From the NCBI GenBank assembly GCA_017506865.1, contig JAFCMP010000108.1:1-64000 (forward strand): DNA of 64,000 nt, written 5' to 3'. The notes beneath the pieces were generated by a model. The model worked only from the letters and a program-made list of their open reading frames with translations, was not told where the DNA came from and ran no database searches. Below are positions 1 to 64,000 of the stretch, piece after piece. Source of the DNA: Tribonema minus (lineage: Eukaryota > Sar > Xanthophyceae > Tribonematales > Tribonemataceae). Positions within the stretch are counted from its first letter, which is position 1, and each line of letters starts with the position of its first letter. The translations under genes were made by a program, and so were the position numbers.

Positions 1-3000
1 AAGGGCCCCAAGAACTTACATGGTGCGCGCCATGGCGTTCGGCCCCGACTCCTCACGCCTCGCCATCGCGCAGACCGACAACATCGTCTTCGTCTACAAG
101 CTCGGCGCCGAGTGGGGCGAGAAAAAGTCCATCTGCAACAAGTTCCCGCAGCCGTCCCCCGTGACAGCGCTCACCTGGGCGGACGCGCGCCCCCGAACGA
201 CATCGTCTTCGGCCTCGCTGACGGCAAGGTCAAGATAGGCCAGCTGCGCACCAACAAGCCCGCGACGCTGTACAACGCGGACTCGTTCGTGGCAGCGCTC
301 GCCGCGAGCGCGGACGGCAACGGCGTAGTCAGCGCGCACGCCGACGGCGCGATTTATCGTTTTTTGTTTGACGACAGCGGCGGCGGGCCGAGCCATGCGC
401 GCCTCGCGGTGCACCCGTGCGTGCCGTACGCGCTGAGCTGGGGGCGCAGCATCGTGGCCGCCGGGAATGACTGCCAAGTGGTGAGCGCTGCTGTGCTCGG
501 TGTGATGAGGGCTAATGCTTGGTGTGTGTGGAGCGCTGCTGCACGGTTCGATGAGCGCTGATGCTGCTTGGTGTGTGGAGCGCTGTTGCTCGGTGTGTGG
601 AGCGTTGCTGCGCAGGCAGTGCGCCCGTGTCTCGCGCGTCTGTCGCTGCGCGGGAAATGCTTAAGCGTAGGGTTGGGATAAGAGCTTTGTGGGTGTGAGT
701 TTTGTGGGTAGGTAGGAATGTATATTGCCGCATGGCATCCGCTGAGCATCATCATCCGAGCATCATCACCTGATGCGCATTCTGGAACGTACATACATAC
801 CTGTTGGTGTGCTTCCAAGCGATGTGTGGCAATGGACTCGCCCGCACCCGTGGAGGTGGGTGGCGGAGCATACTGGCAGTGGGAGATAGGTGCCACATGG
901 CTCTTCTGTGCTCTGATATCCCTGTTGTCAGGGTGTCCTTGAGGGGCTGTTGCAATGAGGGCTGGAGCAGGATACAACTCAGAGCTGTACGTGCAGCATT
1001 TATGTCATTCCTAGCGCTTGCTTCTTGATGGGCACTCTCACTGAAGCGACTGATTGTGTGCAGACATTGCCTGTCAGCGTTTACAGCAGCGGTAACCACA
1101 GCATCCACATGCTGCACGAGTCCTGCCCGTCCTCACACCAGCGATATTTCCATGCAGCTGGCACCTCGCAGCCCAACCGCCATCACAGCGTCATTGTGAG
1201 GCGTCACAGCACGCATTACATCACTCACCGCTGCGCAGCAGGTTAGGGTATTAGGTTCGTGGGTCCATCACAGCGCCATTGTGCGGCGTCGCTGCGCGCA
1301 TTACACTCGCCGCCGCGCAGCAGCAGTGCGCATCTGGTGGTGATGACCAACTTCATGCTGTTGACTCTCCCCCGCAATTTTTCTACGGCGTCGACGGCGG
1401 TCTAGAGCAACTGCATTCCTCATCGTGTGAATCAACTTCATGTCGCCACCACTCAGGGCTGCGCCGTGCCGCAACTTGAACCTGACTGTCCGCATGTGAT
1501 GGTGATAATCAACTTCATGTTGCGACTCTCCCTTGCAGGTATTTTACGGCGTTGACGGCGGTCTGGAGCGCACGTTCGACTACAGCAACTCACCCAAGTG
1601 CAAGGAGTTCAGCGCGGCGGCGTTCAACCCCAGCGGCGACGCCGTTGTGGTGGGCAACTTCAACAGCTTCTACGTGTATGCGCACAACCACCGCGCCGGC
1701 CTGTGGGAAGAAGTTGGCATCAAAGAGGTACTGAAGCTACGTATAGCATGAAGCTTGAAAGTACATAGATCTACAGTATTCTTGCAAGCATATGAGGTGC
1801 AGCAAAGAGGTAGGTAGGTGTTGTGGCCGCGCCTTTCTCGCGCGAGTGAATTGTGACTGGAGTACTGGTGTGTGCCCTGCTTACAATTCCAGGTAGCAGT
1901 TTGACATGTTCGCCGCGCTTCTCTCACTGTCTATTGTGTGGGATGCTTGCAAGAAACTTGACAGCAACATGAGCGGTCGCACTGTTTGTTGTAAGTTTAT
2001 TATATTGTAAGTTTACTGTTGGTTGTAAGTTTATTGGAAACGAATCAAAGATCATAGAGCTCTAGGTGATAAAGGATGGTTAGCCGCAAGTGCCTTCCAC
2101 CAATAACCGTGGTCGCCGCTGCTGCAGTCATTGGCCACGAGTCAAACAGTGCCACCATAACCACAGTAGTCAAAAAGACCTCTGTGTGCAAGCTTTTTAG
2201 CGTTCGAGGGCATGGGTGTTTCAGTATGGAAAGGTCTCACGTGTTCGGTAGGCCAGCTCCAGCTGGTAGCCCAAACACAGGAGGTGCAGCAGCTATTGAC
2301 AGCGCTCTTAAATGCGCGTAGTGTAGAAGGTGGTGTGCGGGTTGTAAGTTTACTATTTTTGCCTCGCCTCAGTGGCCGGACGCCGCTTGTTGTGCCTATT
2401 TGGGCAACCACGGCAATGTTTGGGTTTAGGCATAGGGTTTGGGTTGGGAAGGTTCTGCTGATGCTTGTTTACCAAGCGCTTATCATAGAGGCTTCTGTTG
2501 TGACCCACATGAACAACGGCACTCATACCTTTATCTTAAGTACAACTAGTTCTGCTGTCATCGCCCGGTCAGTCTCTGTACCAGAGTGTGTCGTTTCTGC
2601 GTTGCATTAGGTTGTGCTGTGCATGCAGCACTTTTTCTGAAATATTACACTAAGCATGTGCAGCAATGCAGCTTGACAAATCTGACTTCAACTGCAACTT
2701 CCTGGTGACGCTACCCAGGTGGAGAACATGTACACGGTCACATCGCTGGGGTGGAAGGCGGACGGCAGCAGGCTTGCAGTGGGAACACTGTGCGGCGTGG
2801 TTGACGTCTACGACGCATGCGTCAAGCGCTCGCGCTATCGCGGCAAGTTTGAATTCACGTACGTCAGCCTCAGTCAGGTGAGCCGCAATGTATTTGAGTA
2901 CACGTGAAGTACACTTGCACTTGAGCGCTGAACTCTGGCACTTGTGGTGGACGTGTACGACACATCCATGATGCACTGCTGTGGCAAGTTTGAACGTCAC

Positions 3001-6000
3001 GCACAGCAGTCAGGCGAACGAAGTACTTTCATGATGCTGCATCGAATTGTGAGTTGCTGTGCATCACACGTACGGTCATATTCCAGGCACAGTCTGGTGA
3101 CTGTGGCGTCATTTGCGCCCCGAGCGCAGCCCAGCAAAGCGCGCTGGCATGCCATTGTGGAGCGGCTAGACTGGTTCTTCCCGCACTGCTACATCAATGC
3201 TGCGCAAGAGCACAGCCCACACCACCTTCATCACAATATGGTCCTCTGACATGTGCTGCTATGCCAATGCTGCGCGCCGCCGCCGCCGCCGCCAGGTCAT
3301 CGTGAGGCGCCTCGGCATCAGTGCTGTTCAAAGCACAGCGCACACCCCCTGATTGCGACATATATATGTATAGCGTCCTCTGCAATGTGCTGAGCACTGC
3401 TACGCCACTGCTTCGCCGCCGCCGCGTTCAGGTCATTGTGAAGCGCCTCGGCACGGGCGCGCGCATCGTCGTCAAGTCCCACTTCGGCTGCGAGATCCTC
3501 AAGATCAACATCTGATCGCGATTTTGTCTCCTGAAACAAATATTAAACATGCTGAGCAATGCTGCATCACTGCTGCGCGCCGCCGCCGGCGCCGCCAGGT
3601 CATTGTGAAGCGCCTCGGCACGGGCGCGCGCATCGTCCTCAAGTCCCACTTCGGCTGCGAGATCCTCAAGATCAACATCTTCAAGGACCGCTACGTCGCC
3701 GCCAACACCACGGAGACGCTCCTCCTCGGCGACCTCGAGACCCTCAAGCTGTCGGAGGTGCCCTGGAACTTCAACTCTGGTGGCGAGAAGTTCATCTTCG
3801 ACGCTCCCGCCGCGGCGCTCGTGTTTGCGGCGGGAGAGCTGAGCGTTGTGGAATACGGTCACAACGAGGTCGCGGCGGCGGTGCGCACGGACCACATCAG
3901 CGCGCACCTGCTGTCGGTGCGCCTCAACGAGCGGCCGCCGCGCACCGGCGCGCCCGATGACCCCGATACGCCGCGCGCGGACGAGCACGACGGCCAGGTG
4001 GGCAGGCTGGTGTTGCGGTATCTACAGCATGCATGTGTAGGTAGGTATGAGTATAGGCGATGCGTGCCGGCGCGCCCGATGACCCTGATACGCCGCGCGC
4101 GGATTAGCACGACGGCCAGGTTCGTGGCCCGTATGTATGTATATAGGCGGTGTACCTAGGTAGGTATGGGTATAGGCATAGCGGTATGATGTATGTACTG
4201 GTGTGGGTAGGTATGAGTATAGGTTATGCATGCCGGTGCGCCCGATGACCCCGATACGCCGCGCGCGGACGAGCAGGACGGCCAGGTTCGTGGCGGCATG
4301 TTGTGAACTACAGGCGCTGGTGTAGATAGGTATGGTCATAGACGTCGCCAAACACCGCGTGCGGAAGCGCAGGGCGGCCAGGTGTGCGCACGGCTGTTGT
4401 GGTGGCATGTATGTATGTAGGTGCTGGTGTAGGTATGCTCCAAGCGTCTCGCCACCGTGCACGAACGAGCTGGACGGCCAGGTGCGCCAGTTGGTATCAC
4501 TATGGTGTCTGCAAAGTGTATGTGGTATATGGGCATTGACGCCGCAGAGGAGCTGGACGGCCAGGCGCGCTAGTGGTGCGTCGCATGTGTCGTCAAGCAT
4601 CACCTGCAACGGCATGTGCTGAGTTTTACTGCGCTACTAGATTGATTCAGCATCACCTGCTACGCATCTGCTGACCGGTGATGCGCCGCATGTGCAGAGC
4701 TGGCTCTGCCATTTACTGAGCACTGACACGCCGCATACCAGCCCTCCCCCTTGACCCCCCCCCCCCTTCAACCCCCCCCCCCCTGCAGAATAAAAAGATG
4801 GCCTACCTGCTGGACGCGCAGACGGTGAACGTCAAGAATCTGGTCACACAGGCCAGTGTGACGGTCAATCATGACTGCCGCATCGACTGGCTCGAGCTCA
4901 ACAGCAGGGGCAACCTGCTGCTCTTCAGGTGCGTGCGGGCCGCGGAGCCGTTTCGTAATTCGTAACTGTCTTTGAACACATGTGTGTGGTTGACTGCGCC
5001 GCGTGACTTGTGGCCTGCCGGCTGCAGTGCCCCGCACCACGCGCTACTCTCTTAAAGCGATGCGTGCGTGATGTGATAAACCCGTGGTCAACACTATAGC
5101 TGGCGGGACAGCGACTGCTTGGGAGAAGTAGCATCGTACAACCTCTGTAACATGCTTCAGGAAGGTGAGCGGCCATGCACTAAGAGCAAAATATTCTGCA
5201 AAACTTGTTTCCTGCATGTCTTCCCCCATGATGACGCTTCTCTGCGTGACTTCCCTGGAGATGGTGCTTCTGCTCATATGCCATGCAGTTGGTGATTATG
5301 GGCGTGCAAGTAATGAAGCTGCTGCCCTGTCTCATTCTCCAGGTGATTCCCACTGCTATTTTGCTCGCACATTTGCCTAGCTCACCCAGCCAGGACCATT
5401 GCACCTCTGAGTGACCTGCGGGAAGATCACACACACGACTTGGCCCAATTCCTGAGCAGCTGCAGCTCTCCACTTTGGAGAAGTAGGTTGCCCTGGTGAC
5501 TCATCTAAGAGTGCCCATTCTTCGTTTTCTACTCTGCGAGCCGCGACAGGCGGCGGCAGCTGCACTCCTTCAATGTGAGCATAGTGAACCCTAATTACAA
5601 CTCTGATCTAGTCTACACCCAACCCCAATAACCCTAATCCCCATCCTGACCCAACTACTGAGCGGCCGCACCCCCAAGTTGCCCCCGTTCATCATCCAAG
5701 AGCGCCCATCTTCCTCCTTGACTACACTGTGAGCAGGAACAATCGCGGCAGCTGCACCTGTTCAACATGTACGACTATCTCCCCCTCCCCCCCTGATGCC
5801 GTCACCGTCTCGGGTGCATGCGTCTCCCCTCATTGTCTAGATAGCGTATGCGTTCTTCCTCTCTTACTTTGGAGCAGGGACAAGCGGCGGCAGCTGCACC
5901 TGTTCAACGTGGGCAATTACCTACTTCTGCCTCCTGTTAATGCCGTCATCGTCTCAGTGTGTGCGTCTTCGCTTTTACTCTCTGAGCAGGGACAAGCGGC

Positions 6001-9000
6001 GGCAGCTGCACCTGTTCAACGTTGACGATTATCTACCTTCCTTTAACGCCGTCACCGTCTCAGTGTGTGCACCTTCTTCTTTACTCTCCGGGCAGGGACA
6101 AGCGGCGGCAGCCGCACCTCGACAATGTGGACAGAGTGAACCCTCACCCTAACGCTGATCCGAACCCTAACTCTCACCTAACCCGAATCTCAACCCTGAC
6201 CCATTTCTGCGCAGGGACAAGCGGCGCCAGCTTCACCTGTTCAACGTGGACAACCAGACGCGCACCACGCTGCTCAACCTGTGCAACTACGTGCAGTGGG
6301 TGCCCGACAGCGACGTCGTTGTCGCGCAGAGCCGCACGTCACTCTGCGTCTGGTACAATATACACGCCCCCGATCAGGTACAGCATGTATGCATGTGTTG
6401 TGCGCGTGGTATGTGGCACTGGCACTGCGTCAACGCAGGGTTTAGGTTGGGACAGGGCTGGCGTTTTGGGGTCAACATTAAGTTGTTCGTGTAGTGGATG
6501 CCCGACGGCGACATAGCCGCACCTCCCTCTGCGTCTGGTACAACATTACACGCTCCCGATCAGGTACAGCATCAGCGGTACGCGCATGGTCTGTGACATT
6601 TGGCATTGCGACAACGTAGGGCTGGAGGTGGGTCAGGACTCAGGTTAGGGTTAGAGGTGCAGTGGGTGCCCGACAGTGACGTCGTCGTCGCGCAGAGCCG
6701 CACCTCGCTGTGCGCCTGGTACAGCATACACGCTCCCGATCAGTTACATGGCGTATGTATGTTGTGCATATGGTCCACGACATCTGCATTGCGTCAGCGC
6801 AAGGGACAGGATAAGGGTCGCGGCTAGAATCAGGGCTAGGGTTAGGGTTACAGGTGCAGTGGTTGCCCGACAGCGACGTCGTCGTTGCACAGAGCCGCAC
6901 CTCGCTCTGCGTGTGGTACAACATACACGCTCCCGATCAGGTACATGGCGTATTTGTTTTGAAGTATGTGCTATATGACACTTGCCATTGCGCCAATGCA
7001 GGGTTTGCGATTCGGGCTAGGGCTAGTGTTAGTATAGTGTTAGTATGACATGTGCGGTGGATGTCAACAGCGATGTAGGCGCGCCTCGCTTTGCGTCTGG
7101 TGCAACATGAATGCCACTGATCAGGTACATACTGTATGTGTAGGTTGTGCATATGGTCAGTGACACTTGCCACTGCGCTAGTGCAGGATCAGGGTTGGGG
7201 CAAGCAAGGCTTACAGCTAGGGCCGATACTACATGCGCCTAGGGGCAGCATTATATGAGGATGAGGGTTAAGCCTAGGGCTAGGGTTAAGGTGGGGGTGG
7301 GGGTTATGAACTCTGCACCTGGCACGACATCCACGCCCCCATCAGGTGCGTTGTGAGCGTTGTGCACATGGTCTAGGGTTAGGGTTTGGGCTAGGGTCAG
7401 GGATACACTGTACATGCGTTCCCGCATGCTCATCCCCTACGACCCCGTGTATGCACACACAAAATTCTCTGTTGATGATCACTGCTTTAACGCCATGTCT
7501 CGAGAAGTTATCAACAGCCTTACTATGAATCAATTCTTATGGCCCTACTCACTTCACCTGCACCTGCTTCATTTGCCGACTGATCTGATTGGTCCTCAGG
7601 TCACCAATCACCAGATCAAGGGCGACGTGTACGAAATAGAGCGATCGTCGGGGCGCACGGAAGTCATTGTCAACGAGGGCTTCCGAGAGGCATCGTACTT
7701 GCTCGATGAGGCCCTGATAGAGTTTGGGACGGCTATAGACGACAGGGATTACGCCAAGGCGATGGAGGTGAGACCGCAATGCTGCACACACTGCCCGCAT
7801 CGCAAGTGAACTGTGGTGAATGGTAGTGAACTGCGGTGAACAGGGAGTGGACTGGCGCTTTCCAATGCCGCTGGAGCTGACACTGGAGGGCGCGGCCACG
7901 CGGCCTGAGGCGCTACTCACCTGGTTGAGCGCTGCTGCTGCGCCTTTGCTGAGCGCTGCACACACACACTGAGCACTGCTGCTGCTGCTGTGGGGCGTAC
8001 TCGCGACCCCCCCCCCTTGTCGCGGCTAAGGCTTTCCCCGCCGGAGCTCACCCCAGAATCCCCTCGTATGCGTTGAGCACTGCTGCTGCTGCTCCTGCTG
8101 CTGCTGCACCTGTCTATGTGGCACCTTGTTTTGAATGGACTCGTCCTCGCTCTGACCACTATCTGGCAGATCTTGAGCACTGCCGCCGGAGCTCGCCCCT
8201 GGAGTAGTCCGCAGCATCCCCAGTTGCTGAGCGCTCATGCGCAACGAGCTCTACCACACACACACCTGCGCTCCCCCGCTGAGCTCCCCCTTTTACCTTG
8301 CGCTCCGCCGCTCCACGTGCGCTGAGCACCGCTGCTGTAGCTGGTGCGGCATCTTGTCCTCGATGCAGTCGCGCGCTGGCACTCAGTCGCGTGCCGCAAC
8401 GCCCCCAAAGCTGAGCGTAACCGATGCAGGTCATTCGTCGTCCATGCTTGCGGGCACAAAGCTCAGGGTGAGGGCCAGGGTGAGGGTCGCGGCGGCGGCA
8501 TGAACAGTTCTCTACCTGATGAGCTCTCCCGCCGCCGCCGCCACCTTTTTTGTCCGTCCCGCTCCCGCTGCTGCCCAGATTCTCGAGCCACTGGAACTCA
8601 CGCCGGAGGCAGCGGCCATGTGGTCGCAGCTGTGCGACATGGCACTCGCGCACGGCGACGTCCTCATTGCTGAGCGCTGCGCAGCGGCGCTGGGTGACGT
8701 GCCGCGCGCGGCGTATTTGCATGCGCTGAGCGCTGCTGCTGCTGCCGTGGGGGGGGGGGAGGGGGGGGGGCGCGACCACTGGAGCGTGCGGCACAGGATG
8801 TGTTTGCTGCGGAAGGATCTGAAGGGGGCGGAGGATGCGTTGCTGGCGCAGGGGCGGGTTGAGGAAGCCATAGCTATGTATGAGAAGGTATGTACTTTCA
8901 ACATACCGTATACTTTCAACATAGTGCATACTTTCGAGTATGAGAGCATCTGCTCATGAATACTGAAGTATACACATGCATGCACAACCATCGCCATTTA

Positions 9001-12000
9001 TGATAAGGTACATACTTCTCGTACATGCTTTGTACTTTTTATTAATTCTCGCTCAGGGCGCGAAAAAGCCCAGATGATTGGCATCTAGCTGTAAGGAATC
9101 TACATGTCGTATGACAGTCTGAAAGTGTCGCAACGACAACCACTCAAACGCCGCCGCCGCCAAATGGCATCTCGGGGTCCTCCCCTACGTCCTCCTCCAT
9201 GTGCCCCCCCCCCCTGGATTCTGCCATGTGTGTCATGACACGGCCAGAGTACGCCATGTGGAGCGCTGCCGACAGTGCCGAGCGTAAGCGCGCCAGGGCG
9301 ATGCCCTTGAGAGCTTTAGGGCGCGCTCCTCCGGGCACTGACATCCTGCTGGCATACTCCGTCGCCACAGCCTCCAGCAGCTTCCGCCCCTGCTCCCCGA
9401 TGCTGCCAAATGACCCTATTGCCAATGTGGCAAGTTTGTAGCAATTCTGATCATAATGACCAGAATAGTGGGTAGTCTTGGCGGCCTCTTGGTCGCGGCA
9501 GCATCGCTCGGGGTCTGCTGCAGTCTTCGCCGCCCGCGACGCCACCTGTGCCTCGAAGCAGGTAACGTCCACCATGAGCGGTAGGTGGCGTGTCGGGTCG
9601 TCGTAGCCGGTCACCGGGAAGGCGTCGGCAGGCAGCACGATGTCCATCCTGCGACTCCCCGGCGGCCCGGCGGACCCCAAAAACGGCGTGTAGTCCTCGT
9701 CCACCAGTCCCGTTTTGAGGTATTGCCGCAGGAGGCGCTGCGTGGCCCTCTTGACGCTATTGTGGACAATGGTGTCGTGCGCCTTGACGCGTGGCGCTTG
9801 ACACAGCCGTGCATCGCAGGGTGCCGCCCGGCGACTTCCCGCACAGCTTGCAGCCTGCCGTCTGCTCCTCTACTCCGATGGCGCGTTTGACGGCCAGCTG
9901 CCAGGATAGGCCATCGAACGAAGCCGTTGTGGAGTACATGGGCTCGTTGAGGAATGCCATGCCGATCGAGTGCATGTGGCGCTGCGACCGGAATCGAGCA
10001 AGTGCTTGCGTGCGTTGCGTGCCCTGCGGCAGCTGTTGCAGGTCCGCCTCCACCTTATCTGCAAGCTCGGTAGCGACGGCATCTGCAAGCGCACTCTGAT
10101 TGGGGCGCTTCAGGCTACACTGCAACTGCAGAGCACTGGCGTCAAGTACGCAAGCAGCATCCGCACCAGTGCCACCACCTGCTGTCGGCCGCAGCGGCGG
10201 CTGCTGCGTAGGTGGTTGCTGCTGCAGTGGCGTTAGCGCTGGTGGCAGTATATGTTCCAGCTTGTCACCTGTTGCTGCACGTAGAGATGTGGCAGCTGTG
10301 GCGATCGTCCGCATGAGGGGCAGGCGCGCCACCTCTGCTGCTGCTGCGCCTTGTAGCATTGCTGGTGTGGAACGCGCAGCGCCTGCATTGACGGCTGCCG
10401 CTGCTGCGTGCGCTGGTGCTGCAGCTGTGCCGCCTGCCGTTGCTGCTGCTGCCAGTGGTGTTGCTGCTGCCGCAGGTGTTGGTGCAGCACTTGCCGCATT
10501 GGCCGCTGCCACCGCCATTGCCGCTGTCGCAGCCGGCACGGTTGCGGCGCCGCCTGCCGACGCTGCTCCTGTTGCAGGTGCTGCAGCAGCCCTTAGGCTA
10601 GTAGGGCCTGTAGCAGCTGTATTGCCTATGCCCGCAGCCGCTGCTGTTGATGCTGCAGTTAGTGATGCCGCCGAGGCCACTTGAGGTGCAACATGTGCTG
10701 CCGCTGCTGCAGCAGCCTCTGATGCTGGAGCAGCTGCTGCTGCCGCCGCTGCTGCTGCCGCCGGAGTAGTTGCGCCGTGCGCCGCCGCTGCTGCTGCTGC
10801 CGCTGGTGCCGCCTGTGCTGCCGCCGCGGCCCCTGATCCAGCGGCAGCTGCGTCGTGTGTTGCCGGAATGGCTGCGCCATAAGCGCGGCCAGCCGCTGAT
10901 GCAGTTGCCGCTGCCGGAGCGGTCGCGCCTCCACTGGCAACCGCCGCTGCCGCTGTAACAGTTGCCGCTGCTGATGCTGCTGGTGCTGGTGCTGCTGCCG
11001 CTGCTGCCGGTGTCGCTTGTGTTGCCGCATCCTCAGCAGCGTTGTCTGCAGCCGCTTGAGGAGCCGCCTGCTGCAGCACCCCCGCCCATCCAGAGAGTGC
11101 TGGTTGCAGCGCTTGCAACGTGCCCGCCACATACGCAGCATCAGCGATGTCGCAGGCGCTGGTAATGCCAAGGCCGCCATGCCGTGTTGGGAGTCGCGCT
11201 TGCTGTAAGGCTGGGCCGTGCGCTGCCAGATGGAAGTGGGCCCCACTTTGCTCAAACTGGCGCCAGGTCTGGCCTGGTGGCTGCAGGCCCATTGAGTGCT
11301 CAAGCACCCACTGCGTGACCCGATCCCACTCCTTGGCGGCTGGCGCTGTCTGCGTAGTGGGAATGGTGCGCAGGCAGTACGTCATGCGAGGCACCACGCA
11401 GTAGCGCAGTAACCTGAACATAGCCCTCGGAGATGTCAGGCGCGCGCATCGCTCTGCAAATCGAGCCCCTGCCCCGCCTGCACCCGCTTCCCTGCGCAGC
11501 CATGCGTCCACAAAGCTGCTGTGGCCCACCGGCACCCCCAGCAACACAGCTCCACGGTTCTGATTTTCATCCGTATCCCCCACTAGCTGAACGCCCAGCT
11601 GCTGCAGCAGTTGCCGCTCGTGGTCTGTCACCACATGCCCCCTGCCAGGCAGCGCGCGTGACTTGGTGAGGTTTAGCTCCAGCCCCACCTCCGCAAAGTG
11701 TTGTTTGAGCTGCGCCACCGCCTGTATGTCATCCTGAGTCAGCGTGCAAGCGCCTGTTCGGACGTTGGCATCGTCCATGTAGGCGCCCATCCGCCTCCGC
11801 GCGCGCTGCGCAGCCGCCGCCTCATTGAACCGTTTCAAGCACTGAGCAATGGCGCCGCAGAAGAGCATCGGTGCCGCGGGGTCCCCCTGCTTAAACCCGC
11901 GCTGAGACATGATGATGCGCGTGGAGCCGTCAACGTGCTGGAACAGCAGGCGTGGCCGAGTGCGAACGTATGTGCCGATGAAGTAGTCGAGGAAGTCCGG

Positions 12001-15000
12001 CAGCTGTGCTGCTACCCATTCCGCTGCCGCCAGGACGAACACCATGTTGAAGGCATTCTTGAGGTCCAGCATGAACTGCCAGTGACCGAGCTCATACGCG
12101 AGTTTGCCGGCCATGGCCGCTTTCTCCGCTCCTGCTGAGACGGCTACCCCATACTGCCCGTCTGGCTCAAGGAGCTCCGCCAGGAAGTCTTTGCGGTCTG
12201 CCACGTACACCGAAGTGCATAGTCGCTGCAGCACCTCGCCGCAAACGATGGGCCGCTGCTTAGCTGTACCATCTTCCTGTTGTTCTGCAAGTGGCGTCAG
12301 GCGCCCCGCGCCATGCAACTACCAGAAGGCATCCGGCAGCCGCGCAGCCTCCCGCATAACGGTCTGAAGCCACCGTGTGAGGACAGCAGCAAACTCATGC
12401 CGTCCCCAGCTTGTGCGTAGCGCATCCTGCAGGTGGCTGTAGCGCAGCCCCGATGGGCCTGCTCCACTGTAAGGGCTTGCTCGCTGGATGAGCTTGGCAA
12501 CCGTCTCTGGCTCAATTCCCTCCCCCTGTAACAGGCTGAGTTCTGCTGGCATGTCGGCTGCTTTCGCCACAAGCTGATCAACCATGCCGGATAGCTCATG
12601 GAGTTGTTCCCCTTGCGCAGCGGGGGGGTGTTTGGACTGCATGGCGGCAAAGCAGTCATCATCAGGTATCGCCACCGTTTTGGGCTGAAGGAAACGCGCT
12701 GCCTGCTGTAGCCCCCCCCGTGTGCCCATGCACTGTAGGACGTAGGCGTTGATCGCTGCCTCCGTTTGCTGGCGCGCGCGCCAGCGCCGGTGCGCACGCG
12801 CGTGTGCGAGGAGCGCTGGCACCAACCGGTCAAGCTCACCGCGTGCCAACATTCTGATTCTGTCGGAGCGAGTGATGCCAGGTGCGCCATCGGTGGAGGT
12901 GATGAGTGATGGCATGAGGTGGTGTAGAATCATGGATCTTTGCAGTCGCTGCACCCGCCCTGCGGAATCTGGCTCCCGCGCCGCATTGACGAACATCGTC
13001 ATTGTGTGTGCCAACAGATGTGTTGCTGCGTTCTCCAGTGCAGCTCCCACATAGCGACGATTGCGTGGTCTAGCAAGGCTTCTAGTTGTCGCGAACTGCA
13101 GCTTGCACAGCTCATCGAGGCTGATGCTGTCAAGCACTGCTGCGACTGCGGGGGTTGAGATGGTCCACGTGAAAAGCCCACCTGCCCCACCTGCTGCGCC
13201 TGCAGGGCCTGGCGCTGCCGCTGCTGTCGCCGCACCTGCCGCTCTGGGGCCCCCTCCGCCGCCGCCGCGGCCGCCACGACCACAGCCTCGTCCGCCGCTG
13301 TCGCTGCTGCGACCGCTGCCACGGCCACCGCGGCCGTTTTGAGTTCGCGCGCCACTGCCGCTGTTGCTAGCACCGCCGCTGCGGCTGCTGGCATCACTGC
13401 TGCGGCCGTTGCCAGCGCCGCTGTCCTTAGTACCGGCTGCACTGCCGCCGCCGGCACCGCTGCTGCTGCCGCCTCCGGTTCTGCTGCCGCTAGTCGCTCT
13501 GCTACTGCTGATGTCTGCATCATTGCTGCCGCTGCGAACGCGTCCTCCATTGCCACGTCCGCGCCCTCCACTGCGACCCCGACCCCCTCGTGTAGCACTG
13601 CTGCCCCCGCGTTCCGGCCTCTTTGAGCTGCCGGAGGAGCTGCTGCCACCAGCCTGAGCAGCAGGTGCCTGCTGCGCGTGCGCTGGTCCCTTTGCGTAGG
13701 GGTTGCCGATGGGTGTGCACGCCGGTTGCTGCTGTGGCAGCGACGTGGTAGCTGTTGCCGTCGATGCATCAGGTGCTAGCGGTGCTGCTGATGCTGTTGT
13801 TGACAATGTTGCCGCCACTGCAGCGGGTGAAGTGATAGGCCTGCATTTGCGGCAGTGCTTGCCCGCGCTGGCATCGCTGCTGTCCACTCTGAATGTCTTG
13901 TTGGCATGAAACAGGTTTTTGCACAAGGCACACTCGGTGTAGATGGTTTGCAAGTGCGGCGTGCTGAGGTCGGAGCGCTCCAGGAACGTTGTTGCTGTCC
14001 CACTGTGGTGTTTGCGCTGGTGCTTCGCCGCGATGTGGGCGTTTAACCTCTGCTGTAACGAGAGCAGCGACATGCCCTTCTTCACCACGAGGTCGCATAA
14101 GTTGCACTTGTACTCCGGGTCCGCACTGCCTCCACCTCCAGCTTCGTCGTCTAGCATCAGACGTTGCTGTTCCAGACTGTTATGACCTGTTCTAGAGCGC
14201 TTGACTGCACTTTGCCCGCCCGTGTGCTCCCCTTCGCCTGTTTGATCGGAAATTGACCAACCGTCATTCTGTACCCTCTTGCGTTTGTGCGCTGCGCGTC
14301 CGTCTCCAGTTGCTCTGCTGCTGCCACTCGTGCCATCGTCCTGTTGACAAGCGCCATTGCCATCTGCAGCACTGGTGCTAATATCCTGCGCTTGTGCGCA
14401 CGCTAGATCGGATTCCTTGCATTTCTGCGCTGATTCAGAGTTGGCAATACGGGCCTCCCGCCGCCGCCATGATATTCTTTTCATGATCTCTGCTACGCCA
14501 TGGTGCTACATGCTACAGCTACATACCTATCCGCATCTCGTGGAGGCCTACTTAGTCATGTTATGTCATGCTTTGTACTTTGAAGTACGTGGGTATGTAC
14601 GTGTATATGTGCGCGCACATAATAGCGCCGGGCGCGTCGACAAGGCCATTGCCATGTATGAAAAGTTCATGCATGTTTGTACTTTGGAAGTTTGTGGATA
14701 CACATGCACATACCGCACGTTGCCCTCTACGAGAAGGTACATATATACTTCTCAGTAAATACCTTGAAGTACACGGACCATTCATACGCGGGAGGATGCA
14801 TTCAGGAGGCCATCGCAACAAGTTATACACTGTTGGTATCAGCAAGTGAACTGAAGTGAACACTTGAGACTAGCGTCACTCTCCGCTTTGAAGCTCATTG
14901 ATTGCTCTCTTTTGACCGATGTCCTCGCACCCTTGAAGTTGTGACTTCAGATGCGCACTGTGACTCGGTCAAGCGTGATCGAGACAGCCGTATTGCACAC

Positions 15001-16038
15001 GACGGTCAGGCAACCACGCTGTCGCTCTGCAGTGCACACATGCTGACAACGCCCCACGACACAAACAAGCCGACTGCGTCAGTTACACTGCCCGTAACTG
15101 TCAACCCCCCTGTGCCCCCCCGCACCCCCCGCGCAGCTCCACCAGTACGAGGCCGCGCTCGCGCTCGCCAAGTCGCGGCGACTCGACCCCGCGCGAGTCG
15201 AGTCACTCGCCGCGCGCTACTTCCAGGTGCTCCTGGACACCAACCAGGACCAGCGCGCCGCCCTTCTTAAGGAGGCTGAGGGAGACGCGGAGGAGGCCAT
15301 GAGGCTGTATCTCAAGGCAGGGCTGCCGGCGCAGGCGGCGCGCGTTCTAAAGGAGAACGAACGTTCCGTGAAGAGCGGGCGCGCGCAGTGGCTGGAGACG
15401 CTCGCCGCGGCGCTGGGGAGCGCGGGCATGCACGACAGGGCGGGGGACTGCTTCGAGGAGCTAGGTATGTATACAGTGTGTATACAGGCCTGTACTTCAA
15501 GTTTGAAAATGACATGCTCATTTCGTGCATCTACGAGCATGCACGACAGGGCGGAGGACTGCTTTGAGGAGCTGGGTATGTATGCTTCTACGTGGACATG
15601 AGTTGAAGATCTGGGTAGGAAATTGTGTGGTTGTTGACTCTCCACGCACAGTGCTTCATGTGTCTGTATGTTTACATTGATCCTTGATGATGCCTGCTCG
15701 CCATCAATATAATAATGAGCGCGGGCATGCACGACAGGGCGGGGGACTGCTTCGAGGAGTTGGGTATGTATGCATGCAGGCCTGTGCTTCAAGTTTGAAG
15801 ATGGAATGCTTATGCGCAACAGCGAACGCAAGGCACGTCGTGACAGTGCAGGCCAGCTGCGACGCGCCCTCATGGCTGAAAAAGGTGCACGCTCATTATA
15901 GACAGTGCCTGCCAAACCAACCGCTGCCCCTCCCCTCTCCCCGCTACCAGCTGCAGCGTGCACTGGACGCGTCACAGTCTCGTCCACGTTTCCCCCGCTA
16001 TATGAGCCGTTGCCCCCCCCCTGCTACGCCCCTGCAAG

Positions 16039-16073
<35 letters not shown>

Positions 16074-19000
16074 CTCCTCTCTGACCAACCGCTCCCCCCC
16101 CCCCCTCGGCACCTGCAGGCCAGCTGCAGCGCGCCCTGGACGCATACGTGCGCGGCGGCGCGTTCCGCAAGGGCGTGGACCTCGCGCGCAGATCATTCCC
16201 AGGCGAAGTTGTCAAACTAGAGGAGGCCTGGGGTGACTGGCTCGTGGGCCAGAAGCAGCTGGACATGGCCATCAACCACTACATTGAGGCGCGAGCTAAT
16301 GGCAAGGCGATGGAGGCTGCGCTGAGCGCGCGGCAGTGGACCAAGGCTGCGCAGCTGGTGGAGGCGCTGGATGGGGGCGCCGCGCGGCCGTACTACAAGA
16401 AGCTGGCCAGGCACGTCACCCTGAAACGATCTTGCATTTGCGGTTGCAGAGTATGTAATTTTGATGATGATGATGTGATGCGTACATAGTGCTGAGTGCC
16501 ATCTTTCCAGAACCCAGTGATGCTGAAAAAACGGAAGCTTGGGCATGATGCCGGTGCGGCTGCTCGGCTGTACTACAAGAAGCTGACCAGGCGCGTCACC
16601 TTGAAACGCTCATGCGCTTGCAGTTTTCGTGTACGCACTTGCATAGTGATGATGTAAGGCCATGGAGGCAGCGCTCAGCATGCGGCAGTGGACCAAGGCC
16701 GTGCCGCTCGCTAGAGGGGCCACGGCGCGCCCGGAATACAAGAAGCTGGCCAGGCGCATCACCTGAGACATGCTTGCACTTGCGCTCACATACCGTGCAT
16801 GTTCTTGCTCTGTAGTGATTAGCGTCGGGTGAGCGCTGGCCTTGTCATGTAGGAGATGAAGAGGCCGTGCATCTGACGTCATGAACCATCCACCGCGACA
16901 GCGTACCAACAAAATCAACAATGCATGCATGTATCGCTTGGGTGATGACAGCTTCCGCTGCCCAATCTAACCGTAGCCCTGACCGTACTCTCGCCCCCCG
17001 CCCCCCTGCAGGCACCATGAGGATGCTGGGCAGCTGCAGTTGGCGGAGAAGTTCTATGTGCGCGCGGACGCTCCAGAGCTGGCCGTAGACATGTACACCA
17101 AGGCTAACCAGTGGGAGGCAGCACACAAACTGGCATCCTCCTACATGTCCGAAGGGGAGGTCCGCATGCTCTACATCGACCAGGTGTGTTTGTGGTGACA
17201 GGAATTGCCTGCTCTACATTGGCCATAGGAGACCCTTACCTTAACTCGAAGTTTATGGTGCCACCTTGCTGTCATTCTGACAGGAATTGCGTGCTCTACT
17301 CTGGCCATGGGTAACCCTGACCCTAGGCGAGGTTGTGGTGCTACCTTGCTGTCATTCTGACAGGAATTGCGTGCTCAACTTTGGCCATAGATAACCCGCT
17401 TCTAATCCTAAGGTTGTGGTGCGTGACGGTCGGGGCGCAGGCGCTGCCTATGTCACGCAGTCGATGTATGTGGGAGTGATGCTCAGCCGAATGTGGTTGT
17501 GATGCTCAGCCACATGAGGTGGTGATGCTCAGTTCCCATGGTGGTGATGCTCAACTTCATGTGGTAACAGCACTCATGCGTGCACAGTACAGGACGCTCT
17601 GAAACGCGCAGCGCGCACATGCTTCAGCCGCGCAGTGGTGCCCACTCTTTGCTGTCCGTGGGGCAAGCTCATTTGATCGCAACTCTGATCATGATCATGT
17701 ATGTGCATTTGCGTCATTGGTTGCGAGAATACGATCATGAATCGCTCATTCAACAAACCATCATGTGTCATGTTGTCAGCGCGTGCCTGTGTGCGGGTGA
17801 TGCTCAACCACGCAGTGGCACTCGATGAGTGCCCTCCTATCATCTGCAGCAAACCATGAGCTATTTGGTAAACAACACTACTCATCACCTCTGAAGCCCA
17901 TCTGCAGCATTACTACTTACATGACCATGCACTCAAACATCCATCATGCGCGTTATCGTGTGTAACCCTAATCCCCTAAATGACTACTGTCACGACCATC
18001 CATTCAACAAATCAACTATGTGTCATCGTGTCTAACCCCAATCCTACCCTTAACGCCACAGGCCCAGAAGCTGGAGGCCATCGGCAAGCTGCGCGAAGCC
18101 GAGCGCCTGCTGGTTCAGGTCAACGAGGCTGACATGGCCATCTCCCTCTACAAACGGCACAGGCGCTATGACGACATGGTGCGGCTCGTCACTGCGCACC
18201 GTGGCGAATTGCTCAAGGAGACGCACATGTTTCTGGCGCAGCAGCTGGAGGTGGAGGGCGACTTCACTCAGGTGACCGGAATGCCCTTATTAGTGCACTC
18301 TGGTGGCCACATTGCCACTATGTGGTGGCCACATTGCCACTATTATAATTGAGGGGAGAGCGACTTGCACTCAGGTGACGACAGTGACACTGTTAAGTGC
18401 ACTCTGGTCGCCAGATTGCCATTATTGCTGTACCCGGGCGACCAGACCTCCATTTTTCATGCACTCAGGTGATTGGAGTGCATTTTGCATCCAGTGTCTA
18501 CCTTTTCTGCACGACCGTACAAGCCTATCCCTAACTCTAAGGTGGAGGGCCATGACCTTGGCCTTGCCTGCGAAAGCAACGCGCCATTGACACTCACCCT
18601 ACTGTGCATACACATGAGGAACTGCCACTACGCGGCCGCCGGTGAGTGACTCGCCACTACGCGGCCGCCGGCGATCCCACCCCCTGATGTTCACATGCGC
18701 TTACCCTGACCCTAGCCCTACCCTACATACGCTGACCCTGACCTTCCCCCTGCATGCCCACCAAAACAAATACAGGCGGAGGGCCACTACGCGCCCGCGG
18801 GCGAGTGACTCGCCGCCGTTAACATGTTCCAGTGTGCCCTTATTAGTGCACATTGCCTTGCCCTGATCCTGACCCTTCAGCACGCGCCTAGCCTGATTTA
18901 ACCCCAACCCTGCATGCACAAAAAAAAAAAAACAGGCGGAGGGCCACTACTCGGCTGCCGGCAAGTGGCTCGCGGCCGTCAGCATGTTGCAGTGTGCCCT

Positions 19001-22000
19001 TAATAGTGCACTTTGCCTTACTCTGATTCTGCCCCTTCAGCATGCGCTGTCCCTAACCCTAACCCTACTTAAGCGCACGCAGGCGGAGGGCCACTACGCG
19101 GCCGCCGGCGAGTTCCTCGCCGTTATGCCTCAGCCTGACCCTAATTTTTACATGCGCTAAGCCTGACCCTTACCCTGAACCTGGATGCGCTGACATTGAC
19201 CCTAAACTTTGATGCACAAAAAAACAACAGGCGGAGGGCCACTACACGGCGGCGGGCGAGTGGCTCGCGGCCGTCAGCATGTTCCAGTTTGCCCTTATTA
19301 GTGCGTTTCGCCTAACCCTGATCCTAACCCTACATGCACACTCAGCCACACCCTAACCCTACTTGCGCGCACGCAGGCGGAGGGCCACTACGCGGCCGCG
19401 GGCGAGTGGCTGGCCGCCGTCAACATGTTCCAGTGTGCCGTTATTAGTACGTTTTACCTGACCCTGTTCCTGACCCCAACCCTAGTCCTCACCGTACATG
19501 CGCTGACCCCGACCCTTACCCTGAATGCACACAAAAACGAAAATCAGGCGGAGGGCCACTACGCGGCGGCGGGCGAGTGGCTCGCGGCCGTCAACATGTT
19601 CCGCGGCCTCGACATGTGGGAGGACGCGCTGCGCGTCGCGCGCCACCACGGCGGCGCCGCGGCCCAGAAGCGCGTAGCGTACGCGTGGGCACTCGCACTG
19701 GGCGGAGGCGACAAGGGCGCGCGCGCACTCACAAAGCACGGTCTCGTGGACGCCGCCATTGACTACGCAGCAGAGCTGAGGGACTTTGCGAACGCGTTCG
19801 AGCTGGCGCGCGCCGCGGCGCCCGCGCGCCTGCCGGATATTCACCTCAAGCACGGCATGTTTCTGGAGGACGAGGAGAGGTTCGCGGAGGCGGAGGCGGA
19901 GTTCGTGCTGGCGGGGAAGCCGCGCGAGGCAGTTGACATGCTGGTGCACCAGAAGGTGCGCCAGGAGTGTCCACACTTGAAATTTATGTTGAAGTTTAGG
20001 TTGGGTTTGTGCTCGCGGGCAAGTTGAGGCTGTGCGCATGCTGGTGCACCAGAAGGTGCAGGAGAGGGGGGAGTGTCTGTGCTTGAAGTTGGTGTGGAGG
20101 CGGAGGCGGAGTTCGTGCTGGCGGGGAAGCCGCGCGAGGCCGTGGACAGTGCACCAGAAGGTGCGAGGAATGTCCATGCTTGAAGTCAATGTTGAAGTTT
20201 GTGCTCGCGGTCGAGAGAGAAGTCAAAGTTGAAGTTCAGTTTCAGCTCATGCTGGCGGGGAAGTCGCGCGAGGCGGTGGACATGCTGGTGCATCAGAAGG
20301 TGCGGGAGGAGTGTCCACACCTAAAGTTGGTGTTGAAATTAGGTTTCGGTTGGCTCGCGGGCAAACGAGGCTCGTTACGAGGCTGTGGACATGCTGGTGC
20401 ACCCAGAAGGTGCGGTAAGAAAAAGTGTCCATGCTTGAAGTTGAAGTTCAGGTTCCGTGCGCGCTCGCAGTCAAGCGGGCAAGCCGCGCGAGGCGTTGGA
20501 CATGTGGTCGCGAGCAGAACGAGGCTGTGCATATATACATGGGGAATGTCCGTGCTTGAAGTTCATGTTGAAGCTGAGAAAGAGCTCGAACTGGGTTCAC
20601 TTGCAGCTTGAGGCTCGGGGGCGGGCCATGTGAGACGCGGCGCTGTTTGTCACCGGGTGGTGCGGTGTGTGGGGCCAATGTCCACGCTTGAAGTTTTTAT
20701 TGAGGTTAAAAGGAAAGACACTTGAACTGAGGTTCAGCTCGAGACATGCGGGTCAGGCGGGTGGGGCATGCGAGGCGTCGGACCTGCTTGTACATGAGGG
20801 AGTGTCGTGTAAGGGGACTTGGTCGAAAATGAGGCAGATTGATCAATACCAAGCGAACACCACAAGGCACAGCACACATCTGAGGGCCACAGATGTCATG
20901 CTTGGCAGAAGGGCAGGGTTGCAAGTGCCAGCCTGTATCAAATCGGTCACATTCACTGACCTCATGTTCTGTCTTTACCGAGCATACTTCAAAACAGCCT
21001 CTTGTGATGGCCTCTGATGCACTGCTTCTCTACATGCTTATTTGCTGGAAACGCCAACGACCGCACAGGACTGGACGGGGGCGCTACGCATTTACCAAGC
21101 ATGCTTTTAGAAGAGCCTCTTGTAATGGCCTCTGATACACTGCTATTGAATATTCTTCTTTGCTGGTAAAACGATCAACCTTGCAGGATTGGACGGGGGC
21201 GCTGCGCGTGGCGCAAGAGCAGGAGCCTGCTGCGGTTCCCGACGTGCTGTGCGCAGAAGCGGATGACGCCCTCGCAACGGCCGCCGCCGCCGGTGGCGAG
21301 GCCCTGGAGAGCGCTCGCGGCAGAGCCGAGACCCTCTTCCTGCAGGTGAGGCCTCGTTGGTACAGTATACCTACCGTATGTGTGTGCCTCTGTAGCTCAC
21401 AGACAGCAGTGGCTGGCACTTGGTGATTTCTGACGTCGGTGTATGTATGCATCTGCGCACAACAGCGCAGCCGGAGGCAGTAGCTGCATATGACTCCCTT
21501 GGTGCAGGGCGGAGACCCTGTTCCTTCAGATGAGGCCTCGTAGATACAGTTCACCTACAGTATACCTACAGTATCTATTTACCTTGCGGCGGCGAGGCCC
21601 TAGAGAGCCCGCGCGGCAGAGCGGAGATCCTCTTTCTTCAGGTGAGGCCCTGTATGAAGGCAGAGTTTGCTTTGCTTACAGTATACCTACGGTATGTGTT
21701 TGCCTTGCGGCGGCGCGGCCCGGAGAGCGCGCGTCGCAGGGGCGCTACCCTCTTCCAGCAGTTGAGGCCCCAGTAGGTATGGTATACCTACAGTATGTCA
21801 TGACCCTCTTTCTGCAGGTGAGGCCCCGTGGGTACAGAACTACACCTGCAGTATACAAGAAGTACTTCTTGAAGTACTTCTATGTAATTTTCTTCAACTC
21901 CATGCTACGAGGTGCCAGCCTGCCCATGACCTGCACAGTGATTGCACCCAGGGCAGGTGACAACACTACCACTCATTGTGCAGCTGAACGCCAACCCTCA

Positions 22001-25000
22001 ATGTGTACTTCTATCATATACTGCAACTATTTTTGCAATGCAGGCATCGCGACCGGAGCGCGCGCTGGCCATGTGGGAGGAGGCGGGGCAGTACACAGAG
22101 GCGCTGCGCGTGTGTGGACGGCACTTGCCACACAGGTCAGCATACATACAGTATGGTTGTTGTTGTTCCAGTATTATTCTTTCTATTTGGGCAGTATAAC
22201 GTATGCATGTACACATTGACTGTCCATGATATGCCTATGTATACTTGAGTACACTTTGAGGTAGTATATACTTAACGGATCAATCACAAAACGGCAGCCT
22301 GCGCTGACATGTATGATCGATGACTTCATATACTTCGAAGTACCTCCATTGAAACCACCAATGTATGCGCAACATTGTTGTATTGCTCAAGTACATTACT
22401 TGTCCTGAGCATATCTACGTCTACTTCGCATTCGAAGTCTCTGCACTGCTGAGTGTACAAATGGTATGCGTACTCTGAAGAAGTTCGTGTGTGGTCGATC
22501 ATCGCGCAAGCTGGGTGCTCGTGAAGTCCAAACCTCAACCAAGAACCTCAAGTTCACAGGGCGCCTCGCTACTCAGCTGCTTGCGACGCGCAAACTTCAA
22601 GGAGACGACGTCACAGGCATGTCATGGTGTGCATCACAAAACCAATATGAAGTACGAATGCTGAGCACTGCTGCTCAAGTGTATGCATGTCGCTTGTGCA
22701 GTCTCGGCGTTCGCCAGTATCGCTTCTTCACCTCGTTGACCAACATGTCGTCTGGTGCAGTCAGCTCATCAACTCCGGTGGATGTCCTCAATCACTTGCA
22801 GTGCGCACGTCAAAGCATTGAACTTGAAAATCATGTCCTGTTCTCAGCCACATGACACACGCCAGCTGCACTGACCTTGCCGGCACTTTGTTATATATAT
22901 CATATTCTGCTGTAGGCTTGCAGAAGTGGAGGGCAAACCTCCTCATTAACTAGCAGTTTGCATGTCAAAGCATTGAGCATGAAAATATTGCACTAAGGCA
23001 CATGATGTGCCGGCTGCACTGACCTTGTCGGCACTTTGTCATGTATCATATTCTGCTGCAGGCTTGCGGAGGTGGAGGGCAGAAACCAGGCGGCACAGGC
23101 CGTGAGCGGCAGGGGCGGAACGAAGGCCAACTACCTCGCGACAGCCCGCGCATACGAGCAGAGCCGCAACTGGGCGGGCGCGATCGACGCGCTGCTGCAG
23201 GTGACAGCAGTGCTCAGCATTATACCCTACGTTTTCTCCATTAAAGAGAGAGCCAAGGATTGCGTTTACATTTTCTGTAGTTGAACGAAAAACGTGGTGA
23301 TGATACATTGTTTTAACGGTGTTTGCGCGCGCCTAGAACAGAGCCGCAACTGGGCGGGCGCGACCGACGCGCTGCCGTAGGTGACAGCAGTGCTCAACAT
23401 TCTGTGGTGATGATGCAATATCAAGGGTTTCCGCGCGCGCCTGAAGCAGAGTCGTGTATGGGCGGACGCAATCGACGCGCTGCTGCAGGTGACAGCAGTG
23501 CTCAGCATTCGGTGGTGATGATGCGTTGACAAGGGTTTTCTCGCGCGCGTAGAGTGGAGTAAATGGGCGGGTGCAAGCGACGCGCTGCAGGAGGTGACAG
23601 CAGCGCTCAGCACTCTGTGGTATGATGCGTTGTTGTGGAAAGCGTTCCGCGCGCGCGCAGAGCGAGTCGTGAATTGATGCACTGCTAGCCCTAACCCTTA
23701 TCCTAACCCTAGCTACTACCGTGCTCAAAATTTTATGGCGAAAGCGGTGGCGATTGTGCATCGGTGTGCGTTTAGGTGCTTCACCAGCGTTTCTCTGCGA
23801 AAGAGAAAAAAGGCCATGTACACATTGGCGTGATTCACTGGCGACCTGGCGCATCGTTGCAATGCCATGTCTTGTACGATGCCATCACCTTCAGACCTAG
23901 AGTTAGGGTTACTGCTTGCCAAGATTCGGATTCACCACTAACCGTAGTGTCAGTTGTGGCAACACAGCAACTGACGCGCACCGGAAGCCTCACCGCATTG
24001 TCAAGAAAGAAGCGCGCCGGCGTTCGGGTTAGGGTTAGTTGCACCAGGGCAGGGGCGCATGCTCTAATACTAAGCAAGGGTTGAAGTATGCAGTAGAGTT
24101 ACAAATTAGGTTGGGGCCATGCCACACACCAAGGGTAGAAGCTCCCCGCCACCGCCGCCGAGCACCCCCTGGCTCTGATGCCTTCACACACAACTTCAAC
24201 TTCACGCGCACGCGCCCCAGGCGCGCGCGTCGGCACCATGGAATTACCATCAGACCTAGTATTATGCCGCGCATCAAGGAGCGGGCTCCCCTCCAAGCAC
24301 CACGTGACTCATGAACTTCATACATGAACTTCACACATACACACGTGAACTTTATACATGAACTTCACACTCATGAACTTCACACATGAGCTTCACACAT
24401 AAACCTCACACATGAACTTCACATTTGAACTTTGCACTTTACCCGCACACACTGCAGGCGCGCGCCGGCACCATGGCCACCTCCGGCGCGGGCACGCAGG
24501 AGCTGGAGGACGTGTGGTCCCGCGCCCTCGACATTGCGCGCACGCAGGCGCCCAACAGGCATGTCGCCGTTGCACGTGAAGTCGCCTCGCGCCTGGTGGC
24601 GCTGGGGCGACATGAGGCCGCGGCGGATGCGCTGCGCGACGCGCGCCAGCTGGAGGAGGCGGCTGAGGTGGCTATGGGCGGCGGCGCGTGGGACAAGGCG
24701 CGGGAGGTCGCCACGGGGCACGCCGCGCTGGCGGAGCAGGTGCGTCTACTTCAACTTGAAGTAGCATTTTCAGCGTTGCTGTTGATCAGCGGTCAAGTGT
24801 TGTAGTCAAGCGCGTGGGACAAGGCGCGCGAGGTCGCCACTGGGCACGCCGCGCTTGCAGAGCACGTGCGGCGTGTGCGTCTACTCCAAGTTTGAAGCAG
24901 TTTTCTCAGCGATCGCTGTAGGTCAACACTGGAGGGTTGTCGTCTAGCGCCTGTACACGTGCGAGAGCCCCACTGGGCACGCCGTGCTGGCGGAGCAGGT

Positions 25001-26747
25001 GCGGCGTGGCTATTTCAACACATTTGAAGAAGCAGTTATTAGAGCAGTTGAAGTTGCTGTAGGTCAACGCGATCCGCCAGACTCACCCTACCCCAAATCC
25101 TAAGCACCAGCGGCACCTCGTGCGCAATGAGGCGGCGGATGCGCTCGAGGAGCGAACTGCACTGTACCCCGCAGCACCGCCGCCATGTCATCAGCGCGTA
25201 TGCTGATACATACATAGCCCCCCCCCCCCCTCGCTAGTACTTATCATGATCATGTGGTTGTTCAACTCATGCGGAGAGAGCAGCGTCAGCGGCATCAATT
25301 GCCGTCTCTTCAACTTCATTCTCTTTTGTTATCATCATCATCAACTAATTCCCGCGCGCCCCCCCCCCAGGTCGAGCGCCAGGCGGCGACCGCGCTCGTG
25401 CAGCGAACTGCGCTGTACCTCACGTCACCGCCACGGCATCAGCATGTATGCTTGATGCATTCGTACACCACCATCACCCCCCACATACGCACCCCTCGCT
25501 GATATACCTCGCGCCATCGCCATGTCATCAGCGCGTATGCTGATACCTTCATACCCCCCCCCCCCCCCTCCCGTCGCTTCCCCCGCACCCACCGCCCCTC
25601 CCAGGTCGAGCGCGCATACCAGCGCCACCTCGTGCGTGGCGAGGCCGCAGACGAGCTCGTGGAGATTGGCCAGACCAGCGCCGCGCTAGACATCATTGCT
25701 CAGCGCGGCGACTGGCAGCGCCTCTGGGAGGTGGCGGCGCGCGAAAACGTGCCTCCTGCGGCCCTCGCGCGCTACGCAGCGCTGCGCGTTACGGGCCTCT
25801 TGAAGGAGGTTGAGGCGGCGCGGCAGCGCGCAACGGCGGCGGAGGATGGCGCAGCAGCGGCGGCGGCGGCGGCGGCGGCGGCGATGGCGGAGGCTGTTGG
25901 CACGCTCGCGGAGCGTGGCTTGCCCGGCGCGAAGGAGGCCATGGGTATGTATGAGGGGCTCGTGAAGGCAGTGCTCGGCATGACGCAGGAGGAGGAGGCC
26001 GCCGCGGAGAAGCTTCCAGAAAATTCCCGGGAAATTGTTGCGGGGCTGCGCGGCGTGCTGTACGACTTGTGGCAGGCGACGAGTGGCGGCAAGGGGGGGC
26101 AGCAGCGCTCAAGCAAGGCGGCGGACGACGTGGAGCACCTGCTGCTGGCGGCGCACTACAGCGCGCTGCTGCAGCAGTGCGTGCGGCACGGCGGGCGCGA
26201 CTGCGCGGCGCTGGCGGCGCGCATGGCGCTCACGCTGCTGCGCTACAGCGACCTCGCGCCGGCCGACAAGTGCTTCTACCGCGCGGGGCGCCTCGCGCGC
26301 GAAGTCGGCGAGCAGAGCCTCGGCTTCGTGCTGCTGAACCGCTACGTGGACCTCGCAGAGGCCATCGACGAAGGCGACGCGTCGCTAGTCGACAACTCGG
26401 ACTTTGCGCACGCGACCAACGTCCCCGTGGTCGACGCCACTACGCTGCCGCGCTACCACTATCTTGGCGACGAGGCGAAACGCGAGGAAGTTCGCGACTG
26501 GGTCCTCGGTGTGTGCGTCGACGCATGTGTCGAGCAGCAGCTGCCGTCGGCCGCGGATGCGCGCGGGACCATCTACGAGGTGCTGTTCGCGTCGGAGCTC
26601 CCCACGTGCGTCGTAACGGGGTTCCCCATTGCCAAGCAGCTGCTGGACGTGAATGGCACAAAGGCGAGCAAGCGTGACTGGAACACGTACGTGCGCACCT
26701 TCAAGCACTGCCCCTGGACGGGCAAGCCGCAGAGCCCACAGTACTGA
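1..26747 (+). CDS. IFT172: Intraflagellar transport protein 172 (5' partial, 18 exons in window)
   Basis: Largest subunit of IFT complex B, which carries cargo along the flagellar axoneme and acts in train turnaround at the tip. Exons: 1-480, 1539-1727, 2719-2877, 3599-3997, 4789-4928, 6215-6377, 7600-7767, 8579-8887, 15137-15464, 16119-16410, 17012-17183, 18062-18271, 19548-19955, 21187-21345, 22044-22135, 23062-23200, 24458-24739, 25605-26747. Exons 2-18 have matching phases and give about 1,583 codons; with exon 1 (about 160) this nears the usual ~1,750 residues, so only about 50 N-terminal residues lie upstream. Exons 1-7 encode the WD40 half ([31 protein letters not shown]); exons 8-18 encode the helical TPR-like half ([36 protein letters not shown]). 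The protein ends [15 protein letters not shown]. Exon 1 shows an apparent one-base loss in a C run near 190-196, more likely a sequence error than gene death because everything downstream is intact. Identification is from remembered homologues. Confidence 0.95.
1335..1410 (+). repeat. Echo of IFT172 exon 2 acceptor
   Basis: About 75 bp matching the true junction at 1498-1571. Shared words run from intron (ATCAACTTCATG-like, GACTCTCCC) into exon (TTCTACGGCGTCGACGGC). The copy covers intron end, splice site and the first ~33 exon bases. Its acceptor reads CGCAAT rather than CAGGT, so it is probably dead. Confidence 0.75.
2944..3020 (+). repeat. Echo of IFT172 exon 3 end
   Basis: GTGGTGGACGTGTACGACRC and GGCAAGTTTGAA recur from the last ~80 bases of exon 3 (2798-2877), ending in a CAGTCAG-like stretch, in the same orientation and just downstream of the exon. 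No open frame is conserved. Confidence 0.65.
3270..3598 (+). repeat. Array of exon 4 acceptor echoes (2 copies before the true exon)
   Basis: Units at about 3275-3322 and 3412-3512 repeat the stretch GCCGCCAGGTCATTGTGAAG and what follows. The second keeps nearly 80 bases of exon sequence, including the codons for [13 protein letters not shown], then stops in frame. The true exon 4 starts at 3599 because only it stays open. Both echoes keep CAG|GT, so cryptic acceptor use is possible. Confidence 0.85.
4065..4575 (+). repeat. Array of exon 4 donor echoes (about 5 copies)
   Basis: Degenerate copies of the exon 4 end (GCGCGGACGAGCACGACGGC then CAGGT) lie at about 4065-4122, 4229-4296, 4345-4385, 4450-4490 and 4545-4570. 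They shorten and diverge with distance from the exon and are separated by GTAGGTATG-rich filler. Confidence 0.85.
5540..6214 (+). repeat. Array of exon 6 acceptor echoes (5 copies)
   Basis: GCAGGGACAAGCGGCGGCAG plus CTGCACCTGTTCAAC recurs at about 5545, 5733, 5876, 5987 and 6092 before the true exon start at 6215. Upstream of each, a TCTT..CTCT pyrimidine tract is also repeated, so the unit (about 105-145 bp) includes the polypyrimidine tract and splice site. Most copies keep an intact CAG|GGACAAG acceptor. Confidence 0.9.
6490..7350 (+). repeat. Array of exon 6 donor echoes (5 copies)
   Basis: Copies of the exon 6 end occur at about 6490-6570, 6655-6750, 6850-6945, 7050-7128 and 7310-7346. 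Copies 2 and 3 are nearly full over ~85 exon bases, including the codons for [16 protein letters not shown], and copies 1 and 3 keep the GATCAGGTAC donor. Filler between copies is TTAGGG/CTAGGG-rich. Decay increases away from the exon. Confidence 0.9.
8888..9023 (+). repeat. Echoes of exon 8 donor, left of the LINE
   Basis: Copies of the exon 8 end (TATGAGAAGGTATGTACTTTC) recur near 8925-8950 and 8996-9020 as TATGAGAGCATC and TATGATAAGGTACATACTTC. The LINE landed inside this array; the array resumes on its other side. Confidence 0.6.
9144..9704 (-). pseudogene. LINE C-terminal nuclease-like part
   Basis: A 186-codon open stretch in a different frame from the RT part. [12 protein letters not shown] and [17 protein letters not shown] resemble the R-x-D ... 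D-V-T arrangement of the restriction-like endonuclease of early-branching LINEs, which cuts the target for target-primed reverse transcription. Residues before it, in yet another frame near 9710-9850, look like the link to the zinc finger. Family assignment is by motif shape only. Confidence 0.55.
9757..12318 (-). pseudogene. LINE reverse transcriptase part
   Basis: An 853-codon open stretch. It opens with [10 protein letters not shown] and [12 protein letters not shown] (RT fingers), then [10 protein letters not shown] (motif A), [15 protein letters not shown] (motif B), [10 protein letters not shown] (catalytic motif C) and [11 protein letters not shown] (motif D). After the thumb comes a long Ala-rich low-complexity linker, about 10230-11080 on the plus strand, which creates long spurious frames on both strands. 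A CxxC...H...C-like finger lies near the end. The first codon is TTG, so this is the continuation of the upstream part, not an independent gene. Confidence 0.8.
12319..14484 (-). pseudogene. LINE 5' coding part: zinc finger, RGG region, start of RT
   Basis: A 721-residue open stretch beginning [17 protein letters not shown]. Around residues 120-160 it has a C2H2-like finger ([10 protein letters not shown] then NAHIAAKHQ), followed by paired Cys motifs ([16 protein letters not shown]). The middle is Gly/Arg/Ser-rich ([14 protein letters not shown]), typical of nucleic-acid binding. The last ~60 residues contain [17 protein letters not shown], the start of the RT fold in non-LTR elements. It shares a frame with the next part and is separated from it by a single in-frame TAG. 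Confidence 0.75.
14630..14830 (+). repeat. Echoes of exon 8 donor, right of the LINE
   Basis: GACAAGGCCATTGCCATGTATGAAAAG at 14639 and CTCTACGAGAAGGTACATAT near 14727 repeat the exon 8 end (GAGGAAGCCATAGCTATGTATGAGAAGGTATG). A further partial copy, CAGGAGGCCATCGCAACA, is near 14803. The LINE therefore post-dates these echoes. Confidence 0.65.
15525..15785 (+). repeat. Echoes of exon 9 donor (2 copies)
   Basis: GGGCATGCACGACAGGGCGG, GGACTGCTTCGAGGAG and GGTATGTAT of the exon 9 end (15422-15475) recur at 15537-15590 and 15720-15775. Intron bases after the donor are also copied (CAGGCCTGTACTTCAAGTTTGAA), so each unit spans the junction and the intron start. Both copies keep a usable GGTATGTAT donor. 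Confidence 0.9.
15845..16000 (+). repeat. Echoes of exon 10 acceptor (2 copies) and long C run
   Basis: GCAGGCCAGCTGCGACGCGCC near 15849 and CCAGCTGCAGCGTGCACTGGACGC near 15948 repeat the exon 10 start (16116-16145). They are followed at about 16039-16070 by a run of over 30 C in the pyrimidine tract, a likely site of length error. Confidence 0.75.
16411..17011 (+). other. GC-AG intron of IFT172
   Basis: Frame requires exon 10 to end after CTGGCCAG and exon 11 to begin GCACCATGAG, giving residues [10 protein letters not shown]. The intron therefore begins GCACGT instead of GTNNNN and ends CCTGCAG. A GT site three bases further on (GTCACC) would put a stop codon in frame. The degenerate copies of this junction near 16590 and 16755 keep the CCAGGC context. 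GC donors are a known minor class of U2 introns. Confidence 0.75.
16555..16800 (+). repeat. Echoes of exon 10 donor (2 copies)
   Basis: TACTACAAGAAGCTGACCAGGCGCGTCACC at 16570 and TACAAGAAGCTGGCCAGGCGCATCACC at 16737 copy the exon 10 end and the GC donor. Around 16664-16735, GCCATGGAGGCAGCGCTCAG and GCGGCAGTGGACCAAGGCCG copy exon sequence further upstream. The GC at the intron start persists in all copies. Confidence 0.85.
17190..17420 (+). repeat. Tandem units in IFT172 intron 11
   Basis: Three ~80-bp units, at about 17196, 17276 and 17356, share TGACAGGAATTGC, GTGCTCTACTCTGGCCATAG-like text and GGTGCCACCTTGCTGTCATT. The first overlaps the exon 11 end (GCTCTACAT). This shows that intron-internal sequence is duplicated as well as exon edges. 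Confidence 0.8.
18620..19547 (+). repeat. Array of exon 13 acceptor echoes (about 7 copies)
   Basis: GGCGGAGGGCCACTACGCGG, GGCGAGTGGCTCGC and GTCAACATGTTCC recur at about 18625, 18650, 18775, 18934, 19079, 19230 and 19375 before the true exon 13 (19548). Several keep CAGGCGGAGG acceptors. From 18826 on, echoes share TTCCAGTGTGCCCTTATTAGTGC where the true exon reads TTCCGCGGCCTC, so these echoes were copied from one another. Spacers carry CCCTAACCCTA words. Confidence 0.92.
20020..20560 (+). repeat. Array of exon 13 donor echoes (about 5 copies)
   Basis: Copies of the exon 13 end (GAGTTCGTGCTGGCGGGGAA, CCGCGCGAGGC, CATGCTGGTGCACCAGAAGG) lie at about 20025-20065, 20095-20165, 20250-20310, 20385-20415 and 20478-20510. 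Intron bases (GTGTCCACACTTGAAGTT) are copied with them. Several keep CAGAAGGTGCG donors. Confidence 0.9.
20980..21095 (+). repeat. Echo of exon 14 acceptor
   Basis: A ~110-bp unit at 20985-21095 matches 21102-21212. Both contain CCTCTTGTRATGGCCTCTGAT, then TTTGCTGG, CACAGGAYTGGACGGGGGCG and CTGCGCG/CTACGC. It covers ~85 intron bases plus ~25 exon bases. Confidence 0.88.
21475..21845 (+). repeat. Array of exon 14 donor echoes (4 copies)
   Basis: GAGACCCTGTTCCTTCAGATGAGGCC at 21509, GAGATCCTCTTTCTTCAGGTGAGGCCC at 21622, GCTACCCTCTTCCAGCAGTTGAGGCCC at 21742 and ACCCTCTTTCTGCAGGTGAGGCCCC at 21803 copy the exon 14 end. Intron text TACAGTATACCTAC is copied too. At least two keep CAGGTGAGG, a strong donor. 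Confidence 0.9.
22855..22985 (+). repeat. Echo of exon 16 acceptor
   Basis: CCAGCTGCACTGACCTTGCCGGCACTTTG and ATCATATTCTGCTG, then TAGGCTTGCAGAAGTGGAGG (22862-22940), match the true junction at 23008-23085. The copy ends in TAG, so its acceptor may still work. Confidence 0.85.
23330..23620 (+). repeat. Array of exon 16 donor echoes (3 copies)
   Basis: CAGAGCCGCAACTGGGCGGGCGCGA at 23338, GGGCGGACGCAATCGACGCGCTGCTGCAGGTGACAG at 23459 and GGGCGGGTGCAAGCGACGCGCTGCAGGAGGTGACAG at 23564 repeat the exon 16 end and the intron text CAGTGCTCAGCATT. Donors are mostly preserved. Confidence 0.9.
24800..25015 (+). repeat. Echoes of exon 17 donor (2 copies)
   Basis: GCGTGGGACAAGGCGCGCGAGGTCGCCACTGGGCACGCCGCGCT at about 24810 and CCCACTGGGCACGCCGTGCTGGCGGAGCAGGTGCGG at about 24967 copy the exon 17 end (24690-24745). 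The second keeps the GCAGGTGCG donor. Confidence 0.88.
25085..25560 (+). repeat. Echoes of exon 18 acceptor (2 to 3 copies)
   Basis: CACCAGCGGCACCTCGTGCG at 25107 and CCCCCCAGGTCGAGCGCCAG at 25363 copy the start of exon 18 (25600-25640). Both are followed by a shared block (GCGAACTGC[AG]CTGTACC, CATCAGCGCGTATGCTGATAC, then a C run) that also appears just before the true exon. Confidence 0.8.
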
Positions 26748-27717
26748 CCGCGCGCAGCTCGTGTGTGTGTGTGTGTGTGTTGGTGTGTACGTCAGTGGCT
26801 GTGGCAAGCCCGGTGTTTTGGCGATGTAATGAATGCAGGCGATGCCTATGTGTGCGCCCCCTGTGTGGTGTCAGTTGTTGCAGATGCTGTGACAGTGCTC
26901 GTTCTTGCTGGCCTTGAAATAGTCACCTGTTGCTGCTTGCCTGCCTCAGGTGACACTTCCTTCGGTCTGCATGCCATGCATTGTGCATGTGCAAATCCAT
27001 TGTGGTACGCTTTTGCCATAAATTGTGAAGCGCAGCTGGTACTGTACTTGCCTGTGCCGCCGCTGCAGCATTGATTTGCGGACATTGTTCATTGGCCATG
27101 CACTGACCTACAAATGAGCTCATGCGGAGACATCACACTCAACGGGTCAAAGCATACACACACTCAACGGGTAAAAGATGAAAGCATGCATGACTTTAGA
27201 CTTTGGCGACAAGCTCATGACCGTAAGGAAACCAAATCAAGTTTATTGTTGATCCACGCTCGCAAGCAGTCAGTGTCAGTCAGCACAGCTCCAAGCATTT
27301 CGGGAGGTCTAGACTTTGGGCAAGTGAGAGCATCCTGGTGCAGCTTGCATGCAGCCAATGAGTAACATGTTGAAGTCTTGATGTACACACAGCAACGTCA
27401 ACACTTCAAGTGCAGAAGTTGGTGCACAACTTGTGCACATACACACGGTGATGCCAAACCATCAAGTCTGCAGCCACACTGCTGCAATGCATGCGATGAG
27501 AGCAGCAACATGGCAACCAAACCAGTCTGCAGAGACACTGCTGCAGCGAATGAAATGACAAGAACAGCACAAAAATCACACCCAGAATCTCAAGTCTGCA
27601 GAGAGAGAGAGAGAGAGAGTAAGAGGCAGAGGCAGACACTGCCGCAACAAACGAAACGAGAGCTCCACAGTTGCTATTATGCACATTTCAGCAGTATACC
27701 TACGGTATGCATGCTCA
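26748..27717. other. Intergenic: 3' ends of convergent IFT172 and the minus-strand Q-rich gene
   Basis: No gene seen. Contains a GT microsatellite (about 26759-26780) and a GA run (about 27600-27619). The flanking genes converge, so both 3' UTRs should lie here. Confidence 0.6.
26825..26829 (+). terminator. Possible polyadenylation signal TGTAA
   Basis: TGTAA lies 78 bases after the IFT172 stop codon. It is the usual poly(A) signal of volvocalean green algae. The other genes of the window do not show it at a consistent distance, so support is weak. Confidence 0.25.
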
Positions 27718-30700
27718 TCAACGGGTCTTGGCGGCGTCCCTGCGCTTGCGCTTCGCGGGGTTGTCGCTGTCCCCCCCGGGGGCAACGGGCGCACTCATCT
27801 GCTGCTGGTCGCGCTTACTGGATACGTGGCTCAGCGGCGCCGCCCTACTTGCGGCCGCCGCAGTAAACCCTGGCAGGTGCGGCTGTTGGCCACTCTGGCT
27901 CTGGGGCGCAGCAGACGCATCCTGAAGTTGCCCCTGCTCCGGTGACTCTCCTACTGGCGCGTCGGGCCTGAGAGGAAGTTGGTGCTGCTCCTGTGACTCT
28001 CCTACTGGAACCTGGTGCTCCTGTGACTCTCCCGCTGGCATGAGAGGCGGCGCTGCCGTCGCGTCGGGCAGCGCCACGGGCGGCGCTGGCGGCGCTGACA
28101 TTGCGCTCTGGCCGACTACGGGGGGCAGCGAAACGTCCCCCTGATTGGCGGACACTGGCCCCTGATTGGCGGCCACTGGCATCATCTGGGGAGCATCCGC
28201 GTAACTCATGGCAACCGGCGCCGGCGCAGCTGAAGTGCCCCCCTGCGAAGCATCCCCCTGACTGCTGGCCACTGGTGCCTGCGCAGCTGAAGCAATGGCC
28301 TGTCCGCCACTATCTGTGCTGTGTGCGGCCGGCGCGGGCTGCACTGGCTGGCTGTCCCACGGCAGTGACTGCATTGCGAGCTGCTGCGGCTGCGGCTGCT
28401 GCTGCTGCTGCGGCTGCGGCTGCTGCTGCTGCTGCTGCTGAGCGTCGCTGGCCTGTGTTTGCATCAAACCAGAATGCAGGCACAACGGATAGGACGAGCT
28501 CAGTGACATTAGTCAAGCTCAGTGACATTAGTCAGTGACATTAGTCAGTGCACAGACGGCACACTGGCCCCTAGCATCATGACATGGTCGAGACTGGCGA
28601 ATAGAGAGCAGCGCATGGCATGCTGCTGCGATGTCACAATGGGACGAGAACTGGCGAGAACGTACACGAGCCTGGGTGCCTTGGCAATGAAGAGATTGTG
28701 CATTACCCATACATGCCCAGTGCTCAGCATCGCCACATGCCACTAGCTGTGCAGGCGCTGCAGAAGTAAGAAGACAAATGAAAAAGTTTGGTGCTTGAAA
28801 CTGCCAGTGCATCTGCAGTATCATTGCATTCATACAACAACACGGTGAGACTGAATCTGTAAGCTGTGCGCTTGCATTTCAACTAGGGTTTGATTTAGGT
28901 CAATTCAACAACTGACTTGCCGCTGCGGTTGCCTGGGTGCACGCAACAGCACTCGAGACGCGGTATCTCAGGTGGCATACCATAGATATCTGAGGTTGCA
29001 TACTGGACGAGCACTAGACAGAGGTAACGACCCAGGGGTCTTGACAATAAGCAATGCTCGGAGCCGTAGACCAGGGACACAGCAAGGACAGTGTCAATCG
29101 TATAAAAGGCTTCAACTGGCAACCTGCGCTTCAAAAGTGTCAGCACAACGGTATACAAGATGGTCAACACAAGTGTCTGAGCTAGCAGCTACCTGACGTC
29201 GTCTTGCTGCTCAGGAGTGTTTCCACTGAGGGTACTATGCCGAGCTTGCTTGTCATTGGCCATGGTCACTGCCCCAGAGACTGTACCGCTGATGTATAGC
29301 AGGTTGCTTTGTATGTTATTGCATGAGGATTCTAGCTGCATAGCCCCACGTCTGGTGTCCTGTATGTTGCGAGCGGACGAGCCACTTTGTAGTATGAAGA
29401 CGATGAAATTGGCACAATGGCAACTCTGCATACTCCGAAGTACTGTAGAAGAAAACAGACAGGCCGCCGAACATTTGTTGACACAGATCTGGCACACGAT
29501 GATTACGAAGGGCTAAGGTTAGGCTGCTGATTGCTGCCACAGTCACGTTGCCATCACTCACATGTGCAGCCGCCGGCAGGGGCGCTACTCCGTGCGCCTG
29601 TGCACCGCCTGGCAGCAGCAGCGCTCCCACTGCCAGCTCCTGCGCCATCCCCATAGCTGTGGCAGCCGCCCGCACCAGCGCGCCATCGGTATTAAGGTTG
29701 GGCCCGCCGTTAGGGTTAGGGCTAGGCCCGTCAGGCGCCTCTCCACCGGTCAATACTGCCGGTGGCAGGCCTGAGATGCCATCTCCCGCGACCGGCGCAG
29801 AGAAATGTACTGGGCCCTGCATTCCTAGGGGCACCACCGGCGCCAGCGGCACGTTTGCTGGCTGCAGGAAGCCCTGTTGCGCGGCCTGCTGCGCAATCGC
29901 CTCCTGGGAGACCGCTGGCAGGGCCTCGGGGGGCGCGTTCGCAAACGCATTCTGGTACGCCTCCTGCGTTTCCTGCATCTTGGGCAGCGCCACCTCCTGC
30001 ATGCCCTCCATCAGCTCCGCGCGCGTGTACTTCTGCAGCGCCTCGCGCACAATGGCCATGTGCGTCGTCTTGGTCTTTAGCTTGCCGGGCAGGGTCTTGG
30101 CGTCCCAGGAGATGGACTCCGGCCAGAACTCCGGCTTCCAGTTCTCCTTGCCGCAGCCCCAGCGGCGACTGCGGACGGGCGTCCAGACCGCTAGCGCGTT
30201 GGTGCGCTTGGCCTCCAGCCAGAGGTACCTGAAGGTGCAGTGCTCGAGCTCGTCCGCGGGCCACAGTTCCAGAGGCGAGGGGGCCAGCTGCCCCCGCTGT
30301 GTCGGTGCCAGGGCGGTAGCTCTGGCTCTCCGAACATCCTCGTTGCTCCAGATGGCTTGGTACAAGGAGTTGGACTCCGGAGTGCAGTTGTGAGCGTGTC
30401 CCGTGGGGTGATAGGTTGGCTCCAGCACCACCACCACGACCTGTGTGCCAGGAAAGGCTCGTGCGAAGGTCTCCCCGGTGTTCACGACCTTCTTCCAGTA
30501 CTTTTTGAATTCTGCTTCGGTGGTTGGCTTGACGTTGGGCGGAGGCGCTCCCTGCTCTTGCGCCGCTGCAGCAGCGGCGAGCTGTTCAGCTGCACGCTTC
30601 TTGAGAGTGTTGCGGGTCCTTTTTGAAGAAGCCGCAGGCATGGGGTCAGGCGGCAAGCTCATGCTGGGGGGCACGCCCATGCCCTCTGCTGCCTGCATCC

Positions 30701-30737
30701 CTCCAGAATCCGCGTGGGAGGGAAGATTTGAATGCAC
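27718..30737 (-). CDS. Unknown Q/P/A-rich protein with basic nuclear-type ends (2 exons)
   Basis: I do not recognise the family. Exon 1 is 29562-30737 (392 codons from ATG, MHSNLPSHADSGGMQ) and exon 2 is 27718-28452. The junction GCACAT|GTGAGT ... CAAACACAG|GCCAGC is phase 0 and gives about 636 residues. Basic clusters lie near the N-terminus (SSKRTRNTLKKRAAEQ) and at the extreme C-terminus (NPAKRKRRDAAKTR), both NLS-like. Residues ~70-260 look globular: KKYWKKVVNTGETFARAFPG, VVVVVLEPTYHPTGHAHN, then a Trp-rich part (RSRRWGCGKENWKPEFWPE). Exon 2 is low complexity, with Gln/Pro runs and repeated ESQE/GESPE blocks. A nuclear regulator is possible but is only inference. Exon 1 is open 82 codons past the proposed donor, so retention of the intron would give a different tail. 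Confidence 0.6.
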
Positions 30738-30857
30738 GCTGGCGAGAAAGCCTTATTTGTGGCACGAGAGAACTGGCCAAACAGGGATTTAAAAAGATCT
30801 AGAATGACGCGCCATACATACTACATACCCCCATGCATATGGATTGAAGTCCTGTCC

Positions 30858-31045
30858 AGGAGCCTTCGCCGCGCAAGCCACCAGCATGTCGATCGTCGGC
30901 GCAAAGGCTCGGGGCTGTGCTCACAGGCCGGCCTGCCAGATGTGAGGCTGGCAGGTCGCATCTTTCTTCCTGGGTGCAACAGTCCCACTCACACGAGTCC
31001 GCCTTCATGATCGACGAGCTGGTGGCCTGCGCGGCGAAGGCTCCT
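30858..31045. repeat. Inverted repeat, arms of about 27-40 bp
   Basis: GGAGCCTTCGCCGCGCAAGC plus CACCAGC (about 30860-30886) is the reverse complement, with one mismatch, of 31019-31045. Similarity continues weakly inwards through GTCGATC. A nested pair CCTGCCAG/CTGGCAGG lies near 30934-30956. It could be a foldback element or a hairpin. Confidence 0.75.
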
Positions 31046-31480
31046 GGGCCGCATGTGTGTGAAAGCAGACACATCCTCTTTTTCAAAGTTTGGGCGATGC
31101 CTGCCGGCGCCTGGCATAGGCATGCCGAGCCAGAGAGGAGGATGTCAGCACCTGTCATCCTTGAATTTGAACAACACTACGACATGCGCACAATAGCTTT
31201 AGCACAAGTAAATTGACCACATGACAGCCACTGCATATAGCACTACGTCACAACAGGCCACCGAGCTATTTAGCACTAATTCAAGCGACATCTTTCGTCG
31301 CACCACGCTGGGCCCTTCCCGTTGCCTGCAGTCGCAGATGCACGGTGAGGATGGCTTCAGCCGTGCCACATACACTTTCCTAATGTGCACAGTAGATGCA
31401 CATGGGTATTGCGACAATTCTGCTGCGAAAAACCTCAGGGCTTGTGAACAAGCAACAATGCTGAGATACATCTGAATGTC
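31036..31480. repeat. Diverged duplicated segment, copy A
   Basis: Shares ordered blocks with 32089-32715: GGCGATGCCTGCCGGCGCC + TGGCATAGG, TGTCAGCACCTGTCA, GTGCACAGTAGATGCACA, GCTTGTGAACAAGCAACA / CTGTGAACAAGCAACA and TACAT.TGAAT. Same orientation, about 1.05 kb apart. The palindromic region lies between the two copies. Confidence 0.75.
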
Positions 31481-31508
31481 ATACTGATGACGACGACGAC
31501 GACGTGGG

Positions 31509-31965
31509 GGACCCAGCTGCGCGAGGGCGGCGGCGGCGTCCGCAAGGGGGGCAGGGCCAGCAAGCAGCCGAGGAAGGGGGGGTCAGCTGTGTCGCCAATT
31601 ACCGCGGCAGCGGCGCGCGCCAGCCGCCCTAGCCGGCAGCAGCGGCGGCGGCGTCCGCAAGGGGGGCAGGGCCAGCAAGCAGCCGAGGAAGGGGGGGTCA
31701 GCTGTGTCGCCAATTACCGCGGCAGCGGCGCGCGCCAGCCGCCCTAGCCGGCAGCAGCGGCGGCGGCGCCCGCAAGTCGCGCACACTGACGCGGCCTCGT
31801 GTTCCCGGTGGGTGTCCACGAAGCCGCGCGCGCGGTTCCGGGCGCCGCCGCCGCTGCTGCCGGCTGGGGGGTGGCGGTGCGCGCCGCTGCCGCGGTTGTG
31901 CGATGCAGCCGACCCCCCCTTCCTCGGCTGCTTGATGGCCTTGCACCCTCGCGGGCGCTGCAGCT
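31509..31965. repeat. 115-bp direct tandem duplication plus an inverted third copy
   Basis: GTCCGCAAGGGGGGCAGGGC opens two near-identical 115-bp units (offset 31538 to 31653). A third, diverged copy at about 31850-31965 is inverted: its reverse complement contains AAGCAGCCGAGGAAGGGGGG, GCGGCAGCGGCGCGC and AGCCGGCAGCAGCGGCGGCG. Direct plus inverted copies can form a large hairpin. Confidence 0.85.
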
Positions 31966-32088
31966 GCCGTCGCGCGTGCGCAGCTGCGCTGGGTGTTCCC
32001 ACACGGCGTCATCGCCGTTGTCATCAGTGTAGACTGCGTGCACGGCACGACAGAGCAGGGCAACGCGCAGTTGAAGTTGAGGTGCTGC

Positions 32089-32715
32089 AAGGCGAAGGCT
32101 GTCCTGGACCGCATATGCGTGAAGCATACACATTCTCTTCTGGGTTTGGGCGATGCCTGCCGGCGCCTGGCATAGGTATGCCGAGTCAGAGAGGAACATG
32201 TGTCAGCACCTGTCAATTTTCCGCAATCCACCGTGATTTCGATGCTGGATGGCCTGCTTCAGAGGCAGTCATTGGTGCATGAACAACACGACAACACTGG
32301 GAAGGTTACCAGGACGATCATGAGCTACACTTTTGCACCGCTCGACATGGCCATAGAGCTGCTTCAAGTCCTTGCAAAACATGAGGATATCAAGTCTTTT
32401 TGAAAAAAACGCTTGGGCCTTTGCCAAGCACATTGAATGACTACTTGCAGCAGCCACTGCTACAAAGCAGGCCACCTGAGCTACCACTGAAGACGACAAC
32501 TGAAGGGTGTGCGAGCCTGTCCTCGAACCACATGCGCGGCTCGGCCCTTTGCCTGCAACCGCATGTGATGCACGATGACGACGGCTTTCAAGTTATTCCA
32601 CACACACCTTGCTGATGGATGTGCACAGTAGATGCACACATGTCGAGATTGCAATCAACTTTGCAGCAATAGATCTCAGGGCCTGTGAACAAGCAACAGT
32701 GCTGACATACATTTG
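32089..32715. repeat. Diverged duplicated segment, copy B
   Basis: Partner of copy A at 31036-31480. It differs by many substitutions and by length changes in the middle third. Neither copy has a long frame in common, so a non-coding or decayed element is likely. Confidence 0.75.
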
Positions 32716-33261
32716 AATATCAACAGATATGCACAAAAGAATGGGCAGCTAAAAAAAGCCATGCATGTGCCAGTGGTTGCTGAGTATGCTGCGCACAAAC
32801 TGTTGGTGATCGGCTTCACCTCATGTACCAAACAGAGAGGCACGAAGGAACAACCATGCATGATCTGATTGGACATGAAGACTTGGGCTCTTCAAATGTA
32901 TGTACAATGCATACATGCAACAGCCATGAACCGCTAGCAGCGGCGCAGCATGCGCCCCCACCGATCACCTAGTCAGAAAAGCTCATGTGCAACTTTCGCA
33001 CTGCCCCCTCCCGCCCCCTCTGATCTCAAGGCCCCATTCCAGCCAAGTCGGCCACACATTTCACTGGTGCCTTGCGCCCACAGCTGATGACGTTATAGCT
33101 GCAACGGCTTTCACTCAAGCACCAATACTCATGTGCCAGAGCTACTTGTCGATGATTATTGCAGGGAGCATTGGCCATCTTGAGTCCTGCGCATCTAGCA
33201 TTGCCCTTCCTTCAATCTGCAGGGTGGCATTCTCAGGACAAGTCCAGCAGGCATTTGTTGT

Positions 33262-36200
33262 TCAGCACACCAGACCGTTCATATGCGCTTCCCTCTTGCT
33301 CTTGCCAAATGCGCAGAACCTTAGTCTTCGTCTGGCATCGCGAACATGACGCGCTTCCTCTTGACAGGCGTGACGACCGTCGCCGCCGCCGCCGCCGCTG
33401 CGTGCGGCGCAGATGCTGCCGCCGCCGCCGCCGCCGCGCGCTGCCGCCGCCGCCGCTGCTGCTGCTGCTGCTGCTGCCGTGTGCACGCTTGCTGACCGCT
33501 TCAACGACTCAGCGCCGCCCTGCAGCTGCAGAGACGACCCACCCCCGCCGCCTGCTGCTGCTGCTGCTGCTGCTGCCGCCGCCGCTGTTGCCCCCGCTTC
33601 TATCGCAAACCTCACGCCAGCGGCGGCAGCCGGCAGCGGCGCGCGCCACGCCGAACCGCCGCCGTTACCGTGTGGCATCTGCGCAAGCGCCATGAGAGCA
33701 GCAGCAGCAACGTCTGGCGCAGCAGCAGATGCCGCAGCGACTGCCTCTGGCGCCCTCGCAGGTGGCACCACAACAAGCCCCGGCCGGGCCCCCACTTGCA
33801 TCCTCGCAGCGTTGGGGGTAATGTGCCGGGGGGTGAGGTTAACCGAGCGCAGCAGCTGCACCAGCTTGCTCTGCTGCAGCTTGTCTCTTTTGCTGGCGCC
33901 GCCGGTGTTATTGCTTTTGAGGTCGCCCTTGATGCGCTTGTGCACGTGCCGCGAGGGGCTGTTTCGCCTGGACTTGGTGGCGCTGCCGCCGCCGCCGCCG
34001 CCGCCAGCATCGGCGTAGCCACTAATGCACAGCACGCAAGAAAAGTGCCACACGGTGGTTACAGAGTCTCTTAAGCAAAGCTTATTCAAGCAGCAGGGTT
34101 TTGCGGACGACAAGTTGCAGTGCAAGGTTGTACTTCAACAGACCAACGCTGGGGCCACTCGTTCTCGCACACACGGTGTATGACTGACCGAAGAGTGGTG
34201 AAGCAGGCAGAGTTGGGCGACACAAAACACTACAGGCCTGAACACCATTCAACATGTAAAGTCACCACTGCCTCCTACTATGCTTACTGGTGCACACGAA
34301 CACAGATCGCAAACTCTTTGTATATTGTGCCTGGATGCACTGCACGCAATCATATTGTGAAGTATCTCTTGAACCACAAAGTCTTCAGTTCCGATGCTGA
34401 GTATGTATAGTCTTGCAAGGGCAGAAGCCAGTGTCACAACATAACATCGGCTGTTGAAGTATAGTAATTGAAGTTTCACTTGAACTGTACCTATGTTCGT
34501 CATCCTCCTCCTCCTCAGGCACATCATTGTCGCCATCCATGCCGTTGAGCAATGTTTCCTCAATGGTGCCGCGCATCGCTAGTTGGATAACCTTGACAGG
34601 TCCCGTAGCACCCAGGCGATGGGCGCGCGCGATGACCTGAGTTCACAGTTGAAGTTCAATAGGAGAGCACGGTGTGTGAGTTTTGAGCACTGGTGGCATC
34701 TCATGGGCCTGTGAGTTGGTGCTGTGTGCTGAGTGCAATCTTGAGGCGCAAATGGGAGCACTGGCCATGAGAATGTCAACATTGATGGCGTAACATCTGC
34801 CTATGTGTTTGTGCCATAAGCCAAATTCTGGATGTCGAAGCGCAACAGGGGGAGTACCAGCGATCGAGTCCTCAACAAAGATGGCATCACATGGCCAGCA
34901 CACAATGGCGACTTTACGGCACACCGGCTTAGAGTCAGTCAGCATTGTCGCACCGCTGCCTGCTCCAAGCTTCAGCCAGCTCTGCAGGGAGCATGCTGGC
35001 CCGCGAGGGGGGGGGGGGGGGGAGGACAGTGCACACTTATTATAAGGCAAGAATTGACAATCAACAGTGGTGCATGTGGACGACGCGCGTGTGCGCTCCG
35101 GTCCAATGTTGTTGAGCACTGTCAAAACTGCCTGGTGAAACCTAACCCCAACCCCAACCCTAAGCTGGCACAGGGCAACGTGCAACTGTGCACCATGACT
35201 GCTGCACTGAGCTCACAGACGCTAGCCTGGCGGTGCAGAGCCTTGCACTCAACTGCACCTTACCTGCAAGCACCTTACCTGCAACATCTACATGGTGCTT
35301 CATCTTGCATGACAGAGGTAAATGTGACCTTTCAGCACTGCCGGCAGCAAAATGTTCAATTCCATGCACTGCGACAGGTATGCTCACCCAGATGGACCTA
35401 AATACTTTACGGAGCCCCTGCTTCTATATTGCATTGCGTCGTTGTGCAGGTACTGAGATGCATTGCATCAACAGCAGCTGGGCGCACAGAGTGGGCGGTC
35501 GCCTTGTCTTCTACATTGAAGTTGCCTCGACTTGAGTTGAAGTAGAATAATCAAGTCACCCACCTGCCGCTCCAGTGCCTTGTTCCAGATCTCCTCGAGC
35601 AGGTAGATATGCGTCACAAAGCTCAGATCCAGGCCAGTTGAACCTGCAGTTGCGCATTTGAGTGGGCAAGCTTGTGAGCCGCCTCCGATCATGATGCACG
35701 TGAGCCGCATCTAATGATGACGCAGGCCACTTCTTCTGTAAGTATGGGTTCGCAAAGGCATTGGCGTCATTGCGATTTAAGCAACATCTTGTTGAGCAGC
35801 AGCACACACCAGATGCGTCAGGTATTGGACCAAAAAACATCATGTCGCTGAGCACTGCTGCCGCAAGCTGCACGACGATTGGCTGCAGGTCACGATTGGC
35901 TGCTCTGCTTCTGACACCCTGAGCCCACCCCCATTGTCTAGGTATGCTCAAAGCACATGCACCACACAGCCCTCCTGCAACCGCGGTCAAACACCGTCAC
36001 TGTCACCGCTAGATTCAATGCCAGCCTCTCTCAAACACGCAACTACTGCAAGAGCAACACACTTGCTGTCAAACACAAATGCTTTTGTAAACATCGCAAC
36101 CGCTGCGTGAATAGCAACCGTGATCACGGCGTCCGCTCACCGTCCATATTGAGCAGCAGCACAAAGCAGTCGGCGCTGGTCTTGAACTTGGTCAACTCGT

Positions 36201-39200
36201 CATTCCGCCGCGCGCCAAAGAATTCTGCCACCTGCTCGCTGCCACGCTCCAGCCAGCCCGCCTCAGGGCACCTGCCGTAGTAGCGGTACATCTTGTCGCC
36301 CACCATGTCCAGAACCTGCGCAAACAGCACATGCGAGCAACAAGAGCATGGGTGCGGATTCTGTGTGCCAGTACTTGTACGCGCAGAGACGCCGCGAAGA
36401 AGAATCACCGTGGCTGTTGAAAGAAGCTGGATTTTGAATGCGCGCTGCACTACGGAACACCAGTGTATGATCGGTGACCATTAATATACTCACGTATGCG
36501 AACCTCTGAGGACAGCAGGTGACCGACAGCATGAATTGTGGTACTTTGACTCGCTGAAGACGATGGGCATTGGGGGCTGAGCATCCCTGGCTGCAACGAA
36601 TCGTCACTAATTAGAACTGATGATACGCCTTACTTAGTTCTTGAAAGCAACCAGAATTGTCGACAATAGAGCAGCATCCGGCAGTGTGAAAACTCTCTTT
36701 CAGCACTGGCTGATGACTATGGCCTTGACAGGTGTGCATGTCCCTGCCAGCAGGGAGTCACCAATTCAATATTGCAGGTGACGACAGTCAATACGAGTAT
36801 TGACACTCACAGGCTGAAGTTAAAAGGTTTGACAGCTGCATCACCATGAACAACGACCAACGAGCGATCATTGTTCGTGATCAGCTTAAGGCGGCGTGAG
36901 TGCTCAGCTTTCTGAACTGGCTAAGGATGATGGCCTTGACCGACCGCGTGTCGCTGCCAGCAGAGTCGCCACCAATACCTCAACTTCTACTTCATAGGAT
37001 CATAACAGTTGACATGTAACTCATAAGCAGCAGACGGCGCGAGTGCCCACCTTTCTGAACTGGCTGAAGATGATGGCCTTGACCGGCCGCGTATCTCTGG
37101 CAGCAGACAGCCGCCGCTGCTCTCTCACGCTGGCGGCGAGCTCGTGCTGCACCTGCTGTGCGGTCGCACGTGCTGCGTCTAGCTGGCGGATGACCTCGCG
37201 CGCCTTGCTGTGCATGTGAAGGTCGTCTTGCCACGTCGTGTGGTGTTCGTGCTGGCCCACGGGGGCCTTGGCCTGTGGCCGTGAGGGAGGGGCGCGGGGG
37301 GGGGGGGGGAAGGGGGGGTGAACCGATGAGCCGGCTGCGTGAGGGAGGAATGCACTAGCGACTCCAAACATGCCATTGGTGACGATTAATCATGACGACA
37401 CAGATAGACCTGACAAGTAAAAGATGCAAGCCGTTTCGGGTCAACCCCAATTCTAACCCTGAGGATTCGGCTGATGGAAGCAAGCGCCCCGCCTCTAGGA
37501 TGACGTTGCACCGCTGCATGCTAGCGACACAAAAAAACTCACCACACCAATAAGGTGTAACAAGTGTTCAGCACATGCAAAACAGCACTCACCCTGGCGG
37601 AGAGGGGGAAGTGCCACTCTAGGTTGAAGCCTGGCTGCAGCAGCTGCAGCTCATCCGGGTCTATACCCTTGTTGCAGCGGCAGCACTCGTACATGCTCCC
37701 GCGCACGCACGCAAAGCACAGCAGGTGCACACACGGCGTGAGCACCAAGATCTGCAGCAGGCGCCCGCAGCCATCGCAGCCCGTCACCTGCCAAACGACA
37801 ACAGGTCAACAAGTGAAAGAGTTCAACACGTGACGCTCATGAGTCCAACAGCGTGAAATTCAGGATCCGCTGCAGTCCGCAGCCGTTGCCCGCCACTTGC
37901 CAACCAACGAGAGTTCAACACGTGCTGCTCGTGAGTTGAACAGCATGCAAGAGCAGGCGCCCGCAGCCACTGTTCGTCACCTGCCAACCAACAAGAGTTC
38001 AACATCTAACGCTCTTAGTGAGTTCAACAACATACAATCCAGATCTGCAGCAGGCGCCCACGGCCATCACAGCCTGTCACCTGCCAAGCGACAAGAGCTC
38101 AACATGTGACGCTTATGAGTTCAACAGCATCAAATCCAGGATCTGCAGCAGGCGCGTCCGCAGTCGTTGCTCGTCAGGTGCAAACCGACATGAGTTCAGC
38201 ATGTGACGCTCATGAGTTCACCAGTGTGAAAACCAGGGTATGCAGCCGGTGCGCACAGCCGCAACAGCCCATCACCTGCCAAATGACGAAAGTTCAACAC
38301 GTGACGCTCATGAGTCCAACATATGACGCTTGAGGACCAGAGGCAGGGCAGGTACCAATTGAGTCAGGAGGTTGCTGCCAATCTGCCATTCCTGACTGCA
38401 ACCGTTGCCCTTCAAACTCACGTCACGCGTGAATGCACTGACCACAAAGTCTGTAACAGGCGCACGCAACTGTTGCGCGCTGTGACCTGGTACACAACTT
38501 CAACACATGACGCGCAAGGGGTCAAAAAGTGGCTTGCGCAACAGTTTGCACTTGGGACGCTTCAGTTCCAGTTGCACGGTAGAGACAACGGATTCACATA
38601 TACGCAGACATCAGCATCGAGAGGGGGAGCAGTGGACAAGCAAATGCCACACTGCAAGTTGCCCACAGACTAGGTGTTCCATTGCTACCACTGCAGCTGT
38701 TGCCAGGTTATGAAACTAGCATTAGTTCCTATTGCTGTTGCTATGGCTATCGCTGCCAGTACTGCCAAGCAGTTCCTCAGTGGACCTGAGACAGTTGCTG
38801 ATGCAAACAAAATGAAACCACTGGAAAGTCGGTTCATCGTTTTTGCTCTGAAAGTTTGTGCGCATTAGTAAGATGTAGCGGTCCTGGCCACAACATCACA
38901 CAGGGGCAATTCCTTGCCTCACCAATCCTGGAGTGTCAGATGCTGAGCATTGAGTTGAAGTCTCACCTGCTGAGCGTTGGTGCGCCTGAGGTATTCTGCG
39001 GCCCTGGCCACATCTGGCGGGCTCGCGCGGTGCTTGAGCTCCAGCATCGCCAGCGTTTCCTTGACGTTCTTGGAGGTGGCAAACGCGTGCAGCTCGCCGC
39101 CGCCGCAGCATGCAAGCCTGCGCATGCATTCAGCGGTGGGTTGGGTGTAGGGGGTAGGATTAGGGTGTAGGGTTAGGCTTGAAGGTAGGGTTAGTGGCAG

Positions 39201-42200
39201 CGGGCAAAGCGTCGATTTACCACTAGCTAACGCAGTTCGCTATTCAGCACTCTGACAGCTCCCGCTGCAACTGTTGAAGTGTAGAGCAAGCATGTTGCGC
39301 TGGAGATGCTGGCCTCGCTCGCTGCTCTAGCACGGACGTAATGCACAAAAGCTGCTGCAACTGTGCAGCTCCCCGTGATCACCACAGCTCAACAGCTGTC
39401 CCCACTCCCATCGAGTCACGGTCAGCTCATCCGTTGAATCAGTTCTGATGCCAAAGTGACTACGGGTCATCTGACGTCAGTCAGCGGGCTCCCGCCTCAT
39501 TGGTTACTGCAACTTTGAAGTAGGACTTGACACTTTTGTCTGCACTCCCAGCGATCAGGGTCAGCTCATCCTTTGAATCAGTGCTGGTGTCACAGTGACT
39601 ATGAGTCCTCTGCCGTCGGTCAGAGAGCTTTTGTGTGACTGCATACTTCAGATTTGAAGTTGGTGGGAGACGGACGCGCCTGATGTTCATTTGCAATGCT
39701 GTATTCATGACCAAGCACTTGGCAGGACACGCTCCGCAGCTCGAGTTGGCGTTGTTGTCATTATTGTAGTATGTCATTGCTAGGCAGCATGTCAACTTGA
39801 GGACTTGACTCAAAGACTCGATTCCATGAACTGCTACTTATTGATGCGATGAGCGTTGACACGAATGTGTGTCACCTGACGTTGGTTATGGCCTCGTTGG
39901 CAAAGTGGCGCTGCTTGACGTTCAGTAGCCGACTTGAGAACTCGACTCAAAGACTCCATCCCATGAATTGCTGCTCACTGGCGCGTGGAACATTGACAAA
40001 CAAGCCAGAACCGTGTGTCACCTGACGTTGATCACAGCCTCGTTGGCAAAGCGGCGCTGCTTGGGGTTGAGCAGTCGACTTGAGAACTCGACTCAAAGAC
40101 TCCATTCCATGATCTACTGCTTGTTGACGTGTTGAGCGTTGACACAAGCGCGTGTCACCTGACGTTGGTCACGGCCTCGTAGGTCCTAACCCTGGCGCTG
40201 CTTGACGTTCAGTGGTCAATTTGAGGGCACACTTATGAAACTAATTCGATGAGCTGCTGCTCGTTAGCGCGTTAGGTGTTGACAAAGAAGTGCCAGTCGT
40301 GTTTCACCTGACGCTGGTCACGGCCTCATTGGCAGAGTGGCGCTGCTTAAGGTTAGCAGTCAACTTGAAGACTCGACTCAAAGACTCCATTCCACAAACT
40401 ACTGCGCATTGACGTGTTGAGCGTTGACATGCAAGCAACGAGCGTGTGTCACCTGACATTGGTCACGGCCTCGTTGGCAGAGTGGCGCTGCTTGGGGTTG
40501 AGCAGGGAGTCGTCCCACGCGCTGGTGCGGCTCTGCAGCTCGCTCGTGAGCAGTATGTTGGTCTTCACAAAGGCGGCAATACAGTCGTAAGCCATGGACT
40601 CCGCTGGCGACAGCTCCAGCCTGCGCGCGGTGACAACGACACGCACATCCGAGTACACATAAGTGGTATACTTTGCAGCACAACTATGAGCAGTATGTGT
40701 ACATATAAAGCGCGGATGCAGTCGTAAGCCAGGGACTCCGCTGGCGACAGCTCCAGCCTGCGCACGGTGACAACGACTCCCACATCAGAGTACATCAAGG
40801 GGTACCCTTTGAGGTACACATATGTAATTTCCATTAATTTCATTTACATTCTTGCTTAACAAGGACAGCTCTTCTGCTGCCCGTGAACGCATGGGCAGCG
40901 AGAGATCAAGAGCTTCATGTTCCATGAGGCCTGGTATAATGCATGAGCGCATGGGGGCTGCCCATGCGTAGCCACACGTGGCACCGGAGTGTTTGCGCAC
41001 AGCAGCACGCGCACTCGCAGACCACCTCCCCACACACATGACTCATGTTACTCCCACCTCATGACAACAAAAGTATCACTACTGCTTGAAACACCCAGCG
41101 TCAATGTGAACGCGACACACAGATGAGCTCCTTGCGCGGCGACGCAAACAACGACACATCGCCGAGCTCACGTTTATCACGCCACTTCAACACTTACTTG
41201 AACTTTGAAAGGCGACATGTAAGACACACAGGTTCCTCACAAGGCGGCTCAAACAGCTCCGCGCCGCAAAGCTTGCGACACCTCAACACTCTACTGCAAC
41301 TTCCAAAATGCAATACTTCAACACTATACTTCAACTTCAAAAGCGCGGTGACGCACATGACGAGCTCCTTGCGCGGCAGCTAGAACAGCGCCGCGCCGCC
41401 GCGCAGGTCGCGCTTCTCGCACCACTTCAACACTCTTTTTAAACACTCTACTTCAACTTCAAATTACATCATCACTCTACTTCAACTTCAAAGCGCACGC
41501 ACATATCGGGCTCCTTGCGCGCCAGCTCGAACAACGCTGCGCCGCCGTGCAAAGCTCGCGCTTCTGTGCACTACTTCAACTCTGTACTTCAACTTCAAGA
41601 GCACAAGGGACGCACATGACGAGCTCGCACAGCAAGCACGGCGCCGCCGCAAAGCTCGCTCTACCTCAACCGTCTAGCTCAACTTCAAAAAGCACGGCTA
41701 CGCACATGACGAGCTCCTTGCGCGGCGGCTCGAACCGCGCCGCGCCGCCGCGCAGGTCGCGCTTCTTGCCGTACGTCAACAATCTGCTTCAACTCCGAAG
41801 CGCAATGCACTGACAAGCTTGCGCGACGGCTCACACAGCGTCGCAGAGGTCGCCCTTCTAGCATTACTTCAATGCTCTACTTCAACTTGCACATGTGACG
41901 CACATGACAAGCTCCTTGCGCGGCGGCTCGAACAGCGCCGCGCAGGTCGCGCTTCTCACAACACTTCAACGCGCTATCTCCACTTCAAAGCGTGACGCAC
42001 ATGACGAGCTCCTTGCGCGGCGGCTCGAACAGCGCCGCGCCGCCGCGCAGGTCGCGCTTCTCGCACCACTTCAACACTCTTCAACACTCTACTTCAACTT
42101 CAAAAGCACAAGCGCCACACGAAAAGTGACGCACATGACGAGCTCCTTGCGCGGTGGCTCGAACAGCGCCGCGCCGCCGCGTAGGTCGCGCTTCTCGTGG

Positions 42201-45200
42201 CGCATCATGAGCGCCGCCAGGATGCGCGCGAGGCGCCGGAACCCCACGCTCCGCGCATCGCCGAACTGGCGCGCGATGTGCTCGCGCCAATCGGCAGCGT
42301 CGCTCCACTGTGTCGCGCGCAAGAAGGCCAGGAGGCTGCGCGTGTGCGACAGCGCGCGCTCGAGGGTGGTGTCGGGGGTCGGCGTGCCGGAGACGATCCA
42401 GAGGCGCTCCGCTTCAATGGCGCGCGCGACTTCGCCGTAGTTGGTCCAGGACTGGCCGCCGAGGGCGTGGCCTGTGGAGCGATGCAACCATGTGACGTGC
42501 CTGAGCTGTCAGATTTAGATAATGGCGTTATGAGTGGTATTTGTGACTGGCGTTATGAGTGGTGACTGAGCAAGGGCCGATTGAGCAAAGATGCTAGTGC
42601 CACGAGTGTCGGGGACTCGATGGCGCGCGCGACTTCGCCGTAGTTGGTCCAGGACTGGCCGCCGAGGGCGTGGCCTGCGGGCGCATGTTGCAGATGAGCA
42701 CATGAGCAAGCCGTAATGATCATTTGTCGACATTGACATTAAAGTGTCATCAGTATGATGCATTGAGACCAGCGCATGTAAGGGAGCAACAATGCTGGTG
42801 CTCAATGGCGCGCGCGACCTCGCTGTAGTTAACATCGAGCAGTGCCATCTGATTCATCACCTTCGTCAACCACCCTCTTGTGGAAGTGCGTGGTGAACAG
42901 CGGCGAGACGCCCCCGTCAGTAGCTGCAATGTCACTTTATCCGCTTGAATCTGCTGTTGCGGTTGCCTTGAAGCACACTTCTTCGTGAAGCACGCTTCGA
43001 CTGCATCAAGCAGCGCCATGCAATCCACATTTATTACCTTCATCAATGACCATTCTCTGGAAGCGGGTGGCAAACTGAATGATTTGATGCTTGCCTCCAG
43101 TCACACTTCTTCCACTGCATCGAGCAGCGTCTTGCAATCCATCATTATTACCTTCGTCAGTGACCATCCGCTGGAAGTGCGTGGCGACAGCGGCGACACG
43201 TCGAGCACTGCCATCCCACTTATCTCCAATCATAGTTTTCCGAGGACATACGCCTTCCATCACGCTTCTACAACTGCAGTGCCATTTTTCTCATCACCTT
43301 CGTCAATGACCATCCTCTGGAAGTGTGTGGCAAACAGCGGCGACGCGTCCCCGTTCTCGCGCTCCGCGCTCAGGCGGCTGGTGGTGGTGACGACGATGTT
43401 GAAGTTTGCCATTTGCTGAGCGCTGGGCAGAGGCTGTCTGATGTGCTTGTCGAAGAAGGCCGCACCGAGGTATGTAGGTATGCTGTACGTGGTGATCTGG
43501 GTTATCCAGTGCTCCAGCTAGGGTTAGCGTTGGAAATGGGCGTTGGCGGCAGGGAGTGCAGCGGCGGGCGACAGGAGGAGATGAGTGAATGCCAGGCTGT
43601 TGTGCTGATCGATGGTCACTTTGCAGTAGATGATGGACATGACCAGCAGATGAACTGGTCTGTTTTGTAAGTGCCTGCCAATCAAGTCTACACATCTGCT
43701 TGTCGATCTGCAGTTAGGCTGACATAAATACGTACATACCATGGGCGGCGACACCACGATGCGCGATGTACAGAGGAGCGTCAACTTGAGGTTAGGTGTC
43801 AATTAACAACGACGCACACCATGGGCGCGGCGGCACGACGATGAGCATCGCGGGCGACGGCGCCAGTGCCGCGGGGCGATTGTGCAGAGGAGCGTCAACT
43901 TGAGGTCAGGCGAGCGACGATTGGCCCAAATCATACATACATACATGCCATGGGCGACGGCACTACAATGAGCCCATGGTGTCACGACGCCGAGCGTCGC
44001 GGGCAATGGCGCCAGCGCCGCGAGGCGCGCGGCGAGCTTGTGTGCAGGTGCGTCAACTTCAAGGTAGGTGAGGTTGGGTGAGCGTCGGTGGCCGAAAGCA
44101 TACATACTACAGTACATACCATGGGCGGCAGCACCACAATGAGCGTCGCGGGCGACGGCGTCAGCGCCGCGAGGCGCGCGGCGCGCTTGTGCAGGGGAGC
44201 GTCAACTTGAAGTTTGGTGAAACAAATATTTTGAAGTACATACATACATACCATGGGCGGCGGCACCACGATGAGCGTCGCGGGCGACGGCGTCAGCGCC
44301 GCGAGGCGCGCTTAGGAATGTCAACTTGAGGATAGGTGAATCACATTCAGAGGAGCATCAACTTGAAGTCAGGTGAACATCAAGACTTCCATAAACATAC
44401 GTACCATTGGCGGCGGCACCACGATGAGCGTCGCGGGCGACGGCGTCAGCGCCGCGAGGCGCGCAGCGCGCCTGTCTGTGGGCGCCAGCTGCTCCACCAG
44501 CACGGCCATTGCGTCGTCGAATGCCAACTTCAACTGCGCGGCGGCGGTGCCGATCTCGGGGCGCGGCGCGCGCGCTTGCGGCGTGCGCAGGTGGTACGTG
44601 ATGGCGTTGTCGAAGACGGCGTGCACGGATGCTGAGAACTGCTGCAGGGTGACGAGGTCTTTGGGGGAGCGCTGACACCTGCCGCGGAAACGCAAATTGA
44701 AGATGGAGGGCGTCAAAGTGTGATTTGAGGGGTCACCAATCTCAACGGCAACAGCCTTGAGGCCAGCACACTTGTGCAATGGTAGGTGCAGTTTGACCAC
44801 GGAGTAAAGTACAGACGTCAAGGTAGGCCATGCGTGGAGTGATGCTGGCGAGGACTCCCAACACTAACCCCAGCAAAACTGTGACTCAAACTCTTGAGAT
44901 GCAGTTGAATATCGAAGCCGAACTGCCAGGGGCAAGGTGCACGACGACCTCATACCGGACGCATCACAGCAGCATGTCCGAGTGTCGATGCATCGTACTA
45001 CGATAGGAAGTGACGCGGTTCTTGTACGTGAATTGCGATAATATGAGGACGCGCAGTTCACTCGCACCTGATCTCCCAGTCGAGGCTGGCCAGATCTTGC
45101 GGCGCATGCGGCGCCACCAACTCAACGCCATAGTGTAACATGCACTGGAACCCTCAGTCAGCATCACACTACAAAGGCGCTTCTACAGCTCCACGAACAA

Positions 45201-48200
45201 GGCTACGCACACCAGGAAGCGCAGTTCACGCGCACCTGATCTCCCAGTCGAGGCTGGCCAAGTCTTGCGGCGCATGCAGCGCAACCACTTCCACCATTTA
45301 AAACCAAGGTGTAACATGAACGAACTTGAAGTTACAACGCATGGTGCACGCTTCTACAAATCCGTGGAGAAGGCCGTGCACACAAAGAAGCGCAGCTCGT
45401 GCGCGCACCTGATCTCCCAGTCGAGGCTGGCCAGATCTTGCGGCGCGCGCGGCATCAACTTCTACCACTTGAATTCAAAGTGCAACACGCACTTGAAGTT
45501 ATACAGCTCACGCGCGCACCTGATCTCCCAGTCAAGGCTGGCCAGGTCTTGCGGCGCGTGCGGCGCCACCAGCTCATAGTCGCCCATGCCCCACTCCGCG
45601 AGCGCGAGCGGCGTCAGCGGCTGCGCGAACCAGTCCGCGCCCACCTCCGCTGAGCACTGCTGCAGGTCACGAAGCACCCTGCTCATACGCATGGCCCTGT
45701 CGGTGGCGTCCCAGTGGCGCCAGCAATCTTCTGCGCGCGTCAGCTGCTCAGCGCGCGTGTGCGGCAGCGCTCCGCATGAGGGGGGGGTCGGCAGGCGCCC
45801 CTTGGAGCGCAGCACGAGGGCCAGGATGGTGATGGTCTTGCCGAGACCTGCGGCAATGGCAGATAAACACGGCAAGAAAGTGCTTGGCAGATGTGCACGG
45901 CGGTGGCCGTAGGGTATGTAAGGTTTGGCACTGCGAACAAACGTACATACATGCATGCATACCTAGGCATACGCAAGCAACAGGGACAAGTTGGCCTCAT
46001 ATAACAAAGGGAAGCGAAGGCGCACCTTGCAGCCCAGCAAGCACTAGGACTAGGAAGTGATAGACTGTACCGGACTTGGTGAACGTCAGACGCAGCACGC
46101 AACAAGCTCGTCTTCATGCACCACTCTTTCATGTACAAGAGCAGTGTTGCCGAGCCCAGGCGGCGGAAGTCGCACGGCATTTTCTTGACTTCTCTTGCAT
46201 ACATCAGATGGCCACGCCATGGGCTGGCATATGCGCATGAGTATGACACTCAAGACACCAAGAAGCTTGCTGTTGATGCGCTGACAATGGCAAAGGCGGC
46301 TTCTGAAGCACCAAACTGCACGTTGTTTTGTGTAGCGTACACATACAGGGAATCAAAGGTACCCGCTGCCATGAGTGTATGGCCCCGTTCAGCGGCTTCA
46401 ACCCTAACCTAACCTTACCCTTACCCTAACCCTAACACCACATACATACATGCCCCACCTGGCTCGTCGCACAGCAGCCCCCCGCACACGACCGGAATGT
46501 CAGGGGGATCAAACTCCCCCCCCACCCCCATCACCAGGCTCCTCTTGTGGACCCACAGCACAGCAGCGGTGCCCCCTGTCACCCCCCTCACACGGTAGTA
46601 CAGGTGGAGAGCTGCCTGGTGCCTCCGGTGCAGGCGCTGCTGCTGTTCCGATGAGCAGCGCTCGCGCGCAGTCATCCACCTGAGCGATGGGCATGGATAA
46701 ACGTGGATGATCATGAACGAAAACAGTGCATCTACGCCGAGCAGCGCTCGTGCGCCGTGATCCACCTGAGTGATGGTGACAGCGCACAGCTCAGCTCATG
46801 TTGAGGTTGGGTCCTGTTAAGCACTGACATGGCTGTTCATGTTTGCCTCCTGGGTTCTCGATGATCACTTCTAGCAACACATGCACTAGTTGTCTTGTGT
46901 CAGCTTGGGTCCCTTGGTTGTCCATTCCTGGCACGGTGGTGAGCTATACGCTCTCAATGGGCATGACTTCATGTGAATGACCATAGTTGATCTTGCATGA
47001 ACAACCATTTTAAATTCGGACTGACTCGGCACTTAATGCATTAATATGCAATGAATCATGATGGCACCCGGGCGCTGCTGCTGCCCCCATGAGCAGCGCT
47101 TGTGTCGCCTGAGCAGGAGCACGACCGAACATGAATGAACATAGTTAATCATGCTTGAACCATCATGGATCGTGAGTGATTGGCATGGTCACAAATGGAC
47201 ATGGACAGCAATGAACGAAGTGATCATGATGGCACCTGGGCGCTGCTGCTGCACCAGTGAGCAGCGGTTGCACGGTATCTTGCACCTGGTGAAGCGGCAT
47301 GAGTGAGTGTGAATGATCTTGAGTGAACAGGCACGGCTGAAGGTGCACACTCACTATGAACAGCGCTGGCGCTGATGAATGACCGTGGATAGGCTGCAAG
47401 TGGATGTATACATGACCAGCAAGCCATTGCTGCTCCGTTGCTGAGCGTTGCTGAGCAGCTTTTGCAAATGGTCGAGCACTACCACCTATGCATAATCGCG
47501 CAGGCAGCAGCGGTGCTGCAAAAAAAATCAATCAGTAATATGCACAGCAGTGGGGTCCGCAGCGAAATCAGAGCTGAAAGTCAGTGCAACAGATCTGGCT
47601 CAAGGCATACTGGTAGCACAGCTTACCAGTAGGGAGCGTTTACATTTAACCTGCGTCGCCATCTGCCCGTGCACTGCCACTGTCCCTCACCTCAGCGCCC
47701 TGACCTGGTGCGGGTACAGCTTGAAGCGCCGCCTCCCCCCCGCCCCTCCCTCCCCCCTCCTCCACAGAGTGCAGGTATTCTAGTGCACGTGCTGCTCCGC
47801 ATCCCACGCACATTAATCCACTCAGATACAGGCCTTATGCTTGCTGCCACTGTGTGTCTCACCTCAGCGCTTTGACCTGGTGCGGGTACAGCTCGAAGCG
47901 CCGCCCCCCCGCCGCGTGCGCCGCCGGCAGCGTGAGCCCCAGCGGATGCGCCTCCAGGCTCCTGTGTAAGTGCTTGCACGCGCCCGCCAGCACCTCAAAC
48001 GAGCGTGCATCCAGGTACTCCGCCAGGTGGCGAAGGGGCACGCCAAAGAGGTCCGGGACGCGGGTGGCGGCGTACGTTTTGTAGGGGGACGCGGGGGCGA
48101 GGGGGGCGGCGGCGCAGGGGGGGCGGTACTGCGGCAGGCTGGCGTACAGCTCGTGCATGATGCGCGTGGGCTCGTGCTGGTAGTGAGAAGCGGGGTTGCT

Positions 48201-48752
48201 GAGCACCGTTGCCCTGCCCTTGCCCTTGCCCTTTGGCTTGGGCGCCTCGGGCAGGGTCGTGGCCTCGAGCACCGCGACGAGGGCCTTCCTGGTCTTCGCG
48301 TCCGTGACCGTGGGCTTCCGGGCGATGCGCAGCTCGAAGCGAGCCTTGAGCACCACCCTGCACACGTGTGAGCCTCCGTGCTCACGTGAGAACTCCGTGA
48401 GGGGAGTCGCCAGGAGGGTGAACGTGGTCACGAGGCTGCGGGAGTGCAGGCGGCTGAGGGCGGCTGCCAAGTCAACGTGCTGCTGCTGCTGCAGCGATCC
48501 CCTGGCAGCGTCATCATCGCTCAGGGAAAGAGATACAGTCCGCCCGTTCGGCTCCAGCTCCGCTTGTGTCTCACCATCAGGGAAGGCGGCGGCGTTTGCA
48601 GCCCGTACATCAACATGGCCAAGTCCAAGCCGAGCTGCGAAGACGTCATGCTGCTGCTGCGTCGGCAATACCTGTTCAGATAGGGATGATGGAGGGATTA
48701 CTGAAGCTGCTGCAGAGTCTCCTGACGATGGGGCATCAGCAGGCGTCGTCAT
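33262..48752 (-). CDS. F-box / SNF2 ATPase / RING-finger protein, At3g54460-like (14 exons)
   Basis: Nuclear Snf2-family ATPase that also carries ubiquitin-ligase modules. Exons in transcript order: 47863-48752, 46459-46679, 45520-45847, 44405-44678, 43298-43517, 42135-42471, 40453-40620, 38967-39117, 37593-37787, 37051-37272, 36141-36315, 35564-35643, 34491-34636, 33262-34021. Phases agree throughout and give 1,388 residues, about the length I recall for the Arabidopsis protein. Seen in order: F-box (~234-268, VPLRHLAEYLDARSFEVLAG); FELYPHQVKAL (~287); Walker A GLGKTITILAL across exons 2/3 (K374, T375); LIVVPPPM then LEHWITQI; DEGH box (643-646) across exons 5/6; VSGTPTPDT (motif III); RING (864-928: CDGC, CVHLLCFAC, CCRC); KAIIFSQF (~993); GLDLSFVTHIYLLEEIW; RQVIARAHRLGATGPV; RGTIEETLL. 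The C-terminal exon is Ala/Gly-rich and its end least certain. Confidence 0.9.
36695..36965 (-). repeat. Echoes of SNF2-gene exon 10 donor (2 to 3 copies)
   Basis: CTGAACTGGCTAAGGATGATGGCCTTGACCG at 36913 and CACTGGCTGATGACTATGGCCTTGACAGG at 36704 copy the exon 10 end (37051-37095, plus-strand reading). A weaker copy (GACTCGCTGAAGACGATGGGC) is near 36548. Confidence 0.8.
37795..38480 (-). repeat. Array of SNF2-gene exon 9 acceptor echoes (about 6 copies)
   Basis: On the plus strand GATCTGCAGCAGGCGCCCRC, then CAGCC.TCACCTGCCAA and GTTCAACA.GTGACGCTCATGAG, recur at about 37860, 37950, 38040, 38135, 38235 and 38450, upstream (in gene sense) of exon 9 (37593-37787). Each covers ~30-45 exon bases, the acceptor and ~50 intron bases. 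Confidence 0.88.
38875..38966 (-). repeat. Echo of SNF2-gene exon 8 donor
   Basis: GCGGTCCTGGCCACAACATC at 38878 repeats GCGGCCCTGGCCACATCTGG of exon 8 (38998). The text around TGAGCRTTG..GAGTT and TCACCT next to the donor is shared. Confidence 0.6.
39470..40452 (-). repeat. Array of SNF2-gene exon 7 donor echoes (about 5 copies)
   Basis: Plus-strand GTGTCACCTGACGTTGGTCA, CGGCCTCGTTGGCAAAGTGGCGCTGCTTG and TTGAGCAGTC.ACTTGA recur at about 39875, 40015, 40155, 40300 and more weakly 39470-39620. The true exon 7 end is at 40453. Spacing is about 140 bp. The copied intron text CTCGACTCAAAGACTCCATTCCATGA shows the unit spans exon edge plus ~90 intron bases. Confidence 0.92.
40695..40800 (-). repeat. 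Echo of SNF2-gene exon 7 acceptor
   Basis: GCAGTCGTAAGCCAGGGACTCCGCTGGCGACAGCTCCAGCCTGCGCACGGTGACAACGACTCCCACATC (40719-40787) closely repeats 40580-40650. About 50 exon bases and ~30 intron bases are included, and the reverse-strand CAG acceptor is intact. Confidence 0.9.
41115..42134 (-). repeat. Array of SNF2-gene exon 6 donor echoes (about 7 copies)
   Basis: Plus-strand ACGCACATGACGAGCTCCTTG, GCGCGGCGGCTCGAACAGCGCC and GCGCAGGTCGCGCTTCTCGC recur at about 41120, 41350, 41500, 41610, 41700, 41890 and 41995; the true exon 6 end is 42135. On the gene strand each keeps AT|GTGCGT. Spacers are CTACTTCAACTTCAA-rich. Copies near 41995 and 41700 are nearly perfect, so they are young or homogenised. 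Confidence 0.93.
42605..42845 (-). repeat. Echoes of SNF2-gene exon 6 acceptor (1 strong, 1 partial)
   Basis: GATGGCGCGCGCGACTTCGCCGTAGTTGGTCCAGGACTGGCCGCCGAGGGCGTGGCCTG (42618-42676) repeats 42417-42473 nearly exactly. A partial copy (CAATGGCGCGCGCGACCTCGCTGTAGTTA) is at 42803. Confidence 0.93.
42845..43205 (-). repeat. Echoes of SNF2-gene exon 5 donor (3 copies)
   Basis: TCACCTTCGTCAACCACCCTCTTGTGGAAGTGCGTGG (42854), ACCTTCATCAATGACCATTCTCTGGAAGCGGGTGGCAAAC (43037) and ACCTTCGTCAGTGACCATCCGCTGGAAGTGCGTGGCGACAGCGGCGAC (43151) copy the exon 5 end (43296-43340). Confidence 0.88.
43735..44404 (-). repeat. Array of SNF2-gene exon 4 donor echoes (about 5 copies)
   Basis: CATACCATGGGCGGCGGCAC, CACGATGAGCGTCGCGGGCGA and CGGCGTCAGCGCCGCGAGGCGCGC recur at about 43737, 43815, 43960, 44115 and 44250 before the true exon 4 end (44405). 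Intron text GTACATACATACATACC is part of the unit. On the gene strand the copies keep ATG|GTA donors. Confidence 0.93.
45060..45460 (-). repeat. Array of SNF2-gene exon 3 donor echoes (3 copies)
   Basis: GCGCACCTGATCTCCCAGTC, GAGGCTGGCCAGATCTTGCGGCGC at about 45062, 45230 and 45404 copy the exon 3 end (45515-45570). About 50 exon bases are kept, and the AG|GTGCGC donor is intact on the gene strand. Confidence 0.92.
46400..46438. repeat. Interstitial CCCTAA-type telomere-like tract
   Basis: ACCCTAACCTAACCTTACCC followed by TTACCCTAACCCTAAC, within intron 2 of the SNF2 gene. Imperfect CCCTAA units, unlike the (TTTTAGGG)n telomere of Chlamydomonas. Confidence 0.8.
46730..47295 (-). repeat. Echoes of SNF2-gene exon 2 acceptor (3 copies)
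   Basis: GAGCAGCGCTCGTGCGCCGTGATCCACCTGAGTGATGG (46738) strongly copies the exon 2 start (46653-46690). Weaker copies are GGCGCTGCTGCTGCCCCCATGAGCAGCGCTTGTG (47071) and GGCGCTGCTGCTGCACCAGTGAGCAGCGGTTGCACGGTATC (47238). Confidence 0.8.
47680..47765 (-). repeat. Echo of SNF2-gene exon 1 donor
   Basis: CCTCACCTCAGCGCCCTGACCTGGTGCGGGTACAGCTTGAAGCGCCGCCTCCCCCC (47684-47740) repeats the exon 1 end at 47857-47912. The AG|GTGAGG donor is intact on the gene strand. Confidence 0.92.
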
Positions 48753-49509
48753 GTCTGCTTCTCAGCACGAATGCGACTTTTGCGAGGCTGTGGGCAGCAA
48801 GCAGGTCTCACAGCAGAGGATACGGCGTGGCCATATCGCAGCAGCGGCGCTAGGCTTGGATACGCAACCCTCCGCTACTGTCCACACACTCTGGTGCGCA
48901 CACACCCACTTGTTTCGGGTGATGAATAAAAACGTTCGCACTTCAACAACTTGAAGTGTTAGAAGTCACGTGTGCACCGAAAGCGACTGCCTGCGCTTAG
49001 CCCCGAGGCCTCCACGCGTCAAGACGAGACGAGATATGTGTTGCTGATAAGCATGTCCAGCTTGTGCTACTTTACGGCACTTGAACATTAACAATCGCAG
49101 CAGACCAAACATGAATGTTTACATCTGCTTGTTTTGAACCGGACGGTAGATGGAGCAGGTACTGTAGCTTGACAAAAAGCACGGCTCATCAGATTTCACC
49201 TTTTGAAACGCTTATGTTCTCTTGTTGCACGAACCAGAGCGCCAACAGCACTCAACGCGTCGAAGCTTAGTCACGGGGAAGCGATAAAGCGGGCTGCCTA
49301 GCACGGCACGGCATCTGAGCGTGCATGAAAGCGCATAGACTCTATGGGGCAGATGTCAGCACTGTTGTCAACCAATGTGCGCCACCAACCAACGGCATCT
49401 CACGACATATGCTGTCCACCGCACAGGTGCCTGACGGGAGCTCCTGCATACGGCTCAGCAACCAGATCTGAACAGGATCATATCGAGGCGCACGCCACAA
49501 CCGGGGACA
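48753..49509. promoter_or_regulatory. Divergent intergenic region, likely shared promoter of the SNF2 and LRR genes
   Basis: 757 bases between the start codons of two divergently transcribed genes. I see no TATA box at a convincing position. Features are TTCAACAACTTGAAGTG (a short inverted repeat near 48942) and a CACGTG-like TCACGTGTGC near 48966. The promoter role is inferred from position only. Confidence 0.4.
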
Positions 49510-50957
49510 ATGCCCGCACGAGCTAGGAGCACAGCAGAACCGGGAGTGCTCGAGGTCCTCTGCGCTCAACGCCTCCTCCCGAAAGCTGCGTGGGACCTCA
49601 ACCGATGCATGCGCGGGACCCTGAGACCGGCGACGGAGGTGCGCATCTGCAGCGACAACATGATGCTGCTGCCGTCCATCTTCAACTTCAAGCGCGTGCG
49701 GCGTGTCGAACTCGAGCACGTCCTGGATGACCCGCTGCTGTCTGTCAGCTGGCCAACCTCCCTTGAATACCTGAGCATAGAGGGCAATGCGGAGCTCCGA
49801 GACATCCATCTTCCCCCGGGTTTGGCTGTGGAGGAGCTTCGAGTGTTCGTTGATGACTCTAGGGATCGCGAGGGGGCGGCGTGGATCGAGCGCGTGCTCG
49901 GCAGCTTGCGCGCGGGAGTGCTCAAGACCTTCCGCGTCAGAGCGGCAAAGTTCAAAACGCTGGCGACCGTGCCGTTGCCCGCTGGCATACTCCAGCTGGA
50001 GCTGGCGCACGCGTGCATGGGTAGCGACGGAGACCCGGATGATCACCCACCATTCGACAAGGTGAAGGTGCCGGACAGCGTTACAGAACTCTTCCTCGAC
50101 GGCATCTCCCTACAGAACGTCAAAGTACCGTCGGCGCTCAACAGTCTCGATATGTCGTGTAGCGGCGTATTCTCCAGCCTGCCCGATCAGGCCTTCGGCG
50201 AAATGACCGTGTTGACCCGGCTCTGTATAACAGATTGCACAGAGCTCAGCAGGCTGCCCGACTTAATCGGCAACTTGAGCGCGTTGACCTCAGTTGCTGT
50301 ACAAAACTGTTCCTCGTTCACGCGCCTGCCTGAGGCATTCGGCAACCTGACGGCATTGACCTCAGTTGACCTCACCTATTGCGAGTCACACTCGAGAGCC
50401 TGCCCCCCGAGTCCTTTGTTAGCCTGACAGCTTTGACTGAACTCGACTTGCTATCCTGCACGTCACTCAAAAGTCTGCCTCAGCTTTTCGGCAACCTGAC
50501 GGCGTTGACGGCACTCGATTTGAGTTGGTGCAAGTCACTTGCAAGCTTGCCCGAGTCGTTCAGCGACCTGACAGCCTTGAAGAGGCTGAGGCTCGCTGGC
50601 TGTGATGAGCTTATTAGCAAACCAGAGACCTTTGAATTCAGCAATTTGACAGCGCTGGACACACTCAACTTGGGCGTGTGCTCACTCACGAGTCTGCCTG
50701 AGACCCTCGGCAACCTGACAGCATTGACCACACTCGATTTGACTCATTGCAAGTCACTCACAAGGCTGCCCAAGTCATTTGGCAACCTGACGGCATTGAG
50801 TGAACTCGGCTTAGAGGGGTGCAAGTCACTCACGAGCCTGACAGTGCCATTCGGCATGCAGCAAGCTTTGACCGTGCGCATGCGCCGCATGGCGAAACCA
50901 CACCAACGGCGCGTGCGTCCCCCACTAGAAGGTTCATTTTGCCTACAAGAAGACTGA
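49510..50957 (+). CDS. Leucine-rich-repeat protein, intronless, one apparent frameshift
   Basis: Begins at ATG 49510 (MPARARSTAEPGVLEVLC). The first ~60 residues (LCAQRLLPKAAWDLNRCMRG) may be a divergent F-box-like or capping segment. Irregular LRRs follow, then from ~50180 about ten regular units of 23-24 residues of the type LPESFGNLTALTTLDLTHC, a cysteine-ending form seen in plant-type and protist LRR proteins. The frame changes at about 50385-50390: the first frame ends at 50427 after 305 codons and a second frame continues the repeat to the stop at 50957. The text GAGTCACACTCGAG has two bases more than the repeat pattern predicts. This could be a real lesion, a length variant or an error. 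The end is basic (RMRRMAKPHQRR). No transmembrane or kinase region; the partner is unknown. Confidence 0.8.
50180..50860 (+). repeat. Tandem LRR coding repeats, about 69-72 bp
   Basis: Near-identical blocks such as GGCAACCTGACGGCATTGAC and CACTCGATTTGA.TTG.TGCAAGTCACT recur about every 69-72 bases. High DNA similarity between units suggests recent expansion or conversion and makes length errors plausible. Confidence 0.85.
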
Positions 50958-53020
50958 TCCTCAGGCCCCCGGCGCCCAATGCATTTTTTTTTTACACTCT
51001 CCAACGGCCTACACTTCTTCATCGCACTGTTGTTGTCTGGCCGCGTTGTCTGGTGGCTAGTTGTGTCATAGCCAGCAGCGACAGCGAACGCTATGCTTTG
51101 CTGGAGTTGTCCTTCCTCGTCTTCACATTTGCATCCCCGCTGATCATCATCAGCATTGTCAACAAAGAGACGTATAGTAGTCAGCAGTCCATGTAGTCAC
51201 ATGTAGTCCATCTACAGACAGACCCAATTGATGACAATCACGCACTGCATCAAGCTTCAGCTAGCTCACGCACTTGCATTGACACCTCATGACCATGCCG
51301 CATGGCTGAGTCTGCAATGTCCATAGCCGATGTCATGCTGAGATGGCGCAACACCCCTTCAAGTCGCCAGACTCGACCTCACTTCACTGTGGCGCTTTCA
51401 TGGGAGAGGGGGATATGATTAAGGAAGGCGAGTAACTCGCCTCGCACTTCATGATTGCACATCTGTGCTGCTGGTCACCCTTTGTTGCCCAGGGCAGCCG
51501 CATCTTGTTAGCACCTTGCCTGTGCCTTCTCCAAGGCTGCCTCAGACCAGACTTTTGGGATCACGCATGGCAGGAGAGCTTTGATGAAGACTGCGCAGGC
51601 TCACTTGTCGCAGCAATGAACAGCTCCTGGTTTCGGTGGTGTTCGCCCGTTGCTTGGGGTTGTGAGCAGTGGCCTGCGCGTCGAGCTTGCGCATATGGTC
51701 AAGGTATGTTGCTGTCGTACACGCAAGAAGCATGTCTTCAAGGACTGTGCATGGAGCTTTTACTAAGTAAGCCTGGGTTCTCACGATGCTCAGGTGCTGT
51801 AGCAGAATTCTTGAGCAGCAGCACACAAGTAAGTTGCACCTGCAATCCGCTGCAGAGGTTTGTTGCTGCCGCACATGGCATTGCGCAGCTGTCCAGACAT
51901 GCCATACTTCAAGTTGCTGGCCCACGCCACGAACCGAAATTCGGCTTCCAGAGCCTCATATGAGCGTAAGTGCCCCAATGACCTACTGTAATTACATTGA
52001 TGCCAGTGGCTGGATTGTCATTGTCGCTGTCAAAGTTACTCACTGCAGATGGTACGTGCAGTGCGCATCCATATGTCCTGGTGTTGTGCGCCATGACACG
52101 GTCCATTGCTGGCACCGTGCATCTGTGAGCTTTCAATGCCGTGCATGCTAATAACTACTCAGGTCTCTTGCGCACAGATAATCAATGTTGTGTGCGTTGC
52201 ATACCAGTCACGCCTACTATCAAGAAGCGCTTGAAGCTTGGTGCACCCGCAGTCACCAGATCAACGATTGCACACACACCTCAAGGCCAAAAGCTTCAAG
52301 TAAATCCGATTTCGTCACAAACGAAACCCATAGTCTATAAGCCTGCAAGCATGCTCACAAAATCATCATCAACTTTCTTGGCGCCAGCATAGCTGTGGAT
52401 TGGTGCGTAGTTGACTTGCTTGCCATGATCATCAAAGGCTCTGGAAGGCCCCATTTCTTCGTGTGTCTACTACGTCCGCTGAGCTTGGCTGTACATGTTG
52501 CGCCATTGAACCGGACGCACAAAAACTAGATTAGGATTAGCATGCGTCCGCGCTTGTGCATTTCAGTCATGATCAAGCATGCGATGTGAGTCACCTGAAG
52601 CGTATCTTACACTGCACACTTTCGTGTACACGTGTCACCGTATTGTATATGGCTGCTACCTTCCTGCAGCACTGGCTGTATGTCCGCCTTTCATGCTGCA
52701 ACAGGTGCTGTCTGTCGCGGTGCGGCTGTGTTTATAACCACTATCAACCACATCAACTGTCCAGTAACCGCCAACTTCAGCGATCAATCGATACTAGCAG
52801 TCGCATCCAAAGGTCCGCCAGCGGTGACAGAAGCCCCGCAGGCTGTACACTACCAGATTTGCTTGCTTGATCGCCACCTGACGAGGGCGATCATCCGAGC
52901 CTGAGCTGGAGCGGCCTGAGTCGTGCGTGCCCCCGTCCTTCGGCTCCCCCTCTCTCCGCATATCCCGCCTGCAAGACTGACTGAACAGCGGGACCTGGCG
53001 GCAACTCCGACGAGCCTGCA
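50958..53020. other. Intergenic, no supported gene
   Basis: Two kilobases between the LRR gene and the oxidase gene, both plus strand. There is a T9 run near 50983, and otherwise mixed composition. A 170-codon frame at 51451-51963 has no recognisable motif and codon use unlike the exons. The oxidase promoter should lie near its right end. Confidence 0.5.
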
Positions 53021-56000
53021 ATGAACACTATGAGAGCGCTCGTGCTTGGCCTTGCGGTGATGCCCTTTGCAACTGACGCTTGGGGCTGCACGCGAAGATA
53101 TTACTGTGAGTGCTTCACGACTTGCATTCTGTCTGTCGCTTGCGGCGGTTTCGTCTGGTGACACGAATCACACAGCCAGCTACTGGATACTGCAAATAAA
53201 TGGCGCACGGTGCTCGGCTTCACGTCCGTCTGCTGGTGCTGCTCGGCTCCACCTTCCTTCTTCTTGTCTGTGTAACGACAGATATTCAATTGCTGAGTAT
53301 CGGATTTGCTGTCGTGCGCTTGCACTTCCAAAGCTCGTCACTTGCGTATCGTGGACAACAAACAGTCCATGTCCAGTCGAGCCTTATGCCTCGGCTATGC
53401 AATTCGTCAATTGTGCACAAGCCTTGCTCAACTCCCCTGGGGCAGTGCATCTCTACGACAACTGGAACCTCATGTTCTGATGCCGTGATGCTTTGAGCGC
53501 ACCAGTGCTTGAGACATTGGTGGCCCACCGACATTTGTGACGGCTCTGAGCGCTGCCACCGTAACCCCCACAGAAGATGTTGCACGCGCGCACATGATTG
53601 CTCACTTTTGCACCTCAGTATCCACAACGCTCGTCTTGCTGAGGCAACCTGAGGCAGCGGATCATCAGGACACATGGCGTAGTCCCCAGTTCAATGTTGC
53701 TGTGAACTGATTGGCTTGAATGCTGCCACGCTGCGCAGTCGCTGCGACGGAGGTGGACTGGGACTATGCGCCAAGCAACATCAACCAGTTAACTGGTGAG
53801 TGCCGGGTGATGTGACGTGCCATTGGCATATTGCTTGGTGGCGCTTGTCATGTGTGCCATGCTCTTGCTGCAGCTGCACGTGCTGTCGCTGGCGAAGCGG
53901 AAGCACTCCGGCAATCTTCAAAACGCTCCAAGTATGACACATACTTGTCATACTAAAGTGTGGCGCTTGACTTGGCAGGCCTTAGCAGCATCTGCAGCTC
54001 TCTGCTATCTCGATTCCGTGATGCGCCATGTTCTGGTACTGTCAATCTGTCCAGTGACACTTGCGCTTTGGAGCAAACGGGGTGAACGTCAGGGTTGGGG
54101 ACAGGCTATATGGCACCATTTGAGTAAAGTGGGTCAAGTATGAGTCGTACAGTATGAGTCACGTAATGAGTCACACATAGTATCCTTGGGTGCTCGTATC
54201 GCCAGCACCCTCCCGCTCTTCTCAGCGGATTTGTGGTGCATTGCAGGGGCTGAGGGTGTATGCAACGTTTAACCACACCCTGAAAATAGAGTCCGCATTT
54301 CCTGCCAACGTCCACCATTGTGTACAGAAGTGGCACGACAGCCTAGATGATGATTTGTTGATGTTGCTATTTGTTGGTGCTTTAAAGCATAGACCTACGG
54401 TTGTTTGTAGACCAGCAACTGAATATGAATGATTGTTGTTTGGGATGTTTTGTGAGCATGTGCATATTGCTATCAACCACAGCTCGCTACTACCATTGCT
54501 TGCACGTCTTCTAACCCTAGCCCCTAAACCTACTTGCAGGCGCCTCCATCACCCTGCCCGGCAGCGAGTCGGCCATTTACGCGGAGAACAACGACATGAC
54601 TATCGGCAAGGTCTACCGCAAGGCCCTCTACATTGAGTACACCGACGCGACGTTCACCAAAGTCAAGCCCACGCCAGAGAACATGGGCTTCCTCGGACCC
54701 TTCATGAGGGCGGAGGTCGGTGAAAAAACATCATGTGATGATCAGTGCTCAGCAATTTTCACCGCCGCGCTGATTCCTGCAACCTACACCATTCACAAAA
54801 CAAACCCTCAGTGCTCAGCAATACGCACCGCCGCTAATCGCTGCTGCAGGTCGGCGACACCATTGAGCTCACCTTCAAGAACAATGCGGGCGCCGGCTTC
54901 ACCCCCCCTCTCCAATTCTCCGTGCACCCCCACGGCGTCAAGTACACAAAGGCCAACGAGGGCGCGCACTACCAGTTTGAAGTTAACGGCTCGGGCAGCG
55001 TCAACCCCGGCGCGACCTACGTGTACAGGGTACGTATGTATCGGCTGCAATTCACATCCATGAATTGCGTGTGGGGTTCACGTTCATGAATTGCGGTGAA
55101 ATGTGTCGGCAGTGTGGACCATAACGATTTCGTCTGCCTGCCACAGGGGTGGATCCAGGCGTCTGCACTATGCAGCTTTGTGACACAACAGACATGAACA
55201 GTATCATTGATGGCCTTCCATCAAAACAACACAAGAAAAGTGCCCCAGCCATGTATAGCTACTTGTGCATGGCGTTGAGAGCATCAGGCATTGAACTTTC
55301 AACCCTAGCCATACATCTAGAGCTCATTTGTAGTACCGCCCAAATCTCAACTATGACCCTAATCCAGTCTTGCTTGCTAACAACTGTCACGGACGCCTCG
55401 GGCGCCTAACATACGCTGACCCTTCGGCCGTGTTCAGCCCATCATGTACCGTGTGATGCTGACACTTTGAAGCTTGTGATTTTACTGGCGGCTCGCGGGG
55501 ATTCGCATAGCACTCGGCGGCCTTCACGAGCAATACATTACATGCCAGCCACATCCACCTTGCCGCAAGCTGCAACCCTGCAGCCGACCTCGTGTCAGCA
55601 CTAGGCTCTGAAGGTCTCGCGGATGAATGAAAAGACATCGGTTCTGAAGACTCCCTTGCCCATGGGACTGTGTTCTGCAAAGCCTCACACGGCTTCACCT
55701 ACATGACGTTACATCAACCCATATGCACCGGCCACTTTCAACGCACACCTATATTATTTATGCCTGCATTGTTGTTGCGCCCGATGACGATGCTCAACTC
55801 TGCACCTCTGCTGCGCTCCTGAGCGATGCTGTGCTCTCGCACGCAAAACGCCACTATTAGCGCTGACACCGCACCCCCCGCTATCTCTCCCCCCCCATGA
55901 CCCCACAGTGGGACGTTCCCGAGCGCTCTGGCCCTGCCGCTGCGGACGGCAACGCCGTCATGTGGGCCTACCACTCACACCACGATGAGGTGTGTATTTA

Positions 56001-59000
56001 TGTATGGGGTATGTATACATATGTATGCATATGAGTACCTTACAGAAAGTAGTTATATCGGGCAAGCGCGATGGCAACGCCATCATGTGGGCCTACCACT
56101 CGCACCACGATGAGGTGCGTATGTGTGTGTTGGCTTGCATGCATATGGGTATGTATGCATATAGATACAGTATGTAGGTATGCCGGGCAAGCGCGACGGC
56201 GACGCCATCATGTGGGCCTACCACTCGCACCACGATGAGGTGCGCATGTATGCGTGGGTGTAGATGTATATGGGTATGCATGAAGGCATGTAGGTATCAT
56301 GTGCGCTGTATGTATGGGTATGTATATACTATGCATGCATATGAGCATGAAGTATGCCGTGCAAGGAATCGGAAACGCCATCATGTGGGCCTATCACTCG
56401 CACACACGATGGGGTGGGTACGCATGTATGAGTATGTAGGTATTGGTGACGTAGGGTTAGAGGGTCTGGTGAGGGTAGAGTTACTGCGACAAGGTGGGTC
56501 GCAGTGGTCGAGGTTTATTTCCTGCACCAGCTCTCATGACGGTGGTTATGCGCGCACACAGCGTTGTTGCTGAGCGCTGGGATTGTGGAAGGAATGCTTG
56601 CAAAGTTAAACGCTGTGCCAACTGGCAGGGCAAACACGCAAATCGAATAGAGGCACACAAGTGGTATGTATCATGAGTATCAGCCTCATTTGGGCTGCGT
56701 TGTTGTGCAACCCGACTCTCACCCTAACCCATTTGCCGTTCAGCCGCAAGCTTCTCAGTTGCTGTTGCCTTGTGCGCCGAACCGTAACCCTTGTGTTTAC
56801 TTAGCGTGGGTATGAAGATGTTGCCCGGTACCTTAACCCCAACGGGTGTGTTTGGCATGCAGTGAAGAGCTAATCAGCTACCGCAGTTCTTGCTCTGCGC
56901 GTAATTGCCAATCAAGCACACAGGGCTTTCACGTGAAGCCAGGCTTTTTATCCTTACATCAGAATACTTCATCCATCCATCCACCCGTATTCATCAATCT
57001 ACCTCTATACCGAGGAAGTATATAGTCTATACTGAGCTATGCCCCCCCTTAGGTATAGAGTCTATACTGAGCTATGCCCCCTCTTGTCCCCCTTTGCTCT
57101 CGAGCGCAGCCCAAGGACACATACTCCGGTCTCTCTGGCCCCCTCATCATCTACAGGGCCGGCACTCTTGACCCCAAGACCAACAGGCCCCTTGACGTCG
57201 ACAGGGAATTTGTCATACTCTTCCAGGTACGGACGCTGCTACCTGCAGCTACATACTTCGAAGTACCTACCTTGGCATTGTGCAGCTACATACTACCCCT
57301 GCATGAGGTTGTCATCCTCTTCCAGGTATGCACGCTAGTACCTGCAGCTACATACATACCCTGCGGGTCTGGAGCTGTGCGTCGTCAGCTGGTGGTGCGG
57401 CCCTTAATGCAGTGCTCCGGCATGACCTGCGGTTAGGGTGAGGCGCAAGGGGACGCTGGATGAGCCGTGACACACCACTAACCCTAACACTAACCCTAAC
57501 GCGCTGAGTCGTGACACAGCAGTGTAACTGAGACGTGACACTCAGGCGTGACACACTGTAGGAGTTTGCTGTCTCCATGTGGTGACTGCCAACTTTGCTG
57601 CGCAGAGGCTTGCAGCGGCGTGTCATGTCACATGTGTATCAATCTGTTCACGCGAGTGCACTGCGTGTGCCGAGAACCTCGGGCAAGTAGAGGCACCGCA
57701 TACATACATACCGCGTACACAATATAAAGCATGCTTCCATGCGATGTGACACTTGCTTCTGTCTTTCAATGCGCACTCTTGCGCTTCAAACCTACGTAGC
57801 TCTACCCCTGCTTGTAATCCAAACAGCCTTCTCTCACCTGACTGGGCTTCCCACAGCACGTGCGAGCATAGAACATGGTTCTGCATATCATGACACATGC
57901 ACCTTGTGGTTAAATGTGGACATCGCACCCTGCCCTGATCGTAATCCAAACAAACTCATCTCAACTGACTGTGTCAAGATGCTCTTGGGCTATTCATTGC
58001 ACGTCGTGGTAGTGCAAGCGGCCTATGGTGACCAACGCTGTCGGCTTCATGACGTTCGCTTATGTAGCTGACTGACACATAGCCTACGCACACGCCAACG
58101 CCGCCCTGGGTCACACTGCGCGTGACACTACTGAGCTGCACTGCAACGCTGTAGGATCGAACTCCTTTTCAGGACCGTACGTATATGGTGACAATTGCTA
58201 AGGACAAGCTTTTTGGCCTGCTGTTGCCGGCACTTGGCCGGCAGGGTTAGGGTTAGGGTTAGGGTTAGAGTTAGGCTAACCCTAACCCTAACAGCAGCGT
58301 ACCGTGCACATCATCGTCTGCGGTCGACCCCGATAATTGGGGCAGCAGCAGTTTAATCCTGATCCCAAATATTACACCAGCACAATGATGCGCACAAACC
58401 AGCAACTGACCAACCCCCCCCTCCCCCCCCCCAAACAGGTGACAAATGAGAACGACAGCCACTACCTGGATGTGAACTGCGCCAAGTTTGGCTGCAACCC
58501 CGCCCTTGTTAACGCCGATCCTGCGGGATTTGCCGAGAGCAACCTCATGCACAACATCAACGGCCGCTTCTTCGGCAACCTCAACGGGCTCGACATGTAC
58601 GTGGGAGAGAGGATCCGCTGGTTTGTGGCCGCGTTTGGCACGGAGGTGAGTCAACAGTAGAGTCATGAGTCAAGTCATGAGTCAAGTCAGTGCCGCGCGC
58701 TGCTTCCTTGCAATGCGCTGAAAATTGGTGCAATATGGCATGACTGAATCGCCCCAATGTTGAAAGAAGGCCGTGACAGATACTCAGAGTGGATGCCACT
58801 TTGGGCCTTATCAGGCTTCAGTATTTTATCAGTTATAGACCTAATCCTAAACCTAACCCTGACGTCATTCGGCCTTCATTTTCATGGACAGCACCGCTCA
58901 TCGTCAGATGGCTCTACGGTGTGAGAAATCTCAGTGATTTTGAAACCACAACTTGCGATTGCGTAACACCGCTCCACAAATGCACACCAGTGCTCGACAG

Positions 59001-60007
59001 CGTCCGTCTGCTGGCTGACGCACGGCCAGCCTGCGGGCGCATGACTGTGCATTTGTGTGCAGTACTGATCAGCCTACACACATACGTTGATGATATCTAG
59101 ACACCCTCGGCCAGCATGCAGAATCGACGTTCACACAAAATCTCATACCAACATACCCTTGCCCCTCGCGCAAGATTGACTGCACTTGGTGGCTGCGAAC
59201 ACTGACACTGACACCGTCACACGTGTGCGGTTAAACCCGGACACATTACTCAGCGCCGCAGCTGCCTGCACTCCATTGCCATGCAGGTCGACCTTCACAC
59301 GGCGCACTTCCACGGCAACACTCTTACTATGGACAACCACCGCACGGATGTGGTGGACCTCCTGCCCGCCACCTTCAGGACGCTCATCATGCAGCCCGAC
59401 GCGGAGGGCAAGTGGCTCATTCACTGCCACGTGAGTTCTGAAAAGTTAAAATTGTGAAGGGTGCGGCGCGTCACTTCAACTTGAACGCGTTGTCTTTTCC
59501 CGTTTGTGGCATTGATGATGACCTGCCGCAAGGATTTCTGGAACACCTCTTGTTTCCATGTTGAGACGCTCTTTTCCTACCTTGGCTTTATTATAAGGAT
59601 GGTAACTTCAAAGTACTTGGGTGTCCGTGGGCCTGCACAGCACCCTGGCCTTAAATTGAACGAATTAATTGAATTAAATGAATGCAATGGCCTTGCACTC
59701 CCAAGCTGGAATGAGCACAGCAGTATGCATTCCATGGCACTTTGCCTTGCTGACTGCCGTGCTGATTTCTCATGGATTTATTCACCGCATGGCGTGATAA
59801 TTTCGGCGCAATGAGGTCTGCTACCATGCGCTGCACCACCAGCCAGCCTGACTTGCTGACTCTTTGACTTACTCACTCACTCACCTTTCTACATGGCTCA
59901 ATCTCTCGTGCTCACAGGTCAACGACCACATCAAGGCGGGCATGCTGGCCTACTACAACGTCAACCCCAGGCCCACCGGCCTGAGGGGCAGCACTGCCCC
60001 CTACTAA
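53021..60007 (+). CDS. Secreted two-domain multicopper oxidase, ceruloplasmin/ferroxidase type (9 exons)
   Basis: Copper enzyme that oxidises a substrate (often Fe2+ or phenols in this superfamily) and reduces O2 to water. Exons: 53021-53105, 53739-53795, 54540-54715, 54850-55029, 55909-55989, 57110-57226, 58439-58645, 59287-59430, 59918-60007; 378 residues, phases consistent. Residues 1-~22 (MRALVLGLAVMPFATDAWG) are a signal peptide. RRYYFAATEVDWDYAPS is the classic ceruloplasmin-family start. Ligands seen: HPHG (132-135), HSH in YHSHHDE (188-190), HTAHFHG (H305, H308, H310), and HCHVNDHIKAGM (H347, C348, H349, H353, M358). This gives a complete type 1 site and trinuclear cluster. There are only two cupredoxin domains, against three in laccases and six in ceruloplasmin. 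Iron uptake at the cell surface is plausible; the substrate is not shown. The intron 3 donor (GTCGGT) is weak. Confidence 0.92.
56040..56415 (+). repeat. Array of oxidase exon 5 donor echoes (3 copies)
   Basis: GGCAACGCCATCATGTGGGC, CTACCACTCGCACCACGATG, AGGTGCG recurs at about 56065-56120, 56185-56245 and 56365-56415 after the true exon 5 end (55989). It carries the codons of the copper-binding HSH motif and the donor. Intron text GTATGTATGCATATG is copied too. Confidence 0.93.
57305..57362 (+). repeat. Echo of oxidase exon 6 donor
   Basis: GTTGTCATCCTCTTCCAGGTATGCACGCTAGTACCTGCAGCTACATAC at 57308 repeats the exon 6 end and intron start (57207-57255). The donor is intact. Confidence 0.88.
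57476..57500. repeat. Interstitial CCCTAA-type tract
   Basis: CACTAACCCTAACACTAACC then CTAAC, in oxidase intron 6. Confidence 0.75.
58243..58292. repeat. Head-to-head TTAGGG / CCCTAA tract
   Basis: Four GGTTAG-type units (58243-58270) are followed after a few bases by CTAACCCTAACCCTAAC (58276-58292), so the two arms are inverted copies. This is the arrangement expected of a telomere-fusion-like junction or a captured telomeric foldback. It lies in oxidase intron 6. Confidence 0.9.
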
Positions 60008-61279
60008 ACTTCAACACTGTGACTCCCACTTCAAGTGTGCCCACCTTGAACACTTATAGCAGTTCAGACAGCTGACTAGGCACCCCCCGGGCTGGTGTCC
60101 CCTGCCGTTGCAAGGCAGGGTATGTTAGCTACCTGCAGCAGTGCTGAGGCACCACGCTGAGCACTGGCGTGTCGAGCTCTGTGCTGAGCAGTGCTGCTTA
60201 TGTACCCATCTTTCTATGTATGTAGCTCGGAGCAGTATTCACATTGTGCCGGCCAACAATGGCGGCGTGCGCCAGGAAGGTGACTCGGACGCCACCGTCA
60301 CGCTGGTGTGTGAGCCGTGCCGCTGCTGCACGGCCTTGTGCGTGAACTTGAAGTTCATTTGTTGATTCTTATCCGCTGCACGTGCCAATTGATAAATAGA
60401 ATTTCAAGGCTGTAATTCTCAACTGCCGGGCGTGCGTGCTGACTCGTCCACACCGCCAGTGCCACTGCTGCTGTGTTCAGCTGCTTCAATCATTCACTGT
60501 GTTCACTGCAGCAATTTCAAGTCGTGCTGGTATGCAAGTTTTCTTGGGAGGCACGGCGGCAATGGTGCTGGGCATGTTATCTTGTTTTCTGCCTCCAAAA
60601 CCCTCAAGTGTTTCCTACCATTTTGAGGTTATTCTTCATAAATAACAGCCTTGTCACTTCCAAGTTGAAGTTGCTTCTGCACTAGAGTCACGTCAGGCGC
60701 AGCCATCACGTCCATGAACAAGCATTCCTCTTCACTGGATTCAAACTACCTCACCTACACCATCATTTGGCAAGGTGTGGCATGCCTAGAGAGAGTTCGC
60801 CTGCATGCTGAGCTCCAAGCACATCTGGCAGCCGCTCCGCGCTGCATGAAATACAAAGTATACCTGTTTCTGAGGGGGCCCTTGATGGGCAATCACTAAG
60901 ATACAACAACTTGAAGCATTCTGCCCGTGTGCGCACTGCCGACCACTACATTTGACCTCTTGTGTGCTTGGCATCAACACATGAAGTTAACGAAAGTCTA
61001 AGTTCCAGCAGCAGTATCACAACAATGGGCACCCTAGACACACTCTGTGCCTTTCATTTACGAGTGCATTATGAGTCTTTCATACCAAGCCTTGCATTTA
61101 GAGCTTGATGCGCACTACTGCCTGCATACTCGATCCATGAACGAACAAAGACTCGGTGTGTACTCGTGGGGCGGGAGGGACTCACTCGGACAGAATAAAC
61201 TCAGCAGCTCGTTTGCTTTGCCGAGGCGTAGCCGGCAGCAGGTTAAGAGCCTGGTTCATCATCAGCAGCAGTAGCGATT
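60008..61279. other. Intergenic, no supported gene
   Basis: Lies between the oxidase and NTPase genes. Several copies of the dispersed word GCTGAGCACTG occur near 60135-60200. TGTAA near 60411 could serve as a poly(A) signal but is 400 bases past the stop. Small frames here have no recognisable motif. Confidence 0.5.
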
Positions 61280-63122
61280 ATGGTGGTCACCTGTGCGATG
61301 ATTCGCATCAGCAGGGGCTTGGTGCCATTCGCGAGCTGCAAGAATGGGGGCTTCTGCAGGCAGCAGTTGTTCCGGTTCCACTGCGCCAGTGCTGCTAAGC
61401 GCGAGCCTGGTGTCTTTATTGGCGCTAAGCAGCAGGAGGTGCCACCGCGCCTCCCGGCTCGTCTTGCTGTCGTCAACAAAGGCGCATACCATCATCATCT
61501 GCCGCACTTGGCCTCTTTCGTCGTCGCCAAGGAACCGCTGCACAAGCCGCAGCTGCCCGCTGGCAGCGGTAACGGAACGGCGGGCGTTGTGAACGGCACG
61601 GCGCGCGACGGCAACGGTGCTGGCGATCTCAGCACAGGCAAACACGGCGCTGTGAGCGACGGAACCAGCACTGGTGACGCCCGCAGTGGCAAAAGCGGTG
61701 GCGCCAGCAGCCGTACTGGTAGCAGCAGCAACGGCGGCGGCGGCGGCAGCGGCGGCGGCGGCGGCAGCGGCGGCGGCGGTATCGGCGGCGGCGGCAGCGG
61801 CGGCAGCGGCGGCAGGAGCAGTGGCAGCAGCGCCAGCAGCAGTGCTCTGCCCCCATGGTTCAATGTGTCTGCCCTCGTCACGGCAGTTCTGGGGAGTATT
61901 GTTTTGCTTGCGTGGCCGTCCAAAGATGATGACAGGCATGGAGTGACGCGCGTAGCGGCTAAACTGGCGGCCATCAGCGCCCCCCCCGTTGCCGTGTCGA
62001 TGGGCCGCTTCATCCCCAGAGAAGAGGTCATCAAAAGCATTACCGCCGACAGGATCCAAGAGAACCCGAGCACTGTGCTCATCATCGGCAACCGTGGCGC
62101 GGGCAAGTCGACTGCTGCCATCAGCGCCTTCAGCGAGCAGCAAGGAGTGGTGTACACAGAGCTCGGCATCAGCTCCCAGTCCTCCGACAGAGACATCGGT
62201 TCAGTTTGGGCAGCAAAAGTGCTTGGCGCTCTGGGCATGCAGCACACGGCGCCGCAGGAGGAGGACCCGCTCGCTGTGGTGAGGGGGGCGTTGCAGGAGA
62301 TCAAGCAAGGTGGTAAGCAGCGGCCGGTGTTCATCATCGACGTCAACGGTGCGTTCACCTCGAAGCAGCTTGAACCTGCTGCTTTTTTGCAAAGAACTTG
62401 GCTCCAGTAACTCGCTAGCGCAGTTTGTCGTGGTGGTGTCTGCCGCGCACACCGCCGCTGCTGTGAGAGAGCCCCTGTGCAGCCTCCGTGTCCGCACTGT
62501 GGAGGTGGGCGATCTCTCAGAGACAGAGGCGACGGAGTACGTCAAAGCAGCAGTGAGCAAGTGGCGTGCGGCGCACAAGGCCATTGTCAACCTGGACGAG
62601 ACGCAGCTCGTCGAGGAAGTGCTCAGCAAGTGCGGCACTCAAGCGCTGCTCCTCAAGCAGCTGTGCTTTGACAGCTGGAGCGCGTGTGACACGCCGTCTC
62701 AAATGCACGATGCCATCAAGGCTTTTGCGAACAGAGACTACACGCACGCAGTAGCCGGGCTCGATGGGCTTTTGGCAGCGGCGCCAGCCACAGCCAGTCG
62801 TGCAGAGCAGATTGAGGTCCTGTCGAAGCTTGCAGCAAGCGATGGGAAGTCAGCAATCCTTGACCTAGGCCAAGTCGCTGCAGCATTTGGCGTTACTCGA
62901 CCTGAGTTCGTGGACCTCAACCTAGCTGTTTGTCTAGGCGCACACCCCTTCACTATCAACCCTGACACCTTGCAGGTGCGCGCAGCCTCCGTCGTTTTGC
63001 AGCAGGCAATGTTGAAGCAAGTTGAGGTGTGGAAGGCAGAGGAGGAGAAGGAGCGCAAGCTCTACCTTTGGCAGAAAATCGTGCGGAAAATTCCGCAGAA
63101 AGTGAGGCAGGGGTTGCTGTAA
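61280..63122 (+). CDS. Membrane-anchored P-loop NTPase (archaeal-ATPase/STAND-like), intronless, apparent frameshift
   Basis: An NTP-binding protein of unknown role. ATG at 61280 opens a basic N-terminus poor in acidic residues (SRGLVPFASCKNGGFCRQQL), possibly an organelle-targeting sequence. A long Gly/Ser/Asn-rich linker (~95-190) follows, then one hydrophobic segment (FNVSALVTAVLGSIVLLAW, ~192-210). Next comes an NTPase domain: FIPREEVIKSI, Walker A IIGNRGAGKST (~268-278) and a Walker B-like VFIIDVNG (~350). The first frame stops at 62408 in a region with a T6 run (62383-62388). The frame shifted by one base continues at once with VVVVSAAHTAA and runs to the stop at 63122, including helical EEKERKLYLWQK. 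One extra T would explain it, so sequence error or a recent lesion is likely. Layout resembles ORC/STAND-type ATPases with a downstream helical region. No introns, unlike its neighbours. Confidence 0.75.
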
Positions 63123-64000
63123 ATGTACATGCTCACTTTACTTGGCCGCTGCTTATGGCCATGTTTGGCGGCATTATCAAATGGTCCCGCATTGTTGGTA
63201 TGGCAATAGCATGCCCCTTGTCATATGGCGTATGAAGCTGTTGGATGCAGCACCAGCAGGGTTTGATGCTTATTTCACAACTATTGGTTCAGCTGCTGCT
63301 GCTCATCGCATGGCAAATTGGGACAATCTGCTTGCCTTGTTGGCGATGGCCAAACAACTTTGTTTTTGTGGAGCAACAGTGGCACGCTTACAGATTCCAT
63401 GAAGGACATATAACTGCTGTGCGCTCCCTATGAACGAGGGAGGTTAGAGGTATGTGCGCTTCTGGCTTCACTGGCTCACCCGCTCAATCTCTCTGATCGC
63501 ATGCTCGAATGTGCATGGTGGAGTATCGACCATCAACAACAGAGAGTTGCCTGGACTCTTGCAGCACTTTTTTGTGGTTTGCCGCATTAGAGTGCAGAGC
63601 ATGGCTTTGTGCACTGCAAAGTGTGCACTTTGTAGTGAAGTGTTGAGACTTGCGTAGTATCTCTACTGCGAGCATCAGTGCTGGCAGCAACGGCCATTCA
63701 CGGCTCTTCGTATTCTTCATGGTCAACTTCGCATTCCCTTGAGTTGCAAACGACAGCTCTAGAGCGCGCTGTTGACAATGGTATCCTGGAACAGCTTGAC
63801 ATTGGTGTCCTGGAACAGCAATGGCAGTTCTGTTGTCTTCTGGAGCCATGCAGCACACTTCAACTTCAAAATGTCAACTTCATCCCATCACAAGCGGGCT
63901 GGCAAAATTGACACATAGACACAGCGGTTGTTGGCGCGTGTGCCCAGTGAGCACAGCCAAATATGATGGCAAGCTGGACATTTACAATTTGGGCTTGTTT
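63123..64000. other. Window end, no supported gene
   Basis: Downstream of the NTPase gene. Only short frames without motifs. No echo arrays seen. Confidence 0.5.

Follow-up and report, generated by a model that had tools for sequence, protein, structure and literature searches.

Much of the DNA in introns has no traceable source, and the three neighbouring multi-exon genes studied here raise the question whether part of it was copied from the edge of the adjoining exon. In the window, i.e. the whole stretch of 64,000 nucleotides that was analysed, a sequence-only reading had pointed to more than 60 decayed copies of exon edges (echoes) at about 25 junctions. The genes encode IFT172 (+ strand, 1-26747), a RAD5/HLTF-like SNF2 protein (- strand, 48488-36141) and a ceruloplasmin-like multicopper oxidase (+ strand, 54540-59959), and our models contain 33 introns with 66 junctions. 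They were built by dynamic programming and compared with proteins of solved structure, and echoes miscalled as exons were then removed manually, guided by protein alignments. The C-terminal part of IFT172 scored 122 bits against chain 9h2d_A, an IFT172 homolog that we take to be the human protein, and 93 bits against Chlamydomonas IFT172, and an assignment to the green algae on the strength of the Chlamydomonas match is therefore not upheld. If 9h2d_A is the human protein, we judge its score too low for a vertebrate or a lancelet; the source eukaryote is probably flagellated. No relatives were detected among viral contigs in a single scan that used part of IFT172 as query. The SNF2 gene was modelled from open frames and a PDB match that is weak (54 bits), and individual borders may be a few bases off.

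When 60-bp exon edges were matched to the introns of the three genes, 73 copies were found in the own intron of the exon, at 26 of the 66 junctions and in 21 of the 33 introns, in good agreement with the initial estimate. All of them are in sense orientation, as had been claimed, and no antisense copy of these edges was found. Echoes are present at 16 of the 33 donors (50 copies) and at 10 of the 33 acceptors (23 copies); IFT172 contributes 37 copies, the SNF2 gene 33 and the multicopper oxidase gene 3. The remaining 40 junctions have no echoes above threshold, among them both ends of the IFT172 intron 8888-15136, which contains a retroelement. Introner elements are repeated intronic sequences that are common to unrelated introns; unlike these, the exon edges had no match in any non-adjacent intron (2.2 Mb of comparisons), and the comparison that the sequence-only reading had proposed as its own test, adjacent versus non-adjacent exons, came out clean (73 versus 0). 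Two matches fell in the other flanking intron of their exon; both belong to one array, on the donor side of an 81-bp exon of the oxidase gene. Shuffled introns gave no match at threshold in 1980 tests. Similarly, 60-bp intron edges matched their own intron 42 times and other introns 8 times (one intron shorter than 250 bp was omitted as source). The exon-edge copying pattern is real, and the arrays and repeats are the following:

1326..1569, +, IFT172 acceptor array, exon start 1539, 1 echo
3192..3680, +, IFT172 acceptor array at 3599, 1 echo, 82 bp of exon
3945..4341, +, IFT172 donor array at 3997, 2 echoes
5487..6253, +, IFT172 acceptor array at 6215, 4 echoes
6290..7204, +, IFT172 donor array at 6377, 5 echoes, spacing 180-221 bp
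15418..15813, +, IFT172 donor array at 15464, 2 echoes
15916..16143, +, IFT172 acceptor array at 16119, 1 echo
16304..16784, +, IFT172 donor array at 16410 (GC donor), 2 echoes
18248..18425, +, IFT172 donor repeat at 18271, 24 bp exon part, under the exon-edge screen threshold
18590..19602, +, IFT172 acceptor array at 19548, 6 echoes, spacing 146-171 bp
19886..20573, +, IFT172 donor array at 19955, 5 echoes
20974..21207, +, IFT172 acceptor repeat at 21187, short exon part
21291..21856, +, IFT172 donor array at 21345, 2 echoes above threshold, weaker ones by eye
22785..23081, +, IFT172 acceptor repeat at 23062, short exon part
23144..23674, +, IFT172 donor array at 23200, 3 echoes
24684..25037, +, IFT172 donor array at 24739, 2 echoes
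25130..25568, +, IFT172 acceptor-side array, stops 37 bp upstream of exon start 25605, 1 echo
36697..37107, -, SNF2 gene donor array at 37051, 2 echoes
37738..38321, -, SNF2 gene acceptor array at 37787, 3 echoes
39786..40505, -, SNF2 gene donor array at 40453, 4 echoes, spacing 137-149 bp
40547..40824, -, SNF2 gene acceptor array at 40620, 1 echo
41111..42197, -, SNF2 gene donor array at 42135, 6 echoes
42414..42830, -, SNF2 gene acceptor array at 42471, 2 echoes
42833..43354, -, SNF2 gene donor array at 43298, 3 echoes
43723..44478, -, SNF2 gene donor array at 44405, 5 echoes
45046..45576, -, SNF2 gene donor array at 45520, 3 echoes, SLDWEI peptide end encodable by each
46633..47322, -, SNF2 gene acceptor array at 46679, 3 echoes
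47674..47915, -, SNF2 gene donor array at 47863, 1 echo
55945..56438, +, multicopper oxidase donor array at 55989, 3 echoes
57210..57355, +, multicopper oxidase donor repeat at 57226, short exon part
482..611, +, IFT172 array of intron sequence only, from 2 bp past donor 480
17196..17422, +, IFT172 array of intron sequence only, from 13 bp past donor 17183, period about 80 bp
1180..1323, +, IFT172 wholly internal intron duplication (counter-example)
39397..39663, -, SNF2 gene wholly internal intron duplication (counter-example)

The copies are arranged head to tail with a period that is specific to each array. Their spacing (median 146 bp, range 82-298, n=67) exceeds the unit size of about 50-150 bp that had been proposed; that the units span the splice site holds, with 56 of the 73 echoes ending at most 1 base, and 66 at most 5 bases, from the exon border. 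On the exon side, between 30 and 60 bp into the exon, the anchored profile drops from.87 to the background level, and the copied part stops by about 60 bp irrespective of exon length. The median exon depth was 53 and 54.5 bp with two scoring schemes and 76 bp with the most permissive one, and a clustering of the depths is visible under two schemes and weaker under the third. In the near exon part the echoes are about 88% identical to the exon (about 12% differences), and the intron part differs more. The decay with distance from the junction that had been described was found as a trend, which is negative in 10 of the 13 arrays with at least three copies, but it is weak (mean rho -0.38), with zero correlation in one array and a positive one in two.

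Are the copies tied to the junctions, or are junctions just the place where copies can be recognized? Local repeats in the window are overwhelmingly direct: 127 direct pairs lie within 1.5 kb and 2 farther apart, and there are 1 near and 8 far inverted pairs (self-matching palindromes excluded). They form 34 clusters in the three genes, of which 29 (85%) include a junction, 3 lie at 2-37 bp from one, and 2 are internal. Random placement predicts 9.7 clusters with a junction and never gave more than 22 in 20000 trials; geometry alone accounts for 16-31%. The arrays cover 14.3 of the 29.2 kb of intron DNA, the retroelement intron left out. The local, same-strand, junction-spanning nature of the copies and their concentration at junctions are direct observations. 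We simulated uniform duplication with the detection used for the real data, exploring few settings. Starting from long introns, 43-50% of the clusters were at junctions if there was no exchange between copies and 26-60% with exchange, and exchange as the source of the enrichment in long introns did not reach the observed level. Runs that started from 90-bp introns gave 55-100% junction arrays, several of them with just 4-10 arrays.

The explanation that we consider probable, with moderate confidence, is that these are junction-spanning arrays of the "mirage" type which expand through local duplication and unequal exchange, with the outermost copy being spliced and the exon serving as a selected anchor. 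According to this model, a local tandem duplication would capture the last or first 30-60 bp or so of an exon together with about 40-150 bp of intron including the splice site. If splicing stays at the outermost site, the new copy would be silent intron, and arrays would therefore be tolerated. Further duplication and unequal exchange would lengthen the array, and introns would thus grow from their edges. While the copies decay, the exon, as the terminal unit under coding selection, would remain in the exchange pool, purging amino-acid-changing differences from the echoes and taking back silent ones only. That the outermost copy is the functional one, as had been claimed, appears to hold as judged by protein homology: models using the outermost copies align to Chlamydomonas IFT172, and 65 of the 67 echo sites would shift the frame or hit a stop if they were used. 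We infer that duplication and exchange are at work, that the outermost site is the one spliced, and that anchoring by the exon is one reason for the junction enrichment.

The echoes show a codon-position asymmetry. Exon and echoes differ at 6.0, 6.5 and 17.8% of the first, second and third codon positions, and echoes differ among each other at 11.1, 10.9 and 19.2%; the corresponding codon ratios are 2.85 (95% CI 2.26-3.61, 26 arrays) and 1.74 (CI 1.18-2.50). One-way copying from the exon has a ceiling of about 1.75 by our own estimate, which the exon-echo ratio exceeds; the echo-echo ratio taken alone would fit one-way copying. The exon is unlike unanimous echoes at 1, 2 and 16 sites for the three codon positions. 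The averages over these positions suggest continued exchange between the echoes and the exon under selection. Single-base composition as the cause of the third-position excess is ruled out, as the mutation spectrum of the intron parts predicts no such excess; CpG bases are mismatched more often in the intron parts (.27-.28 versus.18-.20), an effect that we judge too small to account for it. A step in conservation at the junction itself depends on how the copies are found: the exon side is better kept in 12 of 16 arrays found by the exon and in 9 of 11 or 7 of 7 found by local alignments, depending on the scoring scheme, and both sides are equal (.73 and.73, 30 pairs) for copies found by the intron edge. 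We therefore prefer the codon positions to this step test, since they should be insensitive to how the copies were chosen.

Two features fit the anchored-array model less well. It does not predict the sharp limit of exon depth, and the decay with distance is weak, though expected if new copies join beside the exon. Moreover, anchoring as modelled is insufficient alone, since the long-intron simulations with exchange fell short of the observed junction share. A rival explanation is breakage or repair, targeted to junctions for instance by chromatin or co-transcriptional structures at exon edges, that duplicates a unit of fixed footprint. The exon limit of about 60 bp at any exon length and the median spacing of 146 bp would agree with this, as would the involvement of both donors and acceptors and the two exon-free arrays that start 2 and 13 bp past a donor. 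However, the spacing is broad, the estimate of exon depth varies with scoring, and the mechanism is hypothetical; we regard this explanation as unlikely. It is tempting to speculate, and this is a tentative thought, that junction-targeted duplication with such a footprint acts genome-wide, that introns thereby lengthen inward from the splice sites with the exon as a permanent selected template that edits its echoes, and that this is a general route of intron growth which includes the lancelet and bird cases discussed below.

Rather unlikely, in our view, is a history in which introns were about 100 bp long when the arrays were seeded, and the arrays expanded later. In such introns the sole tolerated duplications of 100-200 bp would have been those spanning one junction, and the short-start simulations did yield high junction shares. 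Yet the share was 55-69% in the runs in which introns reached 685-828 bp, about half of the present intron DNA (retroelement intron excluded) lies outside arrays, and the introns devoid of any cluster measure 811, 879 and 991 bp.

Neutral tandem duplication acting everywhere, with junction arrays being just more visible because the exon is preserved, was the alternative offered in the sequence-only reading, and as stated it is not supported: masking the exons leaves 30 clusters in the three genes, of which 20 lie at most 40 bp from a junction. The observed junction share (29 of 34), the scarcity of internal clusters (2 of 34 without masking) and the non-uniform exon depth also speak against it. 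In its favour, simulation without exchange placed well more clusters at junctions than geometry, echo sites are in frame in 22 of 67 cases, with frames that look random, and 24 of 26 echo indels shift the frame (2 are in-frame), which together argue that the echoes are not coding. We consider plain neutral duplication improbable; neutral duplication that began in short introns may apply.

Could the echoes be retained as decoy or alternative splice sites? The splice dinucleotide is intact in most echoes, namely in 43 of 49 at donors (GT, or GC where the parent has GC) and in 14 of 18 at acceptors; 18 of 49 and 8 of 18, respectively, equal or exceed the real site in score, and codon positions 1 and 2 are better kept than position 3. 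Against this, frame-shifting indels are common, retention of the donor GT (.95) is similar to that of codon positions 1 and 2 (.94) rather than higher, and an in-frame, stop-free extension is possible from just 2 of 67 echo sites. Productive use of the echoes is ruled out by the frame shifts and stops described above, and a function of this kind is very unlikely. An assembly artefact is hardly credible even though repeats are difficult to assemble, because assembling one sequence would not create the differences between echoes and exon, with the echoes having indels of their own, and the same kind of structure is backed by raw nanopore data in chicken (PMC12954441).

The sequence-only reading knew of no description of such introns; this class of repeat is already in print, since two cases share its anatomy. 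(i) The lancelet "mirage" minisatellites occur in globin, Adh, troponin C and PGBD5 genes, with units of 150-160 bp in the globin genes, affect 5' and 3' borders, keep AG/GT in many but not all copies, and reportedly do not interfere with regular splicing (PMC3087553, PMC3902484). They turn over with concerted evolution and show length instability between haplotypes or somatically; the BflGb6 repeat units are 81-100% identical and vary in copy number by haplotype (PMC3087553, PMC3902484). Here, too, most clusters include the junction base, both borders are affected, and most but not all echoes keep the dinucleotide. Whereas the lancelet repeats are described at a few loci, we find 26 of 66 junctions affected across three neighbouring genes, in a single sequence with echoes about as divergent from the near exon part as given above. 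(ii) On chicken dot chromosomes, "sequence/exon stuttering" (Hron et al. 2026; PMC12954441) copies the lateral exon part and the splice site through the adjacent intron as strictly local, imperfect tandems. The source lies at most 1 base from the exon border in more than 90% of cases, with 1-44 copies (median 4) and an exon part of median 36 bp; the border precision at our locus was obtained with a different alignment method (PMC12954441). Both phenomena are confined to the adjacent intron. In birds, however, the intron-only form is usual and exon stuttering affects 190 of 5572 dot-chromosome introns, linked to GC-rich genes and to strong, extensive intraspecies variation of intron length (PMC12954441), whereas here clusters without exon are few, exon echoes occur in nearly two thirds of the introns, intron GC is 53-55%, and the lineage is a different one. 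The Rogers model of intron gain also invokes tandem duplication of a sequence that takes in splice signals, AG|GT (cited in PMC3087553, PMC2812944); there, the new intron lies between two copies, while our copies sit inside an existing intron whose nearest exon edge they match.

What is new here is the different lineage, the high density, the tie to junctions, the small number of intron-only arrays, the exon limit of about 60 bp and the codon-position signature. Our search of open-licence papers found no case outside animals. If the arrays hold throughout the genome of a lineage outside both lancelets and birds, the process either arose repeatedly or is general. About half of the intron DNA in these genes, the retroelement intron excepted, sits in arrays of readable origin, and since the conserved exon is a built-in reference for most arrays, their age, order, exchange and splice-site choice become measurable. 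They also pose a puzzle for splicing, namely how up to six decoy sites per junction, some of which score like the real site, would be passed over. Apart from the arrays, the introns contain an excess of the telomere-like motif CCCTAA, with 20 occurrences compared to 6.7 expected.

In the three multi-exon genes of the window, introns carry echoes, i.e. decayed tandem copies of an exon edge and its splice site, and these are strictly oriented and almost entirely confined to the intron adjoining that edge. The genes concerned are:

1-26747, + strand, IFT172 (bit scores of 715 and 630 for its two halves against Chlamydomonas IFT172)
48488-36141, - strand, RAD5/HLTF-like SNF2 gene (54 bits to RAD5)
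54540-59959, + strand, ceruloplasmin-like multicopper oxidase (701 bits summed, three ceruloplasmin repeats)

Exon borders were taken from a dynamic-programming model corrected by protein alignments, those at the junctions of the SNF2 gene being less secure than in the other genes. The modelled set comprises 33 introns and 66 junctions, with 32 GT donors, one GC donor and 33 AG acceptors; all counts refer to one window, three genes and one sequence. The GC donor (CAG/GCACGT at 16410-16416) appears to end an IFT172 exon, because the conserved protein length requires an exon end there, and both its echoes retain GC. Since IFT172 is present, the host is probably a flagellated eukaryote.

When 60-bp exon edges were aligned against all 33 introns on both strands, 73 sense matches were found in the adjoining intron, at 26 of the 66 junctions (16 donors, 10 acceptors), and no antisense match. 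This bears out the sequence-only reading, which had described the echoes as local and of the same orientation as the exon: against these 73 matches, non-adjacent introns gave none across 2.2 Mb of comparisons, and the only two matches in an exon's opposite flanking intron came from a single donor array that surrounds an 81-bp exon. Shuffled introns reached the threshold in 0 of 1980 tests. Self-comparison of the window without any exon input gave 127 direct repeat pairs at most 1.5 kb apart and 2 farther, and 1 near and 8 far inverted pairs (palindromes excluded). The longest IFT172 intron (8888-15136) harbours an antisense retroelement with a reverse transcriptase on the - strand (9760-12318, Pfam RVT_1 match); exon-edge alignment detected no exon-edge copies at either end of this intron, and self-comparison no junction-linked cluster.

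The copied exon part is short, although the exons concerned measure 81-1143 bp: within 30 bp of the junction, exon and echo share.87-.89 identity, which drops to.83 at 30-40 bp,.74 at 40-50 bp and.63 at 50-60 bp, and to background beyond (.44-.54; unrelated sequence,.51). This depth is narrower than random breakpoints would give (sd 17 vs 38, 0 of 20000 trials as narrow), and 15 of 25 arrays reach 45-63 bp into the exon where 4 were expected, a clustering that is blurred under more permissive scoring. The proposed decay with distance is seen in 10 of 13 arrays and is no more than a tendency. Successive echoes lie 146 bp apart in the median (n=67; quartiles 121-176), many arrays having a characteristic period. 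The median is near the nucleosome core length and near the unit size of lancelet globin mirages (150-160 bp), which may be coincidence. In the array at 39786-40505, copies two units apart (284 bp) are 77% alike as compared to 73% for neighbours (137 bp), a higher-order pattern that suggests exchange by two-unit steps.

The arrays are concentrated at junctions. Local direct repeats form 36 clusters. The three genes hold 34 of them, of which 29 include a junction base, three others are 2, 13 and 37 bp away from one, and two are internal (1180-1323 and 39397-39663). Placing clusters at random within their host introns, where they could reach up to 90 bp into the exon, put a mean of 9.7 and a maximum of 22 at junctions in 20000 trials. 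With the retroelement intron excluded, 14.3 of the 29.2 kb of intron lie in arrays. Why junctions are preferred can be considered in the light of simulated uniform tandem duplication, run at few settings with the same detection as on the real data. Introns starting at 90 bp had 55-100% of their arrays at junctions, and those starting at 700 bp 43-50% without and 26-60% with exchange; the observed share is 85%. Introns may have been short in ancestry when the arrays arose. Alternatively, anchoring by the exon, as a terminal unit under coding selection that exchanges with its echoes, may concentrate arrays in a form other than the simulated one. A third possibility is breakage targeted to junctions; the narrow exon depth speaks for this or for a selective limit on echo length. 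The neutral idea that arrays are visible only where an exon provides a reference fails as a sole reason, since a search with exons masked still found 30 genic clusters, 20 of them at most 40 bp from a junction.

Several lines of evidence bear on how the copies evolve. Exon and echo differ by 6.0% at the first, 6.5% at the second and 17.8% at the third codon position, and echoes among themselves by 11.1, 10.9 and 19.2%. From the single-base mutation spectrum of the intron parts, all three positions would be expected to change at the same rate. The exon-echo ratio of third to first-plus-second positions is 2.85 (95% CI 2.26-3.61, 26 arrays). For echoes copied once and then decaying freely beside a silently changing exon, we estimate a ratio of at most about 1.75, presuming that silent and intron mutation rates are equal; the echo-echo ratio of 1.74 (CI 1.18-2.50) is, taken alone, compatible with such one-way copying. 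Sites at which the exon departs from unanimous echoes number 1, 2 and 16 by codon position, and in 30 local alignments covering both sides (12 arrays), exon copy and echo have diverged more on the intron side (.227) than on the exon side (.093). Between echoes, the exon side was better kept than the intron side in two analyses, but not in a third that located the copies through the intron edge. As 24 of 26 echo indels shift the frame, the echoes are not translated; nevertheless, the data as a whole suggest that their codon positions 1 and 2 have evolved about half as fast as neutral sequence. The best explanation is exchange with an exon under coding selection, in which amino-acid changes would be barred from entering the exon and overwritten in the echoes, and silent changes would cross both ways.

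The parent dinucleotide is retained in 43 of 49 donor and 14 of 18 acceptor echoes, and 18 donor and 8 acceptor echoes equal or exceed the real site in score. If used, 22 of the 67 echo sites would keep the frame, only 2 of them without a stop; the spacings fall across the three frames as 26, 24 and 17. Judged from these sites, most echoes are intact decoys whose productive use would hardly be possible, with no visible purging. We infer that the spliceosome would take the sites bounding the shortest exon, in keeping with exon definition.

Related arrangements have been described. In chicken exon stuttering, which affects 236 introns (190 on dot chromosomes), a lateral exon part and its splice site are copied along the adjoining intron; stuttering of intron sequence only and strong variation in length accompany it (PMC12954441). 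Lancelet globin mirages, minisatellites at exon borders, have units of 150-160 bp (PMC3087553; see also PMC3902484), and human tandem repeats at exon-intron boundaries can yield novel introns (PMC2812944). Given these precedents, the Tribonema minus case is a further, dense and junction-bound form of an already described phenomenon; in the open-licence literature we found no comparable report outside animals. In contrast to the chicken, where intron-only expansions are described as usual, only 2 of 34 genic clusters are internal here.

Other repeats were observed as well. Apart from the retroelement intron, the introns of the three genes contain 20 copies of CCCTAA on the sense strand where 6.7 would be expected, and 4 copies of ACCCTAACCC; this excess resembles degenerate telomere repeats. 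Outside the three genes, at 31519-31975, a 115-bp tandem duplication of 99% identity overlaps with a long inverted repeat whose arms match at 77% over 337 bp. Finally, the tandem repeats at 50318-50856 lie within a leucine-rich-repeat reading frame and are coding, not intronic.
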